From positions 1 through 64,000 of the forward strand of contig JAKOYD010000174.1 of assembly GCA_029780695.1 (NCBI GenBank): a DNA stretch of 64,000 nucleotides, given 5' to 3'. Below are positions 1 to 64,000 of this stretch, piece after piece; positions within the stretch are counted from its first letter, which is position 1, and each line of letters opens with the position of its first letter. Source of the DNA: Pseudomonadota bacterium (GTDB taxonomy: Bacteria; Pseudomonadota; Gammaproteobacteria; Burkholderiales; Burkholderiaceae_C). The position numbers were made by a program, and so were the translations under genes. Under the pieces are notes generated by a model. The model was not told the origin of the DNA. It did not search any database and was given only the letters and a program-made list of their open reading frames with translations.

Positions 1-199
1 GCAGTTCTACTTCCGCACCACCGACGTCACTGGCAGCATCGAGCTGCCCAAGGACAAGGAAATGGTCATGCCGGGCGACAACGTCAGCATCACCGTCAAG
101 CTGATCGCCCCGATCGCCATGGAAGAAGGCCTGCGCTTCGCTATCCGCGAGGGTGGCCGCACCGTGGGCGCGGGCGTGGTGGCGAAGATCATCGAGTAA
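1..199 (+). CDS. tuf: Elongation factor Tu, C-terminal fragment
   Basis: The reading frame is open from base 2 and encodes the last 66 residues of elongation factor Tu, the GTPase that brings aminoacyl-tRNA to the ribosome. The segment is the end of beta-barrel domain 3: it contains the conserved run [13 protein letters not shown], then MVMPGDNVS, then [15 protein letters not shown], and ends in IIE. The 5' part lies outside the window. The gene ends 12 nt before rpsJ, so tuf leads directly into the S10 operon, the usual order in Burkholderiales. Confidence 0.97.
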
Positions 200-211
200 G
201 GAGCGGACGCC

Positions 212-526
212 ATGGCAACCAAGCAAAAAATTCGCATCCGCCTGAAGGCTTTCGATTACAAACTGATCGACCAGTCCGCCGCCGAAATCGTTGACACCGC
301 CAAGCGCACCGGCGCCGTGGTCAAGGGCCCCGTGCCCCTGCCCACGCGCATGAAGCGCTTCGACATTCTGCGTTCGCCGCACGTCAACAAGTCGAGCCGC
401 GACCAGTTCGAGATCCGCACGCACCAGCGCCTGATGGACATCGTCGATCCGACCGACAAGACCGTCGACGCGCTGATGAAACTCGACCTGCCGGCCGGCG
501 TGGACGTCGAAATCAAACTGCAGTAA
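212..526 (+). CDS. rpsJ: 30S ribosomal protein S10
   Basis: This encodes ribosomal protein S10 (NusE), 104 residues, the usual length. S10 is part of the 30S head and also joins NusB in transcription antitermination. The sequence [15 protein letters not shown] at the N-terminus and the run [29 protein letters not shown] are hallmarks of the family. A GGAG ribosome site stands 8 nt before the ATG. The gene follows tuf by 12 nt. It is separated from rplC by 174 nt that carry a promoter, so S10 may be expressed partly apart from the rest of the operon. Confidence 0.98.
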
Positions 527-569
527 CGCATGGGCGCGCGGGCTGTCCCGCGACCGGCTTGGCGCGGAC

Positions 570-598
570 TTGCCAGATGGGCGAGTCCGCGTTATCAT
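570..598 (+). promoter_or_regulatory. Promoter inside the S10 operon, ahead of rplC
   Basis: TTGCCA at 570-575 and TATCAT at 593-598 are 17 bp apart, a good sigma70-type pair. The start point would be near 605, giving a leader of about 95 nt before rplC at 701. The same bases form an inverted repeat (arms 563-574 and 580-591, 12 bp with one G-U pair). That could also act as a terminator or attenuator hairpin, because TTATCATTT follows it. The promoter reading is the stronger one. Confidence 0.6.
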
Positions 599-700
599 TT
601 AGGGCTTGGCCTAATTCTTGGCCAGGGATTTCAACTCTCTTTCGCATTCAAAACGCGCAGGCCAATTGCAGCTGGCGCGGCGAAAGTCATGGAGCAATAA

Positions 701-1378
701 ATGAGTCAAAGCAATCGATTGGGGTTGCTGGGGCGCAAGGTGGGCATGATGCGTCTGTTCACCGATGACGGCGATGCAGTGCCTGTCACGGTGGTCGATG
801 TGTCGAACAACCGCGTCACCCAGGTCAAGACCCAGGAAAACGATGGCTACGTGGCCCTGCAGGTCACGTTCGGTGCGCGCAAGGCTTCGCGCGTCACCAA
901 GCCCGAGGCGGGTCACCTCGCCAAGGCCGGCGTCGAAGCTGGCGAAATCACCCAGGAATTCCGTGTCGCTGACGATGTGGCGGGCAAGTACGCCGCCGGC
1001 ACCGCCGTGCCCGTGACCGACGTGTTCGCTGTCGGCCAGAAGGTGGACGTGCAGGGCACTTCCATCGGCAAGGGCTACGCCGGCACCATCAAGCGCCACA
1101 ACTTCAAGTCGCAGCGCGCGTCGCACGGCAACAGCCGTTCGCACAACGTGCCGGGCTCGATTTCCATGGCGCAGGATCCGGGTCGCGTGTTCCCGGGCAA
1201 GAAGATGACCGGCCACATGGGTGATGAGACCGTCACCACTCAGAACCTGGACGTCATCCGCATCGACGAAGCGCGCCAACTGCTGTTGATCAAGGGCGCC
1301 GTGCCCGGCTCGCGTGGCGGTTTTGTCACCGTGCGTCCCGCCGTCAAGGCCCGCGCGACCGCAGGGGAGGCCAAGTAA
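701..1378 (+). CDS. rplC: 50S ribosomal protein L3
   Basis: Ribosomal protein L3, 225 residues, binds near the 3' end of 23S rRNA early in 50S assembly. The N-terminal [16 protein letters not shown], the central [17 protein letters not shown], and [23 protein letters not shown], including the Gln that PrmB methylates in E. coli, mark the family. The ATG at 701 is preceded by GGAGCAATAA. The stop codon TAA shares one base with the rplD start (TAATG), so translation of the two is probably coupled. The gene has its own upstream promoter region after rpsJ. Confidence 0.98.
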
Positions 1379-1998
1379 TGCAGCTCGAACTCCTGAACGA
1401 CCAGGGCCAGGCCGCGTCCAAGGTGGATGCGCCCGAGACCGTGTTCGGTCGTGACTACAACGAAGCGCTGATTCACCAGCTCGTCGTCGCCTATCAGGCC
1501 AACGCGCGCCAAGGCACGCGTGCCCAGAAGGACCGTCAGCAGGTCAAGCACAGCACCAAGAAGCCGTTCCGCCAGAAGGGCACCGGCAACGCCCGTGCGG
1601 GTATGACGTCCTCGCCGCTGTGGCGTGGGGGTGGTCGGACCTTCCCGAACATGCCCAACGAGAACTTCAGCCAGAAGATCAACAAGAAGATGTACCGCGC
1701 CGGCATGGCATCCATCTTCTCGCAACTGGCGCGCGAAGGCCGCCTGGCCGTGGTCGAGTCGATGAAGGTCGATTCGCCCAAGACCAAGCAGCTGGCGCAA
1801 AAATTCAAGGACATGAAGCTCGACTCCGTGCTGGTCATCGCCGACGAGGTCGACGAGAACCTGTATCTGGCGTCGCGCAACCTCGGCAACGTGCTGGTCA
1901 TCGAGCCGCGCTACGCCGATCCGGTGTCGCTGGTGCACTACAAGAAGGTGCTGGTCACCAAGGGTGCCATCGACAAGCTCAAGGAGATGTTCGCATGA
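1378..1998 (+). CDS. rplD: 50S ribosomal protein L4
   Basis: Ribosomal protein L4, 206 residues, lines the peptide exit tunnel through an extended loop. In E. coli it also represses its own S10 operon through the leader RNA. The loop motif [19 protein letters not shown] is present, as is the N-terminal [26 protein letters not shown]. The start overlaps the rplC stop by one base and the stop overlaps the rplW start by four bases (ATGA), which implies translational coupling. Whether L4 regulates the leader before rplC here is inference. Confidence 0.98.
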
Positions 1999-2330
1999 GC
2001 CGCATCAATCCCAGCCCGAAAGAGCGCCAGTTCGACGAAGGCCGCCTGATGCAGGTGCTCGTCGCTCCGGTGATCTCCGAAAAGGCCACCATGGTGGCCG
2101 AAAAGTCCAATGCCGTCACCTTCAAGGTGCTGCGCGACGCCACCAAGCCCGAAATCAAGGCCGCCGTGGAACTGCTGTTCAACGTGCAGGTCAAGGGTGT
2201 GTCGGTCGCCAACATCAAGGGCAAGACCAAGCGCTTTGGTCGCTCCGTCGGTCGCCGTGACCACGTGCGAAAGGCCTATGTGCTGCTCAAGGAAGGTCAA
2301 GAGCTGAACCTGTCCGGGGAGGCTGCGTAA
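1995..2330 (+). CDS. rplW: 50S ribosomal protein L23
   Basis: Ribosomal protein L23, 111 residues, sits at the exit tunnel and is the docking site for trigger factor and SRP. The start chosen is the ATG at 1995, which overlaps the rplD stop in an ATGA. A longer open frame exists upstream in the same phase but would run inside rplD. The family core [16 protein letters not shown] and the basic loop [12 protein letters not shown] are present. The protein begins with an extra 15-20 residues ([19 protein letters not shown]) relative to the E. coli protein. Confidence 0.97.
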
Positions 2331-2333
2331 ACC

Positions 2334-3158
2334 ATGGCTGTCATCAAGATCAAACCGACCTCGCCTGGCCGTCGTGCCATGGTCAAGGTCTCGCGCGACC
2401 ACCTGCACAAGGGTGAAGGCTTCGCGCCCCTGTTGGAGCCCCAGTTCCAGAAGGCCGGCCGCAACAACAACGGCCGCATCACCACGCGGCACAAGGGCGG
2501 CGGTCATCGCCACCACTATCGCGTGATCGATTTCCGTCGCAACAAGGACGGCATCGCCGCCAAGGTCGAGCGCATCGAGTACGACCCCAACCGCTCGGCC
2601 CACATCGCCCTGGTGTGCTATGCCGACGGCGAGCGCCGCTACATCATCGCCCCGCGCGGTGTTGAAGTCGGCAGCCAGCTCATGAGCGGCGCCGAAGCGC
2701 CGATCCGCGCTGGCAACACGCTGCCGATCCGCAACATCCCGGTCGGCTCCACGATCCACTGCATCGAGCTGAAGCCCGGTGCCGGTGCGCAGATTGCCCG
2801 CTCGGCCGGCACGTCGGCCACGCTGCTGGCGCGCGAAGGCACTTATGCCCAGGTGCGCATGCGCTCGGGCGAAGTGCGCAAGGTGCATATCGAATGCCGC
2901 GCCACCATCGGTGAAGTGGCCAACGAAGAGCACAGCCTGCGCCAACTCGGCAAGGCCGGTGTCAAGCGCTGGATGGGCATCCGCCCGACCGTGCGCGGCA
3001 TCGTGATGAACCCGGTCGACCACCCGATGGGCGGCGGCGAGGGTCGCTCCAAGTCGGGCCGTCATCCGGTCGACCCGTGGGGCAACCTGACCAAGGGTTA
3101 CCGCACCCGCGCCAACAAGCGCACGCAGAACATGATCGTTTCGCGTCGCAAGAAGTAA
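2334..3158 (+). CDS. rplB: 50S ribosomal protein L2
   Basis: Ribosomal protein L2, 274 residues, is a core 50S protein needed for subunit joining and peptidyl transferase assembly. The N-terminal region has [20 protein letters not shown]. The C-terminal region has [15 protein letters not shown], containing the conserved His near the peptidyl transferase centre. The gene starts 3 nt after rplW and ends 12 nt before rpsS. Length and every family block are normal. Confidence 0.98.
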
Positions 3159-3170
3159 GGACCACAAACC

Positions 3171-3446
3171 ATGACTCGTTCTCTGAAAAAGGGTCCGTTT
3201 GTGGACCACCACCTCCTGGCCAAGGTCGACAAGGCCGTGGAGACCAAAGACAAGAAGCCGGTCAAGACCTGGTCGCGCCGCTCCATGATCCTGCCTGAGT
3301 TCATCGGGCTGACCATCGCCGTGCACAACGGCAAGCAGCACGTGCCTGTCTACGTCACCGACCAGATGGTCGGCCACAAGCTGGGCGAATTTGCTCTGAC
3401 GCGCACCTTCAAGGGACACGCGGCAGACAAGAAAGCCAAGAAGTAA
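3171..3446 (+). CDS. rpsS: 30S ribosomal protein S19
   Basis: Ribosomal protein S19, 91 residues, binds the 30S head with S13 and contacts tRNA at the A site. The sequence [16 protein letters not shown], the block [22 protein letters not shown] and the basic C-terminus are typical. An AAGGACC ribosome site precedes the ATG. The gene lies between rplB and rplV, with spacers of 12 and 9 nt, inside the S10 operon. Confidence 0.98.
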
Positions 3447-3455
3447 GGAAGCACC

Positions 3456-3791
3456 ATGGCAACCGAAACCAAAGCCGTCCTGCGTGGCGTGCGCCTGTCG
3501 GTCGACAAGGGGCGCCTCGTGGCTGACCTGATCCGCGGCAAGAAGGTCGATCAGGCGATCAACACGCTCAACTTCACGCAGAAGAAGGCCGCCGGCATCA
3601 TCAAGAAGGTGCTGGAGTCCGCGATCGCCAACGCCGAGCACAACGACGGTGCCGACATCGACGAGCTGCGCGTGAAAACCATCTACGTCGAGCAGGGCAC
3701 CACGCTCAAGCGCTCGGCGGCTCGCGCCAAGGGCCGTGGCGCCCGCCTGTCCAAACCCACGTGCCACGTGTACGTGACGGTGGGCAACTGA
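3456..3791 (+). CDS. rplV: 50S ribosomal protein L22
   Basis: Ribosomal protein L22, 111 residues, has a long beta hairpin that lines the exit tunnel beside L4 and is a known site of macrolide-resistance changes. The start of the mature fold ([20 protein letters not shown]) and the tail [18 protein letters not shown] are visible. The AAGGAAG ribosome site lies 5-6 nt before the ATG. The gene is 18 nt ahead of rpsC. Confidence 0.98.
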
Positions 3792-3809
3792 TAGAAGGCC
3801 TGGAGAAAC

Positions 3810-4733
3810 ATGGGACAGAAAATCCATCCGACCGGCTTCCGTCTTTCGGTCAGCCGCAACTGGGCCAGCCGCTGGTACGCCAGCAACCGTGACTTCGCCG
3901 GCATGCTGGCCGAAGACATCAAGGTGCGCGAGTACCTGAAGGCCAAGCTCAAGAACGCCGCCGTTTCGCGCGTGCTGATCGAGCGCCCCGCCAAGAACGC
4001 CCGCATCACCATTTACTCGGCGCGTCCGGGCGTGGTGATCGGCAAGAAGGGCGAGGACATCGAGAAGCTGAAGAAAGACCTGGCCGAAAAGCTGGGCGTG
4101 CCCGTCGCCGTCAACATCGAGGAAGTGCGCAAGCCCGAAGTCGATGCCCAACTGATCGCCGACAGCATCACGCAGCAGCTTGAAAAGCGCATCATGTTCC
4201 GTCGTGCCATGAAGCGCGCCATGCAGAACGCCATGCGTCTGGGCGCCCAGGGCATCAAGATCATGTCCGCCGGCCGCCTGAACGGCATCGAGATCGCGCG
4301 CACCGAGTGGTATCGTGAAGGTCGCGTGCCGCTGCACACGTTGCGCGCCGACATCGACTACGGCTTCAGCGAAGCCAAGACCACCTACGGCGTCATCGGC
4401 GTCAAAGTGTGGGTCTACAAGGGCGACAACCTGGGCCGCAGCGATGCGCCTTCGCTGGACAGCACGCCGCGCCCCGAGGGCGAAGAGCGCCGCGGTCCGC
4501 GTGGCCCGCGCCGTGACGGCCGCGGTGGCCCCGGTGGTGACCGCCGTGGCGGCCCGCGCCGCGATGCCCGCGGTGGCACCAACGCCGCGCCTGCCGATGG
4601 CAGCGACAAACCCGCTGAAGGCCAAGGGGCCGATGCCAAACCCGCCGTTAAGCGCGTCCGCCAAGTCGCCGCGCCCGCAAGTGCCAGCGCCGCCTCCACG
4701 GCTCCGGCAGCGGACGGCGCCAAAGGAGAGTAA
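3810..4733 (+). CDS. rpsC: 30S ribosomal protein S3 with long C-terminal extension
   Basis: Ribosomal protein S3 is at the mRNA entry site of the 30S subunit and helps unwind mRNA. Residues 1-210 are the normal protein: [13 protein letters not shown] at the start, the KH-domain run [18 protein letters not shown], and the C-terminal domain with [15 protein letters not shown]. coli S3 has 233 residues and this one has 307. The extra tail has two parts: an Arg/Gly-rich stretch with repeated RRGPRG- and [10 protein letters not shown]-like motifs (about residues 225-260), and an Ala/Pro/Lys-rich low-complexity end. It is in frame and directly coupled to rplP, so it is probably real rather than a wrong stop. 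Confidence 0.97.
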
Positions 4734-4736
4734 ACC

Positions 4737-5153
4737 ATGCTGCAACCTGCACGCAGAAAGTACCGCAAGGAGCAGAAAGGCCGCAACACCGGTATCGCCA
4801 CCCGTGGCAATACCGTGGCCTTCGGCGACTTCGGCCTCAAGTCGACGGATCGCGGGCGCCTGACGGCGCGCCAGATCGAATCCGCGCGTCGCGCCATTTC
4901 GCGCCACGTCAAGCGCGGCGGCCGCATCTGGATCCGCGTGTTCCCGGACAAGCCCATTTCCACCAAGCCCGCCGAAGTGCGTATGGGCAACGGTAAAGGC
5001 AACCCCGAGTACTACGTGGCCGAGATTCAGCCCGGCAAGGTGCTGTACGAAATCGTCGGTGTGCCCGAAGCGCTGGCCCGCGAAGCGTTCGCGCTGGCGG
5101 CGGCCAAGCTGCCCCTGCGCACGACTTTCGTCGCCCGCATGATCGGTCAGTAA
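4737..5153 (+). CDS. rplP: 50S ribosomal protein L16
   Basis: Ribosomal protein L16, 138 residues, is a late-assembling 50S protein next to the A-site tRNA. The N-terminus [17 protein letters not shown], the block [18 protein letters not shown], and [14 protein letters not shown], with the Arg that YcfD hydroxylates in E. coli, are present. It begins 3 nt after rpsC with GGAG in the rpsC stop region and ends 15 nt before rpmC. Confidence 0.98.
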
Positions 5154-5168
5154 TCAGGAGGACACCAG

Positions 5169-5381
5169 ATGAAAACCGCTGAACTTCGCAAGAAAGACGT
5201 GGCCGGCCTGCAAGCCGAGGTGAAGGACCTGCAGAAGGCCCACTTCAACCTGCGCATGCAGAAGGCCACCCAGCAGCTGAGCAACACCGGCCAGCTGAAG
5301 ACCACGCGCCGCGCCATCGCCCGCGCCAAGACGCTGATCGCCGAGAAGCAGGCTGCTGAAAAGCAGGCTGCGGCCAAGTAA
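5169..5381 (+). CDS. rpmC: 50S ribosomal protein L29
   Basis: Ribosomal protein L29, 70 residues, is a two-helix protein at the exit tunnel next to L23. The pattern [21 protein letters not shown] and [28 protein letters not shown] fits the family. The Lys/Ala/Gln-rich end ([12 protein letters not shown]) is slightly longer than in E. coli. An AGGAGG site precedes the ATG, and rpsQ follows after 9 nt. Confidence 0.97.
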
Positions 5382-5390
5382 GGAGCGACC

Positions 5391-5660
5391 ATGACGGAAG
5401 AAAAGAAATCCCTCAAGCGCACCCTGATCGGCAAAGTCGTCAGTGACAAGCGCGCCAAGACCGTGACCGTGCTGATCGAGCGCCGCGTCAAGCACCCGAT
5501 CTACGACAAGATCCTGATCCGTTCCAGCAAGTACCACGCTCATGACGAAAATGGCGAATACAAGCTGGGCGACACGATCGAGATCACCGAAAGCCGTCCG
5601 CTGTCCAAGACCAAGAACTGGGTCGCCACGCGCCTAGTGCAAAAGGCAGCGGTGGTCTGA
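5391..5660 (+). CDS. rpsQ: 30S ribosomal protein S17
   Basis: Ribosomal protein S17, 89 residues, is an OB-fold protein that binds helix 11 of 16S rRNA early in assembly. [20 protein letters not shown] and [18 protein letters not shown] followed by [10 protein letters not shown] mark the family. It is the last ribosomal gene here: a terminator lies 90 nt downstream, and the next gene is a peroxiredoxin instead of rplN of the spc operon. Confidence 0.98.
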
Positions 5661-5749
5661 CCTTCGCGTCGACCTCCGGGTCGAGTTTCGCGCCATAAAC
5701 CCCGCAGTCGGCACGCCCAAACAGGCGCCGCCGGCAAGCGGGACCGAAG

Positions 5750-5775
5750 CAGCCCACAATGCGTGGGCTGTTTTT
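5750..5775 (+). terminator. Rho-independent terminator after rpsQ
   Basis: CAGCCCAC at 5750-5757 pairs perfectly with GTGGGCTG at 5763-5770 around a 5-nt loop, and TTTTT follows. It ends the S10 operon 90 nt after rpsQ. Confidence 0.9.
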
Positions 5776-5832
5776 GTTTGGGCGACCGTGTCAGGTCGGC
5801 CTGTTCGTCACTCTTTTCTGGAGCAACCCATC

Positions 5833-6339
5833 ATGATCAAAGTCGGAGACACCCTCCCCGCCGTCACGCTGTCCGAATATTCCGAAGTCGAAGGCAACGG
5901 CTGCAGCCTGGGCCCCAACCCGGTGGACGTGGCGCAGGCCACCGCCGGCAAGACCGTCGCCATCTTCGGTTTGCCGGGCGCATTCACCCCCACCTGCTCG
6001 GCCAAGCACGTGCCCAGCTACCTGCAGAACTTCGACGCACTCAAGTCCGCGGGCGTGGATGAAATTTGGTGCGTGTCGGTCAATGACCCATTCGTCATGG
6101 GCGCCTGGGCGCGCGACCAGCAAACCGCCGGCAAGGTGCGCATGATCGCCGACGGCGATGCCGCCTTTGCCAAGGCCACCGGCCTCACGCTGGATCTGAG
6201 CGGCAAGGGCATGGGCCTGCGCAGCAACCGCTACTCGATGTTGGTCAAGGACGGCAAGGTCGCCACGCTCAACGTCGAGGCGCCGGGCAAATTCGAAGTC
6301 AGCGACGGCGCCACCCTGCTGGCGCAAGCCAAGGGCTGA
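5833..6339 (+). CDS. Peroxiredoxin, Prx5 type
   Basis: A 168-residue cytosolic peroxidase that reduces hydrogen peroxide and alkyl hydroperoxides with thiol reductant. The peroxidatic cysteine is C55 in the motif PGAFTPTC (residues 48-55). The Prx5 marker SVNDPFVMGAW follows C80, and the C-terminal half contains GLRSNRYSMLVKDGKV. The start is the ATG at 5833; a longer frame upstream has no good ribosome site, whereas GGAGCAACCC precedes this ATG. It follows the S10 terminator and is convergent with the acetyltransferase gene. The reductant (glutaredoxin or thioredoxin) cannot be told from the sequence. Confidence 0.93.
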   Translation: MIKVGDTLPAVTLSEYSEVEGNGCSLGPNPVDVAQATAGKTVAIFGLPGAFTPTCSAKHVPSYLQNFDALKSAGVDEIWCVSVNDPFVMGAWARDQQTAGKVRMIADGDAAFAKATGLTLDLSGKGMGLRSNRYSMLVKDGKVATLNVEAPGKFEVSDGATLLAQAKG

Positions 6340-6353
6340 CTGTCACGCTGGGT

Positions 6354-6411
6354 GCTATGTAAATCGTAGCTGCCCACGCCGCCGATACGGCGCAGAAGCC
6401 GCGTTTTCCTG
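6354..6411 (+). repeat. Two-hairpin palindromic element, copy 1
   Basis: An AT-rich inverted repeat (GCTA...TAGC, 6354-6370) is followed by a GC-rich second half containing GCCGCCGATACGGCGC. This is the same build as the other copies in this window. It lies between the convergent peroxiredoxin and acetyltransferase genes and its 3' end merges into the terminator at 6397. Confidence 0.6.
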
Positions 6412-6428
6412 GAGAAGGCGCGGCTTTT
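6397..6428 (+). terminator. Terminator after the peroxiredoxin gene
   Basis: AGCCGCG at 6397-6403 pairs with CGCGGCT at 6419-6425 across a 15-nt loop, and a run of four T follows. It lies between convergent genes. Confidence 0.55.
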
Positions 6429-6475
6429 GTTCGTTGTGCGCCCGAACGCAAGGCGCGCGCCGCCGTACCGAGCGC

Positions 6476-6994
6476 TCAGGGCTGCAGATCGACCTTGAGG
6501 TAATGCGCGCCCGGCAGCGGGTTGTGATAGTAGGGCGGGATCTCCTCGAACCCCAGGTCTTCGTACAGCGCGCGGGCCGATTCCATGTCGTCCAGCGTGT
6601 CCAGCAGCACGCTGTCGTAGCCCAGCTGCACGGCCGACGCCAGAATCGCCTCGGCCAGTTGGCGCCCCAGTCCGAAGCCGCGAAACGCCTTGCGCACGAA
6701 CAGCCGCTTCATCTCGGCGGCGTTGGCGTAGTCCACGTCGTCGATAGCGCGCAGCGCGCAGCAGCCGGCCAGTTCACCATCCACCCACGCCAGCAGCAGC
6801 GTGCCGCGGGGCGGTGCGTAGTCGCCCGGCAGCGTGGCCAGTTCCTGCTCGAAGCCCTGAAAACACAAGTCAACGCCAAGTTGATTGGCGTATTCGCAAA
6901 ACAGTGCCCGCGCGGCGTCAAGGTGCGCGGCGCTGCGGGCAACGGCGATGTCAATGGGCGGGCGAGTGTCCACGGAAGCGATGCGTGAGCACAC
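6476..6994 (-). CDS. GNAT-family N-acetyltransferase
   Basis: A 172-residue acyl-CoA N-acyltransferase of the GNAT fold. The acetyl-CoA loop motif is visible as RKAFRGFGLGRQLAEAIL (the Q/R-x-x-G-x-G/A pattern), preceded by the beta strand AEMKRLFV and followed by the conserved LYEDLGFEEIPPY near the C-terminus. The substrate is unknown. The first codon appears to be GTG at 6994; a second GTG 21 nt downstream is an alternative. It is on the minus strand, 22 nt downstream of the cytochrome b561 gene, and may share its transcript. Confidence 0.88.
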   Translation of the reverse strand: MCSRIASVDTRPPIDIAVARSAAHLDAARALFCEYANQLGVDLCFQGFEQELATLPGDYAPPRGTLLLAWVDGELAGCCALRAIDDVDYANAAEMKRLFVRKAFRGFGLGRQLAEAILASAVQLGYDSVLLDTLDDMESARALYEDLGFEEIPPYYHNPLPGAHYLKVDLQP

Positions 6995-7016
6995 TGCGCG
7001 CTCACGATGAAACAGT

Positions 7017-7691
7017 CTACCCGAGCATGGGCTGTTGCCCCAGCTGCACCACCCAAGCCACCACGCCCGCCGCCAGGCCCAGCAGCAGCAGCGCCAGCAG
7101 CCGCGTGCCCGCCGTGTCGCGCGACGCCGTGAGCGCGTCAGGCAGCTGCTTGTCGCCCACCAGCATGGGCTTGACCAGGTCGCGGCGCTTGAGCTGGTAG
7201 AAGGCGATGGCCACCACGTGCAGCACCACCAGGCCTATCAGCAGGTACTGCCCCCAGCCCTTGTGCCAGCTGGTCGCCTCGCTGGCCGCGCTGCCCGACA
7301 CCAGGGCCGTCAGCGGCCCGGTGAACGCGATCTCGTCGTCGGCAAACAAGCCGGTGCCCACCTGCGCCGACAGCACCGTCAGCAGCGCGAACACCGACAG
7401 CGCGCCCAACGGCGTGTGGCCCGCGGTGTCTTCGGGCGCGGCCCGCCCGCCCAGGTAGCGCGACAGCCGACCCGGTGTGGGAAAGAAATTGACAAAACGC
7501 GACCAGTGCCCGCCCACCACACCCCACAGCAGCCTGAACACCAGCAGCGCGAACACCGCATAGCCCAAGCGGATGTGCCAGTTCATGGCGTCTCCGCCCA
7601 CCTTGGCGGTAATCACCAGCGCGATGACGCAGGCGGCCAGTGCCCAGTGAAACAGGCGGGTGGGCAAGTCCCAGATGCGGACGGAATTCAT
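7017..7691 (-). CDS. Cytochrome b561-type membrane protein
   Basis: A 224-residue di-heme b-type cytochrome of the bacterial cytochrome b561 / Ni-Fe hydrogenase b-subunit group, an inner-membrane electron carrier. It opens with VRIWDLPTRLFHWALA, whose His starts the first membrane helix. Further helices with possible heme-ligand His residues are at NWHIRLGYAVFALLVFRLLWG, SWHKGWGQYLLIGLVVLHVV and the C-terminal LLALLLLGLAAGVVAW. The ATG at 7691 is preferred to the adjacent TTG. It is divergent from a cytochrome c' gene 159 nt away, which suggests that the two exchange electrons (inference). Confidence 0.9.
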   Translation of the reverse strand: MNSVRIWDLPTRLFHWALAACVIALVITAKVGGDAMNWHIRLGYAVFALLVFRLLWGVVGGHWSRFVNFFPTPGRLSRYLGGRAAPEDTAGHTPLGALSVFALLTVLSAQVGTGLFADDEIAFTGPLTALVSGSAASEATSWHKGWGQYLLIGLVVLHVVAIAFYQLKRRDLVKPMLVGDKQLPDALTASRDTAGTRLLALLLLGLAAGVVAWVVQLGQQPMLG

Positions 7692-7850
7692 CAAGAGGGC
7701 AACGGCTGCAAGCGCCGGAGAAAGGCGCTATGCTGCGCGCCGACCCGGCGAGTTTAGTGAGATTTTGCGCCGCGCGCCGGGTGCGGGTGGCGCGTGCCGC
7801 CCAAATCGTTTTTTCTCAAACCAACTTCACACCTGGGAAAGCCCGCTCCG

Positions 7851-8306
7851 ATGAAGAAGCCATTCACGTTCGCGCTGCTGCTGTCGGCGGCTGCCATTGC
7901 CATGCCCGCGCACGCGCAGTTCGCCAAGGCCGAAGACGCTGTCCAATACCGCCAGGGCGCCTTCCGCGTGCTGGGTTACCACTTCGGTCGGCTGGGCGCC
8001 ATGGCCAACGGCAAGCTGCCCTACAACGCCGCCACCGCGGCAGCCGATGGCGACGTGATCGCCGCCGTCGCCAAACTGCCTGCCGCCGGTTTTGTGCCCG
8101 GCTCCGAGAGCGGCCACGACACCCGCGCGCTGCCCGCGCTGTGGAAGGAAATGCCCAAGGTAAAGGAACTCAACGACAAGATGGTCGCCGAAACCGGCAA
8201 GCTGGCCGTGGCCGCCAAGAGCGGCAACCTGGACCAACTGAAGGCCGCCTTTGGCCCCGCCGCGCAGACCTGCAAGGCGTGCCACGACGATTTCCGCAAG
8301 AAGTGA
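7851..8306 (+). CDS. Cytochrome c' (class II c-type cytochrome)
   Basis: A 151-residue periplasmic class II cytochrome c of the four-helix-bundle cytochrome c' type. Residues 1-22 are a signal peptide ending in AMPAHA. The single heme motif CKACH lies near the C-terminus, as is typical for this class, and is followed by DDFRKK. Cytochromes c' bind NO and may protect against nitrosative stress. The ATG at 7851 is chosen because the signal peptide starts there; an upstream frame adds only 19 non-secretory residues. The gene is divergent from the b561-type cytochrome gene. Confidence 0.93.
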   Translation: MKKPFTFALLLSAAAIAMPAHAQFAKAEDAVQYRQGAFRVLGYHFGRLGAMANGKLPYNAATAAADGDVIAAVAKLPAAGFVPGSESGHDTRALPALWKEMPKVKELNDKMVAETGKLAVAAKSGNLDQLKAAFGPAAQTCKACHDDFRKK

Positions 8307-8405
8307 CCATCCCCCTGCGCGGCTGACGACGCTTCCCCCTTCTTTGCCGCGCTGGGCGCGGGAAGGGCAGCGCACCCAGCGGGCGGGCCAAGCCCTTGCG
8401 CGGGG
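8307..8405 (+). repeat. GC-rich post-stop element, copy 1
   Basis: A GC-rich block begins immediately after the TGA of the cytochrome c' gene, with CCATCCCCCTGCGCGGCTG, then a C-rich run, then GGGAAGGGCAGCG and GGCGGGCCAAGCCC. It shares layout and short words with the blocks at 18925, 30483 and 38937. Similarity is by eye and is the weakest of the four. Confidence 0.4.
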
Positions 8406-8432
8406 GCGTGCGCTTACCTTGTGTTGATTAAT

Positions 8433-8490
8433 GCTCCTTAAAAAGGAGCGCTCTGCGCTTGCTGGTCGGGCGTCAGAGGCCTGAAAGGCC
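8433..8490 (+). repeat. Two-hairpin palindromic element, copy 2
   Basis: GCTCCTTaaAAAGGAGC (8433-8449) is the AT-side hairpin, followed by TGCGCTTGCTGGTCGGGC and the end motif AGGCCTGAAAGGCC. The last 15 nt plus the adjoining terminator are identical to the copy at 13133. Confidence 0.8.
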
Positions 8491-8493
8491 ATG

Positions 8494-8521
8494 AAAAAGC
8501 CGCACCTCGGTGCGGCTTTTT
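8494..8521. terminator. Bidirectional terminator
   Basis: AAAAAGCCGCAC on the left and GTGCGGCTTTTT on the right form a symmetric hairpin with A and T runs on both sides. Bases 8476-8521 are identical to 13176-13221. Confidence 0.85.
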
Positions 8522-8744
8522 GCTGCGCAAGCCAAGTCACGCGTCCGCCGCCAGCTCACGGGTCCAAAGCGATGCTTCTTCCCATGTTTCCATGAGCTAC
8601 GACATGTAAATTAAGTTAGAATGATTATTGGTCTAGAAGGTTTGCTTCTTGGGCATGTGGTGCGTTTCATGCCGGAAAAGCGGGCGCAGCCACCAAGCGT
8701 TGTGGTGTCCATTGCAGGCGTTCAAGAGTGAATTGGGAGGAGAA

Positions 8745-11700
8745 ATGAAGTCTTTGCAACGTTTGCCAGCGCCTTTTGCGTGGTTTTCGCAGCGGGCATT
8801 TTTCCGCAGCATCGTGCTCTTCGCGGTGTTCGGGGTGGTCGTGGGGTCTGCCCACGGCGCGGTCAATTCCTTTGTGTTCGGCATGCGCGCCTCGGGTACC
8901 GCGCCGTTTGATGCCGGCTCAGGCCCAGGTCTGGACGCGGGTGCGGGCGACAATGTGGTGCGAACCTTCGACGTGGTCAGTTACGTCGCTGGCTACACGT
9001 TCTCGCAGGCCGACACCGCGGTGCTGCTTACCGTGAAAATGGGCGCGGCGACGCTGCCTTCCAACTACGTTGGACCCAGCAACCCGCAAATTGCGTACTT
9101 CAGCCTGGCCGATTTGCCCACCGGGCTCAACGGCTGCTCCAACATCCAGTCGACACCGCTGGCCTCGCCGCCGGCTGCGGGCGTGTCGGGTGTCAGCGCC
9201 GACGGCCAGACGATTTACTGCTACCAGCCTGGCCCCACCAGCGGCAGCAACATGGATTTCAAATACCGCGTCAGCGGCGCGGCGCCCAACGGCACGGTGA
9301 TCCAGCCGCCCAGCCTGACGCTGCAGTCGGCGCATAACACAGCGTCTACTCCGACACCGCTGAACGGCACTTATGGTGCTGACACCTTCTATGGACTACC
9401 GCCGTTGAGCGTGTCGGCCGCGCCGCGATGGAAAGTGGCGAAGACCCCGGCCGCCAACGGCGCTGTATTCATTCCGAAGTCGGGCCCGAATGGCGAGGAC
9501 GGGTACATCGCCTCGTTCAACATCGGAATATACGCGCAGGGTTCGCGAAAAGGCCTGGAGGCGTTGCAGCCCAATTTCACCTTGGCGGACAACTTCAGCA
9601 ACCCCGCCACCAACGCGAATGGCGGAATGCCCAATGCGCAGCTCGTGACCTGGGACGTCATCGTCCCGTATTTCGCCAGCATGCCGATGGGACCAAGCAA
9701 CCAGAAAGGGTGTGGCGACTGGCGCAACCAATTGGGAAGGGTCGGCAATTATTCCGACAACGGCTATGCCGTCGTCAACGACACGGGCAACACCGCCTCC
9801 ACTGCCGCCAACGCCGGCTATACCGTCGCCAAGGGCGGTGACTGCGTGGCCGCCGCGCCGGCGGGTCAAAGCAGTACGTTGACCGTCTCGGGCACCGACT
9901 TCTCGCTGGCGCAGTACCCGCGCTGGGCGGGCTACGCGGTGGCGTCGGCGGGCGTGCTGGTCGATTCCAACAACCTCGATGCGTCCAGCAACCAGTGGTG
10001 GGTGGCCAGCAAGTCGGTGTTGTTCTGGGTGCCGCCGAGCGACCTGACGCCCAACGTGCAGGAGTTTCTCAACAACACGGTCGATTTACACGGCACCTCG
10101 GTCACGGGCCAGGACAACCCTCCGTCCAGCGGCACTGGCAAGGCTGGCATCACGCGCATGACGGGGGTGGGGTTTTCGAAGGTGTATTCAGCGGGAGGGT
10201 CTTACCGCGTGCTGCCAGCTTCCATCAATGCGGCAGCTTGCGACCCTAACATCACCGGTGACTGCCACGTCAACCAGGCGACCCCGGGTCAAATCGTCAG
10301 TTCGCGGCTGCTTGGGCGCAACCTGGGCGCCGACGACTTTCCTGCGGGTTACCTGTGCGACCGCATTGACAACACGCGCATGACCTTCGCCGACCTGCGC
10401 AGCTACGCCACCGGCGGTACCAACGTCGTCAAGGATCCTGCCACGGGCATCCTCAAGTTCCTGGAGTCCGGGAATCCGTCGGTGTTGCAGCTGACGTATG
10501 AATTGGGCGTGGGCGGCACTGGCACCACCGGGGGCACCTGGAACAACTACAACACGGTGTCCAACGAATACGCCAGCTTGCCGGCTACCACGGGCTCGAC
10601 GCAATCGGACAGCGGTTGTGCCGACTCGGACGCCACCTGGTACCCCTCGATCGACGCCTTGCTGGCCGCTGGCCACACCCTGGCCGAGGTTACCCGCGTG
10701 CGCGCCAGCTACAGCAGCTTTCCTGCTGCCTATGCCGTGCAGGTGCATATCCCGCTGCAGGTGAATGCGCAGTACAGCTACAGCAGCACCGACCAGGCGC
10801 CGGGCGCAAGCTTCACGCAGGGCACTTCCACGCTGGGGGCGTTCGCGCCCAACCAGGCCATGTGGAACCGCGTCTTCAACGGTTCGCCGACGGTGTACAA
10901 GGCAGCCGATTCGCTGCGTATCACGCAGACCGAATACGCTCGCATCACCAAAACGGCGCTGGCCCCGTACAACCTCAACACCGGTCAGGTGTCGCGCGGA
11001 GCCTTGGTGACGTACAACCTGCAAGTCAATCTGACCAGCAGCACCAACGCGCACATCGCGCCCACCGTAATCGTGTGGGACGTGATTCCGCAATACACCA
11101 GCTATATCCCAGGCTCCAGCACGTTCGGGGGCGCGCCGTTGGCCGACCCGGTATGCGCCGCGCCCGGCGTGACGCCCGCCAGTGGGCCGTTCGCGGCCAA
11201 CTCGGTGGCCCCTGGTTATCAGGCCTGCCACTGGACACTCGGCAACCAGCCGGTGGAACTGGCGGCCATCGGCAATGCCGCAGGCAATCTGCCGATGCTG
11301 GCCTTCCAGGTGGCGGTGGATATTGGCGCACCGCCCGGCACCGCGCTGCTTAACACGTCGTTTGCCACCTCCACGGGTAACCTGACATTCCTGCCCACCT
11401 ACCAGGGAGCCACCAAGGGCTTTCAATGCAGTGCCGGCCAAGTGTGCAACTTCAGCAACTGGACGCTGTCAATCAGTGCAACGTCGGGCATCGTGCTCAG
11501 CAAACAGGTCAGCCGCGGCATCGTTGGCCTGAACACGGGCTTTGAATACGTGCTGAACTACGCCGCCATTGGCACCGTGCTGGACAACCTTCGCGTGCTG
11601 GACGTGTTGCCCGCAACCACCGACGCGCGCACCAGCGCCTTCAGCGGCACCCTGCAGCTGGCCGGTCCCATTCCGCTGCCCGTGGCCGAGGCGGGGCCGC

Positions 11701-12965
11701 CTGTGGGCAGCGCCGACGCCGCCATGGTCGTTCTGTACACCAGCAATGCGCCGGCCAACATCAAGCGCAATCCCTACGACGCGGGACATAATCTGAGCGG
11801 CACTGGAGGCAACAGCACCACGGCCACCAACTGGTGTACGGCGGCACAGTTTGGCAGCGCGGGATGCCCCAGCGGTTGGCCGGCGGTGACCGCGTTCATG
11901 GCACTGCCCAAGGCCAATGCGGGTGGCACCGTGCCGGCCAACACGTCCTATCGGCTGCACGTGCCGGTACTGCCGACGGACAACGTCGTCGGCAACGTGT
12001 ACCTGAACGACTTCGTCGCAGACTCGCCAAGTTTGCAGGCGCGCGTCGCGGGTTCGAACACAGTCTCTACCACGGTGGTGGCGCCTGATCTGGTGATCAG
12101 CAAGACGGCCTCGCCCGCCGCCATTCAGCACGGCGCGTCGACGGTGTTCACGCTGACGGTGCGCAACAACACGGGCAGCGGCGTGTCCGCCATCGAGGAC
12201 GTGCCGGGCACCAGCATCGCCATGGTCGACTTGTTGCCGACGGGCATGCAGGCACAGTTGCCCGTGACGGCCGCAGACTGGGACTGCTCGACGTCTACCG
12301 CCGCGCGCATTGAATGCGTGTACACCGGCAGCTTGCCCGTGCTCGCGGGCGCGCAGCTGGGCGCTGACATTCTGGTCACCGCGACGGGGAAAACACCCGG
12401 GTCGATGGTGAACAGTGCCGCGGTTGCGATGAAGGGCCAGGCGGAAGCGCCGACGACCAACAACACCGCATCCGCCACGGTGACGGTGAACCCCGTCACG
12501 GGTCTGACGGTTTCAGGTCGCGTCTACCGCGAAAACAGCGCGCCCGCCAACACCGTGGATGATGGCGCCGCGGTCGATCCGGGGATTGCCAACGTCAAGG
12601 TTCGCCTGGTGTGCAACAACCCGGCGTACGACCAGTCGGTGACCACGGCGGCGGACGGAAGCTACAGCTTTGCCAATGTGACTTCGGCCGCACAGTGCAC
12701 CATCACTCAAACGGCGGTGTCAGGCTATACCAACACTTACAACACGCTGGGCAACGGGGCGACGGGCAGCACCGGCGCCACGGGCACGGACGACTCCACG
12801 ATGGCGCTGGTGGTGCCGCCCACGGGCTCGAGCGGCAACAACTTTGCCAAGGCAGCCGTTGCGGCCCCGACGCCGGTGCCGGTGCTGGGTTGGCCCGCGC
12901 TGATGGCTTTGTCCGCGCTGCTGGGCATGTTTGGGGTGTCGGTGCGTCGACGCGCGGCGGGTTGA
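8745..12965 (+). CDS. Large secreted DUF11/SdrD-like protein with IPTL-CTERM-like tail
   Basis: A 1406-residue exported protein. The start is the ATG at 8745, behind a strong GGGAGGAGAA site; the frame is open 32 codons further up without a ribosome site. Residues 1-39 are a signal peptide (hydrophobic SIVLFAVFGVVVG, then SAHG). Most of the chain is Ser/Thr/Gly/Asn-rich beta structure. A DUF11-type domain starts near residue 1115 (DLVISKTASPAAIQHGAS), and an SdrD/Cna-B-like domain near 1255-1345 (VSGRVYRENSAP..., VKVRLVC, DGSYSFANV). The last 27 residues are PVPVLGW, a hydrophobic helix and RRR, a variant of the IPTL-CTERM sorting signal that exosortase H is thought to process. The likely location is the outer surface or exopolymer matrix; the exact role is unknown. 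Confidence 0.85.
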   Translation: MKSLQRLPAPFAWFSQRAFFRSIVLFAVFGVVVGSAHGAVNSFVFGMRASGTAPFDAGSGPGLDAGAGDNVVRTFDVVSYVAGYTFSQADTAVLLTVKMGAATLPSNYVGPSNPQIAYFSLADLPTGLNGCSNIQSTPLASPPAAGVSGVSADGQTIYCYQPGPTSGSNMDFKYRVSGAAPNGTVIQPPSLTLQSAHNTASTPTPLNGTYGADTFYGLPPLSVSAAPRWKVAKTPAANGAVFIPKSGPNGEDGYIASFNIGIYAQGSRKGLEALQPNFTLADNFSNPATNANGGMPNAQLVTWDVIVPYFASMPMGPSNQKGCGDWRNQLGRVGNYSDNGYAVVNDTGNTASTAANAGYTVAKGGDCVAAAPAGQSSTLTVSGTDFSLAQYPRWAGYAVASAGVLVDSNNLDASSNQWWVASKSVLFWVPPSDLTPNVQEFLNNTVDLHGTSVTGQDNPPSSGTGKAGITRMTGVGFSKVYSAGGSYRVLPASINAAACDPNITGDCHVNQATPGQIVSSRLLGRNLGADDFPAGYLCDRIDNTRMTFADLRSYATGGTNVVKDPATGILKFLESGNPSVLQLTYELGVGGTGTTGGTWNNYNTVSNEYASLPATTGSTQSDSGCADSDATWYPSIDALLAAGHTLAEVTRVRASYSSFPAAYAVQVHIPLQVNAQYSYSSTDQAPGASFTQGTSTLGAFAPNQAMWNRVFNGSPTVYKAADSLRITQTEYARITKTALAPYNLNTGQVSRGALVTYNLQVNLTSSTNAHIAPTVIVWDVIPQYTSYIPGSSTFGGAPLADPVCAAPGVTPASGPFAANSVAPGYQACHWTLGNQPVELAAIGNAAGNLPMLAFQVAVDIGAPPGTALLNTSFATSTGNLTFLPTYQGATKGFQCSAGQVCNFSNWTLSISATSGIVLSKQVSRGIVGLNTGFEYVLNYAAIGTVLDNLRVLDVLPATTDARTSAFSGTLQLAGPIPLPVAEAGPPVGSADAAMVVLYTSNAPANIKRNPYDAGHNLSGTGGNSTTATNWCTAAQFGSAGCPSGWPAVTAFMALPKANAGGTVPANTSYRLHVPVLPTDNVVGNVYLNDFVADSPSLQARVAGSNTVSTTVVAPDLVISKTASPAAIQHGASTVFTLTVRNNTGSGVSAIEDVPGTSIAMVDLLPTGMQAQLPVTAADWDCSTSTAARIECVYTGSLPVLAGAQLGADILVTATGKTPGSMVNSAAVAMKGQAEAPTTNNTASATVTVNPVTGLTVSGRVYRENSAPANTVDDGAAVDPGIANVKVRLVCNNPAYDQSVTTAADGSYSFANVTSAAQCTITQTAVSGYTNTYNTLGNGATGSTGATGTDDSTMALVVPPTGSSGNNFAKAAVAAPTPVPVLGWPALMALSALLGMFGVSVRRRAAG

Positions 12966-13132
12966 GCGCGCAAAGCTCGCACGCTCACGGCAAATTTGGG
13001 GGCTGTCGCATGAGCGAATCCCCCGCTCGGCGCCGTCGCTCAAGCTGGCGCGGCCGGCCTCGCCTGGTCTTCCGTCAGCGGCAGCATCACGCACATCTGC
13101 AGGCGTTCGCGCTTGCCGCGCCACGGCTTGAT

Positions 13133-13190
13133 GCTCCTGAAAGATGAGTGGCTTGTGCTTGGTGGACAAGCGCTGGAGGCCTGAAAGGCC
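13133..13190 (+). repeat. Two-hairpin palindromic element, copy 3
   Basis: GCTCCTGAAAGATGAG (AT-side, partly decayed) is followed by GGTGGACAAGCGCTGGAGG and CCTGAAAGGCC. It stands in the same orientation as the copy at 8433, on the other side of the DUF11 gene. Confidence 0.75.
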
Positions 13191-13193
13191 ATG

Positions 13194-13222
13194 AAAAAGC
13201 CGCACCTCGGTGCGGCTTTTTT
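13194..13222. terminator. Bidirectional terminator after the DUF11 gene
   Basis: The same hairpin as at 8494-8521 (arms AAAAGCCGCAC and GTGCGGCTTTT) with T and A runs on both sides. It can end the DUF11 transcript from the left and the thioredoxin-like gene from the right. Confidence 0.85.
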
Positions 13223-13242
13223 GCTTTATCTCGAAGGCGGCT

Positions 13243-13752
13243 TCAAGCTTCGGCGAGCAGCTTTTCGATCAGCTTGTGCAATTCGTCAAAGTTCGGCGCG
13301 CCGACGTACTTCTTCACGATGCGGCCCTGCTTGTCGACGATGTAGGTGGTGGGCGTCAGCTTCACGTCGCCCCAGGCTTCGGCGACCTTGCCGGTGTTGT
13401 CCAGCGCGACCTTGAATGGCAGCTTGCGCGTTTCGGCAAAGTTGACCACGTAGCTCGGTGGGTCGTAGCTCATGGCGACGGCCAGCGTGTCGTAGCCGCG
13501 GTCCTTGAACTTGTCGTAGGTGGCGACGATCTGCGGCATTTCGGCCACGCAGGTGGTGCAACTGGTGGCCCAGAAGTTGACCAGCGTGACCTTGCCCTTC
13601 AGGTCGGCCGTGGTCTGGCGCGAGCCGTCGAGCAGCACGAAGGTGGAGGCTGGCGCGGCCTCCTGCGCGCAGCCGGCCAGCAGGGCGGCCAGCGCCAACG
13701 CGCCCAGGCTGGCTACAGTGGCGCGGCGGCGGGGTGAGATATGGGGAATCAC
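13243..13752 (-). CDS. TlpA-like thioredoxin-fold lipoprotein
   Basis: A 169-residue membrane-anchored thiol-disulfide protein of the TlpA/ResA/AhpC-TSA group, acting in the periplasm. Residues 1-27 form a lipoprotein signal ending in the lipobox LLAG-C28. The thioredoxin active site is at residues 65-68 in VNFWATSCTTC, where CTTC replaces the more common CxPC. The cis-Pro stretch LTPTTYIVDKQGRIVKKYVG follows. Its partners are not evident; cytochrome c maturation or general thiol reduction is possible. The gene converges on the DUF11 gene with a shared terminator. Confidence 0.9.
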   Translation of the reverse strand: MIPHISPRRRATVASLGALALAALLAGCAQEAAPASTFVLLDGSRQTTADLKGKVTLVNFWATSCTTCVAEMPQIVATYDKFKDRGYDTLAVAMSYDPPSYVVNFAETRKLPFKVALDNTGKVAEAWGDVKLTPTTYIVDKQGRIVKKYVGAPNFDELHKLIEKLLAEA

Positions 13753-13903
13753 GGTGGAATTCTATGCTTCGGTGGGTCGGCGTGCCGGTATGGGGACTTC
13801 ACGATGGACTGGTCGGCAGCCAGAAAGTTCTTGCATCCGCCGCCCCGCGGTACATTGCGTGGCGCGCACCCTTGCGCTTTGCCCAAAGCGCCAAACTCAC
13901 CCC

Positions 13904-14125
13904 ATGTTCCATTGGCTTGACGAACTGGTCGACACCGTGATCCATCTGCGGGATCTGCGCCACTGCTGGCGCATCTACGCCGGCGTGGCGCTGGGTTTTG
14001 GCCTGGTGCTGTGGCTGGCGTCAAGCCTGCCGTCGGATCGGCTGTCGGTGCCTCTGCTCGTGATCTGTCTCCTGGTGCCGGGCATCCTGGGCGCGCTGTG
14101 GCACAAAGCCGCCCAACGCGACTGA
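13904..14125 (+). CDS. Small two-helix membrane protein, unknown function
   Basis: A 73-residue protein that I do not recognise. After an N-terminal MFHWLDELVDTVIHLRDLRHCW, which looks like an amphipathic start, there are two membrane segments: IYAGVALGFGLVLWLASSL (about residues 24-42) and LSVPLLVICLLVPGILGALW (about 47-67). A short charged tail follows. The ATG at 13904 gives a protein with codon use like its neighbours. It sits between the divergent TlpA-like gene and the convergent hydrolase gene. Confidence 0.6.
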   Translation: MFHWLDELVDTVIHLRDLRHCWRIYAGVALGFGLVLWLASSLPSDRLSVPLLVICLLVPGILGALWHKAAQRD

Positions 14126-14152
14126 TCCGCAGCGATCAAGCCCCCGTCAGCG

Positions 14153-14893
14153 TCAGGCCGCGAGATCCCGCATCAGGTGGTTGAACGCCTGCGGCTCGCT
14201 GACCATCGGGCTGTGCCCCGTCGCCATGTCGATCTTGCGCACGCCACCCCCACCGTGCCATGCGCCGCCCCAGAAGCCGGGGTCGGCCATGCGGCGGCGC
14301 GAGACGTCGATGGTGGGCAGCGTGGGCTGCGTGCAGTTGATGAAGGTGCGCGGCACGGCGGCCACGCGCGCGGGGTCGAAGTCCAGCGGCTGGGTGTAGG
14401 TGTGGCCAGGGTGCGGCGTCTGGCGGCGGCGCACCCAGTCGGCGGCGGGGCCGGTCAGGCCGAAGGCGGCCGTCGGGTCGGGCGCGGCAAAGGCGTATTG
14501 CGGGTGGCTTTCAGCGCTGGCGATGCGCGCGGCGCGCGTGTCGGGCGGCTGGGCGCTGCTCCAGCTTTCGCCCGGCGCGGGCAGCACCGCGTCGACGTAG
14601 ACCAGGTGCGCGACGCGCCCCGGCCGCCGGTCGGCCACCGCCGTGCCCAGCATGCCGCCGTAGCTGTGCACGACCAGGATGCAGTCCTGCAACTCCTCGG
14701 TGTCCAGTGCGCCCAGCACGTCGGTGATGTGCGTCTCCAGGTCGATGGCAGGCGTCAGCAGATGGGCGCGCTCGCCCACGCCGGTCAGCGTGACGGCGTG
14801 TGCGCGGTGGCCGGCGCCGATCAGCGCGGCCAGCGTGTCACGCCAGTACCACGCGCCGCCCCAGGCGCCGTGAACGAGCAGGTAGTGGGCCAT
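14153..14893 (-). CDS. Alpha/beta hydrolase, MES/plant-esterase-like
   Basis: A 246-residue alpha/beta hydrolase. The oxyanion region is VHGAWGGAWYW (residues 7-17), the nucleophile is S77 in VVHSYGG, and the catalytic His is H227 in ATGHSPM. The short N-terminus, the HGAWGGAW pattern and the TLTGVGERAHLL run fit the group that includes plant methyl-salicylate esterases and many bacterial proteins of unknown substrate. There is no signal peptide, so it is cytosolic. It stands alone on the minus strand, after an intergenic region that carries two repeat types. Confidence 0.87.
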   Translation of the reverse strand: MAHYLLVHGAWGGAWYWRDTLAALIGAGHRAHAVTLTGVGERAHLLTPAIDLETHITDVLGALDTEELQDCILVVHSYGGMLGTAVADRRPGRVAHLVYVDAVLPAPGESWSSAQPPDTRAARIASAESHPQYAFAAPDPTAAFGLTGPAADWVRRRQTPHPGHTYTQPLDFDPARVAAVPRTFINCTQPTLPTIDVSRRRMADPGFWGGAWHGGGGVRKIDMATGHSPMVSEPQAFNHLMRDLAA

Positions 14894-14930
14894 GGTGGGT
14901 TCTTTCTTGAATCGGATTTAAAGAGCCGAG

Positions 14931-15000
14931 CGGCCGGACAGCCGGACAGCCGGACGCAGAGGACGCAAAGGATTCGCAGAGGACGCAAAAGAAATACCAA
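14931..15000. repeat. Short tandem repeats before the hydrolase gene
   Basis: Two tandem motifs follow each other: GGACAGCC repeated, then the word CGCAGAGGACGCAAA in two near-copies (14954-14968 and 14975-14989). A related run of TTCGCG-rich words lies at 29357-29452. They are intergenic and have no visible coding role. Confidence 0.55.
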
Positions 15001-15060
15001 GAAATTCGTTCAGATCTTTTCCGGCGTGCTCTGGAGAAATTCGCGTGTCCGGGCTTATGC

Positions 15061-15120
15061 GCCAAAAGTGCCGCCTGCGCAAGTCCATCCAGCGTCAACA
15101 GCTACCTTTAATATAGCAAT
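15061..15120 (-). repeat. Two-hairpin palindromic element, copy 4
   Basis: On the minus strand GCTATATTAAAGGTAGC (complement of 15101-15117) is followed by GACGCTGGATGGACTTGCGC and ends in CACTTTTGGC. The element begins directly at the stop codon of the CoA-transferase gene (15120-15122). Confidence 0.75.
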
Positions 15121-16355
15121 CAGATCACGCCGCGATCCCGCAGCGCCGCCAGCCGCGCGGCGTCGGCGCCCAGCAGTTCGCCCAGCACCTCGTCGGTATG
15201 CTGGCCCAGCATGGGGGGCGGCAGGTCGGTGCGCACGGGGGTTTTTTGCAGCTTGATGGGGCTGGACACCAGCGGCAGGTCGGCGCGCAGGGGGTGCTGC
15301 CAGTGCGTGACCATGCCGCGCGCCTGCACGTGCGGGTCGACGAACACTTCGTCCAGGCCGTTGATGGCGCCGCACGGCACCTTGGCGGCTTCCAGGCGGC
15401 TCAGCCAGTCGGCCTTGGGGCGCGTTTTCATCACCGCTTCGAGCAGTGGCACCAGCTCGGCGCGATGCCGCACGCGGTCGGCATTCTTGACGAAGCGCGG
15501 CTCGCTGGCCAAGTCGGGCCGGCCGGCGACTTCGCAGAACTTGGCGTACTGGCCATCATTGCCCACGGCCAGGATGATGAAGTCCTTGCCGCCATCGGGC
15601 CGCGGCGCGACCTCGAACACCTGGTAGGGCACGATGTTCTGATGCGCGTTGCCCATGCGGCCCGGCACCTTTTCGCTGACCAGGTAATTGGCGCCCAGGT
15701 TGGCCAGCATGGCGACCTGCGTGTCCAGCAGGGCCATGTCGAGGTGCTGGCCTTCGCCGGTGCGCTCGGCGTGGCGCAGCGCGGCCAGGATGCCCACCGT
15801 GGCGTACATGCCGGTGAACAGGTCGGCCACCGCCACGCCCACTTTCTGCGGCCCGCCGTCCAGGTCGTCGCGCTCGCCGGTCACGCTCATCAGTCCGCCC
15901 ATGCCCTGGATGATGTAGTCGTAGCCGGCGCGCGGCGCATACGGCCCGGTCTGGCCGAAGCCGGTCAGGCTGCAGTACACCAGCCGCGGGTTGATGGCCT
16001 TGAGGCTGTCGTAATCCAGCCCGTAGCGCGCCATGTCGCCCACCTTGAAGTTCTCGATGAACACGTCGCAGTGCTCGGCCAGTGCGCGGATCAGCGCCTG
16101 GCCTTCGGGCCGCGCGATGTCGCAGGTGACTGAGCGCTTGTTGCGGTTGGTGCCCAGGTAATAGGCCGATTCGTGCGACTCGCGCCCGTCCGCCGATGGC
16201 AGGAAGGGCGGGCCCCAGGTGCGCGTGTCGTCGCCGCTGCCGGGGCGCTCGATCTTGATCACGTCGGCGCCCAAGTCGGCCAGGTTCTGCGTGCACCAGG
16301 GGCCCGCCAGCACGCGGGAAAGGTCAAGGACTCGGATACCGTCAAGTGCGTTCAT
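15120..16355 (-). CDS. Class III CoA-transferase (CaiB/BaiF, formyl-CoA transferase-like)
   Basis: A 411-residue family III CoA-transferase, an enzyme that moves CoA between carboxylic acids through an aspartyl-CoA intermediate. The N-terminal block IRVLDLSRVLAGPWCTQNLADLGADVIKIE and the run GDDTRTWGPPF are typical. The predicted catalytic Asp is D178 in VGVAVADLFTG. A glycine loop (GMGGLMSVTG) precedes it. The ATG at 16355 matches the usual family start; the open frame extends upstream without family similarity. The substrate is unknown. It is divergent from the small lipoprotein gene. Confidence 0.92.
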   Translation of the reverse strand: MNALDGIRVLDLSRVLAGPWCTQNLADLGADVIKIERPGSGDDTRTWGPPFLPSADGRESHESAYYLGTNRNKRSVTCDIARPEGQALIRALAEHCDVFIENFKVGDMARYGLDYDSLKAINPRLVYCSLTGFGQTGPYAPRAGYDYIIQGMGGLMSVTGERDDLDGGPQKVGVAVADLFTGMYATVGILAALRHAERTGEGQHLDMALLDTQVAMLANLGANYLVSEKVPGRMGNAHQNIVPYQVFEVAPRPDGGKDFIILAVGNDGQYAKFCEVAGRPDLASEPRFVKNADRVRHRAELVPLLEAVMKTRPKADWLSRLEAAKVPCGAINGLDEVFVDPHVQARGMVTHWQHPLRADLPLVSSPIKLQKTPVRTDLPPPMLGQHTDEVLGELLGADAARLAALRDRGVI

Positions 16356-16424
16356 GCGGGCATTCTCGCCCACCGGCGCGCGCGCCGCCTGCAGCCGCCG
16401 GCACCGCCGCTGATAATGCCCCGC

Positions 16425-16964
16425 ATGTCTGTGCATCGGCTGCTTCTGGGTGCCGTGGCCGCGTTCAGCGCGGCCGCCTGCACGCCTTCGCTCAACTGGC
16501 GCGAGCTGCGCCTGTCGCCCACCAGCGCCGTGGCGCTGCTGCCCTGCAAGCCCGACCATGCCGAGCGCAGCGTGCCGCTCGGCGGCCAACCCACGATGCT
16601 GGCCGTGAACGGCTGCGAAGCCGGCGGCGCCACCTTTGCGCTGATGGTGGCCACGCTGCCCGCCGGCCGCGCGCCCGACGACGTGCTGGCCGGCTGGCAA
16701 CAGGCCACGCTGGCCCACATGCGCGCGCAGGGCACGCCGGTGCGGCAGCCCTTTCACCCGGCGCGCGGGCTGCCACTGGCACATGCCCAGCGCGTGCAGG
16801 CCGCCGGCCAGCGCGCCGACGGCAGCGCCGTGCAGGCCCAGGCCGTGTGGACGGCGCGCGCGGTCGACGGCGGCCGCGTTGAAGTGCTGCACGCCGTGAT
16901 GTACGCTGACCGCGCGCAGCTCGCCGTGGCCGACGCGTTCTTCGAAGGCATCAAGTGGCCGTGA
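16425..16964 (+). CDS. Putative small lipoprotein, unknown function
   Basis: A 179-residue protein that I do not recognise. The start MSVHRLLLGAVAAFSAAAC looks like a lipoprotein signal, with a cysteine after a hydrophobic stretch, though the lipobox (AAAC) is weak. The rest is a single alpha/beta-like domain with PTSAVALLPCKPDHAER, two further Cys and a C-terminal ADAFFEGIKWP. An ATG three codons earlier (16416) is an alternative. The stop overlaps the MFS transporter start in a GTGA, so the two are probably translated together and the protein may assist that transporter (inference). Confidence 0.65.
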   Translation: MSVHRLLLGAVAAFSAAACTPSLNWRELRLSPTSAVALLPCKPDHAERSVPLGGQPTMLAVNGCEAGGATFALMVATLPAGRAPDDVLAGWQQATLAHMRAQGTPVRQPFHPARGLPLAHAQRVQAAGQRADGSAVQAQAVWTARAVDGGRVEVLHAVMYADRAQLAVADAFFEGIKWP

Positions 16965-18214
16965 CCGCCACCGACACGCTGCCGCGCCGCGCCGCCGTGG
17001 CGGTGTTCCTGTCGTTTGCGCTGGCGTACTTCATCTCGGCGCTGCTGCGCGCCGTCACGGCCACGCTGTCGCCGGTGCTGACCAGCGAGTTCAACCTGCA
17101 CGCGCGCGACCTGGGACTGCTGGCGGGTGGCTACTTCCTGGGCTTCGCCGCCATGCAGTTGCCGCTGGGCGCGTGGCTGGACCGGCACGGGCCGAAGAAG
17201 GTGATCCTGGGCATGCTCACCGTGGCCGTGGCGGGTTGCGCGGTGTTTGCCATGGCGGACGGCTTCACGGGCCTGATGGCGGCGCGCGCGCTGATGGGCG
17301 TCGGCGTGGCCGCCTGCCTGATGGCGCCGCTGACCGGCTACCGCCGCTGGTTCGACGCCGGCACGCAGCTGCGCGCCAACGCCTGGATGCTGATGACCGG
17401 CTCGCTGGGCATGCTGGCCTCCACGCTGCCGGTGCAGTGGCTGCTGCCGCTGGTGGGCTGGCGCGTGCTGTTCTGGGGGCTGGCGGCGCTGGTGCTGCTG
17501 GCCATGGGGGTGATTGCGGTGGTGGTGCCGCGCTGGCGCTCGATTGCTACACAAAAAATAGCTGTATCCGCTGATCCGGCCAGCGCAAAGGGCCAAAATG
17601 GTTCGTATGCCGACATCGCGCGCAAAGCCTACTTCCGCCGTGCCACGCCGCTGGGCGCGGTGTGTTTCGGCGGCATGGTCGCCATCCAGTCGCTGTGGGC
17701 CGGGCCGTGGCTCACGCGCGTGGCCGGCGCCACGCCGCTGCAGGCGGCCACCGGGCTGTTCTGGATGAACCTGGGCATGCTGGTGACTTTCTGGGGCTGG
17801 GGCGTGCTGCTGCCGCGCATGGCCGCGCGCGGCGTGTCGGTCGACCGCCTGGTGGCGCGCATCCAGCCTTTCAGCTTTGTCGCGCTGGCGGTGATGGTGG
17901 CGGCCGGCCCGGCGCTGGGCGAATGGACCTTTGTGCTGCTGGCGCTGTACTGCATGCTCAGCACGCCGTCGGCGCAGGTGCAACCGGTGGTGGCCATGTC
18001 GTTCGCGCCGCACCTGGCCGGGCGCGCGCTGTCGGCGTACAACCTGGTGATCTTCCTGGGCATCTTCGTCGTGCAGTGGGGCATCGGCCTGGGGGCGGAC
18101 GCGTTCGAGTCGCTCGGCGGGTCGGCCGCCGACAGCCTGCGCGCGGCGATGGCGGTGTTCGGCCTGGTCAGCGTGGCGTGCTGGGTGCGCTTTGTGCGGG
18201 CCGGGCGCGGATAA
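16961..18214 (+). CDS. Major facilitator superfamily transporter
   Basis: A 417-residue inner-membrane transporter with about 12 helices. The MFS signature between helices 2 and 3 is visible as GAWLDRHGPKK, and the helix 4 region is ARALMGVGVAACLMAPL. The start is the GTG at 16961 overlapping the previous stop; a GTG two codons earlier is also possible. The substrate is unknown. The central cytoplasmic loop carries an in-frame palindromic element (residues 196-213, ATQKIAVSADPASAKGQN), whose base composition is much more AT-rich than the surrounding gene. Confidence 0.9.
   Translation: MTATDTLPRRAAVAVFLSFALAYFISALLRAVTATLSPVLTSEFNLHARDLGLLAGGYFLGFAAMQLPLGAWLDRHGPKKVILGMLTVAVAGCAVFAMADGFTGLMAARALMGVGVAACLMAPLTGYRRWFDAGTQLRANAWMLMTGSLGMLASTLPVQWLLPLVGWRVLFWGLAALVLLAMGVIAVVVPRWRSIATQKIAVSADPASAKGQNGSYADIARKAYFRRATPLGAVCFGGMVAIQSLWAGPWLTRVAGATPLQAATGLFWMNLGMLVTFWGWGVLLPRMAARGVSVDRLVARIQPFSFVALAVMVAAGPALGEWTFVLLALYCMLSTPSAQVQPVVAMSFAPHLAGRALSAYNLVIFLGIFVVQWGIGLGADAFESLGGSAADSLRAAMAVFGLVSVACWVRFVRAGRG
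17546..17599 (+). repeat. Two-hairpin palindromic element, copy 5, inside the MFS gene
   Basis: GCTACACAAAAAATAGC (17546-17562) plus CCGCTGATCCGGCCAGCGC and GGGCCAAAAT form the element. It lies in frame in the loop between transmembrane helices 6 and 7. The base composition contrasts sharply with the flanks. Confidence 0.85.
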
Positions 18215-18242
18215 TGACGGGCACGACCCCCGTGATGCACCG

Positions 18243-18686
18243 ATGAACGCTGTCCTGCTGATTGCCCACGCGCCACTGGCCACCGCGCTGCGCGACGCGG
18301 CGCTGCACGTTTTTCCCGACGCCGCGGCCGACATTGCCGCGCTGGACGTGGCCGCCAGCGCCGCGCCCGAAGACACCCTGGCGCAGGCGCGCGCCACGCT
18401 GTCGGCGTTGCAGCGCCCCGTGCTGGTGCTGGCCGACGTCTTTGGCGCCACGCCGTGCAACGTGGCGCAGCGCCTGGTGGACCAGGGCGATGCACGGCTG
18501 ATTGCCGGTGTCAACCTGCCCATGCTGCTGCGCGCGGTTAGCTACCGCGCCGAGCCGCTGGACGACATGGCCCAGCGCGCGCTGGCCGGCGGCGTGCAGG
18601 GGGCCATGCCGGTCACCCCCACGGCGCCGCAAAACCAGAATCGACGAGCCCCGAATGATCAAGAACGAAACGACCATCAGCAATAA
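18243..18686 (+). CDS. PTS system mannose-family IIA component
   Basis: A 147-residue EIIA-man domain protein, a phospho-carrier that accepts phosphate from HPr. The phosphorylated His is H9 in VLLIAHAPLA. The conserved VLVLADVFGATPCNVAQRL and GVNLPMLLRA follow. The last 25 residues (TAPQNQNRRAPNDQERNDHQQ) are an extra tail created because the frame runs 32 nt into ptsH. No IIB or IIC gene is nearby, so this is likely a regulatory PTS branch and not a sugar importer. It leads the IIA-HPr-EI cluster. Confidence 0.92.
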   Translation: MNAVLLIAHAPLATALRDAALHVFPDAAADIAALDVAASAAPEDTLAQARATLSALQRPVLVLADVFGATPCNVAQRLVDQGDARLIAGVNLPMLLRAVSYRAEPLDDMAQRALAGGVQGAMPVTPTAPQNQNRRAPNDQERNDHQQ

Positions 18687-18924
18687 GCTGGGCCTGCACG
18701 CCCGCGCCTCGGCCAAGCTGACCAAGCTGGCTGGCAGCTTTCCGTGCGAGGTGTGGATGTCCAAGGGCGAGCGCCGCGTCAACGCCAAGAGCATCATGGG
18801 CGTGATGATGCTGGCCGCCGGCATCGGCAGCCAGGTCACGCTGGAAACCAACGGCCCGCAGGAGCAGGAGGCGATGGACGCGCTGCTGGCGCTGATCGCG
18901 GACAAGTTCGGAGAAGGAGGATGA
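18655..18924 (+). CDS. ptsH: Phosphocarrier protein HPr
   Basis: HPr, 89 residues, relays phosphate from enzyme I to IIA. The active His is H15 in NKLGLHARASAKL. Ser46 in NAKSIMGVMML is at the regulatory site that HPr kinase uses where that enzyme exists. The ATG at 18655 lies inside the end of the IIA gene; the overlap of 32 nt suggests coupled translation. A GC-rich element and a REP-like hairpin separate it from ptsI. Confidence 0.96.
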   Translation: MIKNETTISNKLGLHARASAKLTKLAGSFPCEVWMSKGERRVNAKSIMGVMMLAAGIGSQVTLETNGPQEQEAMDALLALIADKFGEGG

Positions 18925-19060
18925 GCTCCCGCCTGAGGCGCTGCGCGCCTTCCCCCCAGAGGGGGGACGACGCTGGTGGCCGGGGAAACCCCGGTCACGG
19001 CGTCCGCGCGCGGCCTGCTCCGCGGCCTTTGGGGGGCCTTGCTGCGCAGGCCCGTGGTGG
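18925..19060 (+). repeat. GC-rich post-stop element, copy 2, between ptsH and ptsI
   Basis: Directly after the ptsH TGA comes GCTCCCGCCTGAGGCGCTGC, then CCTTCCCCCCAGAGGGGGGA, then GACGACGCTGGTGGCCGGGG. Several of these parts can fold into hairpins. It resembles the block after ybeD (30483-30550, opposite strand). Confidence 0.65.
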
Positions 19061-19096
19061 CGGTGATTCGTTCGAGTTCTGCACCGCTTCCCCAAC

Positions 19097-19130
19097 CACC
19101 GTCACTCCCGCCTTCGCGGGAATGACGGTG
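19097..19130. repeat. REP-like hairpin between ptsH and ptsI
   Basis: The arms CACCGTCACTCCCG and CGGGAATGACGGTG pair with a single mismatch around CCTT. The core CCCGC-CTTCG-CGGGAATGACGG is of the common proteobacterial REP kind. It lies 65 nt before the ptsI start. Confidence 0.75.
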
Positions 19131-19195
19131 AAAGTTTCGTCGGCGCTTGCCACGCTGTGCTGCGTCGACATGGAGCGCGCCATGAGGACCGCCGC

Positions 19196-20947
19196 GTGAC
19201 CTTTTCCATCCACGGCCTGCCGGTTGCCCGTGGCATCGCCATTGGGCGCGCGGTGCTGGTGGCGTCGAGCCGGGTGGACGTGGCCCACTACTTCATCGAG
19301 CCGGACCAGATCAAGGCCGAGATCGAGCGCCTGCGCGTGGCGCGCAACGCTGTCATTGACGAACTGCAGCGCCTGCAGGCCACCATGCCGCGCGATGCGC
19401 CGCCCGAGCTGGCCGCGATGCTGGACGTGCACCTGATGCTGCTGCAGGACGAGGCGCTGGCGCACGAAATCCGCCGCTGGATCAAGGAGCGGCTGTACAA
19501 CGCCGAATGGGCGCTGGTCAGCCAGCTCGAGGTGCTGGTGCGGCAGTTCGACGAGATGGAGGACCCGTACCTGCGTGAGCGCAAGGCCGACCTGGAGCAG
19601 GTGGTCGAGCGCGTGCTGCTGCACATGAAGGGCGCCGCCACGCCGGTCGCAGCTGCGCCGCCACGGCCGGCCCGCCAGCACGAGCTGGGCCTGGGCGACA
19701 CGCAGGACGTGCCGCTGGTGCTGGTGGCGCACGACCTGTCGCCGGCCGACATGCTGCAGTTCAAGAAGAGCGTGTTTGCCGGCTTCGTCACCGACGTCGG
19801 TGGCAAGACCAGCCACACCGCCATCGTGGCGCGCAGCATGGACATTCCGGCCGTGGTGGGCGCGCGCTCGGCCAGCCACCTGGTGCGGCAGGACGACTGG
19901 GTCATCATCGACGGCGACGCCGGCGTGATGATCGTCGACCCGTCGCCCATCATCCTGGCCGAATACGGCTTCAAGCAGCGTCAGGGCGAACTGGAGCGCG
20001 GCCGCCTGGCGCGCCTGAAGAACACGCCCGCCGTCACGCTGGACGGCCAGCGCGTCGACTTGCTGGCCAACATCGAGCAGCCGGCCGACACCGCGCTGGC
20101 GCTGGGCGTGGGCGCCGTGGGCGTGGGGCTGTTCCGGTCCGAGTTCCTGTTCATGGGGCGCGAGGGCAAACTGCCCGGCGAAGACGAGCAATACGCCGCC
20201 TACCGCGCCGCCGTCGAGGGCATGATGGGCCTGCCCGTCACCATTCGCACCATCGACATTGGCGCCGACAAGCCGCTGGACGACCGCCGCGCCGACACGC
20301 ACCTGAATCCCGCGCTGGGCCTGCGCGCCATCCGCTGGAGCCTGTCGGAGCCGGCCATGTTTCTCACCCAGCTGCGCGCCATCCTGCGCGCGGCCGCGCA
20401 CGGGCAGGTGCACCTGCTGGTGCCCATGCTGGCGCACGCCAGCGAAATCCGCCAGACGCTGGAGATGATCGACAAGGCGCGCGCGCAGCTCGACCAGCGC
20501 GGCCAGGTGCACGGCCCGGTGCGGCTGGGCGCCATGATCGAGGTGCCGGCGGCGGCGCTGTCGCTGCGGCTGTTTCTGCGGCACTTCGACTTTTTGTCGA
20601 TCGGCACCAACGACCTGATCCAGTACACGCTGGCCATCGACCGCGCCGACGAATCGGTGGCGCATTTGTACGACCAGCTGCACCCCGCCGTGCTGCGCCT
20701 CCTGGCCGACACCATTGCCGAAGGCGCGCGCCAGGGCAAGCCGGTCAGCGTGTGCGGCGAAATGGCGGGCGACCCGACCATGACGCGCCTGCTGCTGGGG
20801 CTGGGGCTGCGCAGCTTCTCGATGCACCCGTCGCAGATCCTGGCCGTGAAGCAGGAAATCCTGCGCGCCGACACCGACAAGCTGACGGCCTGGGCGCAGA
20901 GCGTGCTGGACAGCGACGAGCCAGCGGCGTTGCTGGCCGGTGACTGA
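19196..20947 (+). CDS. ptsI: PTS enzyme I (phosphoenolpyruvate-protein phosphotransferase)
   Basis: Enzyme I, 583 residues, takes phosphate from phosphoenolpyruvate and passes it to HPr. The N-terminal domain starts FSIHGLPVARGIAIGRA. The active His is H207 in GGKTSHTAIVARSMDIPAVVG. The PEP-binding domain contains GLFRSEFLFMGRE, TIRTIDIGADKPL and NPALGLRAIR, and ends with FLSIGTNDLIQYTLAIDR and SVCGEMAGDP with the active Cys. The GTG at 19196 is chosen as the family start, with GAGG upstream. The 271-nt gap to ptsH is filled by repeats. Confidence 0.96.
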   Translation: MTFSIHGLPVARGIAIGRAVLVASSRVDVAHYFIEPDQIKAEIERLRVARNAVIDELQRLQATMPRDAPPELAAMLDVHLMLLQDEALAHEIRRWIKERLYNAEWALVSQLEVLVRQFDEMEDPYLRERKADLEQVVERVLLHMKGAATPVAAAPPRPARQHELGLGDTQDVPLVLVAHDLSPADMLQFKKSVFAGFVTDVGGKTSHTAIVARSMDIPAVVGARSASHLVRQDDWVIIDGDAGVMIVDPSPIILAEYGFKQRQGELERGRLARLKNTPAVTLDGQRVDLLANIEQPADTALALGVGAVGVGLFRSEFLFMGREGKLPGEDEQYAAYRAAVEGMMGLPVTIRTIDIGADKPLDDRRADTHLNPALGLRAIRWSLSEPAMFLTQLRAILRAAAHGQVHLLVPMLAHASEIRQTLEMIDKARAQLDQRGQVHGPVRLGAMIEVPAAALSLRLFLRHFDFLSIGTNDLIQYTLAIDRADESVAHLYDQLHPAVLRLLADTIAEGARQGKPVSVCGEMAGDPTMTRLLLGLGLRSFSMHPSQILAVKQEILRADTDKLTAWAQSVLDSDEPAALLAGD

Positions 20948-20959
20948 GCTGGCTTTTAT

Positions 20960-21022
20960 TGGTCAAAAACTGCCCTGGCGCTTGCCAGAATTGCATCTTT
21001 AGCTATAAATTTGATAGTTATT
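20960..21022 (-). repeat. Two-hairpin palindromic element, copy 6
   Basis: On the minus strand AACTATCAAATTTATAGCT (complement of 21001-21019) precedes TTCTGGCAAGCGCCAGGGCAG and TTTTTGACC. It lies between the convergent ptsI and DMT exporter genes. The exporter stop codon TAA (21018-21020) falls inside its AT-rich arm. Confidence 0.8.
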
Positions 21023-21908
21023 GGCGCATTCGCGTGCCCGCCACCGCCGCGCCCAGAATCAGCGCGGTCGCCAGCCCGATGTTCCAGCTGAGCGGCCGTC
21101 CGGTCGTCCACAACAGGATCAGCGTGGACAGCAGCGGCGTCAGGTAGCTCAGCACGCCGATCTGGCGCGCGTCGCCCATCTTCAGCGCCGCGTCCCACAG
21201 AAAGAACGCGCCGCCCAGCGGCCCCAGGCCCAGCGCAGCGATCAGCAGGCCGTCGCGCGCCGACAGGCTGACGCTCGGCTCCAGCAGGGCATGGCACCCC
21301 AGCGACAGCCCGCCCGACACCAGTCCGAAGGTGCCGATGGCTGCGGTGGGAAAGGGCTGCCCCGTCAGCGTCAGCCGCTTGGTCAGCAGCGAATAGCTTG
21401 ACCAGATGAAGGCCGCGCCGGCCGCAGCCGCAAAGCCCAGCGCGGCCATCGGGTGGCCGCCCGCCGCCGGACTGGCCGCGCCGCGCCCCAGGATCGCGAT
21501 GGCCGCGCCCGCCATCCCTACCAGCGCCGCCAGCACGTGCGCCGCGCTCAGGCGCACGCCCGGCAGCAGCAGCGGCGCCATCAGCACGATGCCGAGCGGC
21601 CACAGGTAGTTGACCAGGTTGGCTTCGACCGGCGGCGCCAATTGCAGCGCGGTGAACAGCAGAAAGTGGTAGCCGAACAGCCCGTACACGCCCAGCGCCA
21701 GCGCGCGCGGCGCCACCGCCAGCCGCCGCACGTCAAAGCGCACCAGTGGCAGCGCGATCACGCTGCCCGCCAGCAGCCCCAGCCCGGTCAGCAGAAACGG
21801 CGGCACATGCGCCAGCGCCGTGCCCAGCGCCGCCAGGCTGGCCCACAAGGCGATGGTGGCAAGCGCCAGCAGGTTGGCGGTGGCGGTGTGTGAACGGGCG
21901 GCGGGCAT
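21018..21908 (-). CDS. EamA/DMT-family exporter
   Basis: A 296-residue inner-membrane transporter with two EamA halves of five helices each. The N-terminal half begins TANLLALATIALWASLAAL, and the second half includes AGAAFIWSSYSLLTKRLT and FLWDAALKMGDARQIGVLSYLTPLLSTLILL, a form seen in the YddG-like aromatic amino acid exporter group. The ATG at 21908 is chosen because the first helix follows at once; a frame 22 codons longer has no support. The stop codon lies inside a palindromic element. The substrate is not known. Confidence 0.87.
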   Translation of the reverse strand: MPAARSHTATANLLALATIALWASLAALGTALAHVPPFLLTGLGLLAGSVIALPLVRFDVRRLAVAPRALALGVYGLFGYHFLLFTALQLAPPVEANLVNYLWPLGIVLMAPLLLPGVRLSAAHVLAALVGMAGAAIAILGRGAASPAAGGHPMAALGFAAAAGAAFIWSSYSLLTKRLTLTGQPFPTAAIGTFGLVSGGLSLGCHALLEPSVSLSARDGLLIAALGLGPLGGAFFLWDAALKMGDARQIGVLSYLTPLLSTLILLWTTGRPLSWNIGLATALILGAAVAGTRMRQ

Positions 21909-22070
21909 GGGCCGCGCATCATAGTCGGGGTGGTGGGCGGCGTGCAGCCCCGATTGGCCGATAGCGGTGCGCATGCCGAGCCGCGCCGCGCGGCTTCGTC
22001 GGCTTAATGCGGGCGATCAAAGGCCTAGCCGATATGTAAAGGTGCGCCGTGGCGCAGGCTGCTGACAGCC

Positions 22071-25000
22071 GTGGTTGCCTCCCACGCATTGGGCGCCGCG
22101 GCACTGGCTGCGCCGGTCATTTCCTACACGGTTACTGCGCCCTTCACCGCCCCGAGCGGCACCGGCGGCAACGTTTCCGGTGGCGCCGCAACGGGGCTGA
22201 TTCTTGCCAACGGCGTGCGCATCGGCGTGTGGAATCTGACCAACTGGAACGCCAAGGAACTTAACGGCAACAATTTTTCGTCGTTCAACGTGTCGCCATT
22301 TGCGGCCAATGCGGCGGCACCCAACAATTACGCCGGCATTGCTGGGGTGGGCTTGGCGATGTTTCAGCCATCGTCCCCTGCTGGCGGTGCGACCAGTTAT
22401 GGCTACAGTGTGGCCGCCACACTCGATCCTGGCGTGGGATACACGGTTGCGGGCGTCACCATTCTGGGGCGTCCGCCGGGGACGGCGTTCTTTCAAGGCC
22501 CTAATAGCACCGGTTCTGGCACGTTCACGTCGTCCGACAGCAAAGGCTCGCTGACGTTTTCGAATTTTGGCGGCGTAGCCACCTTGACCAACCCGGTCGT
22601 TCCAGCGGTTGGGTATGCCAACCTCAACGCCGCAGACGGATCGACCAACAACGGCGCCGTGCCGTGGACCATCCCTGACGCCTACAGGTACGGTGACGGC
22701 CCCTATGACTGGAAGCCCGCCAGCGTGTTCTGGAAGGTCAGCTCCAATGCGGGCGCGACCATGACGTTCGTGACAGACTATGGCGGTCGCGGATCGGCAA
22801 ACGAAGGTGCCGCCTTCAGCTTCAACATCGTGCCGCTGTCCGACATGACGGTGATGCTGAGTGGCTTTCCCGCCCAGGCCAGCCCGGGTGACGTGGTGAC
22901 CGGCACGCTGACGTGCACCAACGCCGGTCCCGGCGATGCCGTCAACGCCACGTGCGGCGTCGACATGACCAAGCTGCCCGCAGGCGCCACGCTGACCTGC
23001 AACCCGACGTCGCCGCAGGCCACGTTGCCGGCGGGCGCCACCATCAGCTGCACGGTGAGCTATGTAACACCTGCCACGCCCGTAACCGTCGCAGCCAATA
23101 CGTCGGCTGGTAATGAACACACCACCACCAACAACACGGCTTCGGTCACCGTGGGCGTCACCCCCGCCGACATGGCCGTGGCGCTGTCGGGCTTTCCCAC
23201 CAGCGTGACGCCCGGCCAGACAGTGAGCGGCACCATCACCTGCCTGAATACCGGCCCGGGCACGGCCGCCGCGCCCAGTTGCAGTGTGGCCGGCCTGCCG
23301 GCGGGCGCCACCGTCACCTGCAGTCCCGACCCGGCGCCGGCCACGCTGCCGAAGGGCAGCGCCATCACCTGCCAGGTGAGCTATACGGCCGCGACCAGCC
23401 AGACCGTGGCGGTCACCGGCAAGACCAACGCCAGCAACGACCCGAACGCGGCCAACAACGAAGCCACGCAGACCGTCACCGTGCCGGCCAGCGACATGAC
23501 CGTCGCACTCGCGGGCTTCCCGGCCAACGTCGTTACTGGCCAGACCGTTACTGGCACCGTCACGTGCACCAACACCGGCCCTGATGCTGCCGCCACGGCG
23601 CTGTGCAACGTCAACGGTCTGCCCGCGGGTGCCACCGTGACTTGCTCACCGACGCCGCCGCAGACGCTGGCGGTGGGCGGCAGCATCAGTTGCCAGGTCA
23701 GCTACGTCGCGCCCAACCCGCTGACCACCCCGGTGACCGTGGTCGGGGCCACCGGCGCGGGCAATGACATCGACACCACCAACAACACCGCCTGGCTCGG
23801 TGGCCGACATGGCGGTCGCCCTGTCGGGCTTTCCGTCCACGGTGACGGCAGGGCAGACGGTGACCGGCAGCATTACCTGCCTGAACAACGGCCCTGATCC
23901 AGCGGCCAGCCCCAGCTGCGGCGCCACGGGCCTGCCCGCAGGCGCCGTGGTCACGTGTTCGCCCAATCCTGCGCCAGCCACGCTGGCAGTGGGCAGCGCC
24001 ATCACGTGCCAGGTCAGTTACACCGCTGCGGCCAGCCAGACCGTCGCCGTGACCGGCAACACCAACGCCATCAACGACCCCAACGCGGCGAATAACCAAG
24101 CCACCCAAACGGTGACCGGTACCGCCAGCGACATGACAGTGGCGCTCTCGGGCTTCCCGGCGAACGTGATCGCGGGCCAGACGGTGACTGGCACCGTCGC
24201 CTGCACCAACACCGGTCCCGATGCCGCTTCCACCGCCCTGTGCAACGTCAACGGCTTGCCGGCGGGCGCCACGGTTACCTGCTCGCCCACGCCACCGCAG
24301 ACGCTGGCGATGGGTGCGACGATTAGCTGCCAGGTCAGCTACGTCGCGCCCAACCCGTTGACCAACCCGGTCACGGTGGTGGGCGTCACCACGGCGGACA
24401 ACGACATTGACACCACCAACAACACCGCCTCGCAGAAGGTGCCTGGCTCGGTGGCCGACATGGCGGTTGCCGTGACCGGCTTCCCGGCCAGCGTGACGGC
24501 AGGGCAGACCGTCAGCGGCACCATCACTTGCCTGAACAACGGTCCCGATCCTGCGGCCAGCCCCAGCTGCGGCGCCACGGGCCTGCCCGCAGGCGCCACG
24601 GTCACGTGTTCGCCCAATCCAGCGGCAGCCACGCTGGCGATGGGTAGTGGCATCACCTGCCAGGTCAGCTACACGGCCGCGGCCAGCCAGACCGTCACCG
24701 TCACCGGCAACACGAACGCCATTAACGACCCCAATGCCGCGAATAACCAGGCGTCGATGACCGTCACGGGATCGGCTGCGGATGTGGGCGTGGCGTTCAC
24801 CGGCTTCCCGTCCAGCCCCGATCCCGGCACGACGGTGACGGGCAAGTTGCTGTGCACCAACGCCGGCCCAGACGCCGCAGTTGGCGCGCTGTGCAGCGTG
24901 GCGGGCTTGCCAGCGGGCGCCACGGTGACGTGCGCACCGCCGCCGCCGACCACGCTGGCCGTGGGCGCCGCCATCACCTGCGACGTGAGCTTCACTCAAC

Positions 25001-25518
25001 CGCCCGCCGGTCAGGTCGTCACCATGGTCGGGTCGGGCTCGGCCAGCAACGACCCCAACACGCTCAACAACACCGTCACGCAGAAGTTGCCGTCCACGCA
25101 GTCCGACATGTCGGTCGCGGCCAGCTTCCCGTCGCTGGCGGTGGTCGGTTCGACGGTCAATGGCACGGTCACCTGCACCAACAACGGCCCCGACGCGTCG
25201 ACGGCCGCCTATTGCAACGTGACCGGTCTGCCGGCAGGGGCGACGCTGGCCTGCGCACCCAGCACGCCCGTGACGAGCCTGGCCGCCGGCGCGGCGATCG
25301 TGTGCAAGGTATCGTTTGAAGCGCCTGCCACCGGCATGCCGACGTTGACGGCGGTCACCGGCGCCACCAATGACGTCAACATGGCGAACAACCAGACGGT
25401 GGTGGCCATGCGGCTCGTGCAGCCGGCGCCTGTGCCGACGCTGTCGCAGTGGATGTTGCTGGCGTTGTCGGGTCTGCTGGCGGCTGCGGTGTTGTCAAGC
25501 CGCCGACGTGTACGGTAG
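22071..25518 (+). pseudogene. Secreted DUF11-repeat protein with IPTL-CTERM, frameshifted
   Basis: A surface protein of about 1150 residues if repaired. The N-terminal region (GVWNLTNWNAKELNG...) is unique and is followed by eight DUF11-like units of about 108 residues, each starting like DMTVALSGFPANV. The C-terminus PVPTLSQW-helix-RRR is an IPTL-CTERM signal. At 23790-23794 a stretch of 14 nt (tcgcagaaggtgcc in the sister unit) is missing, which shifts the frame from the 22071 phase to the 23764 phase. The in-frame codons ahead of 22071 read on into a signal-peptide-like WRRLLTAVVASHALGAAALAA, but there is no ATG there: the first codons are ATA TGT AAA. Gene decay is the likely reading; sequencing error or slippage cannot be excluded. 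Confidence 0.8.
22842..25430 (+). repeat. Eight tandem DUF11-like units
   Basis: Units begin at 22842, 23169, 23493, 23806, 24130, 24457, 24781 and 25105. The spacings are 327, 324, 313, 324, 327, 324 and 324 nt. The 313 is 14 nt short of 327 and marks the deletion. Units 3-4 and 5-6 are nearly identical in sequence and order, so a two-unit block was duplicated recently. Confidence 0.9.
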
Positions 25519-26043
25519 GCGCATTGACAAGGACAGTGGCCGAGTGTGGTTGTTTAGGCTCGGCCCCCATCCAACTTTGGCGCCCTCGCTGAGAGACGAC
25601 ACGCCAAAAAGGAAAGCGCCCACCGAAGTGGGCGCTGGTTTGGCTGGATATTCAGTCAGACTGCCACATTGACACAGGTTCAACGAGCGTGTTCAAACGT
25701 CCTTTCCTGCCGGACCGTCATTTCAAGTTGTCTTGAAGACGCCTCGGAATGTCAGTCTTGCCTTCTGCTCGCCTCGTCCGTACTTCCTTGGTTCGTCCGT
25801 CATCGGGCTTTGACACCGTTTGAGATTCGGAACCGTGGATGCTGGCCTTCGGGTTGCTGAAGGAAGGTGGCCTAGATTTCTGGCGACTTGTCTTTCGACT
25901 TGTCTACAAGGTTTCTCGATCACCTTGGTATCCACTGTAGACCTGCTCGCTGCCCGCGTATGTCAGAACAATGACTGATGCGCTGTAGGACGAAATTACC
26001 GCCGCCGGCGCAGGTCAATAGCATCCGTCACGCGTCACCCGAC
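25519..26043. other. Intergenic region between the DUF11 pseudogene and katE
   Basis: A 525-nt stretch with lower GC in its right half. Apart from the terminator hairpin at 25601-25636, no gene, repeat or promoter could be identified. Several small open frames have no ribosome site and no family resemblance. Confidence 0.6.
25601..25636 (-). terminator. Terminator for the katE transcript
   Basis: AGCGCCCAC (25615-25623) pairs with GTGGGCGCT (25628-25636) around the tetraloop CGAA. Read on the minus strand the stem is followed by TTTCCTTTTT, so it best fits the leftward katE transcript. Confidence 0.75.
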
Positions 26044-28128
26044 TTACGCGAGCGTGCGAACGTTCGGCTCGCGCGCCCACTGACGCGTCTTGGCAGCAGC
26101 GATGAAGCCGTTGACGTCTTCGATGGCCAGCACGCCAGCGTCCGGTTCCACATTCGCCTTCTGAAGAATCACTTGCGTGCCTTTGCAGGCGGCGATGGCT
26201 TTCAGGTGCGCGAAGGCGTTGGCAAACCACTCGACGGCGGCGCTGTCGCGCGCCAGCTTGTCGCCTTCCGACGGCATCAGCACGCTGGCCACGGCGTCGA
26301 ACACCATCGACGGCGTTCCAGCCAGTTGACCATCGGCCGCCAACCGGCTGCCGTCTTTCAGCGTGACGGCAATCTTCGGTGCCACGATCTTCACCGTCGC
26401 GCCGGCTTTTTCGGCCGCCTTGCGAATCTTGTCCACCATGGCGCCGTCACTGCCTTCGCTCACCAGAATGCCGACGCAGCGGCCTTCCAGCGTGTCCTTC
26501 ATCTTGCCAATGAGTTGCAGTGCAGGCGAGGGCGGCAGGTCCTGCACCGAGGCCGCGGCCTGGGGCGCGGGCGGCAGCTCGGCCATGCCCAGGGCGTCGG
26601 CCACACGCTGCGCCAGGCCTTCGTCGATGTGGCGCAGATGGCCCACCACCGCATCGCGCACGTGCAGCGTTTCAACCTTCGACAGCTCGAACGCGTAGGA
26701 CGACGCGATGTGCGCCTGTTCAATTTCGCTCTGGCTCAGCCAGAACTGGCGCGGCTGGCTGTAGTGGTCGGCAAAGCTTTCGGCGCGCACGCGGCCCTTG
26801 GAGCCATCGCTGGCCTGGGCAAACGAGCGGAAACCCTGCGCGAGCGAGGCGCGCGGTGCGTCCGGCACCAGGCTTTGCGGCTCGTAGGCCACGCGGCCCT
26901 TGGGGACCTGCATCTGCATGTGGCCGTCGCGCTGGTTGTGGTGAAACGGACACTTGGGCGCGTTGATCGGAATCTGAGAAAAGTTGTTGCCACCCAGGCG
27001 CGACAGCTGCGTGTCCAGGTAGCTGAACAGGCGACCCTGCAGCAGCGGGTCATTACTGAAATCGATGCCCGGCGGCAGGTTGGCCGGGCAATAGGCCACC
27101 TGCTCGGTTTCAGCGAACAGGTTGTCGGGCCAGCGGTCCAGCACCATGCGGCCGATGATGCGCAGCGGCACCAGCTCTTCGGGGATCAGTTTGGTCGGGT
27201 CGAGATGGTCGAACGGAAAGGCCTCGGCGTCGGCTTCGGTGAACAGTTGCACGCCGAAGTCCCATTGCGGGAAAGCGCCCGAGTCGATCGCCTCGAACAG
27301 GTCGCGTCGGTGGAAGTCGTTGTCGGCGCCTTGCAGCTTGGCAGCCTCGTCCCACACCGTGGACTGCAAGCCGAGGCGCGGGCGCCAATGGAACTTGACG
27401 AAGGTCGATTCGCCCTTGGCATTGATCAAGCGGAAGCTGTGAATGCCGAAGCCCTCCATCATGCGCAAGCTGCGCGGAATGGCGCGGTCGCTCATGGCCC
27501 AGATCAGCGTGTGCATGGTTTCGGGCATCAGCGAGACGAAGTCCCAGAACGTGTCGTGCGCGCTGGCGGCCTGCGGAAAGCCGCGATCGGGTTCCATCTT
27601 CACGGCATGGATCAGGTCGGGGAATTTCATCGCGTCCTGAATGAAGAACACCGGAATGTTGTTGCCGACGATGTCCCAGTTGCCTTCTTCGGTGTAGATC
27701 TTGACGGCGAAGCCGCGCACGTCGCGCGGCGTGTCCACGCTGCCCGCGCCGCCCGCCACGGTGGAAAAGCGCGTGAACAGCGGCGTGCGCTTGCCCACTT
27801 CGGTCAGCACCTTGGCGGTGGTGAACTCGGCCAGCGAGTCGGTCAATTCAAAGTAGCCGTGCGCGGCCGAGCCACGCGCGTGAACGATGCGCTCGGGGAT
27901 GCGCTCGTGGTCGAAGTGCGTGATCTTTTCGCGCAGGATGAAGTCTTCCAGCAGGGTCGGGCCGCGCGGCGTGGCGCGCAGCGAGTTCTGGTTGTCGGGC
28001 ACCGGAATGCCCATCTGCGTGGTCATGACCGGGTGCGTGCCGCCGGCTTGCTGGTGCAACTCGCCCGCGTGGCCGCGCACGTCGGCGGGCAGGGGGTTTT
28101 TTCGGGAAGGGGATTTCTTGGTGGGCAT
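26044..28128 (-). CDS. katE: Large-subunit (clade 2) catalase, KatE/HPII type
   Basis: A 694-residue heme catalase that converts hydrogen peroxide to water and oxygen. The length and the extra C-terminal flavodoxin/DJ-1-like domain (from about residue 525, with GRCVGILVSEGSDGAMVDKIRKAAEKAG) mark the large-subunit type. The catalytic His is in ERIVHARGSAAHGYFE, with conserved [40 protein letters not shown]. The proximal Tyr is in RLFSYLDTQLSRLGG. The N-terminus is Lys/Pro-rich. It is monocistronic on the minus strand and is one of two catalases in the window. Confidence 0.95.
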   Translation of the reverse strand: MPTKKSPSRKNPLPADVRGHAGELHQQAGGTHPVMTTQMGIPVPDNQNSLRATPRGPTLLEDFILREKITHFDHERIPERIVHARGSAAHGYFELTDSLAEFTTAKVLTEVGKRTPLFTRFSTVAGGAGSVDTPRDVRGFAVKIYTEEGNWDIVGNNIPVFFIQDAMKFPDLIHAVKMEPDRGFPQAASAHDTFWDFVSLMPETMHTLIWAMSDRAIPRSLRMMEGFGIHSFRLINAKGESTFVKFHWRPRLGLQSTVWDEAAKLQGADNDFHRRDLFEAIDSGAFPQWDFGVQLFTEADAEAFPFDHLDPTKLIPEELVPLRIIGRMVLDRWPDNLFAETEQVAYCPANLPPGIDFSNDPLLQGRLFSYLDTQLSRLGGNNFSQIPINAPKCPFHHNQRDGHMQMQVPKGRVAYEPQSLVPDAPRASLAQGFRSFAQASDGSKGRVRAESFADHYSQPRQFWLSQSEIEQAHIASSYAFELSKVETLHVRDAVVGHLRHIDEGLAQRVADALGMAELPPAPQAAASVQDLPPSPALQLIGKMKDTLEGRCVGILVSEGSDGAMVDKIRKAAEKAGATVKIVAPKIAVTLKDGSRLAADGQLAGTPSMVFDAVASVLMPSEGDKLARDSAAVEWFANAFAHLKAIAACKGTQVILQKANVEPDAGVLAIEDVNGFIAAAKTRQWAREPNVRTLA

Positions 28129-28340
28129 GGTGGGTGTGTGGCGCGGGCTGGCGCTGGATGTGGGTTGGACGGCCGATGCGGCCGCATCCAGGGTTGTAGG
28201 CGCTGAACTGGCGCGCGCCCGTAGGACGGCGTGCCGACGGGGCGCGCGCGAATCGCGTCAATGGCGCGCGTGCCTGGCGCCGCATTGCACGGCGAGCCAG
28301 GTGTGTGATGCAGTCAGCGTCGCGGCCAGCGCCGCGCGCT

Positions 28341-29339
28341 TCAAACCCCCGCCGCCTGCGCCTGCTTGTCGGCGTGGTAGCTGCTGCGCACCATCGCGCC
28401 CACGGCCGCGTGCGTGAAGCCCATCTTGTACGCCTCAGCCTCGAACATCTTGAACGTGTCCGGGTGTACGTAGCGCTTGACCGGCAGGTGCGCGTTGCTG
28501 GGCGTCAGGTACTGGCCGATGGTGAGCATGTCCACGCCGTGCGCGCGCAAGTCGCGCATCACCTGCAGGATTTCCTCGTCGGTTTCGCCCAGGCCCACCA
28601 TCAGGCCGCTCTTGGTTGGCACGTTGGGGTGCAGCGCCTTGAATTTTTTGAGCAGGTTCAGGCTGAAGGCGTAGTCGCTGCCGGGGCGCGCTTCCTTGTA
28701 CAGGCGCGGCACGGTTTCCAGGTTGTGGTTCATCACGTCGGGCGGCGCGGCTTTCAGAATTTCGAGCGCGCGGTCGTCGCGGCCGCGGAAGTCGGGGGTG
28801 AGGATTTCGATCTGCGTCTGCGGCGAACGCGCGCGCGTCTCGCGGATGCAATCGACAAAGTGCTGGCTGCCGCCGTCGCGCAGGTCGTCGCGGTCGACGC
28901 TGGTGATGACGACGTACTTCAGCTTGAGCTGCGCGATGGTGCCCGCCAGGTTCACCGGCTCGTTCACGTCCAGCGGCTCGGGCCGGCCGTGGCCCACGTC
29001 GCAGAACGGGCAGCGGCGCGTGCACTTGTCGCCCATGATCATGAAGGTGGCCGTGCCGTGGCCGAAGCATTCGCCGATGTTGGGGCAGCTCGCCTCTTCG
29101 CACACCGTGACCAGCTTGTTCTGGCGCAGGATGTCCTTGATTTCGTAAAAGCGCGTGCTGCTGGAGCCGGCTTTCACGCGAATCCACTCCGGCTTTTTCA
29201 GCGCCGGGCCGTCGTTTTGCACCTTGACGGGGATGCGCGCCAGCTTGGCGCCGGCCTTTTGCTTGGCGGTGGGGTCGTATCTTTCTGCCGGCTGCGCGTC
29301 GCGCACGGTGGGGGCGTTGGGGCCGATGGGTTGGGTCAT
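28341..29339 (-). CDS. lipA: Lipoyl synthase
   Basis: LipA, 332 residues, a radical-SAM enzyme that inserts two sulfur atoms into protein-bound octanoyl chains. The radical-SAM cluster ligands are C106, C110 and C113 in CTRRCPFC. The auxiliary cluster that donates sulfur has C80, C85 and C91 in [12 protein letters not shown]. The C-terminal RSSYHAD supplies the auxiliary serine ligand. The ATG at 29339 is chosen by family length; the open frame continues upstream. It follows lipB, with a 120-nt gap that contains TTCGCG-rich repeats. Confidence 0.97.
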
Positions 29340-29356
29340 GGTGGATAAAGTCTTGT

Positions 29357-29452
29357 GAACGCGGATGTCGCAGAAAGTCGCAGGAATACGCGAAAAGAAC
29401 CGCTTTTTGAATTCTTCGCGTCTTTCGCGAAACCTTCGCGTTCTTCGCGTCG
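29357..29452. repeat. TTCGCG-rich short repeats between lipB and lipA
   Basis: Several near-copies of a short word, TTCTTCGCGTC, CTTTCGCGAAA, CCTTCGCGTTC and TTCGCGTCG, follow each other, and related GTCGCAG words stand at the left end. The block lies between lipB and lipA and resembles the GGACGCAAA-type repeats at 14931-15000. Confidence 0.5.
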
Positions 29453-29461
29453 AAAGGGCTG

Positions 29462-30163
29462 TCAAACCTGCAGCAGCCGCTGCAACTGCGCCGCCAACCC
29501 GTGCGCTGCCTCGTCCCACGAGGCCGAAACACCGATTGTAGAAAGATCGACGGTTTTCAAGCCCGCATAACCACAAGGGTTGATGCGGGCAAAGGGCTCC
29601 AGGTCCATCGCCACGTTCAGCGCCAGGCCGTGGTAGGCGCGGTGGTTGCTGACCTTGATGCCCAGTGCGGCGATCTTGCCAAGACCAGTGAAATCAGGCG
29701 TTGGCGCAGCGCTGCCGGGCGTTCGAAGCTGCGGTTTTTGTAGCAAAACGGCGTGGCTGAACGGGTCGTCCAATCGCACGTAAATGCCCGGCGCGCCGCC
29801 CACGCGGTGGCCGGTCACGCCAAAGTGCGCCAGCGTGCGGATCACCGCCTCTTCCAGTCGCCACACGTATTCCTTGACGAAAATGCCGCGGGGCTTGAGG
29901 TCGATCAGCGGATACGCCACCACCTGCCCTGGCCCGTGGTAAGTCACCTGCCCACCGCGGTCGGTTTGCACCAGGGGGATGTCGCCCGGCGCCAGCACAT
30001 GCTCGGGCCGGCCGGCCAGCCCGAGCGTGAAGACCGGTGCATGCTCACAAATCCATAGCTGCTCGCCCTCTTGAGGCAAGCGCTGGGCGGCAAAATCCTT
30101 CATGGCCTGGAAGGTGGGCAGGTAGTCGACGCGACCGATCAGGCGCACGGGCAGGGCGGGCAT
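29462..30163 (-). CDS. lipB: Octanoyl-[ACP]:protein N-octanoyltransferase
   Basis: LipB, 233 residues, moves octanoyl groups from acyl carrier protein to lipoyl domains and feeds LipA. The N-terminal [15 protein letters not shown], the block [24 protein letters not shown], the catalytic Lys K163 in GKIAALGIK and the catalytic Cys C197 in RINPCGYAG are all present. Between GIYVR and K163 there is an insertion of about 25 residues (134-160); residues 139-158 come from a palindromic element and include [19 protein letters not shown]. The ATG at 30163 is the family start. Confidence 0.95.
29691..29748 (-). repeat. Two-hairpin palindromic element, copy 7, inside lipB
   Basis: On the minus strand TGCTACAAAAACCGCAGCT (complement of 29727-29745) is followed by ACGCCCGGCAGCGCTGCGCC and CCTGATTT. 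It is in frame in lipB, between the beta strand ahead of the active-site Lys and that Lys. Confidence 0.7.
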
Positions 30164-30552
30164 GGGCGAACCGCGCGGTGGCGGGTAAAGCGGCCGGGGG
30201 CCGAAGCCGCCATTGTCGCGTCGCCACTGCGTCCGCGCTGCAACCGTCGGGGGGCGAAAAGCGGGCGAGCCGTGGGCCGGGGATGGCCATTCATGGGCTG
30301 CTGCTGGCCCTTGCCCTGAGCGAAGGCGCGACAGCTTCAAACGGCGCCGACACGCCTGTCCGCGGCACTGCGACCGGTTCAGCTCGATGGATTGTCAAGC
30401 GTCGCAGGCGCCTGTCACCGACGGGCTGCGCCGCACGACCACACAATGACCGCGAGGCAAGCAAAGCCGGCAGCCGCCCGAGCCGGCGCTCCCCCCGGTA
30501 ACCAGCGGCGTCCCCTCGGGAGGAAGGCGGCCGCAAGCCGACTCGGGGGTGA
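30164..30552. other. Intergenic region between ybeD and lipB
   Basis: A 389-nt gap within what is usually a tight cluster. The right end (30483-30552) is a GC-rich post-stop element on the minus strand. In the rest I see no gene; open frames there lack ribosome sites and any family resemblance. Confidence 0.55.
30483..30550 (-). repeat. GC-rich post-stop element, copy 3, after ybeD
   Basis: Read on the minus strand directly behind the ybeD stop: CACCCCCGAGTCGGCTTGCGG, CCGCCTTCCTCCCGAGGGGA, then CGCCGCTGGTTACCGGGGGG. The order of words matches the block between ptsH and ptsI. Confidence 0.65.
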
Positions 30553-30942
30553 TCACAGAACCCACTTCACCATCGGGTGCGTCGTCAGCGTGCGATACAG
30601 CTCGTCCAGCTGGTCGCGGCTGGTGGCGGTGACGATCAGGGTCACGCCCAGATACTTGCCACCGCCGCTTTCGCGCAACTCCACCGTGGCGGCGTCGTAG
30701 CCAGGGTCGAACTGGCGGGCAATGTGCGTCAGGGCGGACACCAGCCCGTCCTGGTTGACGCCGACCACCTTGATGGGGAAGCGGCTGGGGTATTCGATGA
30801 GCGATTCGCGCGCCGCGGGCGTGAGTTCGGCGCCGGGGCCGCCAGCGCCAGGCGTGGCGGGCGGGTCGGCCGGCTTCTGGCTGGGCGGTTGAGCGGGCGG
30901 TTGGGCGGGCGGTTGGGCGGGCGGTTGGGCGGGCGTGGTCAT
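30553..30942 (-). CDS. ybeD: YbeD/DUF493 family protein
   Basis: A 129-residue protein whose residues 50-129 are the DUF493 (YbeD) domain, an ACT-like alpha/beta fold: IEYPSRFPIKVVGVNQ, then VELRESGGGKYLGVTLIVTATSRDQLDELYRTLTTHPMVKWVL. The family is usually found with lipB, as here; its role is not established. Residues 1-35 are a low-complexity Pro/Ala/Gln tail made of repeated AQPP units, encoded by a 12-nt tandem repeat (30886-30937). The ATG at 30942 could be replaced by a later start, so the tail may vary between strains. Confidence 0.9.
   Translation of the reverse strand: MTTPAQPPAQPPAQPPAQPPSQKPADPPATPGAGGPGAELTPAARESLIEYPSRFPIKVVGVNQDGLVSALTHIARQFDPGYDAATVELRESGGGKYLGVTLIVTATSRDQLDELYRTLTTHPMVKWVL
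30886..30937. repeat. 12-nt tandem repeat in the ybeD start
   Basis: About four copies of GCGGGCGGTTGG-type 12-mers lie in a row. On the minus strand they encode the AQPP repeats at the N-terminus of the YbeD protein. Copy number could change by slippage without shifting the frame. Confidence 0.8.
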
Positions 30943-30966
30943 GGCGTGGCTTTCTTGAGGGGTGCG

Positions 30967-31890
30967 TCAGGCCGCCGTCTTGGCGCGCTGGTAGGCGGCG
31001 TACAGCCGGGCGTACACCGGGCCGGGCCGGCCGTCGCCCACGGGCTGGCCGTCCAGCGTGGTGATGGGCAGCACTTCCTTGGTGGCGGAGGACAGCATCA
31101 GTTCGTCGGCGGCCATGACCTCGGCGCGCGGGATGCGGCGCAGCTCGAAGCCGATGCCTTCTTGCGCGCACAGCGCCTGAATGGCGCCGTAGCGGATGCC
31201 CTCCAGCACCAGGTTGTCCTTGGGCGGGCCCTGCACCACGCCGTTTTTCACCACCCACACGTTGCTGGCGGCGGCTTCGCTCAGAAAGCCATCGCGAAAC
31301 ATCACGGTTTCCAGCGCGCCCTGCTCAAAGCTGATTTGGCGCGAAAACACCGCGCCCAGCAGGCTGATGGACTTGATGTGCGCCTTCTTCCAGCGAAAGT
31401 CGTCGGCGCTGACGCAGGCCACACCCTTTTGGCGCTGCTCGTCCGTGGGTGGCTTCATGGGCAGGCAAGTGGCGAACACGGTGGGCGTCAGTCCCGGCAG
31501 CATGGGGTGGTCGCGCAGCGCCACGCCGCGCGTGACCTGGAAGTAATAGAACCAGTCGGTGGCTGCGGCTTCAGTGCCTTGCTTGCCGCCAGCGCTTGCC
31601 ATTTGATGATACGTTGCTATTAATTGCATAGCAATCTGGCGCCACTCGTCGCGCGTGTGCGGGTTGGGGATGCGTGTCTCGGCCAAGCTGCGCTCCAGTC
31701 GCGCCATGTGCTGCTCGAAGCGAAACGGCCGCGGCGCCTGGCCGGGCTGGCCGTAAAGGGCGATGCCCTCGTACACGCCGTCGCCGAAGATGAACCCGCG
31801 GTCCAGCGGGCTGATGCGCGCTTCGGGCAGCGTGGTGTATTCGCCGCTCACGTAGCACGGCAGGGGCGGCAGGTGCGATGTGTCGATCAT
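30967..31890 (-). CDS. dat: D-amino acid aminotransferase (class IV)
   Basis: A 307-residue PLP-dependent class IV aminotransferase. FIFGDGVYEGIALYGQ at residues 34-49, the PLP Lys K173 in HIKSISLLGA, and LSEAAASNVWVVKNGVV mark the fold. The wording fits D-alanine aminotransferase better than the branched-chain enzyme, though the call rests on general likeness. Residues 86-107 (AMQLIATYHQMASAGGKQ and flanks) are encoded by a palindromic element in a loop before WFYYFQVTRG. The ATG at 31890 is preferred to a TTG 33 nt upstream. Order dat-ybeD-lipB-lipA on the minus strand. Confidence 0.88.
   Translation of the reverse strand: MIDTSHLPPLPCYVSGEYTTLPEARISPLDRGFIFGDGVYEGIALYGQPGQAPRPFRFEQHMARLERSLAETRIPNPHTRDEWRQIAMQLIATYHQMASAGGKQGTEAAATDWFYYFQVTRGVALRDHPMLPGLTPTVFATCLPMKPPTDEQRQKGVACVSADDFRWKKAHIKSISLLGAVFSRQISFEQGALETVMFRDGFLSEAAASNVWVVKNGVVQGPPKDNLVLEGIRYGAIQALCAQEGIGFELRRIPRAEVMAADELMLSSATKEVLPITTLDGQPVGDGRPGPVYARLYAAYQRAKTAA
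31572..31636 (-). repeat. Two-hairpin palindromic element, copy 8, inside dat
   Basis: A perfect 7-bp inverted repeat, TTGCTAT (31614-31620) and ATAGCAA (31628-31634), is followed on the minus strand by CATCAAATGGCAAGCGCTGG and GGCAAGCAAGGCACTG. It is in frame in the dat gene. Confidence 0.85.
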
Positions 31891-32087
31891 GGGGGCATGC
31901 AGCGCGGTTCGCGGGGCAGACAAGCCGCATTGTGGCGCACTTCGTGCCCCCGTCGTGAAAGCGCCACGCCGGCGTGATGCAGCGCCACGCCCTTGTAGGA
32001 CGCGGCTGACAAGCTATACATTTTGAACCAATGCGTCACGCGTGAATGCTGACCCCGGGATTCGGCAAACGGGCGGGGGTTTCTACG

Positions 32088-32093
32088 TATAAT
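32088..32093 (+). promoter_or_regulatory. -10 box of the atp operon promoter
   Basis: A perfect TATAAT stands 20-38 nt before the possible atpI starts. No good -35 hexamer lies 16-18 bp upstream; GC-rich sequence stands there. The region is between the divergent dat and atpI genes. Confidence 0.6.
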
Positions 32094-32130
32094 CTGGCGG
32101 TTTTTTGCAGTCGTGCAGGGCGTAACCGCA

Positions 32131-32697
32131 GTGTCAGTTGAACGAACGAACATCACACTGCCCAAGCGCCCGGCCAAGGCCGCAAGTGCAACGGAAGAGG
32201 AATCAGAACAGTTTGCCGAGGAGGCGTTTGTTCCGCTGAGTGCCGAAGAGGCGCGTGCTTGGCGGGCAAATCATCCGCAAGGGTCGTTATGGCGCGTTTG
32301 GCTGACGCAGGTGCTCGCAGGGGCGCTGGCGGCCGGAGGGGTCTGGCTCTATACGGGTCGCGGTTCTGTGGCAATGTCAGCGGCCTATGGTGCGTTGGCG
32401 GTGGTTCTGCCAGCGGCGCTGTTTCTGCGCCGCACGGTCGGGCGACCGGCGCCCAATTCGGGCGCTGCCTTGCTGAACCTTTTTCTTTGGGAGTTGGTGA
32501 AGATCGCCATGACCATCGGGCTGCTGATTGCGGCGCCCCGGCTGGTCATGCCACTGAGCTGGCCCGCGATGCTGGTCGGTCTGGTGGTGGCGGTTCAGGT
32601 GTACTGGGTGGCGCTGATGCGGATGAGTCTGCGCACCACCCGGGCGGGATCCACGGCAACGCGCGCTGACACGGCGCGCGGCGCCTCTGACAAGTGA
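32131..32697 (+). CDS. atpI: ATP synthase subunit I
   Basis: AtpI, 188 residues, a small membrane protein thought to help assemble the c-ring of ATP synthase. An acidic and basic N-terminal third (up to about residue 55) is followed by four helices: VWLTQVLAGALAAGGVWLY, AMSAAYGALAVVLPAALFL, LLNLFLWELVKIAMTIGLLIA and WPAMLVGLVVAVQVYWVALM. The GTG at 32131 is taken as start, with a GTG at 32113 as alternative; both have weak ribosome sites. It opens the atp operon, 11 nt before atpB. Confidence 0.88.
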   Translation: MSVERTNITLPKRPAKAASATEEESEQFAEEAFVPLSAEEARAWRANHPQGSLWRVWLTQVLAGALAAGGVWLYTGRGSVAMSAAYGALAVVLPAALFLRRTVGRPAPNSGAALLNLFLWELVKIAMTIGLLIAAPRLVMPLSWPAMLVGLVVAVQVYWVALMRMSLRTTRAGSTATRADTARGASDK

Positions 32698-32708
32698 CGT
32701 GAATCGAG

Positions 32709-33578
32709 ATGAGTGCTGAAACCGCTGCTTCCCACGGCCCCACCGCCGGCGAATACATCGTCCATCACCTGACGCACTGGCAGAACCGTCCCATGAAGGG
32801 CGTGATCGACTTTGGCGTCTACAACATCGACTCCATCGTGTGGTCGGTGCTGATCGGCGTCATCGGTTGCTGGCTACTCTACAAGGCTGCGAAAAAGGCC
32901 ACCTCCGGCGTGCCGGGGCGCTTCCAGGCGGCGGTCGAATTCCTGTTCGAGATGGTCGACAACCAGGCCAAGGCCATCGTTCACAACGCTGAAAGCCGCA
33001 AGGTCGTGGCCCCGCTGGCGCTGATCGTGTTCGTCTGGATCTTCCTGCTGAACGCCATGGACCTGCTGCCGGTCGACCTGCTGCCCAAGATCTGGGAGTG
33101 GATCACCGGCGCGCGCGGCGGCGACCCGCACCATGCCTACATGCGCGTCGTGCCCACGGCCGACCTGTCCACCACGCTGGGCATGTCGATCTCGGTGCTG
33201 CTGATGTGCCTGTACTACAACATCAAGATCAAGGGTGCTGGCGGCTGGGTGCACGAGCTGTTCACCGCCCCGTTCGGTGCGCACCCGCTGCTGTGGCCAG
33301 TCAACTTCATCATGCAGATGATCGAGTTCGCCGCCAAGACGGTGTCGCACGGCATGCGACTGTTCGGCAACATGTACGCGGGCGAGCTGGTGTTCATGCT
33401 GATCGCGCTGATGGGCGGCGCCGCCGCGGCGTCCATGTCGGGCATTCTGCTGCCCGTGGGTCATGTGCTGGCCGGCACCATCTGGGCCATCTTCCACATC
33501 CTGATCATCACGCTGCAGGCCTTCATTTTCATGATGCTGGCGCTGGTGTACATCGGCCAGGCGCACGACGCGCACTGA
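32709..33578 (+). CDS. atpB: ATP synthase subunit a
   Basis: Subunit a of F0, 289 residues, forms the two proton half-channels next to the c-ring. The protein starts MSAETAASHGPTAGEYIVHHLTHW. The essential Arg lies in the helix around VNFIMQMIEFAAKTVSHGMRLFGNMYAGELVFMLI (Arg of GMRLFGN), and the last helix ends ILIITLQAFIFMMLALVYIGQAHDAH. The membrane segments and the length match the family. It stands between atpI and atpE. Confidence 0.97.
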   Translation: MSAETAASHGPTAGEYIVHHLTHWQNRPMKGVIDFGVYNIDSIVWSVLIGVIGCWLLYKAAKKATSGVPGRFQAAVEFLFEMVDNQAKAIVHNAESRKVVAPLALIVFVWIFLLNAMDLLPVDLLPKIWEWITGARGGDPHHAYMRVVPTADLSTTLGMSISVLLMCLYYNIKIKGAGGWVHELFTAPFGAHPLLWPVNFIMQMIEFAAKTVSHGMRLFGNMYAGELVFMLIALMGGAAAASMSGILLPVGHVLAGTIWAIFHILIITLQAFIFMMLALVYIGQAHDAH

Positions 33579-33613
33579 TCGCCGCTTCGGTTTTCGCTTT
33601 CCTTTTCCTTTAA

Positions 33614-33895
<282 letters not shown>

Positions 33896-33952
33896 ACGTC
33901 GCTGGCTTTCTTTGCCGGATAACGTGTTTAACTTGAGAGAAAGGGTGTTGCC

Positions 33953-34423
33953 GTGAGCATCAACGCAACCCTGTTTGTCCAGATGATCGTGTTCGCGATT
34001 CTGGTGTGGTTCACGATGAAATTCGTGTGGCCCCCGATCGCCAGGGCGCTGGACGAGCGGGCTCAGAAAATTGCCGATGGTCTGGCAGCTGCCGACAAGG
34101 CCAAGAGCGAGTTGGCTGCCGCCAACAAGCGGGTCGAGCAGGAGCTGGCAGCCACTCGCAACGAGAACGCACAGCGCCTTGCCGACGCCGAGCGTCGCGG
34201 TCAGGCCATCATCGAAGAGGCCAAGGTCCGTGCCAACGACGAAGGCGCCAAGATCATTGCCGCCGCCAAGGCCGAGGCCGAGCAGCAGACCATTCACGCG
34301 CGCGAAGCCTTGCGCGACCAGGTGGCGCAGTTGGCCGTCAAGGGTGCCGAGCAGATCCTGCGCAAGGAAGTCAATCCTGCCGTGCATGCCGATCTGCTGG
34401 CGCGCCTGAAGACCGAGCTGTAA
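33953..34423 (+). CDS. atpF: ATP synthase subunit b
   Basis: Subunit b, 156 residues, the peripheral stalk that links F0 to F1. It has one N-terminal membrane helix ([22 protein letters not shown]) and then a long charged helix (about residues 30-130) suited to a dimeric right-handed coiled coil, ending [24 protein letters not shown]. The start codon is GTG at 33953. It is followed by atpH after 21 nt. Confidence 0.96.
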
Positions 34424-34444
34424 GGCGCGGGCGGAGAAACGATC

Positions 34445-34975
34445 ATGGCAGAACTCGCCACCATCGCACGTCCCTACGCCGAGGCTCTGTTCAAGACCTC
34501 CCGCAGCGAGTTGGGCGTCACGCAGGGTTGGCTGGACGGGCTGGCCGCGGCCGCGGGCAACGCGCAGTTGCTGCAGTTTGCCGCCAACCCGAAGGTCAAC
34601 GCCAGCCAGGTATTCCAGGTCGTCACCAGCGTTCTGAAAGCGCCGCTGCCCGAGCGCGGCGTCAACTTTCTGCGCACCGTGATCGACAACGACCGCCTGG
34701 CGGCCCTGCCCGAAGTGGCGCGGCAATACCGTCAACTCGCCAACGCGGTGGGCGGCTCGTCGGATGCTGTGGTGTACACGGCATTCCCGATCAGCGACGC
34801 TGACATGGCCAGCTTGCTCGCCACGCTCGAAAAGCGCTTCGACCGTCAATTGAATGTGTCGCAGCAGACGGACCCGTCGCTCATCGGCGGTGTGCGCGTG
34901 GTGGTGGGCGACGAGGTGCTGGACACCTCGGTCAAGGCGCGCCTCGATCAAATGAAGATGGCCCTGACCGCCTGA
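34445..34975 (+). CDS. atpH: ATP synthase subunit delta
   Basis: Subunit delta, 176 residues, joins the b stalk to the top of the alpha-beta hexamer. The N-terminal [15 protein letters not shown] and the C-terminal [29 protein letters not shown] are the two family hallmarks. The middle region is the helical domain that binds the alpha N-termini. It sits between atpF and atpA with ordinary spacing. Confidence 0.97.
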
Positions 34976-35020
34976 CGCGGCCAGCGGGACCGCGAACACT
35001 TTTAGGACAAGGAACGAGTC

Positions 35021-36580
35021 ATGCAACTCAATCCCACCGAGATTTCCGAACTGATTAAGAGCCGCATCGAGGGCCTGGGTGTCAGCGCCGACGTGCGCAA
35101 CCAGGGCACCGTCGTGTCGGTGACCGACGGCATCGTGCGCATTCATGGCCTGTCCGAGGCCATGCAGGGCGAGATGCTCGAATTCCCGGCCACGGCGGCT
35201 GGCGTGGCTACCTACGGCTTGGCGCTGAACCTGGAGCGCGACTCCGTCGGCGCCGTGATTCTGGGTGAGTACGAGCACATCTCGGAAGGCGACACCGTCA
35301 AGTGCACGGGCCGCATCCTGGAAGTGCCCGTCGGCCCCGAGCTGATTGGCCGCGTGGTCAACGCGCTGGGCCAGCCCATCGACGGCAAGGGCCCGATCAA
35401 CGCCAAGATGACGGACGTGATCGAGAAGGTCGCGCCGGGCGTGATCGCGCGTCAGTCGGTCAGTCAGCCGGTGCAGACCGGCCTGAAGTCGATTGACTCG
35501 ATGGTGCCGATTGGTCGTGGCCAGCGCGAGTTGATCATTGGCGATCGCCAGACCGGCAAGACGGCGGTGGCGATCGACGCCATCATCAACCAGAAGGGTC
35601 AGAACATGACCTGCGTGTACGTCGCCATCGGCCAGAAGGCGTCGTCCATCAAGAACGTGGTGCGCGCGCTCGAGCAGTACGGCGCCATGGAATACACCAT
35701 CGTCGTGGCCGCCTCGGCGTCCGAATCGGCGGCCATGCAGTACGTGGCGGCCTACTCGGGCTGCACGATGGGCGAATACTTCCGTGACCGCGGCCAGGAT
35801 GCGCTGATCATTTACGACGACCTGTCCAAGCAAGCCGTGGCGTATCGTCAGGTGTCGCTGCTGCTGCGCCGCCCGCCGGGCCGCGAAGCCTATCCCGGCG
35901 ACGTGTTCTATCTGCACAGCCGTCTGCTGGAGCGCGCCGCGCGTGTCAACGCCGACTACGTGGAAGCCTTCACCAAGGGCGAAGTCAAGGGCAAGACGGG
36001 CTCGCTCACCGCGCTGCCCATCATCGAAACGCAGGCCGGCGACGTGTCCGCTTTCGTGCCGACCAACGTGATTTCGATCACCGACGGTCAGATCTTCCTG
36101 GAAACCAGCCTGTTCAACGCCGGTATCCGTCCCGCCATCAACGCCGGTATCTCGGTGTCTCGCGTGGGTGGTGCGGCGCAGACCGACCTGATCAAGAAGC
36201 TGTCCGGCGGTATTCGTACCGACCTGGCGCAGTACCGTGAACTGGCTGCCTTCGCGCAGTTCGCGTCCGACCTGGATGCGGCCACCAAGAAGCAGCTGGA
36301 CCGCGGTGCCCGCGTGACCGAACTGCTCAAGCAGCCGCAGTACAGCCCGCTGCCCATCAGCCTCATGGGCGCGACGCTGTTCGCCGTGAACAAGGGCTTC
36401 ATGGACGACGTGCACGTCAAGCGCATCCTGCCGTTCGAGCAGGGCCTGCACGGATACCTGAAGGACAAGCACGCCGCGCTGCTGCAAAAGCTCGAAGGCG
36501 GCAAGGCGCTCGACAAGGACAAGGAAGCCGAGGCCGAACTCACGTCCGCCATCGAAGCCTTCAAGAAGTCCTTCGCCTGA
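35021..36580 (+). CDS. atpA: ATP synthase subunit alpha
   Basis: Subunit alpha, 519 residues, the regulatory nucleotide-binding subunit of F1. The P-loop is GDRQTGKTA near residues 172-180. [17 protein letters not shown] is the C-terminal signature of the alpha/beta ATPase family. The arginine finger lies in this stretch (SVSRVGG). The N-terminus [19 protein letters not shown] binds delta. It is followed by atpG after 24 nt. Confidence 0.98.
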
Positions 36581-36604
36581 TCCTTCGTCCGGAGGAAACA
36601 CACT

Positions 36605-38924
<2,320 letters not shown>

Positions 38925-38936
38925 AATGACGTTCCG

Positions 38937-39085
38937 CACTGAGCCGCTGCGTGTCCCCGGGTCAAGTCTGGGGCAGGCTTTCCCTTCGGGGGGCCGCCGC
39001 CAGTGGCCGGGCCAAGCCTGCTTCAAGGCGGTACTTGTACGGTCTGCGTCGCTACCTTTTGGGGCGCAAGCCCGATGCAGCGCCG
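38937..39085 (+). repeat. GC-rich post-stop element, copy 4, between atpD and atpC
   Basis: A block with CCGCTGCGTGTCCCCGGGTC, TTTCCCTTCGGGGGGCCGCC and GCCAGTGGCCGGGCCAAGCC stands just behind the atpD stop and fills most of the 196-nt gap. atpD and atpC are normally only tens of bases apart. Confidence 0.55.
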
Positions 39086-39120
39086 CTGCGGGGCGTTCAG
39101 GACTCAACTAGGAATAAGAC

Positions 39121-39540
39121 ATGGCCAACACCATTCATGTCGACGTGGTCAGCGCGGAAGAGTCCATCTTTTCCGGTGAAGCCACGTTCGTGACCCTGCC
39201 CGGCGAAGCCGGCGAACTGGGCATCTACCCGCGCCACACGCCCCTGATCACGCGCATCAAGCCGGGTTCGGTGCGTGTGACGACGCCGGCGGGTGGCGAA
39301 GAATTCATCTTCGTGGCCGGCGGCATTCTCGAAGTGCAGCCCGACCGCGTGACCGTGCTGTCCGATACCGCCATCCGTGGCAAGGACCTGGACGAAGAGA
39401 AGGCTAACACCGCCAAGCGCGAGGCCGAGGAAGCGCTGAAGAACGCCAAGAGCGAGATCGACATGGCGCGCGCCACGTCCGAACTGGCCGTCATGGCGGC
39501 GCAGATTGCCGCGCTGCGCAAGTACCGCCAAAAGCGCTGA
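39121..39540 (+). CDS. atpC: ATP synthase subunit epsilon
   Basis: Subunit epsilon, 139 residues, part of the central stalk and an inhibitor of ATP hydrolysis. The beta-sandwich domain contains [44 protein letters not shown]. The C-terminal helical hairpin ([19 protein letters not shown]) is complete. It is the last gene of the atp operon, followed by a strong terminator. Confidence 0.97.
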
Positions 39541-39574
39541 CGCGACACGCAACGGCTGCAGCTTTCGCCGTCAT

Positions 39575-39606
39575 ACGAAGCGCCCTGGTGGGCGCTTCGT
39601 GCTTTC
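39575..39606 (+). terminator. Terminator of the atp operon
   Basis: An 11-bp perfect stem, ACGAAGCGCCC with GGGCGCTTCGT, has a TGGT loop and is followed by GCTTTCT. It lies 35 nt after atpC. Confidence 0.88.
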
Positions 39607-39690
39607 TGGCGCGACTGATGAAGCCTAAGCGACGCGACGGCATGACCCGATGGTCCGGGATCGAAACGCAGCGCCGCCTACAATTTGCGC

Positions 39691-40311
39691 ATGTGGTTCC
39701 GCCGCAAGACGCACAGTGGTGCAATTCCCCTCCAGGCTGCGGCGCTGCTGGTCACCACCGGCGCGCTGATGGAGTTGAGCGATGCCGAAGCGCGCCAAAT
39801 TGTCGGCTACATGACGCTGCGCTTCGCCAGTGCGGGCGAAGTGGTCATTCGCGCGGGCGATGCGCGGCACAACGGCTTCATGGCGTTGGTGCTCGACGGC
39901 GACGTGACCGTGGAAAGCGCCTTGGCTGCCGCCGATCACGATGGCATGGTGGTCACCGTGCTTGGCCCCGGCAGCCTGATCGGCGAAATGGGTCTTATCG
40001 ACCACGCGCCGCGTTCGGCCACCTGCACCGCGGCCACCGATTTGGCACTGGCCGTGCTCACGCGCGACGCCTTGGCGCAATTGATGAGCGAGCAGCCCGC
40101 CGTGGCCGCGCGCCTGATGCTGGCCATGGCCAAGCGATTGGCCGACCACCTGCGCGACACCAATCGCAAGCTGCGCACCCTGTCGCAGGTCAGCCGCGCG
40201 TTGCAGCAAGAATTGAAAGCCACGCACGCCGTGAACCAGCGCCTGCTGAATCAGGTGACGGCGGCGGCGCAGGCCACGGCACCGTCCGCGGACAGCGCCC
40301 GGGCGGTCTGA
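39691..40311 (+). CDS. Cyclic nucleotide-binding domain protein
   Basis: A 206-residue protein with one cNMP-binding (CRP-like) beta-barrel domain at about residues 27-145: LRFASAGEVVIRAGDARHNGFMALVLDGDVTV, GPGSLIGEMGLIDHAPRSATCTAATDL and AVLTRDALAQLM. The phosphate-binding cassette reads GEMGLIDHAPRSATC. The rest is a helix with coiled-coil-like composition (about 145-190). No HTH domain follows, so it is probably not a direct CRP-type DNA binder. The ATG at 39691 is preferred to the TTG two codons earlier. No partner is apparent. Confidence 0.83.
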   Translation: MWFRRKTHSGAIPLQAAALLVTTGALMELSDAEARQIVGYMTLRFASAGEVVIRAGDARHNGFMALVLDGDVTVESALAAADHDGMVVTVLGPGSLIGEMGLIDHAPRSATCTAATDLALAVLTRDALAQLMSEQPAVAARLMLAMAKRLADHLRDTNRKLRTLSQVSRALQQELKATHAVNQRLLNQVTAAAQATAPSADSARAV

Positions 40312-40333
40312 TGACCGGCCGACGCGTGCCGCG

Positions 40334-40876
40334 TCAGCGCAGCACGGGCTCGTCCGGTAGCCGATTCTCGGGCGCGGTGCCGGGCTGCGCGTCAGGCTCG
40401 GGATAGGCTGCCACCAGCACGGCCGAGACTTCTTCGAGCGCGCGGGTCAGCCCTTGTTCGACCTGGCCGCCGCTCAGGGCGGCGCCCAGCCGGTCCACCA
40501 TGGCCTGCCATTCCGACGGTGGCACGCGCTCGGCAATGCCGCGGTCGGCCACCAGTTCAATGGCATGCTCGGCCAGCAGCAGATAGATCAGCACACCGTT
40601 GTTGTGCGGCGTGTCCCACACCCGCAGCTTGGCGAACATCATCGCCGCGCGCTGTCGCACGATGGCCGCCATGGGAATAGCGTGGCGCCAATGCCGCCAC
40701 AGATAGCTGGTGGGCAAGCCGCCTTCGACGCAGACACGGATTTCGCCCGTGTGGCGGCGCTCGCTGGCGGCCACAAAGCCGCGCAGTCGTTCGGCCAACT
40801 CAGGGCCGACGATGCGCCGCGCATCCGACTCGTCGAGCCAGCGGTGACGCAGCGATCGGGCAAAGGTGCGCAACAT
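40334..40876 (-). CDS. TPM-domain protein (second of pair)
   Basis: A 180-residue protein with a TPM (Psb32/YgcG-type) domain at about residues 22-160: RIVGPELAERLRGFVAASERRHTGEIRVCVEGG, AAMMFAKLRVWDTPHNNGVLIYLLLAEHAIELVADRGIAERV and WQAMVDRLGAAL. It lacks a signal peptide. It is the last gene of lemA-TPM-TPM, an arrangement seen in many proteobacteria. The function is not settled. It begins 4 nt after the first TPM gene ends. Confidence 0.87.
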   Translation of the reverse strand: MLRTFARSLRHRWLDESDARRIVGPELAERLRGFVAASERRHTGEIRVCVEGGLPTSYLWRHWRHAIPMAAIVRQRAAMMFAKLRVWDTPHNNGVLIYLLLAEHAIELVADRGIAERVPPSEWQAMVDRLGAALSGGQVEQGLTRALEEVSAVLVAAYPEPDAQPGTAPENRLPDEPVLR

Positions 40877-40879
40877 GGT

Positions 40880-41812
40880 CTACCAGCTCCCGCTCGCGCC
40901 GCCGCCGCCAAAATCGCCGCCACCGCCTGAACTCCAGCCGCCGCCACCGCCAAAACCCCCGCCGCCAAGGCCGCCGCCGCCACCCCAGCCGCCGGGCGGC
41001 AGAAACACCGGGCCGTTGCCACGCGACCTGGACACCGGCAGCGACGAAAGCACCCCCGCGAACAGCGCAAACAGCAGCGCCACCAGGCCCGCGCCCAGCG
41101 CCAGCGCCAAGCTGGCCGTGACCAGGTAGGCCAGTCCGCCCACGCCGGCGCCCGTCAGCAGCGCACCCAGCTTGCGGCCAAAAATGCCGCGCGTCACCGC
41201 GCTGATGACCGGCACGGCGATGAACAAAAAGATCAACCCCTGAAACAGGTCGAAGCCGCCCGCGCTTGTGGGCCCGCCGCGCGCACCCGGCGCGGCCACC
41301 GGCGGCAGCGGCTCGCCCTTGATGCGCGCCGCCAGCTGGTCCACCGCAGCGTTCAGGCCGCCGGCGTAGTCGCCATTGCGGAAGCGCGGCGCCATGGCCT
41401 CGTCAATGACCTGCTTGGCCGCGATATCGGGCACCGCGCCTTCCAGCGTCTTGGCCACCTCGATGCGCATGCGACGGTCCTGCACCGCCACCAGCACGAT
41501 CAGGCCGTCGCCCACGTCCTTGCGGCCGATCTTCCAGGCGTTGCCCACCCGGTTGGCAAAGGCGGCAATGTCCTCGGGCGCGGTGGTGGGCACCATCAGC
41601 ACCACCACCTGCGATCCTTTTTCCTGCTCCAGCGTGGCCAGCTTGGCGTCCAGCGCCGCCACCTGCGCGGGCTGCAGCGTACCGGACGTGTCGATGACAT
41701 GACCCGTCAGCGGCGGCACCGGCTGCAGCAGTGACTGCGCATGCGCCGTCAGCGCTGCGAAAACTATCAAAAAGATAGCTGTCAGTGCCTTGAATAAAGC
41801 GGCTGGACGCAC
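40880..41812 (-). CDS. Secreted TPM-domain protein with Gly-rich tail
   Basis: A 310-residue membrane protein of the YgcG/TPM family. The signal peptide is residues 1-25 (MRPAALFKALTAIFLIV, then FAALTAHA). The TPM domain follows at about residues 33-155 (TGHVIDTSGTLQPAQVAALDAKLATLEQEKGSQVVVLMVPTT). Two membrane helices lie near 200-255. The C-terminal 40 residues are Gly/Trp/Ser-rich (repeats of GGGG with W and F). The start is GTG at 41812; a TAG stands three codons upstream in frame, so no earlier start exists. The start codon and most of the signal peptide are copied from a palindromic element lying antisense. Confidence 0.88.
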   Translation of the reverse strand: MRPAALFKALTAIFLIVFAALTAHAQSLLQPVPPLTGHVIDTSGTLQPAQVAALDAKLATLEQEKGSQVVVLMVPTTAPEDIAAFANRVGNAWKIGRKDVGDGLIVLVAVQDRRMRIEVAKTLEGAVPDIAAKQVIDEAMAPRFRNGDYAGGLNAAVDQLAARIKGEPLPPVAAPGARGGPTSAGGFDLFQGLIFLFIAVPVISAVTRGIFGRKLGALLTGAGVGGLAYLVTASLALALGAGLVALLFALFAGVLSSLPVSRSRGNGPVFLPPGGWGGGGGLGGGGFGGGGGWSSGGGGDFGGGGASGSW

Positions 41813-41820
41813 TTTGGCCT
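41763..41820 (+). repeat. Two-hairpin palindromic element, copy 9, under the TPM signal peptide
   Basis: CTATCAAAAAGATAG (41764-41778) is followed by CTGTCAGTGCCTTGAATAAAG, CGGCTGGACGC and ACTTTGGCCT. The TPM gene reads it backwards. The GTG start (complement of 41810-41812) and residues 1-17 fall inside it. Confidence 0.8.
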
Positions 41821-41853
41821 ATGAAAATGGGCTGGGCGAAACGGTGCCGCGCC

Positions 41854-42474
41854 TCAGCGCGCCGGCGCCGGCGTCGGGCTGGTGCCGAAGTCCACCTTGG
41901 GCGCGTTGGAAATCGCCGCCTCGTTGGCCACGGTGAAGTTCTCCTTCGGCTTGTAGCCGAAGATCATGCCCGTCAGGTTGGTCGGGAAGCTGCGTGCCAG
42001 CACGTTGTATTCCTGCACGGCCTGGATGTAGCGGTTGCGCGCCACGGCGATGCGGTTCTCGGTGCCTTCCAGCGCCACGCGCAGGTCGGCGAAGGCCTTG
42101 TTGGCCTTCAGGTCGGGGTAGCGCTCCACCGTCACCATCAGTCGGCTCAACGCGCTGGACAGCTCACCCTGCGCGGCCTGGAACTGCTTGAACGCCTCGG
42201 GGTTGTTCAGCGTCTCGGGCGTCACCTGCATGCTGGTGGCTTTGGCACGCGCCTGAATCACCTGGTTGAGCGTGTCCTGCTCGAACTTGGCCTCGCCCTT
42301 GACGGTGTTGACCAGGTTGTCGATCAGGTCGGCACGGCGCTGGTACTGGTTGACCACCTCGCTCCACGCGGACTTGGTGGTTTCGTCCAGCCGCTGGAAG
42401 TCGTTGTAGCCGCAGCCGCTGAGCGACAGCGCCGCCGTCAGCACGGCAGCCATCTTGATGAACCAGCTTTTCAT
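41854..42474 (-). CDS. lemA: LemA family lipoprotein
   Basis: LemA, 206 residues, a membrane-associated helical protein. The N-terminal signal MKSWFIKMAAVLTAALSLSG-C21 has a good lipobox. The family core is DETTKSAWSEVVNQYQRRADLIDNLVNTVKG, LNNPEAFKQFQAAQGELSSALSRLMVTVERYPDLKANKAFADL and ENRIAVARNRYIQAVQEYN. It is the first gene of a minus-strand lemA-TPM-TPM operon; the gap to the TPM gene is 41 nt. The function of the complex is unknown. Confidence 0.93.
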   Translation of the reverse strand: MKSWFIKMAAVLTAALSLSGCGYNDFQRLDETTKSAWSEVVNQYQRRADLIDNLVNTVKGEAKFEQDTLNQVIQARAKATSMQVTPETLNNPEAFKQFQAAQGELSSALSRLMVTVERYPDLKANKAFADLRVALEGTENRIAVARNRYIQAVQEYNVLARSFPTNLTGMIFGYKPKENFTVANEAAISNAPKVDFGTSPTPAPAR

Positions 42475-42639
42475 TCGAATGTTCCTTCTCTCCTGAAGCG
42501 CAGGATTTGCGCAGGTGCGAAACGTAGCACAAATGGATGCGGCTTTTTGTAGGTCAAGAGCGCGGCCTGCGACGGGCGGCCTGCGGCGGCCAAGGCACAA
42601 TCCGCGTATCGCGCGCATCACCCACCGAGGTTCAGTGCC

Positions 42640-43086
42640 ATGCCCAAGTCACGTTACGCCGCCGCCCAGCTGGGCGGATCCGCCGACGACGTGGAAGTCG
42701 CCTTCTACGAAGCGTTGCGCAATGCCGACCTGGACCAGCTCATGGCCTGCTGGGCCGACGAGGACGACATTGTCTGCGTGCACCCCGGCGGCCCGCGCCT
42801 GGTGGGCGCCGCCGCCATCCGCCAGGCGTTCGAGCAGATGTTTGCACACGGCAGCATCCAGGCTACGCCCGAACGGCTGCGCCGCGTCGAATCGCTGGGC
42901 GCCGCCGTGCACAACGTGCTGGAGCGCGTCGACCAGATCACCGCCGAAGGCCCGCGCCGCGCCTGGGTGGTGGCGACCAACGTTTACCTCAAGACCGCGC
43001 AGGGCTGGCGCCTGGTGGCGCACCACGCCAGCCCGGGCCGCAGCGAGGTGGCCGAAGTCACGCAGCGCGCGCAGCAGCTGCATTAA
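42640..43086 (+). CDS. SnoaL-like/NTF2-fold protein
   Basis: A 148-residue protein of the SnoaL/DUF4440 cone-fold group: DDVEVAFYEALRNADLDQLMACWADEDDIVCVHPGGPRLVG, then AAAIRQAFEQMF, and near the end TNVYLKTAQGWRLVAHHASPG. Conserved Trp, His and Asp positions fit the fold, but members range from isomerases to binding proteins, so no substrate is offered. It is divergent from lemA and 45 nt upstream of the YheT-type hydrolase gene. Confidence 0.85.
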   Translation: MPKSRYAAAQLGGSADDVEVAFYEALRNADLDQLMACWADEDDIVCVHPGGPRLVGAAAIRQAFEQMFAHGSIQATPERLRRVESLGAAVHNVLERVDQITAEGPRRAWVVATNVYLKTAQGWRLVAHHASPGRSEVAEVTQRAQQLH

Positions 43087-43089
43087 GGG

Positions 43090-43140
43090 TCAATTCGGCA
43101 TCTGGCGCGCGTCTGATCAGCGCAGACAGCTATGAATTTT
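43090..43140 (-). repeat. Two-hairpin palindromic element, copy 10
   Basis: On the minus strand AAAATTCATAGCTGTCTGCGC is followed by TGATCAGACGCGCGCCAGA and TGCCGAATTGA. It fills the gap between the SnoaL-like and YheT-type genes, and the ATG of the latter (43132-43134) lies in its AT-rich arm. Confidence 0.7.
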
Positions 43141-44175
43141 GAACTGCCGGCCTACCGCGCTCCGGTCTGGCTGCCCGGCGGCCACGGGCAGACGATCTGG
43201 CCCGCGCTGTACGCGCGCCGCTTCGTCGGGCCGCGCCCGCGCTGGCGGCGCGAACGCTGGGACACGCCCGATGGCGACTTCATCGACGTCGACTGGCTGC
43301 ACGCCGACGCCCCGCCAGCCGCGGGGGGCGCGGGCGCCATCCGCGCGGCGCCCCCGCTGCTGGTGCTGTTCCACGGACTCGAAGGCTCGTCGCGCAGCCA
43401 CTACGCCGAGGCCTTTGCCGGCTGGGCGCGCGCGCACGGGCTGGCGCTGGCCGTGCCCCACTTTCGCGGCTGCTCGGGCGAAATCAACCGCGCGCCGCGC
43501 GCCTACCACTCGGGCGACCACGCCGAAATCGGCTGGCTGCTGCGCCGCTTCCGGGCCGCGCAGGCGGCGCGCGGCGGCGGCCCGCTGCTGGCCGTCGGCA
43601 TATCGCTGGGCGGCAACGCCTTGTTGCGCTGGGCCGGCGAATGGGGCCAAGCGGCCCGCCCGGTGGTCGACGCCATCGCCGCCGTGTGCGCGCCGCTCGA
43701 CTTGGCAGCCGGCGGCCACGCCATCGGGCGCGGCTTCAATCGGCAGGTCTACAACCGCGTGTTCTTGCGCACCATGAAGGCCAAGGCCCGCGCCAAACTG
43801 GCCCAGCACCCCGGCCTGTTCGACGCCGCCGCGCTGCGTGCCGCGCGCGACCTGTACGCCTTTGACGACCTGTTTACCGCGCCGCTGCACGGCTTCGCCG
43901 GGGTGCTCGACTACTGGCGCCGCGCCTCCGCCAAGCCGCTGCTGCCCGCCATCCGCGTACCCGCGCTGGCGCTGAACGCGCGCAATGACCCCTTCGTGCC
44001 CGCCGCGTCGCTGCCGTGCCGCGACGAGGTCGGCCGCTGGGTGACGCTGTGGCAACCCGACGAAGGCGGCCACGTGGGTTTTGCGCAGGGCGCCCTGCCG
44101 GGGCATGTGATGTGGCTGCCGCAGGCCGTTGGCGGGTGGCTGCTGGCGCCGCACAGCGAACTCCCCACGCACTGA
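43132..44175 (+). CDS. YheT-type alpha/beta hydrolase
   Basis: A 347-residue alpha/beta hydrolase of the YheT/embryo-specific hydrolase type. The family opens with VWLPGGHGQTIWPALYAR; the oxyanion region is LLVLFHGLEGSSRSHYA; HFRGCSGEINRAPRAYHSGD follows; the nucleophile is the Ser of VGISLGGN; and the C-terminal His lies in DEGGHVGF. The substrate is not known (E. coli YheT is poorly characterised). It may be cotranscribed with the SnoaL-like gene. The start codon is part of a palindromic element. Confidence 0.92.
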   Translation: MNFELPAYRAPVWLPGGHGQTIWPALYARRFVGPRPRWRRERWDTPDGDFIDVDWLHADAPPAAGGAGAIRAAPPLLVLFHGLEGSSRSHYAEAFAGWARAHGLALAVPHFRGCSGEINRAPRAYHSGDHAEIGWLLRRFRAAQAARGGGPLLAVGISLGGNALLRWAGEWGQAARPVVDAIAAVCAPLDLAAGGHAIGRGFNRQVYNRVFLRTMKAKARAKLAQHPGLFDAAALRAARDLYAFDDLFTAPLHGFAGVLDYWRRASAKPLLPAIRVPALALNARNDPFVPAASLPCRDEVGRWVTLWQPDEGGHVGFAQGALPGHVMWLPQAVGGWLLAPHSELPTH

Positions 44176-44448
44176 TCCGCCCTCGGTCACAGTGGCGCTG
44201 CGCACATCGCCGCTCGGCGACGCTGGCGCGCGGGCGTTGAAAACGAACGTTCTTCTGCTATCGCCCGCTCAGCGTGTTTTGGCGTACTTTTCATGTATTT
44301 CACACGCAACACGCGGGTTCGCCGAACGCAAAAATTTCTCGAAACCGCGGTCGGCGTGACCCCGGTTGGCGCATATTCTGAATCCTTTTTCACTACTCCG
44401 TCTACGATGCGAGACCGACCGACAAGTACGGTCGCGGGAGATGAAGAA

Positions 44449-47400
44449 ATGCGCAAGGCGGTCTTGAGGGTGTGGTTCAAGGGGGGTGTCTTGGCGGGCG
44501 TGGCTTTGGGCTTTCCGCTGCTGGCCCAGGCGGCTTCGGTGGATCTGACGGTCAACGACGTGGTGGCCACGGCGGCCTACCACTACACCGACACTGCCGC
44601 GCTGCACACGGTGACCATCGGCAACCGCGGGCCTGAAGCCGCGACCAACGCGGTGTTGACGTTCAACAACCCCAAATCGGCTGGCACCGCCGTGGCCTGG
44701 AACACCCAGGTCACCTGCACGCCCAGCGGCGGTGCGGTCTGTCCGGCGAGCTACGCGCTGGATTCCACCAAGGCCATCCTCACCGCCACGGTACCCAGCG
44801 TGCCCATGGGTGGGCAACTGGTGTTCAGCATTCCGGCGCCGATTCAGACCGACCTGAATTGCGCGTGCGTCTTGGCGCTGGTCGAAAAGGCCAGTTCCAC
44901 GGCGACCGTCACCGCCAGTGCTGCCGACACAGAACTGGCGCCGGCGACGAATGTGTCGAACGCGGCCTATGCGGTCAATAACCCGCGCATCGACTACGGG
45001 CTGAGCATCAGCGACCCGGTCGTTGCGCCTATTGCGGGCACACCGGACAGTCTGTACACCTATACGGTGACCCTGCGCAACAACTCCGTGGTGGCGGAAC
45101 CGCTGAGCGTGTACCTGAATGCCCAGTACGCCCAGGGTACGGCCACGGCGGCCCCCGGAAACCAGTATTTCGCATCGCCGCAGAGCACCGGCACGTCCAA
45201 TCCGACCGTGACCTGTGTCAGCGGCGCGGGCGGTGCATCGTGCGCGGGGTTGACGGTGTCCAGCGATAACGTCAGTTATGCCGGCATGCCGCCCGGCAGC
45301 TCGGTAACGTTCAAGGTGTCGCTGGTGGTGGGCGCGCCCGCCTGCACCGATCCCACCAAGGGCGGCAAGGCAGGTGACAACCGCCAGGTGAGCTTGTCCG
45401 GGTCTGTTTCGCCGTTTGCCAATGTCGTGAGCAACGGGGTCACGACGAGGGTGAATGGGCTCTACGAAAACACCGGAACCGATGCGGACAACGCAGCGTC
45501 CCAGACCAGCAACGTACCCGCGGCGCTGTGCGACAGCGGTGACCTGCTGGTGCAGAGCATCGTCAATTCGGGCACGCAGACTTACGGGCCCAATGCGCCG
45601 TTTTCGCTCACCGCGTCGTACGGCAACGGCGCGGGCTCTCCGAACGGAGCAACCAACGCGTCCCTCGTGTTTCATGTGGCGTGGCCCGCGGCGGGGTTGA
45701 GCCTGAACGCCGCGCCGGGCAGTTGCACCCCCAGCGGTGGCGCCTTGTGCCCTACCAGCTGGGTGCTCAGTGCCGACAAGACAACGCTGACGGGTGTGGC
45801 GCCGCTCATGCCGCCCAACAGCACGCTGCAGGTCAATTTCACGGGCACCACGGGTCAGGGCACCCAGAGCGTATGCGGGCCGCTGTACCTGACCGCGCAA
45901 GCCGACATCGTGCCGCCCGTCACCTATGCGGACACCAACTACGACCCGACGGCCAACCCGCCCTACACCACGGGCACCCAGACCAAGGGCAACAACGCCT
46001 ACCAATTGCAGCCGCAAGCCAACGTGGGTGTGTCTTGCGTGCCCAACTTCGATCTGGAAGTGCAGAAGTCCGGCCCTTACCAGGACGCCGCTGCCACGGT
46101 CGGTCTGGCCACGGCCAAGCCCGGCGACTGGATCTACTTCAAGTCCGTGGTGACGCTGCTGCCGGGCAGCGCGCCCTTGACCCAATACACGATCAGCGAT
46201 CAGCTCAACTACTGGTCCAACCCGCAATACACCTCGACGTCGCAGCTCTTTCCGTTTTGGGTGGGCAACGTGCCTGCCTACCAGATACCGTCCGCCACCG
46301 TCAAAGGCGTCATGATGATCGGCAAGCCGGGCGATCCACCGGGCCTGCCCACGTTCATGAAGAGCAGCACCGATACGTCCGGTGACAGCGGCGTGCGTTG
46401 CGTGGCCAGCAATGGTGCCACGTGCCCGGATACCGTACGGGGCTCGACATTCGGGTATCCGTCCAACAGCGGCTTCCCTTCATGGAGCCTGGGTCCGGAA
46501 AACTGGACCAACGGCCAGCCCGTCTGGCCGGCCGGCGGCGCGTTGACGCTCATCTATGCGTACCGCATGCCGCCGCTGACAGGCGCGGTGTCCTGCGTGA
46601 CCAGCGACAAGCTGTCCTATCCCCGCAACATCATGTCGGTCGGCGGTACGCCCACGCCCATCGGCACTGAATCGAACACGGCCAACAACCGGGTCACCGT
46701 GCCGTTCGACATGCTCAATCTGCCGCTGTGCGAGGCGGCGGTGTCGCTGACCAAAAAGGCCAACGTGACGGCCATGCCGGCCAACGGCAAGGTCGTCTAC
46801 ACCCTGGTGATGACCAACACCTCGGCCGTCGACGTCGATGTGCCGCGTCTGCGCGAAATATTCCAGGACGCCGGCATCGACCAAGGCGTGACTGCCACCA
46901 TTGCCTGTGGGGCACCCACGGGCGGTGCGCTCTGCCCGTCGTTCACGCCGCTGCAGGGCATGCGTTACACCAACAATGGCGCCACGTCGGTGCCGACCAC
47001 CGGGGCGGAAAACATTCTTTCGCAGCAACGTCCGGACTTTGACTTCAGCTGGGGCACGCCGGGCAGCAAGACGCTGCCGGCAGGTGGCAGCGTCACCTTC
47101 ACCGTGACGGTGCAGTACCCCGGCACACAGACCTCGGCAACCAACGCGGCGTTTGCCAGCCCGGACGCCAGCGCCCAAGCGCAGTTCGCGACCGTGCGCG
47201 CGGCCACCTATTTGTCTTCGGGCACCAGCCCGATCCTGCTGGTGAACAAGGACGTGTCGCCCAAGCAGCCCGCACCGGGCAGCACGGTGACCTACACGGT
47301 CGACCTGCTGAACGCCAACAGCGTCGCCGCCACGGGCTTGAGCTTTACAGACGCCATGGATGCGTCCCTGCAAGCCACCAACCCGGCGGGCTATGGCAAC

Positions 47401-48132
47401 CTCAGCTGCCGCCCGTTGACCGCGGCCGATGGGCAACTGGTGGCGCCGCTGGGCGCAGCTACCTGCCCCGCGTTCACGTCCAACGCCAGTGGCATCACAG
47501 GAACGCTGGACCTGCCCGGCAACTCGGGCCTGCGGCTGACCTACACGGCCATCGCCTCGCCCACGGGCGCTGTCAGCGTGCCCAACACGGCTGCGTTGCG
47601 CAGCAGCGCCACGGCCCGCGGCACCGGCGACGGCAGCAGCCAGGCCAACTTCGACGTGCTGCCGCCACTGCCGGACATGACCTCGAAGATCAGCCCCATC
47701 GCCAACGCCGACAACATGGTGCCCGGCGCGTCGGTCACCGCATCGGTGACGTTCAACAACATCGGCACGGCGGCCGGGCTGAACGTGGTGCCCACGCTGA
47801 AGCTGGCGCCCGGCATGACCGGTATCACGGTCAGCAACGGCGGCGTGTACGACCCGGCCACCGGGCTGGTGACTTGGCCGACGATCGGCAGCTTTGCGCC
47901 GAACGCGCCAGTGACCTACACGGTGAGCTTCAGCATGCCCGGCGGCGCGCTGACGCTGGCATCCAACATCACCGCCACCAACGAGCCGTCGCAGATGCTG
48001 GCCAACAACACGGATAGCCTGCCGCTGCGCGCCCCCGTGCCCGCCCCGGTGCCGACGCTGGAGGCAGGGGCCATGACGCTGCTGACGCTGCTGATGCTGG
48101 CCGCTGCGGCACGGCGCCGCCGGCAGCATTGA
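44449..48132 (+). CDS. Secreted DUF11-repeat protein with IPTL-CTERM
   Basis: A 1227-residue exported protein. The ATG at 44449 has GGGAGATGAAGAA upstream and starts a clear signal peptide (MRKAVLRVWFKGGVLAGVAL, then GFPLLAQA); the open frame continues 52 codons upstream without one. The body is Ser/Thr/Asn-rich, with several DUF11-like domains: near residues 40-150 (TVTIGNRGPEAATNAVLTF), 730-870 (VSLTKKANVTAMPANGKVVYT), 925-1060 (PILLVNKDVSPKQPAPGS) and 1075-1195 (MTSKISPIANADNMVPGA). The last 31 residues, PAPVPTLEAG-helix-RRRRQH, are an IPTL-CTERM sorting signal. Surface or matrix location is inferred. Confidence 0.87.
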   Translation: MRKAVLRVWFKGGVLAGVALGFPLLAQAASVDLTVNDVVATAAYHYTDTAALHTVTIGNRGPEAATNAVLTFNNPKSAGTAVAWNTQVTCTPSGGAVCPASYALDSTKAILTATVPSVPMGGQLVFSIPAPIQTDLNCACVLALVEKASSTATVTASAADTELAPATNVSNAAYAVNNPRIDYGLSISDPVVAPIAGTPDSLYTYTVTLRNNSVVAEPLSVYLNAQYAQGTATAAPGNQYFASPQSTGTSNPTVTCVSGAGGASCAGLTVSSDNVSYAGMPPGSSVTFKVSLVVGAPACTDPTKGGKAGDNRQVSLSGSVSPFANVVSNGVTTRVNGLYENTGTDADNAASQTSNVPAALCDSGDLLVQSIVNSGTQTYGPNAPFSLTASYGNGAGSPNGATNASLVFHVAWPAAGLSLNAAPGSCTPSGGALCPTSWVLSADKTTLTGVAPLMPPNSTLQVNFTGTTGQGTQSVCGPLYLTAQADIVPPVTYADTNYDPTANPPYTTGTQTKGNNAYQLQPQANVGVSCVPNFDLEVQKSGPYQDAAATVGLATAKPGDWIYFKSVVTLLPGSAPLTQYTISDQLNYWSNPQYTSTSQLFPFWVGNVPAYQIPSATVKGVMMIGKPGDPPGLPTFMKSSTDTSGDSGVRCVASNGATCPDTVRGSTFGYPSNSGFPSWSLGPENWTNGQPVWPAGGALTLIYAYRMPPLTGAVSCVTSDKLSYPRNIMSVGGTPTPIGTESNTANNRVTVPFDMLNLPLCEAAVSLTKKANVTAMPANGKVVYTLVMTNTSAVDVDVPRLREIFQDAGIDQGVTATIACGAPTGGALCPSFTPLQGMRYTNNGATSVPTTGAENILSQQRPDFDFSWGTPGSKTLPAGGSVTFTVTVQYPGTQTSATNAAFASPDASAQAQFATVRAATYLSSGTSPILLVNKDVSPKQPAPGSTVTYTVDLLNANSVAATGLSFTDAMDASLQATNPAGYGNLSCRPLTAADGQLVAPLGAATCPAFTSNASGITGTLDLPGNSGLRLTYTAIASPTGAVSVPNTAALRSSATARGTGDGSSQANFDVLPPLPDMTSKISPIANADNMVPGASVTASVTFNNIGTAAGLNVVPTLKLAPGMTGITVSNGGVYDPATGLVTWPTIGSFAPNAPVTYTVSFSMPGGALTLASNITATNEPSQMLANNTDSLPLRAPVPAPVPTLEAGAMTLLTLLMLAAAARRRRQH

Positions 48133-48156
48133 AGGCCGCAGCACCGGTCGAATGCC

Positions 48157-48188
48157 GCGCCGCCAGGCAATCTGGCGGCGCGTCTTTT
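48157..48188. terminator. Terminator between the DUF11 gene and speE
   Basis: A 10-bp perfect stem, GCGCCGCCAG with CTGGCGGCGC, has a 5-nt loop and is followed by GTCTTTTT. It separates convergent genes. Confidence 0.85.
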
Positions 48189-48215
48189 TGGCGCTGACGT
48201 GCCGGTCAACCGGTC

Positions 48216-49217
48216 TCAGCCCACCACTTCCACGCGCGGCGCGGCGTTGAGGCCGGGGTCGAGCGACGGGTCGTCCAGCGCTTCGCCGTCGCGAATCGGC
48301 CTGGCGGGTGCGGCCAGCAGGGCGCGCAGGTAATTGGGCTGCGCCAGCATGGCGTGGTGGGTGGCGCCGTTGTACAGCTGCAGATCGGGCAGGCGCAAGT
48401 CGGCGATGCGGCGGTCAATATCGGCGGCGCTCAACGCCAGCGGGTCGACACTGTCCGACGCCATGGCCATGCCCCACAGGGTGCCGTACAGGGGCACGTA
48501 CTGAAAGTAGGGGCGCACGACGGGGAAGGCGCTTTGCACCGACGCCACGATGCGCGCCAGCGTGGCGCCGCGGTGAATGGGCGACTGGATGTGCAGCGAC
48601 AGCACGCCGCCCGGCGCCAGCAGGCGGCGGCAGGCGGCGTAGAACTCGGCGGTGTACAGGGCCACCGCCGGCCCGAAAGGGTCGGTCAGGTCGAGCACGA
48701 TCTGGTCAAACCGTTGGGCCGACTGCTGCATCACGTAGGCGTGGCCGTCGCCGACGTGCACCTGCAGGCGGCGGTCGAAGAACGCGCCGCGGTGGATGGT
48801 GGCCAGCCAGGTGCGCGCCATGTCGATGACGTCGCTGTCCAGCTCGACCAGCACCACGCGCGCCATGTCGGGGTGCTTGAGCAGTTCCTCGACCGTGCCG
48901 CCATCGCCGCCGCCGATCACCAGCGCCGAGCGCGGGCGCCCGTGGCTGACCGCGGGCAGGTGCACCATGGGCTCGTGGTAGAAGAATTCGTCGCGTTCCG
49001 ACGTCATGAAGCACTCGTCGATGCGCATCACGCGGCCGAACAGCGGCGTCTGCAGGATCTCGATGTGCTGCAGGGGTGTGAGGCGCTCGGCCAGGCGGGC
49101 GGACGCGCCCAGGTAAAAGCCGAAGTCGGGCGTCAGCGCCTCGGCGACCAGCTGCCGGCTGGCCGGCGCCGCGGCCTGTGCGGGGGCTGGTCCGGCGCCG
49201 TGCAAGCGCGCGCTCAT
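48216..49217 (-). CDS. speE: Spermidine synthase-type polyamine aminopropyltransferase
   Basis: A 333-residue aminopropyltransferase that adds the aminopropyl group of decarboxylated AdoMet to putrescine. The AdoMet-binding loop is VIGGGDGGTVEELLKH (residues 100-115). The substrate loop is MTSERDEFFYHEPMVHLPAVSHG (71-93). The catalytic Asp is in DLTDPFGPA (about 172-180). Residues 1-25 are a low-complexity Ala/Pro stretch. The ATG at 49217 overlaps the speD stop by 4 nt, so speD and speE are coupled. The C-terminal 40 residues extend beyond the usual length. Confidence 0.92.
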   Translation of the reverse strand: MSARLHGAGPAPAQAAAPASRQLVAEALTPDFGFYLGASARLAERLTPLQHIEILQTPLFGRVMRIDECFMTSERDEFFYHEPMVHLPAVSHGRPRSALVIGGGDGGTVEELLKHPDMARVVLVELDSDVIDMARTWLATIHRGAFFDRRLQVHVGDGHAYVMQQSAQRFDQIVLDLTDPFGPAVALYTAEFYAACRRLLAPGGVLSLHIQSPIHRGATLARIVASVQSAFPVVRPYFQYVPLYGTLWGMAMASDSVDPLALSAADIDRRIADLRLPDLQLYNGATHHAMLAQPNYLRALLAAPARPIRDGEALDDPSLDPGLNAAPRVEVVG

Positions 49218-49651
49218 GCCCGCTCGACGCGGTGCAGGTGCGGGTCGGCCGGCGCGAAGGCGGCGCTCACGCGCGCGAACAGGTCTTCGGCCTGCGCTCG
49301 GTTGTCGGTGGAGTAACTGCACACATACACGTCGAGCGTGACGTAGCCGTCTTCCGGCCAGGTGTGGATCGACAGGTGCGATTCGGCCAGCACGACCACG
49401 CCGGTCACGCCCGCGCCTTCGCCAAAGCTGTGGAACAGCGCGCCCACGTCGGTCAGGCCGGCAGCCAGCACGGCCTGGCGGCAGAAGGCCTCAAGGTAGG
49501 CGGCGTCGGTCATCAGCCGCGCGTCGCACACGCAGCCATGCAGGTCGCCGATCAGGTGCAGGCCCGGCGCCTTGCGCGGCACCGGCGGCAGGCGCACCGC
49601 AGCGCGCTGGACGTCGTCGTGAGAGGTGGTGGGGCGCAGCAGCATGGGCAT
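49214..49651 (-). CDS. speD: S-adenosylmethionine decarboxylase proenzyme
   Basis: A 145-residue prokaryotic AdoMet decarboxylase (SpeD/SpeH type 1) that makes the aminopropyl donor for SpeE. The self-cleavage site is E90-S91 in LAESHLSIHTWPE; S91 becomes the pyruvoyl cofactor. The catalytic Cys lies in DVYVCSYS, and the N-terminal LHLIGDLHGC fits the family. The ATG at 49651 is used; longer frames extend to 49741. The stop overlaps the speE start (ATGA). Confidence 0.93.
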   Translation of the reverse strand: MPMLLRPTTSHDDVQRAAVRLPPVPRKAPGLHLIGDLHGCVCDARLMTDAAYLEAFCRQAVLAAGLTDVGALFHSFGEGAGVTGVVVLAESHLSIHTWPEDGYVTLDVYVCSYSTDNRAQAEDLFARVSAAFAPADPHLHRVERA

Positions 49652-49897
49652 GGCCAGTCTCCGAGGTGAATGAAACAAAAGAGACATCCGGTCGGCACCG
49701 GGGCGAAGCAATGCGACGAAAACGGCACGACACGGTGTCACTGCGCGCCTTCACTGCGGAGGCGCCCGTCCGGCTTAAAAGCTACCGCGCCTATCCTGTC
49801 GCAAAAAACCTTCAACTGTAATCAATATGCGGTCAACTGTCAAAAACTCAAGGCATTGTCATTTGCGCCGCGCGCCTCGTGCGACTTATGATGGGTC

Positions 49898-50440
49898 ATG
49901 GACGACATTGTCAGGCAGGCCATGGCCAAATGGCCCAACGTGCCCCATTGCCACGGTTGGCTGGGGCTGGACGCGCGAGGCAACTGGTACCTGCGCGACG
50001 GCGACGCGCAAGCGCTGGGCGGCTTTGCCAGTGGCGTGCCGGGCGCCAAGGGGGCGCTGCTGCAACACCAGAAGCTGATCGAATTCATTCAGCGCAATTA
50101 CGACCACGACGCCGCCGGCCAGTGGTTCTTCCAGAACGGTCCGCAGCGCGTGTTCGTCGAATTGCAGGCCGCACCCTGGGTCTGGCGCGTGGCGGGCGAC
50201 GGTTCGGTCACGTCGCATACGGGCGTGCCGGCGCAAGTGCGCGAGGTGCTGGCGGACGAATCGGGCCGCGTGTTCATGGCCACCGATATCGGGCTGGGCC
50301 TGGTCCACACGCAGGACATGGGCGCCGTGGCCGATGCGCTGGAGCGCGGCGCCTGGCCGATCAGCGAGGTGCGCGCCGACGCTTTGCCGTCGCGTTTTGG
50401 CTTCGTGCTGAGTCCGCAAGCGCGGCAGGCGGCCGGTTGA
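49898..50440 (+). CDS. Conserved hypothetical protein, unknown function
   Basis: A 180-residue protein of a type I associate with Burkholderiales genomes but whose function I do not know. MDDIVRQAMAKWPNVPHCHGWLGLDARGNWYLRD at the start, QHQKLIEFIQRNYDHDAAGQWFFQNGPQRVFVELQAAPWVWRV in the middle, and SEVRADALPSRFGFVLSPQARQ at the end look like a compact soluble domain with many Trp and Gly. There is no signal peptide. It is divergent from speD and convergent with the diheme cytochrome gene; a palindromic element follows. Confidence 0.75.
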   Translation: MDDIVRQAMAKWPNVPHCHGWLGLDARGNWYLRDGDAQALGGFASGVPGAKGALLQHQKLIEFIQRNYDHDAAGQWFFQNGPQRVFVELQAAPWVWRVAGDGSVTSHTGVPAQVREVLADESGRVFMATDIGLGLVHTQDMGAVADALERGAWPISEVRADALPSRFGFVLSPQARQAAG

Positions 50441-50465
50441 GCCGGCGCCACGCCAACCGCATGTT

Positions 50466-50523
50466 GCTCTAATAATAAGAGCGTCCCACGCTGAATCCAC
50501 CAGCGCTGAAAAGGGATTCTGGC
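50466..50523 (+). repeat. Two-hairpin palindromic element, copy 11
   Basis: GCTCTaataataAGAGC (50466-50482, with 5-bp arms) is followed by CCCACGCTGAATCCACCAGC, GCTGAAAAGGG and ATTCTGGC. It lies between convergent genes and next to the terminator at 50527. Confidence 0.75.
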
Positions 50524-50526
50524 AAT

Positions 50527-50550
50527 AAAAAGACCGGCTCCAGGCCGGCC
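50527..50550 (-). terminator. Terminator after the diheme cytochrome gene
   Basis: On the minus strand GGCCGGC pairs with GCCGGTC (one G-U) across a short loop and TTTTTATT follows. Confidence 0.75.
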
Positions 50551-50571
50551 TTCATGCGACGCGGGCGGCGC

Positions 50572-51438
50572 TTATTTGGCCGCATCCACCATGTACTGGA
50601 TGGCCGATTTCAGTTCGTCGTCGGTGGCCGCCGAAGCGCCGCGCGGCGGCATGGCGCCTTTGCCGGCGATGGCAACCTTGAGCAGCGTGTCCATGCCGGT
50701 GGCGATGCGCGGTGCCCACGCGGCCTTGTCACCAAACTTGGGCGCGCCGGCCACGCCAGCTGCGTGACAGGTGGTGCACGACTTGTCGTAAACCGCTTTA
50801 CCGGCGTCGGCATGGGCGGCGGCAGTCGGTGCGGCAGCAACCACGGCGGCGGCGGCCGGGGCGGCAGCGGCCGAGGCAGTTGGCGCCGCGGCAGGCGCGG
50901 CGGCGGCAGCTGCGGCAGGAGCGGCGCCACTGGCTGCGCCGGCTGGCGCGGCCGGTTCAGCGAACTTGCCGCCCGCGGCGTTGGCCATGTAGACCACGGC
51001 GCGGCCGATCTCGACGTCGCTGAAATTGCCGCCGCCTTGCGGCGCCATGGCGTTGAAACCCTTGAGCGCGTGCGTCACCAGCGTGTCGTAGCCCTTGCCA
51101 AGACGCGGACCCCAGTCGCCGGCGTTCCCCAGCTTGGGGGCGCCCGACACACCGCTGGCGTGGCACGCCGCGCACTGTGCCTTGTAGACGTCTTCGCCGC
51201 CGGCCAGCGGGCGGTTCGCGTCGCGGATTTCCACCTTGCCCACCTTCAGCAGGCGCTCGGCGATGGCGCGTTCCTGGTCGGTCGCGCCAGCCGACGGGCG
51301 GGTGGACGAGGTGACGTAATAAACCAGCCCGATGATGATGAACACCGGAATCACGAAGGCCGCCACGCTGACCCAGAACAGCTGCTTCGGTGTCTTGATG
51401 GGGCCGGTGTGTGCTTCGTCGTGCGTGATGTCGCTCAT
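50572..51438 (-). CDS. Membrane-anchored diheme cytochrome c (c5-like)
   Basis: A 288-residue cytochrome with an N-terminal membrane anchor (LFWVSVAAFVIPVFIIIGLVYYV, residues 20-42) and two class I cytochrome c domains. Heme 1 is at CAACH (89-93) with Met in the ALKGFNAMAPQGGGNFS region. Heme 2 is at CTTCH (221-225), with MPPRGAS as the distal Met loop. The domains are joined by an Ala/Pro-rich linker of about 50 residues (160-210). Each domain has the c5-type sequence AG-V-GAPK-G. It likely carries electrons to a terminal oxidase. A minus-strand TATAAT lies about 90 nt upstream. Confidence 0.93.
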   Translation of the reverse strand: MSDITHDEAHTGPIKTPKQLFWVSVAAFVIPVFIIIGLVYYVTSSTRPSAGATDQERAIAERLLKVGKVEIRDANRPLAGGEDVYKAQCAACHASGVSGAPKLGNAGDWGPRLGKGYDTLVTHALKGFNAMAPQGGGNFSDVEIGRAVVYMANAAGGKFAEPAAPAGAASGAAPAAAAAAAPAAAPTASAAAAPAAAAVVAAAPTAAAHADAGKAVYDKSCTTCHAAGVAGAPKFGDKAAWAPRIATGMDTLLKVAIAGKGAMPPRGASAATDDELKSAIQYMVDAAK

Positions 51439-51529
51439 GGCGTCCTCAGGGGGCTCGGGTCGTGGGTGAATTTGGATGGGAGGCGGCGCGCGCAGGGCGG
51501 TGGCTCGTGCTGGCGCGCGTCAGCCAACG

Positions 51530-51535
51530 ATTATA
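51530..51535 (-). promoter_or_regulatory. -10 box for the diheme cytochrome gene
   Basis: On the minus strand a perfect TATAAT stands 92 nt before the cytochrome start codon. No good -35 is seen; the upstream sequence is GC-rich. Confidence 0.45.
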
Positions 51536-51572
51536 GGGCGCGGCCCAGCCCCAGCCCGCGCCGCGCCGGCGT

Positions 51573-53105
51573 TCAGTGCGCGAGCCCTGCGGTCGACAGC
51601 GGCGCCGGGGCCTGGTAATCGGTCCAGCCGCCGCCCAGCGCCTTGTACAGCTGCACCTCGTTGGCACGCTGCGCCAGCCGCACCTGCGCCAGCGCCTGTT
51701 CGATGGCGAACAGCGAGCGCTGCGCGTCCAGCAAGTCCAGGTAGTTAGCGATGCCGTTGCGGTAGCGCAAATCGGCCAGGCGGAAGCGGTCGCGCTCGGC
51801 CACGGCCTGCGCCTGCAGCGCAGCGAGCTGGTCGGCCAGCGTGGCGCGGCCGGCCAGGGCATCGGCCACCTCGCGGAAGGCGGTCTGGATGGCTTTCTCG
51901 TACTGCGCGACAGCAATCTCGCGGCCGGCGCGCGCGGCCTCCAGGTTGGCTTGGTTGCGGCCCATGTCGAAGATCGGCAGCGTGATGCTGGGGCCGAACG
52001 ACCACGCCTTGTGGCCGCCGGAGCCAAACAGGCCGTCCAGGTCGGCGCTGACGCGGCCCAGCGAGCCGGTGAGCGATATGCGCGGGAAGAAGTTGGCACG
52101 CGCCGCGCCGATGTTGGCGTTGGCGGCGATCAGCTGCTGCTCGGCGGCGCGGATGTCGGGGCGGCGCAGTATCAGGTCGGACGGCAGGCTGGCCGGTACC
52201 TCGGTGAAGGTGGGCAGCTCGGCGGCCGGCTGCACGGCGGGCGTGGGCTGCGTCAGATCGCGCGGCGGCTCGGGCGTGGCGACGGCGATCACGGGCGGGA
52301 TCAGGCGTTCGGGGATCGGCTGGCCGACCAGCAGCGTCAGCAGGTTGATGTCCTGCGCGCGCAGGCGCTGCTGCTGGGCGCGCGTGGCCTGTGCGCTGGC
52401 CGACAGCGATTCGGCCAGCCGCATGTCGAGCGCCGACGAGGCGCCATGGTCAAAGCGCAGCTTGGTCAGGCGCAGCGATTGGTCGCGCGTGCCGAGCGTG
52501 CGCTCGGCCAACGCCAGCAGCTCGGTATCCGTCTTCAGCTGCAGCCAGGTGCTGGCCACGCTGGCGATCAGGCTGATCTGCGCCGACTTGCGGGCTTCCT
52601 CGGTCGCCAGGTACTGCGCCAGAGCCACGTCTTTCAGCGCGGCGACGCGGCCAAAGAAGTCCAGCTCCCACGCCGACACGCCGATACCCACGCTGTAGTT
52701 CGACGCCACGCTGGGCCCGCCCAGCGCCGCCATGGCGTTGGGCGCCGAACGCGTGCCGCTGGCCGACGCGCCGACGGTGGGGAACTGATCCGCGCGGCGG
52801 ATCTGGTACTGCGCACGCGCCTGCTCGATGTTCTGCACCGCCACGCGCAGGTCGCGGTTGTTTTCCAGCGCCAGCTGGATGAGCTCGCGCAGCTGCGCAT
52901 CGTGCACGAACTGCTGCCAGGGCAGGTCGGCGGCGGCCAGGCCGCCTTCGATCTGCGCGCCGGCCGCATCGGGCCAGGTGGCGCTGACGGGCGCGGCGGG
53001 TTGTTCGTATTTGGGCACGAACGAGCAGGCGGCCAGCAGGCTGACGAGCACGGCGCTGGCAAGCAGGCGCGGCAGCGCCGCGGCGGATGAGGCCAGGGGC
53101 TTCAT
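51573..53105 (-). CDS. RND efflux outer-membrane channel lipoprotein (NodT/OprM family)
   Basis: A 510-residue outer-membrane factor. The lipoprotein signal is residues 1-26 with the lipobox SLLAACSF. Two repeats of the TolC-like fold are visible: WQQFVHDAQLRELIQLALENNRDLRVAVQNIEQARAQY, and LRRPDIRAAEQQLIAANANIGAARANFFPRISL, ending with FREVADALAGRATLADQL. Its start overlaps the end of the pump gene by 4 nt (ATGA). With the pump and adaptor it forms a tripartite efflux system spanning both membranes. Confidence 0.94.
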   Translation of the reverse strand: MKPLASSAAALPRLLASAVLVSLLAACSFVPKYEQPAAPVSATWPDAAGAQIEGGLAAADLPWQQFVHDAQLRELIQLALENNRDLRVAVQNIEQARAQYQIRRADQFPTVGASASGTRSAPNAMAALGGPSVASNYSVGIGVSAWELDFFGRVAALKDVALAQYLATEEARKSAQISLIASVASTWLQLKTDTELLALAERTLGTRDQSLRLTKLRFDHGASSALDMRLAESLSASAQATRAQQQRLRAQDINLLTLLVGQPIPERLIPPVIAVATPEPPRDLTQPTPAVQPAAELPTFTEVPASLPSDLILRRPDIRAAEQQLIAANANIGAARANFFPRISLTGSLGRVSADLDGLFGSGGHKAWSFGPSITLPIFDMGRNQANLEAARAGREIAVAQYEKAIQTAFREVADALAGRATLADQLAALQAQAVAERDRFRLADLRYRNGIANYLDLLDAQRSLFAIEQALAQVRLAQRANEVQLYKALGGGWTDYQAPAPLSTAGLAH

Positions 53106-56100
53106 GGGTGATCCTTCGGGTTCGAGGGCGCGTCGCCCTGGTTCAGCGCGCGGCGCTCGGCGTCGGACAGGCCGGTTTCGGCATCGTCCACGTAATGCTG
53201 CGCCGCGTCGGCGGTGATGCCGGCTTCGGTCGCGTGTTCGGCGGCGCGTTCGCGCTCGTGCGCCGAGCCCTTGAACAGGCTGCGCACCACCACGAAGAAC
53301 AGCGGCACGAAGAACACCGCCAGAAAGGTGCCGACGATCATGCCGCCGATCACCCCGGTGCCGATGGCGCGCTGCGCCGCCGAACCGGCGCCACTGGCCA
53401 TGGCCAGCGGCAGCACGCCCAGGATGAAGGCCATCGAGGTCATCACGATCGGCCTGAAACGCAGGTGCGCCGCCGCCAGCGCCGAGGCCAGCACGCTCAT
53501 GCCCTGCGCCTGCAAGTCCTTGGCGAATTCGATGATCAGAATCGCGTTCTTGGCCGATAAACCAATGATGGTGATCAGGCCGACCTGGAAGTACACGTCG
53601 TTCAACATGCCGCGCCCGGTGACCGCCAGCAGCACGCCCAGCACGCCCAGCGGCACCACCAGGATGACGGCGAACGGGATCGACCAGCTTTCATACAAAG
53701 CCGCCAGCGCCAGAAACACCGCCAGGATGGCAAAGCCGTACAGGATCAGCGCCTGGTTGCCGGCCAGTTTTTCTTCGCGCGACTGGCCCGTCCATTCGTA
53801 CCCAAAGCCTTCGGGCAGCTTGGCCGCCAGTTGCTCCATCTCGCGCATCGCCTCGCCAGTTGAAAATCCGGGCGCCGCGCCACCCGCAATGCGCACCGCC
53901 GGGTAGCCGTTGTAGCGCACCGTCTGCATGGCGCCGGTGATCCAGCGCGTGCTGGCAAAGGCCGACAGCGGCACCGCCTGGCCCTTGCTGTTGAGCGCCG
54001 TGAGTTGCAGGATGTCCTCGGGCTGCATGCGCGCCGGCGCGTCGGCCTGGATGATCACGCGCTGCAGGCGCCCCTGGTTCGGAAAGTCGTTGACGTAGGC
54101 CGAACCCAGCGAGGCCGAGATGGCGCTGTTGATGGCGGCAAACGTCACGCCCTGCGCCGCCGCCTTGTCGCGGTCGATGTCGACTTGCAGCTGTGGCGCA
54201 TCCTCCAACCCGTCGGGCCGCACGCCGGCCAGCACCTTGCTTTGCATGGCCATGCCCAGCATCTGGTTGCGCGCGGCAATCAGGGCCTCGTGCCCCTTGC
54301 CGGCGCGGTCTTGCAGGCGGAAGGTAAAGCCAGAGCTGACGCCCAGTTCCGGGATCGGCGGCGGGCTCAAGGGGAAGATGAACGCGTCCTTGATGCCCGA
54401 CAGCGCCCCCATGGCGCGCCCGGCGATGGCGCCGGCCGAATGCTCGGCGCCCTTGCGCTCGTCCCAGGGCTTGAGCGACACGAAGGACAGCGCCGCGTTC
54501 TGCCCCTGGCCCGAGAACGAGAAGCCCATCACCGCCACCATGTTGGCGACTTCGGGCTGCTTGAGCAGGTAGCCCTCGACCTGCTCGACCACCTTTTGCG
54601 TGCGCTCCAGCGTGGCGCCGGGCGGCAGCTGCATGTTGACCAGGATGTTGCCCTGGTCTTCCTGCGGCAGGAACGACGTCGGCAGGCGCACGTAGAGCCA
54701 GCCCACCACCACGGCCAGCGCCAGGTAGATGACCATCAGCCGCCCGGCGCGGCGCACCAGCCGGGCGACGATGCCCTCATAACCCTTGGCAGTGCGCGCA
54801 AAGCGGCGATTGAACCAGCCGAAGAAGCCGCGCTTTTCAACATGGTGGCCTTTATCGACGGGTTTCAGCAGCGTGGCGCACAACGCGGGCGTGAGCGACA
54901 GCGCCAGAAAGGCCGAGAAGAAGATCGACACCGCCATCACCGCCGAGAACTGGCGATAGATGTTGCCCACCGAGCCGGCAAAGAACGCCAGCGGCACGAA
55001 CACCGAGATCAGCACCACCGTCACGCCGATGATGGCGCCCGAGATCTGGCTCATGGCCTTGCGCGTGGCGGCCAGCGGTGGCAAGCCTTCCTCGCTCATG
55101 ATGCGCTCGACGTTCTCGACCACCACGATGGCGTCGTCCACCACGATGCCGATCACCAGCACCATGCCGAACATGGTCAGCACGTTGATCGACATGCCGA
55201 AGGCCAGCAACGCGCCGAAGGTGGCCAGCAGCGCGACCGGCACCACGATGGTCGGGATCACGGTGTAGCGCCAGTTCTGCAAGAACAGGAACATCACCAG
55301 AAACACCAGCGCCACCGCTTCGAACAGCGTCTTGACCACTTCGGTGATTGAGATGCGCACGAAGTCCGACGAGTCGTAGGGAATCTTCCACGTCACGCCG
55401 GGCGGAAAGTAGCGCTCCAGCTCGGCCATGCGCGTGCGCACCGCCTTGGCCGCCGCCAGCGCGTTGCCCGAGGTGGACAGCTGCACGCCCATGCCGGCGG
55501 CCGGTTGGCCGTTCAGGCGCGCGGCGGTGGCGTAGCTTTGCGCGCCCAGCTCGATGCGCGCCACGTCTTTCAGGCGCACCGTGCTGCCATCGGCATTGGC
55601 GCGCAGGGTAATGTTGCCGAACTGCTCGGCGGTGCTGATCTGGCCCGGCACCACCACTGTGGCGCTCATGGTCTGGCCCGCGGCCAGCGGCAAATCGCCC
55701 AGGCTGCCGGCCGACACCTGCGCGTTCTGCTGTGCAATGGCGTTGGCCACGTCGGCGGGCGACAGGTTGTAGCTTTGCAGCTTGGCCGGCTCGATCCACA
55801 CGCGCATGGCGCGCTCGGCGCCGAACAACTGCACCTGGCCGATGCCCGGCAGGCGCTGCAACTCGGGCACCACGTTGCGCGAGGCGTAGTCGGACAGCGC
55901 GGTGATGTCGAAATTCGGATCTGACGACGACAGCACCGTGAACAGCAGGAAGTTGCTGCGCGACTTGTCGACCCGCACGCCCTGCTGCACCACCGTGGTC
56001 GGCAGGCGCGGGCTCGCGCGCGACAGGCGGTTTTGCACATCCACCTGCGCCAGGTCGGCGTTGGTGCCGGGCTCGAAGCTAAGCGTGATCTGCCCGGTGC

Positions 56101-56356
56101 CGTTGGCCTGCGCCACCGACTCCATGTAGGCCAGGCCCGGCGAGCCGTTCATCTCGCGCTCGATCACCGACAGCACGGCGTCTTCCAGCGTCTGCGCCGA
56201 GGCGCCGGGGTAGGTGGCGCTCAGCACGATGGTCGGCGGCGCCACGCTGGGGTACTGCGCCACCGGCAGCTGCGTGATGGAGATGGCGCCCAGCACCATC
56301 AGAAATAAGGCGATGACCCACGCGAAGATGGGTCGGTCAATAAAGAACTTGGCCAT
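53102..56356 (-). CDS. RND multidrug efflux pump, HAE1 (AcrB/MexB) family
   Basis: A 1084-residue inner-membrane proton-drug antiporter. The start MAKFFIDRPIFAWVIALFLMVLGAISI and the run QLPVAQYPSVAPPTI are typical of AcrB. The proton-relay pair of Asp is in GIVVDDAIVVVENVERIM in helix 4. Twelve helices and two large periplasmic loops are as expected. The C-terminus is extended by about 40 charged residues after FVPLFFVVVRSLFKGS. It lies between the adaptor gene (20-nt gap) and the channel gene. The substrate range is not known. Confidence 0.96.
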   Translation of the reverse strand: MAKFFIDRPIFAWVIALFLMVLGAISITQLPVAQYPSVAPPTIVLSATYPGASAQTLEDAVLSVIEREMNGSPGLAYMESVAQANGTGQITLSFEPGTNADLAQVDVQNRLSRASPRLPTTVVQQGVRVDKSRSNFLLFTVLSSSDPNFDITALSDYASRNVVPELQRLPGIGQVQLFGAERAMRVWIEPAKLQSYNLSPADVANAIAQQNAQVSAGSLGDLPLAAGQTMSATVVVPGQISTAEQFGNITLRANADGSTVRLKDVARIELGAQSYATAARLNGQPAAGMGVQLSTSGNALAAAKAVRTRMAELERYFPPGVTWKIPYDSSDFVRISITEVVKTLFEAVALVFLVMFLFLQNWRYTVIPTIVVPVALLATFGALLAFGMSINVLTMFGMVLVIGIVVDDAIVVVENVERIMSEEGLPPLAATRKAMSQISGAIIGVTVVLISVFVPLAFFAGSVGNIYRQFSAVMAVSIFFSAFLALSLTPALCATLLKPVDKGHHVEKRGFFGWFNRRFARTAKGYEGIVARLVRRAGRLMVIYLALAVVVGWLYVRLPTSFLPQEDQGNILVNMQLPPGATLERTQKVVEQVEGYLLKQPEVANMVAVMGFSFSGQGQNAALSFVSLKPWDERKGAEHSAGAIAGRAMGALSGIKDAFIFPLSPPPIPELGVSSGFTFRLQDRAGKGHEALIAARNQMLGMAMQSKVLAGVRPDGLEDAPQLQVDIDRDKAAAQGVTFAAINSAISASLGSAYVNDFPNQGRLQRVIIQADAPARMQPEDILQLTALNSKGQAVPLSAFASTRWITGAMQTVRYNGYPAVRIAGGAAPGFSTGEAMREMEQLAAKLPEGFGYEWTGQSREEKLAGNQALILYGFAILAVFLALAALYESWSIPFAVILVVPLGVLGVLLAVTGRGMLNDVYFQVGLITIIGLSAKNAILIIEFAKDLQAQGMSVLASALAAAHLRFRPIVMTSMAFILGVLPLAMASGAGSAAQRAIGTGVIGGMIVGTFLAVFFVPLFFVVVRSLFKGSAHERERAAEHATEAGITADAAQHYVDDAETGLSDAERRALNQGDAPSNPKDHP

Positions 56357-56376
56357 GCGTCAGCTCTCGTCAGGCT

Positions 56377-57678
56377 TCAGCGCGAGGCCGCCGAAGCCGG
56401 CGCGGCAGGCGCCGACGCTCCCGGCGTTGCGCCGGATGCTGCGGTTTTAGGAGCTGCTGGTGCTTGACTGGCGGGCGCTGGGGCCTGATTGGGCACCCAA
56501 GGCACCGGTTTGACCACCTTCGCGCCCATCATCAGCTTCATGGCGCCTTCCACCATCACCTGCTCTCCGGGCTTCAAGCCCTCGGTCACGATCCACTGGT
56601 TGCCCTTCTGGCCACCGATCTTGATCGGGCGCGGCGCCACGGCGCCGTCGGGCGCCACCACCATCACGGTATCGCCTTTCGTGCCGCGCGTGACCGCCTG
56701 CTGCGGCAGCAGGATGGCGTTGTCCACCTCCGCCTGCTCGACGCGCGCGCGCACATACATGCCGGGCATCAGCAGCCCGCCGGGGTTGGGCACCTCGGCG
56801 CGCAGGTTGACCTGGCCGGTGGCCGGGTCGACGCTCAGGTCGGTGAACAGCAGGCGCGCGGTCTGCCCGTAGACCTGTCCGTTTTCCAGCAGCACCTGCA
56901 CCTTGGCCGCCTCGGCGCCGCCCGCGCGCGCCAGCTTGCCAGACTGCAGCGCCTGGCGCAGCGCCATGACTTCCGCCGCCGACTGCGTGATGTTCAGGTA
57001 CAGCGGGTTGATCTGCTGGATGGTGGCCAACTGCGTGCCTTCTTGCGCGCTGACCAGCGCGCCTTCGGTCACCAGCGAACGGCCGATGCGCCCGCTGATG
57101 GGCGCCGTCACCGTCGCATAACCCAGGTTGATGTCGGCCGTGCGCACGGCGGCGCGGGCGGCGGCCACCTGCGCCTGCGCGGCTTTTTCGGCCGCCACGG
57201 CGGCGTCGAATTCCTGCTTGCTGACCGCGTTGGCCGCCACCAGCGGGCGGTAGCGCGTGACCATGGCGCTGGCGTTGGCCAGTTGCGCCTGCGTCTGCGC
57301 CAGTTGGGCCTGCGCGCTTTGCCGGGTGGCCTGGTAGGGCGCCGAATCGATCTGGTACAGCACCTGCCCGGCGCGCACGTCGCTGCCTTCGGTGAACACG
57401 CGCTTGTTCAGGATGCCGGTGGCGCGCGCGCGCACCTGCGCCACGCGCGAGGGCTCCAGCCGGCCGGGCAGCTCGGTCGTCAGGCCCACGGTGCCGGGCT
57501 GCACCGTGACCACGGCCACCTCGGGCGGTGGCGGCGCGCCGCCACCACCACCACCACCGGGAGCGGCCGATGGCTGCTTGTCACCGCAGGCGGCCAGCGT
57601 GACGGCCAGCAGCACGCTGGCACTCAGCAGCGGTGCGCGGGTGATGAGAAAAGGGCGGGCGGAGCGGCGGTCGGGCAT
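56377..57678 (-). CDS. RND efflux periplasmic adaptor (AcrA/MexA family)
   Basis: A 433-residue membrane-fusion protein. The lipoprotein signal ends with the lipobox LAAC (VTLAACGDKQP), followed by a Gly-rich linker. PGRLEPSRVAQVRARATGILNKRVFTEGSDVRAGQVLYQIDSAPYQA is the biotinyl-lipoyl-like domain. The coiled-coil hairpin runs about residues 115-175, then the second half of the lipoyl domain (ATVTAPISGRIGRSLVTEG) and the beta-barrel. The C-terminal 50 residues are an Ala/Pro tail. The ATG at 57678 is chosen for its signal peptide. It is the first gene of the operon and is divergent from the TetR repressor. Confidence 0.94.
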   Translation of the reverse strand: MPDRRSARPFLITRAPLLSASVLLAVTLAACGDKQPSAAPGGGGGGGAPPPPEVAVVTVQPGTVGLTTELPGRLEPSRVAQVRARATGILNKRVFTEGSDVRAGQVLYQIDSAPYQATRQSAQAQLAQTQAQLANASAMVTRYRPLVAANAVSKQEFDAAVAAEKAAQAQVAAARAAVRTADINLGYATVTAPISGRIGRSLVTEGALVSAQEGTQLATIQQINPLYLNITQSAAEVMALRQALQSGKLARAGGAEAAKVQVLLENGQVYGQTARLLFTDLSVDPATGQVNLRAEVPNPGGLLMPGMYVRARVEQAEVDNAILLPQQAVTRGTKGDTVMVVAPDGAVAPRPIKIGGQKGNQWIVTEGLKPGEQVMVEGAMKLMMGAKVVKPVPWVPNQAPAPASQAPAAPKTAASGATPGASAPAAPASAASR

Positions 57679-57829
57679 GGTGTTGTTCTCGGTGGCAATG
57701 TCGGCTGAGCGTGGCGCGCACGAGGCGTGGCAGGCACGGAGCAAAGTCGGTGGCTAAAAAACGAAGGGCACGGAAAGAGATCGGCACGACCCCCGGCATG
57801 GCCGGCCGTGCGGGAAAAGACGGGATGAT

Positions 57830-57851
57830 ACATACATTCTTGAATGTATGT
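57830..57851. promoter_or_regulatory. AcrR-type operator, perfect 22-bp palindrome
   Basis: ACATACATTC and GAATGTATGT are perfect inverted arms joined by TT. It is centred between the divergent efflux operon and the TetR gene and closely matches, from memory, the E. coli AcrR operator (TACATACAT with ATGTATGTA arms). It lies 65 nt before the repressor start. Confidence 0.85.
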
Positions 57852-57916
57852 GATAGAGTCTTGTTGAAACCCCATCCCACCGCGCCCCCATTTTTCCTGC
57901 TTTTTCTGTTTTTTGC

Positions 57917-58555
57917 ATGGCACGCCGCACCAAGGAAGACGCCCAGGCCACGCGCGCCGCGCTGCTGGACGCGGCCGAGCGCGTGTTTGCGCAGCACGGC
58001 GTGGCGCGCACGTCGCTGGCGCAGGTTGCCGCCGAGGCAGGCGTGACGCGCGGCGCCGTGTACTGGCACTTCAAGGACAAGGTAGACCTGTTCACCGCCA
58101 TGATGGGCCGTGCCGTGCAGCCGCTTGAAGACGGGCTGGCGCGCCTGGACGATGGGCCGCCCGGCGCCGACCCGGTGCAGCGCCTGCTGGCCGCGCTGGC
58201 CGACGCGCTGCGCCAGATCGCGCGTGACGAGCAGACGCGCCGCGTACTCACCGTGGCGCATTTCATGGTCGAGCACACCGACGAGCTTGGCGCGTTGCGG
58301 GCGCACCGCATCGACAAGCACAGCCGTCACGGCGAAATCATCGCGCGCGTGCTGGCCGCCGGCGCCCAGGCGCGCGGCATCGCGCTGAACCCGCCCGCGC
58401 CGCAGCTGGGTCGCGCCGTGCATGCGCTGGTCGCCGGGCTGGTGCAGGACTGGCTGCTGGCGCCGCACTTCGAGCTGGAACCCACCGCGCTGGCGGCGCT
58501 GCGCGCGCTGCTGGCGGGCGCGGGCATGGCACCACTTGTCGCCGATCAGGGATAA
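57917..58555 (+). CDS. TetR/AcrR-family repressor of the efflux operon
   Basis: A 212-residue TetR regulator. The DNA-binding HTH is in RAALLDAAERVFAQHGVARTSLAQVAAEAGVTRGAVYWHFKDKVDLFTAMM (residues 13-64), nearly the AcrR/TtgR consensus. The rest is the helical ligand-binding domain. It is divergent from the RND operon, over a palindromic operator. By analogy with AcrR/MexR-type systems it should repress the pump and be released by toxic ligands; that is inference. tRNA-Arg follows 15 nt after its stop. Confidence 0.93.
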   Translation: MARRTKEDAQATRAALLDAAERVFAQHGVARTSLAQVAAEAGVTRGAVYWHFKDKVDLFTAMMGRAVQPLEDGLARLDDGPPGADPVQRLLAALADALRQIARDEQTRRVLTVAHFMVEHTDELGALRAHRIDKHSRHGEIIARVLAAGAQARGIALNPPAPQLGRAVHALVAGLVQDWLLAPHFELEPTALAALRALLAGAGMAPLVADQG

Positions 58556-58570
58556 TGCGCCCTTCATCGC

Positions 58571-58646
58571 GCGGCCGTAGCTCAGTGGATAGAGTATCGG
58601 CCTCCGAAGCCGAGGGTCGTGGGTTCGATCCCCGCCGGCCGCGCCA
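58571..58646 (+). tRNA. tRNA-Arg (anticodon CCG)
   Basis: A 76-nt cloverleaf can be drawn. The acceptor stem GCGGCCG pairs with CGGCCGC, the discriminator is G, and CCA is encoded. The D arm contains GCTCAGTGGATAGAGT, and the anticodon loop CTCCGAA has CCG, so it reads codon CGG. The T arm is GTGGGTTCGATCCC. It lies just after the TetR gene and before an accessory-looking region with an IS remnant. Confidence 0.95.
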
Positions 58647-59053
58647 CATGGAACGCCGGGCAGTCGGTGGCGTTCGCACGTCAAGCGCTTTGCGTTCTCC
58701 TTGCTTTCGCTTCATTCAGTACGCTGGGCGCGCGCCACAAGCGTGGCGCTGGCGGCGCTGGGGCTGCGCTGTGCATCGTGAATTTTTTTGCGCTAGCACA
58801 GGTTTGGCCCAGTCTTCGGTTACGAAAGCTAATCGTTTTTTCTTAAACGATGGCATCATTGGCTGGGCCGTTGATGTAGGCGGCAGCCGACTTCAAGGCA
58901 TTTGGTCAGCCCTGTGCCGGGCCGCGACACGCCCGGCATTCACCCCAGCCACCCGCTGCGGGCGGCGCGCACCGACGGGTGCCCGCGCGTGCTTTCGGGC
59001 CGGCGTCGGGGCGGGTTTTGTGAAAATTCATAGCATCTGATTCGTTTTGCACC
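58647..59053. other. Intergenic region between tRNA-Arg and the second TetR gene
   Basis: A 407-nt stretch of mixed base composition. It holds one perfect inverted repeat, ATCGTTT and AAACGAT (58832-58851, 6-nt spacer), and an AT-rich GCTATGAATTTT-like bit near 59018-59034. No gene is recognised; the open frames there have no ribosome site or family likeness. Confidence 0.5.
58832..58851. promoter_or_regulatory. Perfect 7-bp inverted repeat upstream of TetR
   Basis: ATCGTTT at 58832-58838 and AAACGAT at 58845-58851 enclose TTTCTT. It lies 200 nt before the TetR start and has no T-run behind it. It could be a repressor operator; the role is unproved. Confidence 0.35.
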
Positions 59054-59701
59054 ATGGCGGCCAAGCACTTCAAGCTCAACTACACCGGCACTCCCAGGGT
59101 CAAGACCACGGTCCATCCGACCAAGGAGTGTCTGCTGGACACCGTGATGGGCCTGCTCGACACGCAGGCGCTGGAAAGCATCACGGTGGACCTGGTGCTG
59201 CGCCAATCGGGGGTGTCCAAGGGCTCGCTCTACCACCATTTCGAGGACTTCCCGGACTTGCTGGAGCATGCGCTGGTGCAGCGCTTCTCGCTCGGTGTGG
59301 ACAAGAGCGTCGAGATGCTGTCTCGCGTGGTGCGTACCAGCCAGACGCGCGACGAAGCCATGGCCGGCCTCTACAAAGCGACCAGCAAGACGACCGCGGC
59401 GGCGCTGGCCGGCAACCGGTTCGAACGCACCAAGCTCATCGGTTTTTCGCGTGACAACCCTCGGCTGTCAAAGAAGCTGGCCAGCGAGCAATGGCGGCTG
59501 ACCAGTGCGCTGGAGGGCCTGTTCGTCGAGATGCAGACCAAGGGCTGGATGAGCAAGAGCTTCGACCCGCGCGCCGCGGCGGTGCTGATCCAGGCGTATG
59601 CGCTGGGCAAGATCATCGATGACATCGTCGATGAAAAGGTCGATGAACAAGCGTGGAACGAGTTGGTCAACAAGATCATCGACCGGGTGTTCTCGGACTG
59701 A
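59054..59701 (+). CDS. TetR-family transcriptional regulator
   Basis: A 215-residue TetR regulator. The HTH region is [52 protein letters not shown] (about residues 23-74). The rest is helical, ending [36 protein letters not shown]. It has no divergent partner next to it; the neighbours are a tRNA gene and an IS remnant, so its target may have been lost or lie elsewhere. GC content is slightly lower than in neighbouring genes. Confidence 0.87.
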
Positions 59702-59754
59702 CCCGGATCGTGTGTAGGCGCCCAGGGCAAGGCGCTAGATGGCTGGGAGGCCCC

Positions 59755-60135
59755 ATGGCACGCACCCTTCGTCGAACTGATCCTCATCTGTGGTTCTTCG
59801 AACTGCCCGAGAAGGACGACCCGGACTATGGCCGGATGGCAGCGCGCCTGCACAACGACAAGCCCAGCCTTTACAGCGGCCCACCCAAGCGGTTCCGCCG
59901 CCCCTTTGAGCGCTCTTTACGGCTCAAGGCAGAACAGATACTCAAACGCTCGCTGCGCGAGCCGCAGCATGAGGCGCTGGTGCTCGAGCACCCGTTCCGT
60001 GTCATCAAACGCCAGTTCGGGCACGTGAAAGTGCGCTATCGAGGCTTGGGCAAGAACACGGCGCAACTGCATACGCTGTTCGCACTGTCTAACCTCTGGA
60101 TGGCGCGCAAAGCTTCGATGGGAGTGCAGGCATGA
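59755..60135 (+). pseudogene. Hybrid ORF: unknown N-terminus fused to IS5-type transposase end
   Basis: A 126-residue open frame with two unlike halves. Residues 1-75 ([18 protein letters not shown], then [19 protein letters not shown] and [19 protein letters not shown]) are very basic and I do not recognise them. From about residue 77 ([20 protein letters not shown], then [20 protein letters not shown]) the protein is the C-terminus of an IS5-family DDE transposase, including the conserved E/H region before the end. The front of the transposase is missing. It is a fusion created by deletion or insertion and is probably not functional as a transposase. Confidence 0.72.
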
Positions 60136-60272
60136 GTCCGTCTGTAAACAGCCCAGAGACCGGCAACAGGCCCGTAATGGCCTCGATCGCACCGCAAGCA
60201 GGCCGAATCTGTGAGGCGGCGCGACAGGGCGCCATCATCACATCTCAAAGTGCATTGCGCAGACCTTCCCTA
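59980..60272 (+). mobile_element. IS5-family insertion sequence remnant, right end
   Basis: The region holds the transposase C-terminus followed by about 137 nt of non-coding sequence that ends near 60255-60272 with GCGCAGACCTTCCCTAA. Read on the minus strand this is GGGAAGGTCTGCGC, which has the look of an IS5-group inverted repeat. No left end is found, so this is a fragment. Confidence 0.6.
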
Positions 60273-60507
60273 ACGGCATCGTCTTGAAGCCACGGGCATG
60301 GCTTCCTGTGACTGAAATGCCAGTCAGGCGGCAGCCTCCGTTGGTCGCCAACAGCAGTTCGCCGAACAGGAAGCTGCGCTGACATCGCAGCAACCGCGGT
60401 GCCTAAGCGCTGGTGGAGCACGCGGCGCAGCAACACTGGACGGCAGGCCCAAGTGCAACTTGAATAGTCCTTGGCGCCACCAAAAAGGGGCCGATTCAAA
60501 TTCGCCG
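60136..60507. other. Region between the hybrid ORF and the heme-binding gene
   Basis: This 372-nt stretch holds the end of the IS fragment (to about 60272) and then about 235 nt of unassigned sequence. The latter contains CACCAAAAAGGGGCCG and may be part of another IS or a decayed gene. I see no intact gene. Confidence 0.5.
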
Positions 60508-61008
60508 TCAACGTGCAAAAGCGGTGGCCAACGATTGGGCCAGTGCTTCGTCCTGCGCACCGCTGGCGCCGCTGACGCCGATGGCTCCGACGATCTGCCC
60601 CTGGTGGACCAGTGGTACGCCGCCCTGCAGAGGCAGCACGTTGGGCGTGGTGACCATCGCCGACTGTCCCGCGTTGATGTAATCCTCGAATTTCTTCGAG
60701 GGCGCGTTCAGGTAAGCCGCCGATCGGGCCTTGCCGATGGCGACGTCGATAGTGACCAGCGCGGCTTTGTCCATGCGCGTCAGCGCGACCAGGTGCCCGG
60801 CGCGGTCCACCACGGCAAGGCTCAGGTTTTGCGACTGGCCGCGTGCCTGCTGAAGGCCCTGCTCGATCAGTTGCTGGGCAGCGCTCAGGCTGATATGGGC
60901 TGTGGCATGCACGGGCGGCGCGGCAGGGGTGGGTTGGGCGTGGGCGGCCGTGGCGGTCAGAAGCAAGGCGCTGGCCGCCAGCCGCAAGGACTTGATGATC
61001 ATCGTCAT
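60508..61008 (-). CDS. HbpS/GlcG-like heme-degrading or binding protein
   Basis: A 166-residue exported protein of the GlcG/HbpS (DUF336) family. Residues 1-24 are a signal peptide (LRLAASALLLTATAAHA). The domain reads ISLSAAQQLIEQGLQQARGQSQNLSLAVVDRAGHLVALTRMD, then KARSAAYLNAPSKKFED, and GGVPLVHQGQIVGAIGVSGASGAQDEALAQSLATAFAR. HbpS binds heme in Streptomyces and takes part in redox sensing. It is on the same strand 68 nt after katA, which suggests joint expression and a role with heme or peroxide (inference). Confidence 0.88.
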   Translation of the reverse strand: MTMIIKSLRLAASALLLTATAAHAQPTPAAPPVHATAHISLSAAQQLIEQGLQQARGQSQNLSLAVVDRAGHLVALTRMDKAALVTIDVAIGKARSAAYLNAPSKKFEDYINAGQSAMVTTPNVLPLQGGVPLVHQGQIVGAIGVSGASGAQDEALAQSLATAFAR

Positions 61009-61076
61009 GGCGTGTGGTTGGGTTGGTTGCAAACCAGCGCTGCGGCGCGGCCTGGGCGCCGCAGCGCGCGGAGCCA

Positions 61077-62606
61077 TCAGGCTGGCAGCGGCACCAGCGG
61101 GTTGCCGAACATGGGGTCTTGCGGCTTTGACGCCAGCGCCTTCGCCAGGTCGATGCCCAGCGCCTTGGCCACGCCCGCGCCATAGGCCGGGTCGGCGGCG
61201 TGGCAGTTGCGGATGTGGCGCAGCTTGATGAACTCGGGCGCGTCGCCCATGGCCCGGCCGGTGTTGCCGAACAGGGCTTCTTTCTGCGCCTCGTTCATCA
61301 GGTTGAACAGCTTGCGCGGCTGCTCGAAGTAGTTGGCGTCGTCGGCGTGCGCGTCCCAGAAGGCGGCGTCGCCGTGGATCTTGAGCGGCGGCTCCATGAA
61401 CTCGGGCTGGCCCTGCCACTGGCCGTAGCTGTTGGGTTCGTAGTGCGGCAGGCTGCCGTAGTTGCCGTCGACGCGGCCAGTGCCGTCGCGGTGGTTGCTG
61501 TGCACCGGGCAGCGCGCGGCGTTCACCGGAATCTGCTGGTGATTCACGCCCAGGCGGTAGCGCTGCGCGTCGGCGTAGTTGAACAAGCGCGCCTGCAGCA
61601 TCTTGTCGGGGCTGACGCCGATGCCGGGCACCAGGTTGCTGGGCGCGAAGGCGGCCTGCTCGACGTCGGCAAAGAAGTTCTCGGGGTTCTTGTTCAGCTC
61701 GAACTCGCCTACCTCGATCAGCGGGTAGTCGCCCTTGTACCAGACCTTGGTCAAATCGAACGGGTGCAGGCGGTACTTCTCGGCGTCGGCCTCGGGCATG
61801 ATCTGGGCGTACATCTTCCACTTGGGGAAGTCGCCGCGCTCGATGGCGTCGTACAGGTCGCGCTGGTGGCTTTCGCGGTCCTTGCCGACCAGGGCCTCGG
61901 CCTCGGCATCGGTCAGGTTCTGGATGCCCTGCTGCGTGCGGAAGTGCAGCTTGACCCAGAAGCGCTCGCCAGCATTGTTCCAGAAGCTATAAGTATGAGA
62001 GCTGAAGCCGTGCATGTGGCGGTAGCTCCTGGGGATGCCGCGGTCGCTCATGACGATGGTGACCTGGTGCAGCGCTTCGGGCAGCAGCGTCCAGTAGTCC
62101 CAGTTGTTCTTGGCGCTGCGCAGGTTGGTGCGCGGGTCGCGCTTGACGGCCTTGTTCAGGTCAGGAAACTGCCGCGGGTCGCGGATGAAGAATACCGGGG
62201 TGTTGTTGCCCACCATGTCCCAGTTGCCTTCTTCGGTGTAAAACTTCAGCGCAAAGCCGCGAATGTCGCGCTCGGCATCGGCGGCGCCGCGTTCGCCGGC
62301 CACGGTGGTGAAGCGGGCGAACATCTCGGTCTTCTTGCCGACTTGGCTGAAGATCTTGGCGCGCGTGTATTTGGTGATGTCGTTCGTCACCGTGAAGGTG
62401 CCGAAGGCGCCCGAGCCCTTGGCGTGCATGCGGCGCTCGGGGATGACCTCGCGCACGAAGTTGGCCAGGCGCTCGTTCAGCCACACGTCCTGCGCCAGCA
62501 GCGGGCCGCGCGGGCCGGCCGTCAGGCTGTTGCGGCTGGTGGGCACGGGGGCACCGAAATTGGTGGTGAGGTGGGTCACGGGGCACTTCTGGGTGTCGTC
62601 GCTCAT
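61077..62606 (-). CDS. katA: Catalase, small-subunit clade 3 type
   Basis: A 509-residue monofunctional heme catalase. The catalytic His is in [13 protein letters not shown], and [40 protein letters not shown] is the conserved heme pocket. [12 protein letters not shown] and the proximal Tyr in [22 protein letters not shown] are present. Length and the absence of a C-terminal flavodoxin domain separate it from KatE at 26 kb. The ATG at 62606 is chosen as the family start. The AT-rich region 62660-62720 ahead of it may hold a peroxide-responsive promoter, but no clear OxyR site was found. Confidence 0.96.
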
Positions 62607-62778
62607 GGGGCTTGCCTTTCGTTGGGGTTCTAGAACGGCGCATCCCGACGCCGCTGCAGGCATCATAGAAAATCTGGATGAAATATAAAAGCCAATAGCA
62701 TTAATTGACTCGATAGGCAGAGTGCATCACGGGCTGCCGCCCCCGCCCGGTTGCGCGCCGGCCCGCCGCGCAGGGCAG

Positions 62779-64000
62779 TCAGGGGGCCGCCGTGGCCTGC
62801 CGCACCATGTCGGCCACGCGGCGCGGCGCGCCAATGGGCGGGCCGGCCTGGCCACGCTGCAAGGCGGCGATGTCGGCCTCGCTGGGGTAGATGCCGGCCA
62901 GCCAGTAGTCCATCACGCGGCGCACCAGGGGCGCGGCGTGGGCGGCGCCGAAGCCGGCGTTTTCGACGATGGCGGCCACGGCGATGCGCGGCTGCTGGGC
63001 CGGGGCGAAGGCGATGTAGAGCGAGTGATCGCGCTGGTGTTCGGCCAGCCGGGCCGCGTCGTAGCGGCTTTTCTGGCCGATGGAGACCGCTTGCGCCGTG
63101 CCGGTCTTGCCGCCCGACAGGTAAGGTGCGTTGCCGAACACGCCGCGCGACGTGCCTTCTTGCGTCACCCCCACCATGGCGCGCTGCACCAGCGCCACGT
63201 TGTCGGGGCGGTAACCCAGGTTCTGCCCGGGCGGCTGCGGCACGTCGGCCAGTTGCTGGCGCAGCGCGTCCTGGCGTGCCTTGACCAGGTGCGGCACGTG
63301 GCGCACGCCGCCGGCCGCCAGCGTGGCGGTGGCGCTGGCCAGCTGCAGCATGGTGAAGTTGTTGTAGCCCTGGCCGATGCCCAGCGAGATGGTTTCTCCG
63401 CCGTACCACTTTTGCTGTTCGGGGCGTTTGTAGGTGGCGCGCTTCCAGTCGGTCGAGGGCAGGATGCCGCGCGTCTCGCCCGGAATGTCGATGCCGGTGA
63501 CCTGGCCGAAACCCAGCGGCTTCATGAAGTCGTGGATGGCGTTGACGCCCATGTCGTTGGCGAGCTGGTAGTAGTACACGTTGCTCGACTTGACGATGCT
63601 GCGGTACAGATCGACCGCGCCCAGCGCGTGGCCCGAGCGGAAGGTGTGGCCGGCAAACGTCCACGAGCCGCCGTCCAAAATGGTGGTGCCGGGCGTGCGC
63701 TTGCCGGTCTCCAGCGCGGCCAGGCCCATGAAGGGCTTGTAGGTGGAGCCGGGCGGGTAGGTGCCGCGCAGCGCGCGGTTGAGCAGCGGCTTGTCGATGG
63801 AGTTGTTCAACTCGTCCCAGGTTTCGTGGTCGATGCCGTCGACGAACAGGTTCGGGTCGTAGGTGGGCTTGCTGACGAAGGCCAGAATCTCGCCATTGGC
63901 CGGGTCGATGGCCACCAGCGCGCCGCGCCGCTCGCCGTACATCTCCTCAATGAGCTTCTGCAGGTGAATGTCGATCGACAGCCGGATCGAGTCGCCCGGC
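62779..64000 (-). CDS. mrdA: Penicillin-binding protein 2, C-terminal part
   Basis: The transpeptidase domain of PBP2 (MrdA), the elongation-specific wall enzyme. About 407 residues are present; the 5' part lies beyond the right edge (the frame is open to base 64000 and begins in PGDSIRLSIDIHLQKLIEEMYGERR). The active Ser motif is STYKP in GTYPPGSTYKPFMGLAA, the second motif SSN in VKSSNVYYYQLA, and the third KTGT in SGGKTGTAQAV. The C-terminus ends about 30 residues after ALVRRVMDYWL-type sequence. It is usually paired with rodA, which is not visible here. Confidence 0.95.
   Translation of the reverse strand, partial: PGDSIRLSIDIHLQKLIEEMYGERRGALVAIDPANGEILAFVSKPTYDPNLFVDGIDHETWDELNNSIDKPLLNRALRGTYPPGSTYKPFMGLAALETGKRTPGTTILDGGSWTFAGHTFRSGHALGAVDLYRSIVKSSNVYYYQLANDMGVNAIHDFMKPLGFGQVTGIDIPGETRGILPSTDWKRATYKRPEQQKWYGGETISLGIGQGYNNFTMLQLASATATLAAGGVRHVPHLVKARQDALRQQLADVPQPPGQNLGYRPDNVALVQRAMVGVTQEGTSRGVFGNAPYLSGGKTGTAQAVSIGQKSRYDAARLAEHQRDHSLYIAFAPAQQPRIAVAAIVENAGFGAAHAAPLVRRVMDYWLAGIYPSEADIAALQRGQAGPPIGAPRRVADMVRQATAAP

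Follow-up and report, generated by a model that had tools for sequence, protein, structure and literature searches.

The dispersed repeat described here is perhaps best understood as a 67-bp recognition motif of double-stranded DNA, most likely a DNA-uptake-type sequence of natural transformation, an explanation to which we give nearly an even chance. The motif is one of double-stranded DNA, appears in place within genes in the examples given below, shares sites across species and genera, occurs in different dialects at the same sites, is evenly spaced and has no strand bias. The original prediction of an abundant two-hairpin element was confirmed in part: the repeat is real and exceeds the extent first described, with very many dispersed copies, estimated at 1,000-1,260 per genome in the present genome and a close relative.

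The element had been described as about 60 bp long and dispersed on both strands. Its dispersal over both strands was borne out, and alignment of 80 copies corrected the unit to 67 bp, with no gaps and with sharp edges. In its own genome, covariance-model matches were exactly 63 nt long in 144 of 150 cases (150 scored out of 5,023 candidates), and the 82-copy set was restricted to matches of exactly this length. The first part of the motif is the dyad GCTAT-N7-ATAGC followed by TG. The second part, in the consensus of the present species and of a second species with the complete genome G015, reads GCGCTTG-N5-CAAGCGC; GGC and a short run of T/A come after it. The information content of the motif is about 60 bits, calculated from 326 copies with scores of at least 35 bits only. 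Score histograms were bimodal with most sites at 40-80 bits and few at 10-35 bits. Bimodal scores, fixed length and sharp edges would favour the remnant of a non-autonomous mobile element (RPE or REP type) that multiplied in an ancestor and whose copies have been homogenised since, for example by gene conversion. We regard such an origin as unlikely; near-identical copies were missing from the sampled stretches except for three within one local repeat.

Enrichment over control sequence, the lack of which the original prediction had named as part of what would refute it, is present. Scanning of 464 kb yielded 118 matches of at least 20 bits and none in the reversed sequence, using a matrix trained on 77 copies, of which 57 only had been required to lie outside called genes. 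A rerun with those 57 copies alone gave 125 matches of at least 20 bits and 0 in the reversed sequence; within genes, 43 matches were found as compared to 2 and 0 after shuffling. In G015, 953 pattern matches stood against 4 in the backward control.

The window, i.e. the whole stretch of 64,000 nucleotides that was analysed, contains 12 strong copies, comprising 10 of the 11 places listed earlier and two further ones at 30039-30105 and 56434-56500. Scores are given for the own-species matrix followed by the G015 matrix, the final version of which was trained only on G015 copies, with first seeds from a matrix that included the present genome.

8429..8495, plus strand: intergenic copy; 44.6 and 37.8 bits
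13129..13195, plus strand: intergenic copy, site occupied in G015 (aligned copy); 44.0 and 37.1 bits
15055..15121, minus strand: copy at the 3' end of the minus-strand gene 15120-16313, occupied in G015; 60.5 and 55.8 bits
17542..17608, plus strand: copy within an MFS transporter gene (Pfam MFS_1), sense, occupied in G015 with 61 bits; 60.3 and 54.2 bits
20956..21022, minus strand: copy at the 3' end of gene 21018-21974, occupied in G015, and in G293 with another second half; 61.4 and 49.4 bits
29682..29748, minus strand: copy within lipB, sense, not found at the same site in G015; 32.0 and 19.3 bits
30039..30105, plus strand: copy over the lipB 5' region, antisense, absent from the earlier list; 43.7 and 40.6 bits
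31570..31636, minus strand: copy within a gene for an aminotransferase of class IV, D-amino acid type (Pfam Aminotran_4), sense; 41.4 and 24.5 bits
41759..41825, plus strand: copy that overlaps a TPM-domain gene (Pfam TPM_phosphatase) at its called 5' end; 40.5 and 30.3 bits
43083..43149, minus strand: copy between two genes, overlapping both called ends; 49.0 and 53.8 bits
50462..50528, plus strand: copy flanked by two convergent genes, the site being occupied in G015, and in G293 with another second half; 46.8 and 42.7 bits
56434..56500, plus strand: copy antisense to a gene for an RND periplasmic adaptor (Pfam HlyD_D23), over its 3' part, absent from the earlier list; 48.3 and 42.0 bits
6350..6416, plus strand: marginal earlier-listed copy with a 1-nt indel; 14.0 bits with the own-species matrix, which was trained partly on the window, and under 15 bits when scored by the G015 matrix

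With the G015-trained matrix, ten of the eleven originally listed places were recovered at 19-56 bits and the one at 6354 was missed; by the own-species matrix it resembles three other doubtful places of 12-15 bits. The copy listed at 29691 is real, its correct position and strand being 29682-29748, minus. In the reversed window the G015 matrix found zero matches of at least 5 bits. A covariance model built from the eleven listed places recovered all eleven, which were at the same time its training set, and added 56434-56496. The element was not among the 25 pairs listed by a general inverted-repeat search. Ortholog comparison showed a longer loop of the aminotransferase in motif carriers.

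The predicted association with Comamonadaceae was supported, as 26 of 150 genomes of the family were motif-rich with 27-953 matches each (controls: 0-11). A covariance-model survey of Burkholderiales under strict filters detected 4 of 150 genomes at E <= 1e-6, three of them in Comamonadaceae, and an Acidovorax temperans record contained an exact motif match of 71.6 bits. In a collection of 2.9 million viral contigs the core pattern was present in 74 stretches, which does not settle its presence in phages. ComEC was detected in 144 of 150 genomes, motif-rich or not, and does not discriminate between them. Y1_Tnp was matched in 24 of 26 motif-rich genomes and 88 of 124 others. At 9 of 16 loci a motif copy lies at the 3' end of a Y1-transposase (RAYT-like) gene, a location in favour of the mobile-element origin. 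On the other side, the motif-rich genomes G244 and G288 are outside the 112 of 150 genomes that match Y1_Tnp, and conservation of a site after hemC is as wide as that of the RAYT-gene site, or wider. Mobilisation by RAYT was rejected as the probable main cause. Among the genomes probed for the site in the gene after hemC, which we take to be HemD-like, 19 of 20 motif-rich ones had it occupied, as compared to 0 of 6 motif-poor ones.

The copies had been thought to vary in sequence while keeping their pairing. This was not confirmed: paired cells amounted to 79.4% versus 79.9% after shuffling, and covariation to 0.085 versus 0.089. In the 326 copies, retained for scores of at least 35 bits, the 12 stem pairs gave z values from -1.5 to 1.8 (the first row of the stem-pair table is a division artefact from an invariant column), whereas adjacent columns reached z values up to 70. 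The eleven window copies alone had produced a weakly suggestive pairing count, with 13 of 500 shuffles reaching the score. This signal was lost with more data, and compensatory changes in the stems, proposed originally as a test, were found in neither the 80 nor the 326 copies. A search for a consensus fold found none, and the second halves of the G293 and G035 dialects are non-palindromic by eye. An RNA or single-stranded DNA hairpin was rejected on the missing covariation and fold; the element behaves as a double-stranded DNA motif without pairing constraint. The same lack of stem covariation argues against a mobile element. It also renders a structured RNA or transcription terminator highly improbable, even though the motif has two dyads, many copies lie near gene ends, divergent gaps hold few (7 of 62 in G000 and 9 of 113 in G015) and terminator-like hairpins follow two window copies. 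Further points against such an RNA are that copies take both orientations within genes (66 sense, 56 antisense) and beside co-oriented genes (46 in the same, 60 in the opposite orientation), and that Rfam, at gathering threshold, matched only a tRNA in the window and gave no family for the element.

As originally noticed, many copies overlap genes. According to the gene caller of this analysis, 67 of 183 copies in G000 and 55 of 244 in G015 (23-37%) lie wholly within called genes in both orientations, and a further 52 and 73, respectively, overlap a gene end. Many gaps fit the element snugly, which is in line with a mobile element. Presence on both strands was confirmed without bias (85 plus, 78 minus). 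In orthologous stretches pooled from two species, spacing was more even than random (CV 0.82 versus 0.99 +/- 0.07; 0.4% of simulations as low). Four of five G015 stretches below 63% GC had 0-1 copies, and GC content and copy number displayed no overall correlation (rho 0.16, p 0.33).

Even spacing, dialects and the missing orientation bias would also suit the site of a chromosomal protein, such as a nucleoid, topoisomerase, segregation or repair factor, whose contacts with double-stranded DNA would be at two or three dyads, with selection for even coverage and co-evolution of site and protein. Certain fixed places have dinucleotides in strand-symmetric states (AA or TT at 12-14 and 56-58; TG or CA at 46-47), which, accompanied by the strong coupling of adjacent columns, points in the same direction. 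We consider this explanation, the main rival of the uptake reading, possible but doubtful. Within a single family the motif is abundant in no more than 26 of 150 genomes, G035 and a few others using another dialect, so that a major factor would have to be dispensable, and helical periodicity of A/T in the motif was not significant (p = 0.17).

Sequence comparison of individual genes indicates that the motif of HemC and of the LipB N-terminus overlies native coding sequence without change in length relative to orthologs, which argues against insertion of a mobile element at these sites. The LipB N-terminal site had the same length in 26 orthologs and aligned gaplessly with M. tuberculosis LipB. 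At this 5' copy (30039..30105) at least 20 bits were reached in 4 of 26 orthologs, namely three genus members and G039; the second lipB copy (29682..29748) scored 22.0 bits in G000, 21.3 in G293 and -2.1 in G015. HemC was scored in 23 of 26 orthologs. Only G015 carried the motif (34.6 bits), and the 22 other orthologs listed ranged from -42 to -88. For HemC this is a step of -65 to +35 bits, and the orthologs listed contain no intermediate. Between G015 and G000, synonymous differences affected 10 of 15 codons inside the motif and 56 of 248 outside (p = 5.6e-4, a post hoc value because the gene was chosen for having the motif). Amino-acid differences were also raised inside the motif (7 of 22 versus 35 of 283). 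The comparison of G000 with G293 displayed no synonymous excess, with 2 of 14 inside and 70 of 229 outside.

Sites occupied in both congeners within a single BLAST alignment amounted to 26 of 28 and 26 of 32. Looser counts of 37/41, 40/52 and 26/32, based on intervals that could be as long as 3 and 1.5 kb and in which neighbouring copies may be counted, have strict counterparts of 26/28, 26/32 and 16/21, the one-alignment rule disfavouring sites with long indels. Comparison of occupied with empty sites, as originally suggested, gave a mixed picture. Six of 13 polymorphic sites within one BLAST alignment were gapless, whereas the others contained compensating gaps or differed by a net -25 to +15 nt. 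None of the 13 differed by about 67 nt, which weighs against a mobile element, although the selection of sites disfavours seeing such differences. One intergenic site measured 117 versus 60 nt between congeners, a 57-nt difference in interpolated interval lengths that is compatible with a clean insertion or loss and thus favours a mobile element. When exact lengths were taken, two of seven sites that were length-neutral by interpolation differed by 13 and 25 nt, a result that slightly weakens the uptake reading and slightly strengthens the mobile element.

While the first part of the motif is stable, the second part is lineage-specific. The dialect of G293 reads GCGCAGATGG-N-TGTAGGGC and that of G035 GAGCAGTATTTACATGGGC; a few other genomes also use another dialect. 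The congener G293 has a different second half at many of the same sites. At 26 G293 sites occupied in G015, both dialect-2 letters were present at 13 in G293 and at 0 in G015; in the strict set the numbers were 7 of 16 and 0 of 16. Orthologous sites of congeners thus carry differing dialects, again in disagreement with a mobile element. The Rickettsia-type element proposed originally is disfavoured by these dialects, by the unchanged length of HemC and of the LipB N-terminus and by the scarcity of nearly identical copies; the 57-nt site, the bimodal scores and the 7 of 13 polymorphic sites that are not gapless remain on its side.

If the motif is of the uptake type, a pilus or envelope DNA receptor would prefer motif-bearing fragments, and recombination of these fragments might push chromosomal sites toward the motif by base substitution, in gaps and tolerant protein parts alike. 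With a shift of the preference, sites would change gradually and in place to a new dialect, and with its loss they would decay. In favour of this uptake reading are the missing compensatory changes, the in-place appearance in HemC and LipB, the shared sites, the dialects at the same sites, the even spacing, the missing strand bias and the few copies in G015 stretches of low GC. The length of 67 bp, the bimodal scores, HemC without intermediates and with raised amino-acid differences inside the motif, the non-gapless polymorphic sites, the intergenic site of 117 versus 60 nt, the presence of ComEC irrespective of motif richness and the missing overall correlation of GC with copy number count against it. 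Transformation of Verminephrobacter eiseniae is sequence-selective and pilus-dependent, with no uptake sequence named in the part of the paper drawn on (PMC4212676). According to the same source, transformants of Acidovorax temperans arose only when the DNA came from the same species, which could reflect sequence divergence instead of a motif. Point-mutation evolution, location in ORFs and absence of orientation bias are described for uptake sequences (PMC1939737), as is the formation of dialects (PMC3630211). In the portion of PMC1939737 concerned, very even spacing is doubted, though even spacing is also reported.

A 67-base DNA word with about 1,000 copies and species dialects would fit a tag for recognising own DNA. 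It is conceivable, at somewhat less than even chance, that a self-recognition code exists in which a long bipartite DNA motif, with a stable half and a species-dialect half, reshapes about 1,000 loci and their proteins by recombination-biased drive. It would then be the first uptake-type sequence for Burkholderiales in the searched literature and far longer than known ones. An uptake code would account for the sequence selectivity reported for transformation in Comamonadaceae, its dialects within one genus would be a readable gene-flow barrier, and recombination bias would be able to force a word of 67 bp onto coding sequence. If the motif instead marks a chromosomal protein, this protein would be major and hitherto unknown. 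The results also remove the misleading hairpin reading.

Known uptake sequences are 9-12 bp long, and the uptake receptor of Neisseriaceae is a ComP-type pilin. The present motif resembles the DUS of Neisseriaceae and the USS of Pasteurellaceae, as far as the sources used describe them, in its hundreds to thousands of copies in gaps and ORFs, lack of orientation bias, evolution by substitution and dialects. It differs by its 67 bp, about 60 bits and dyad-symmetric parts, and owing to this length it is not filed as a plain DUS/USS member but regarded as a candidate. The Rickettsia palindromic element is a fixed-length unit present in great number in ORFs and gaps. The motif shares these properties and differs in the absence of pairing constraint, of insertion at two in-gene copies tested, and in its in-place dialect change. 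With REP/BIME and RAYT it has in common a palindromic look, frequent gene-end location and one copy beside a RAYT-like gene; in contrast, it lacks covariation, is probably not tied to the presence of RAYT and has many copies in genes. The BRE of Bordetella and other beta-proteobacteria, also counted in Comamonadaceae and with some copies in ORFs, probably differs, being described as about 90 bp, 69% GC and tandem (PMC3110155). The literature searched, mostly outside subscription journals, contained no prior uptake-type sequence in Burkholderiales. The accessible part of PMC2755013 gives only CRISPR repeats, and four Comamonadaceae genus names do not occur in PMC12306157. Table 7 of PMC5217627 contains two spaced pairs, GCTTAT(N)5AAGCG with 114 copies in Acidovorax ebreus and ATAGCT(N)22CAAAAG with 125 copies in Polaromonas naphthalenivorans, both mostly intergenic with some copies in genes; the section concerned does not treat the whole element, dialects, comparative evolution or function. 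By inspection, the A. ebreus pair agrees exactly in spacing with motif positions 29-34 and 40-44, and the P. naphthalenivorans pair starts at positions 17-22. Both pairs are taken as probable published sightings of parts of the motif.

A model (R1) built from the eleven places of the original prediction after alignment found 12 strong places across the window; of 5,023 candidates in the genome that the window comes from (G000), 150 were scored and all of these matched, 144 of them with a length of exactly 63 nt. Extension of the copies into their flanks defined a sharply edged motif of 67 positions; inspection of the extended flanks revealed no terminal inverted repeats at these edges. A weight matrix detected 118 matches of at least 20 bits in 464 kb of this genome versus none in reversed sequence, and a matrix derived from 57 copies outside called genes yielded 125 versus none. 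Within called genes, the 57-copy matrix gave 43 matches, compared with 2 after synonymous and none after codon shuffling. By our estimate, the genome holds some 1,000 copies. For G015, a complete congeneric genome, 163 matrix matches in 560 kb extrapolate to about 1,260 copies genome-wide, and a 29-base pattern matched 953 times versus 4 times for the backward control. A G015-trained matrix recovered ten of the eleven predicted window places plus two more.

Copies occurred equally on both strands, in sense and antisense orientation within genes and next to genes of either orientation, and were spaced more evenly than random. There was no overall correlation between GC content and copy number; four of five G015 stretches below 63% GC contained 0-1 copies and the remaining one 9. 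Three near-identical copies (93-100%), about 3 kb apart at positions 9860, 12507 and 15617 of locus L088, are perhaps carried by a repeated gene. In the window, an almost identical terminator-like hairpin comes after both the copy at 8429 and that at 13129 (8429-8530 and 13129-13230), and these two copies bracket a 4.7-kb segment encoding a 1,379-aa DUF11/SdrD_B-like protein. As the flanking matches are just 55 nt apart in G015, this segment was either acquired or deleted between direct repeats, each comprising the motif and the terminator. Another copy lies antisense over the C-terminal tail of the adaptor in an RND efflux operon (51573-57678; outer-membrane OEP, AcrB-type pump, adaptor). The sole Rfam match at the gathering threshold in the window was a tRNA gene (58571-58643).

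The copies had been proposed to keep the pairing of two hairpins. In 80 copies, which align without gaps, the claimed stems were paired in 79.4% of cells versus 79.9% after shuffling, the covariation score was 0.085 versus 0.089, and RNAalifold returned no structure. All twelve stem pairs ranged from z -1.5 to 1.8 in 326 copies, though positions such as 32, 33, 39 and 40 vary. Neither conserved pairing nor compensatory base changes were thus found, and the hairpin reading was rejected. Adjacent columns, in contrast, had z values of up to 70 and showed strand-symmetric alternatives, for example AA/TT at 12-14 and 56-58 or TG/CA at 46-47. From this dependence and the lack of stem covariation, we read the motif as recognised in double-stranded DNA through half-sites and base steps.

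Within one alignment, 26 of 28 and 26 of 32 sites were occupied in both G000 and G015 (37 of 41 and 40 of 52 by a looser method). Mean identity of 36 orthologous motif pairs was 63% versus 52% for random pairs, and their flanking matches were 71-91% identical. Thirteen sites were occupied in only one of G000, G015 and a further congener, G293; six were gapless across the element, and in the others the gaps either compensated one another or left a net difference of between -25 and +15 nt, never close to 67. These comparisons suggest that the motif evolves in place. The bimodal score distribution and one intergenic site measuring 117 versus 60 nt between congeners count against this. In the G015 ortholog of site G000:C44:39012, an insertion-sequence-like segment apparently lies within the 3′ part of the copy (by eye); insertion sequences may target the motif.

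Appearance in place is exemplified by HemC. Among 23 of 26 orthologs, only that of G015 carried the motif, at 34.6 bits compared with -42 to -88 for the rest, and its protein is colinear there. Between G015 and G000, synonymous differences affected 10 of 15 codons inside the motif versus 56 of 248 outside, and amino-acid differences 7 of 22 versus 35 of 283. An antisense copy in the N-terminal region of LipB was present in the three genus members and in one further genome, G039; length at this site was unchanged across 26 orthologs, and the region matched M. tuberculosis LipB without gaps. The gene that follows hemC, presumably HemD-like, contains a site that was occupied in 19 of the 20 motif-rich genomes probed versus none of the 6 motif-poor ones, one of which had a decayed copy (11.8 bits). 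The same flanking codons were seen by eye in 18 motif-rich genomes.

Per-species matrices gave the canonical second half GCGCTTG..CAAGCGC in G000 and G015, GCGCAGATGG.TGTAGGGC (dialect 2) in G293 and GAGCAGTATTTACATGGGC in G035, another family member; the first half was nearly unchanged in all four. Variant and canonical matches numbered 327 versus 13 in G035 and 304 versus 169 in G293, counts that are only roughly comparable since the patterns overlap and allow 3 and 2 mismatches. Of 26 G293 sites that are also occupied in G015, one being the window copy at 50462, both dialect-2 letters occurred at 13 in G293 versus none in G015, and 4 were canonical in both; a strict set gave 7 of 16 versus 0 of 16. 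Such differences in dialect at orthologous sites are explained by concerted in-place change and not by new insertions. A discrete minority state, GGAC in place of GCGC at positions 42-45, was observed in 20 of 244 G015 copies.

At least 25 canonical matches were present in 26 of 150 family genomes (range 27-953; controls 0-11). Named carriers among the matches listed included Acidovorax, Paenacidovorax, Ottowia, Giesbergeria and Comamonas, as well as MAGs assigned to Rhodoferax, to Rubrivivax and, in one case, to Pseudoxanthomonas by their labels. Spread by RAYT mobility could be suggested by a copy that lies across or right next to the 3′ end of a RAYT-like Y1 transposase gene in 9 of 16 loci, with a roughly constant offset:

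L001, 2149-2215: motif at the 3′ end of the RAYT-like gene
L318, L320, L322, L323, L328, L329, L330 and L332: motif at the same gene end

We disfavour this explanation, as Y1_Tnp was matched in 24 of the 26 motif-rich genomes but also in 88 of the 124 others, motif-rich G244 and G288 were not among its matches, and the copy at the RAYT 3′ end is no more widely conserved than that after hemC.

In the section of PMC5217627 consulted, two spaced motifs are listed without mention of an element, dialects or function; by their spacing, we identify both as parts of the 67-bp motif. A literature search covering few subscription journals turned up no uptake sequence described for Comamonadaceae. ComEC presence did not separate motif-rich from other genomes. 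The motif may be the site of a chromosomal protein; we favour, with somewhat less than even confidence, a recombination-biased uptake code, in which a receptor would prefer motif-bearing DNA, such DNA would be taken up, and biased recombination would drive sequences toward the motif. This preference draws on published transformation, described in PMC4212676 as sequence-selective and pilus-dependent in Verminephrobacter and restricted to own-species DNA in Acidovorax temperans, and on the resemblance of the motif's combination of features to the uptake sequences of Haemophilus and Neisseria, as far as these are described in the parts of PMC1939737 and PMC3630211 consulted.
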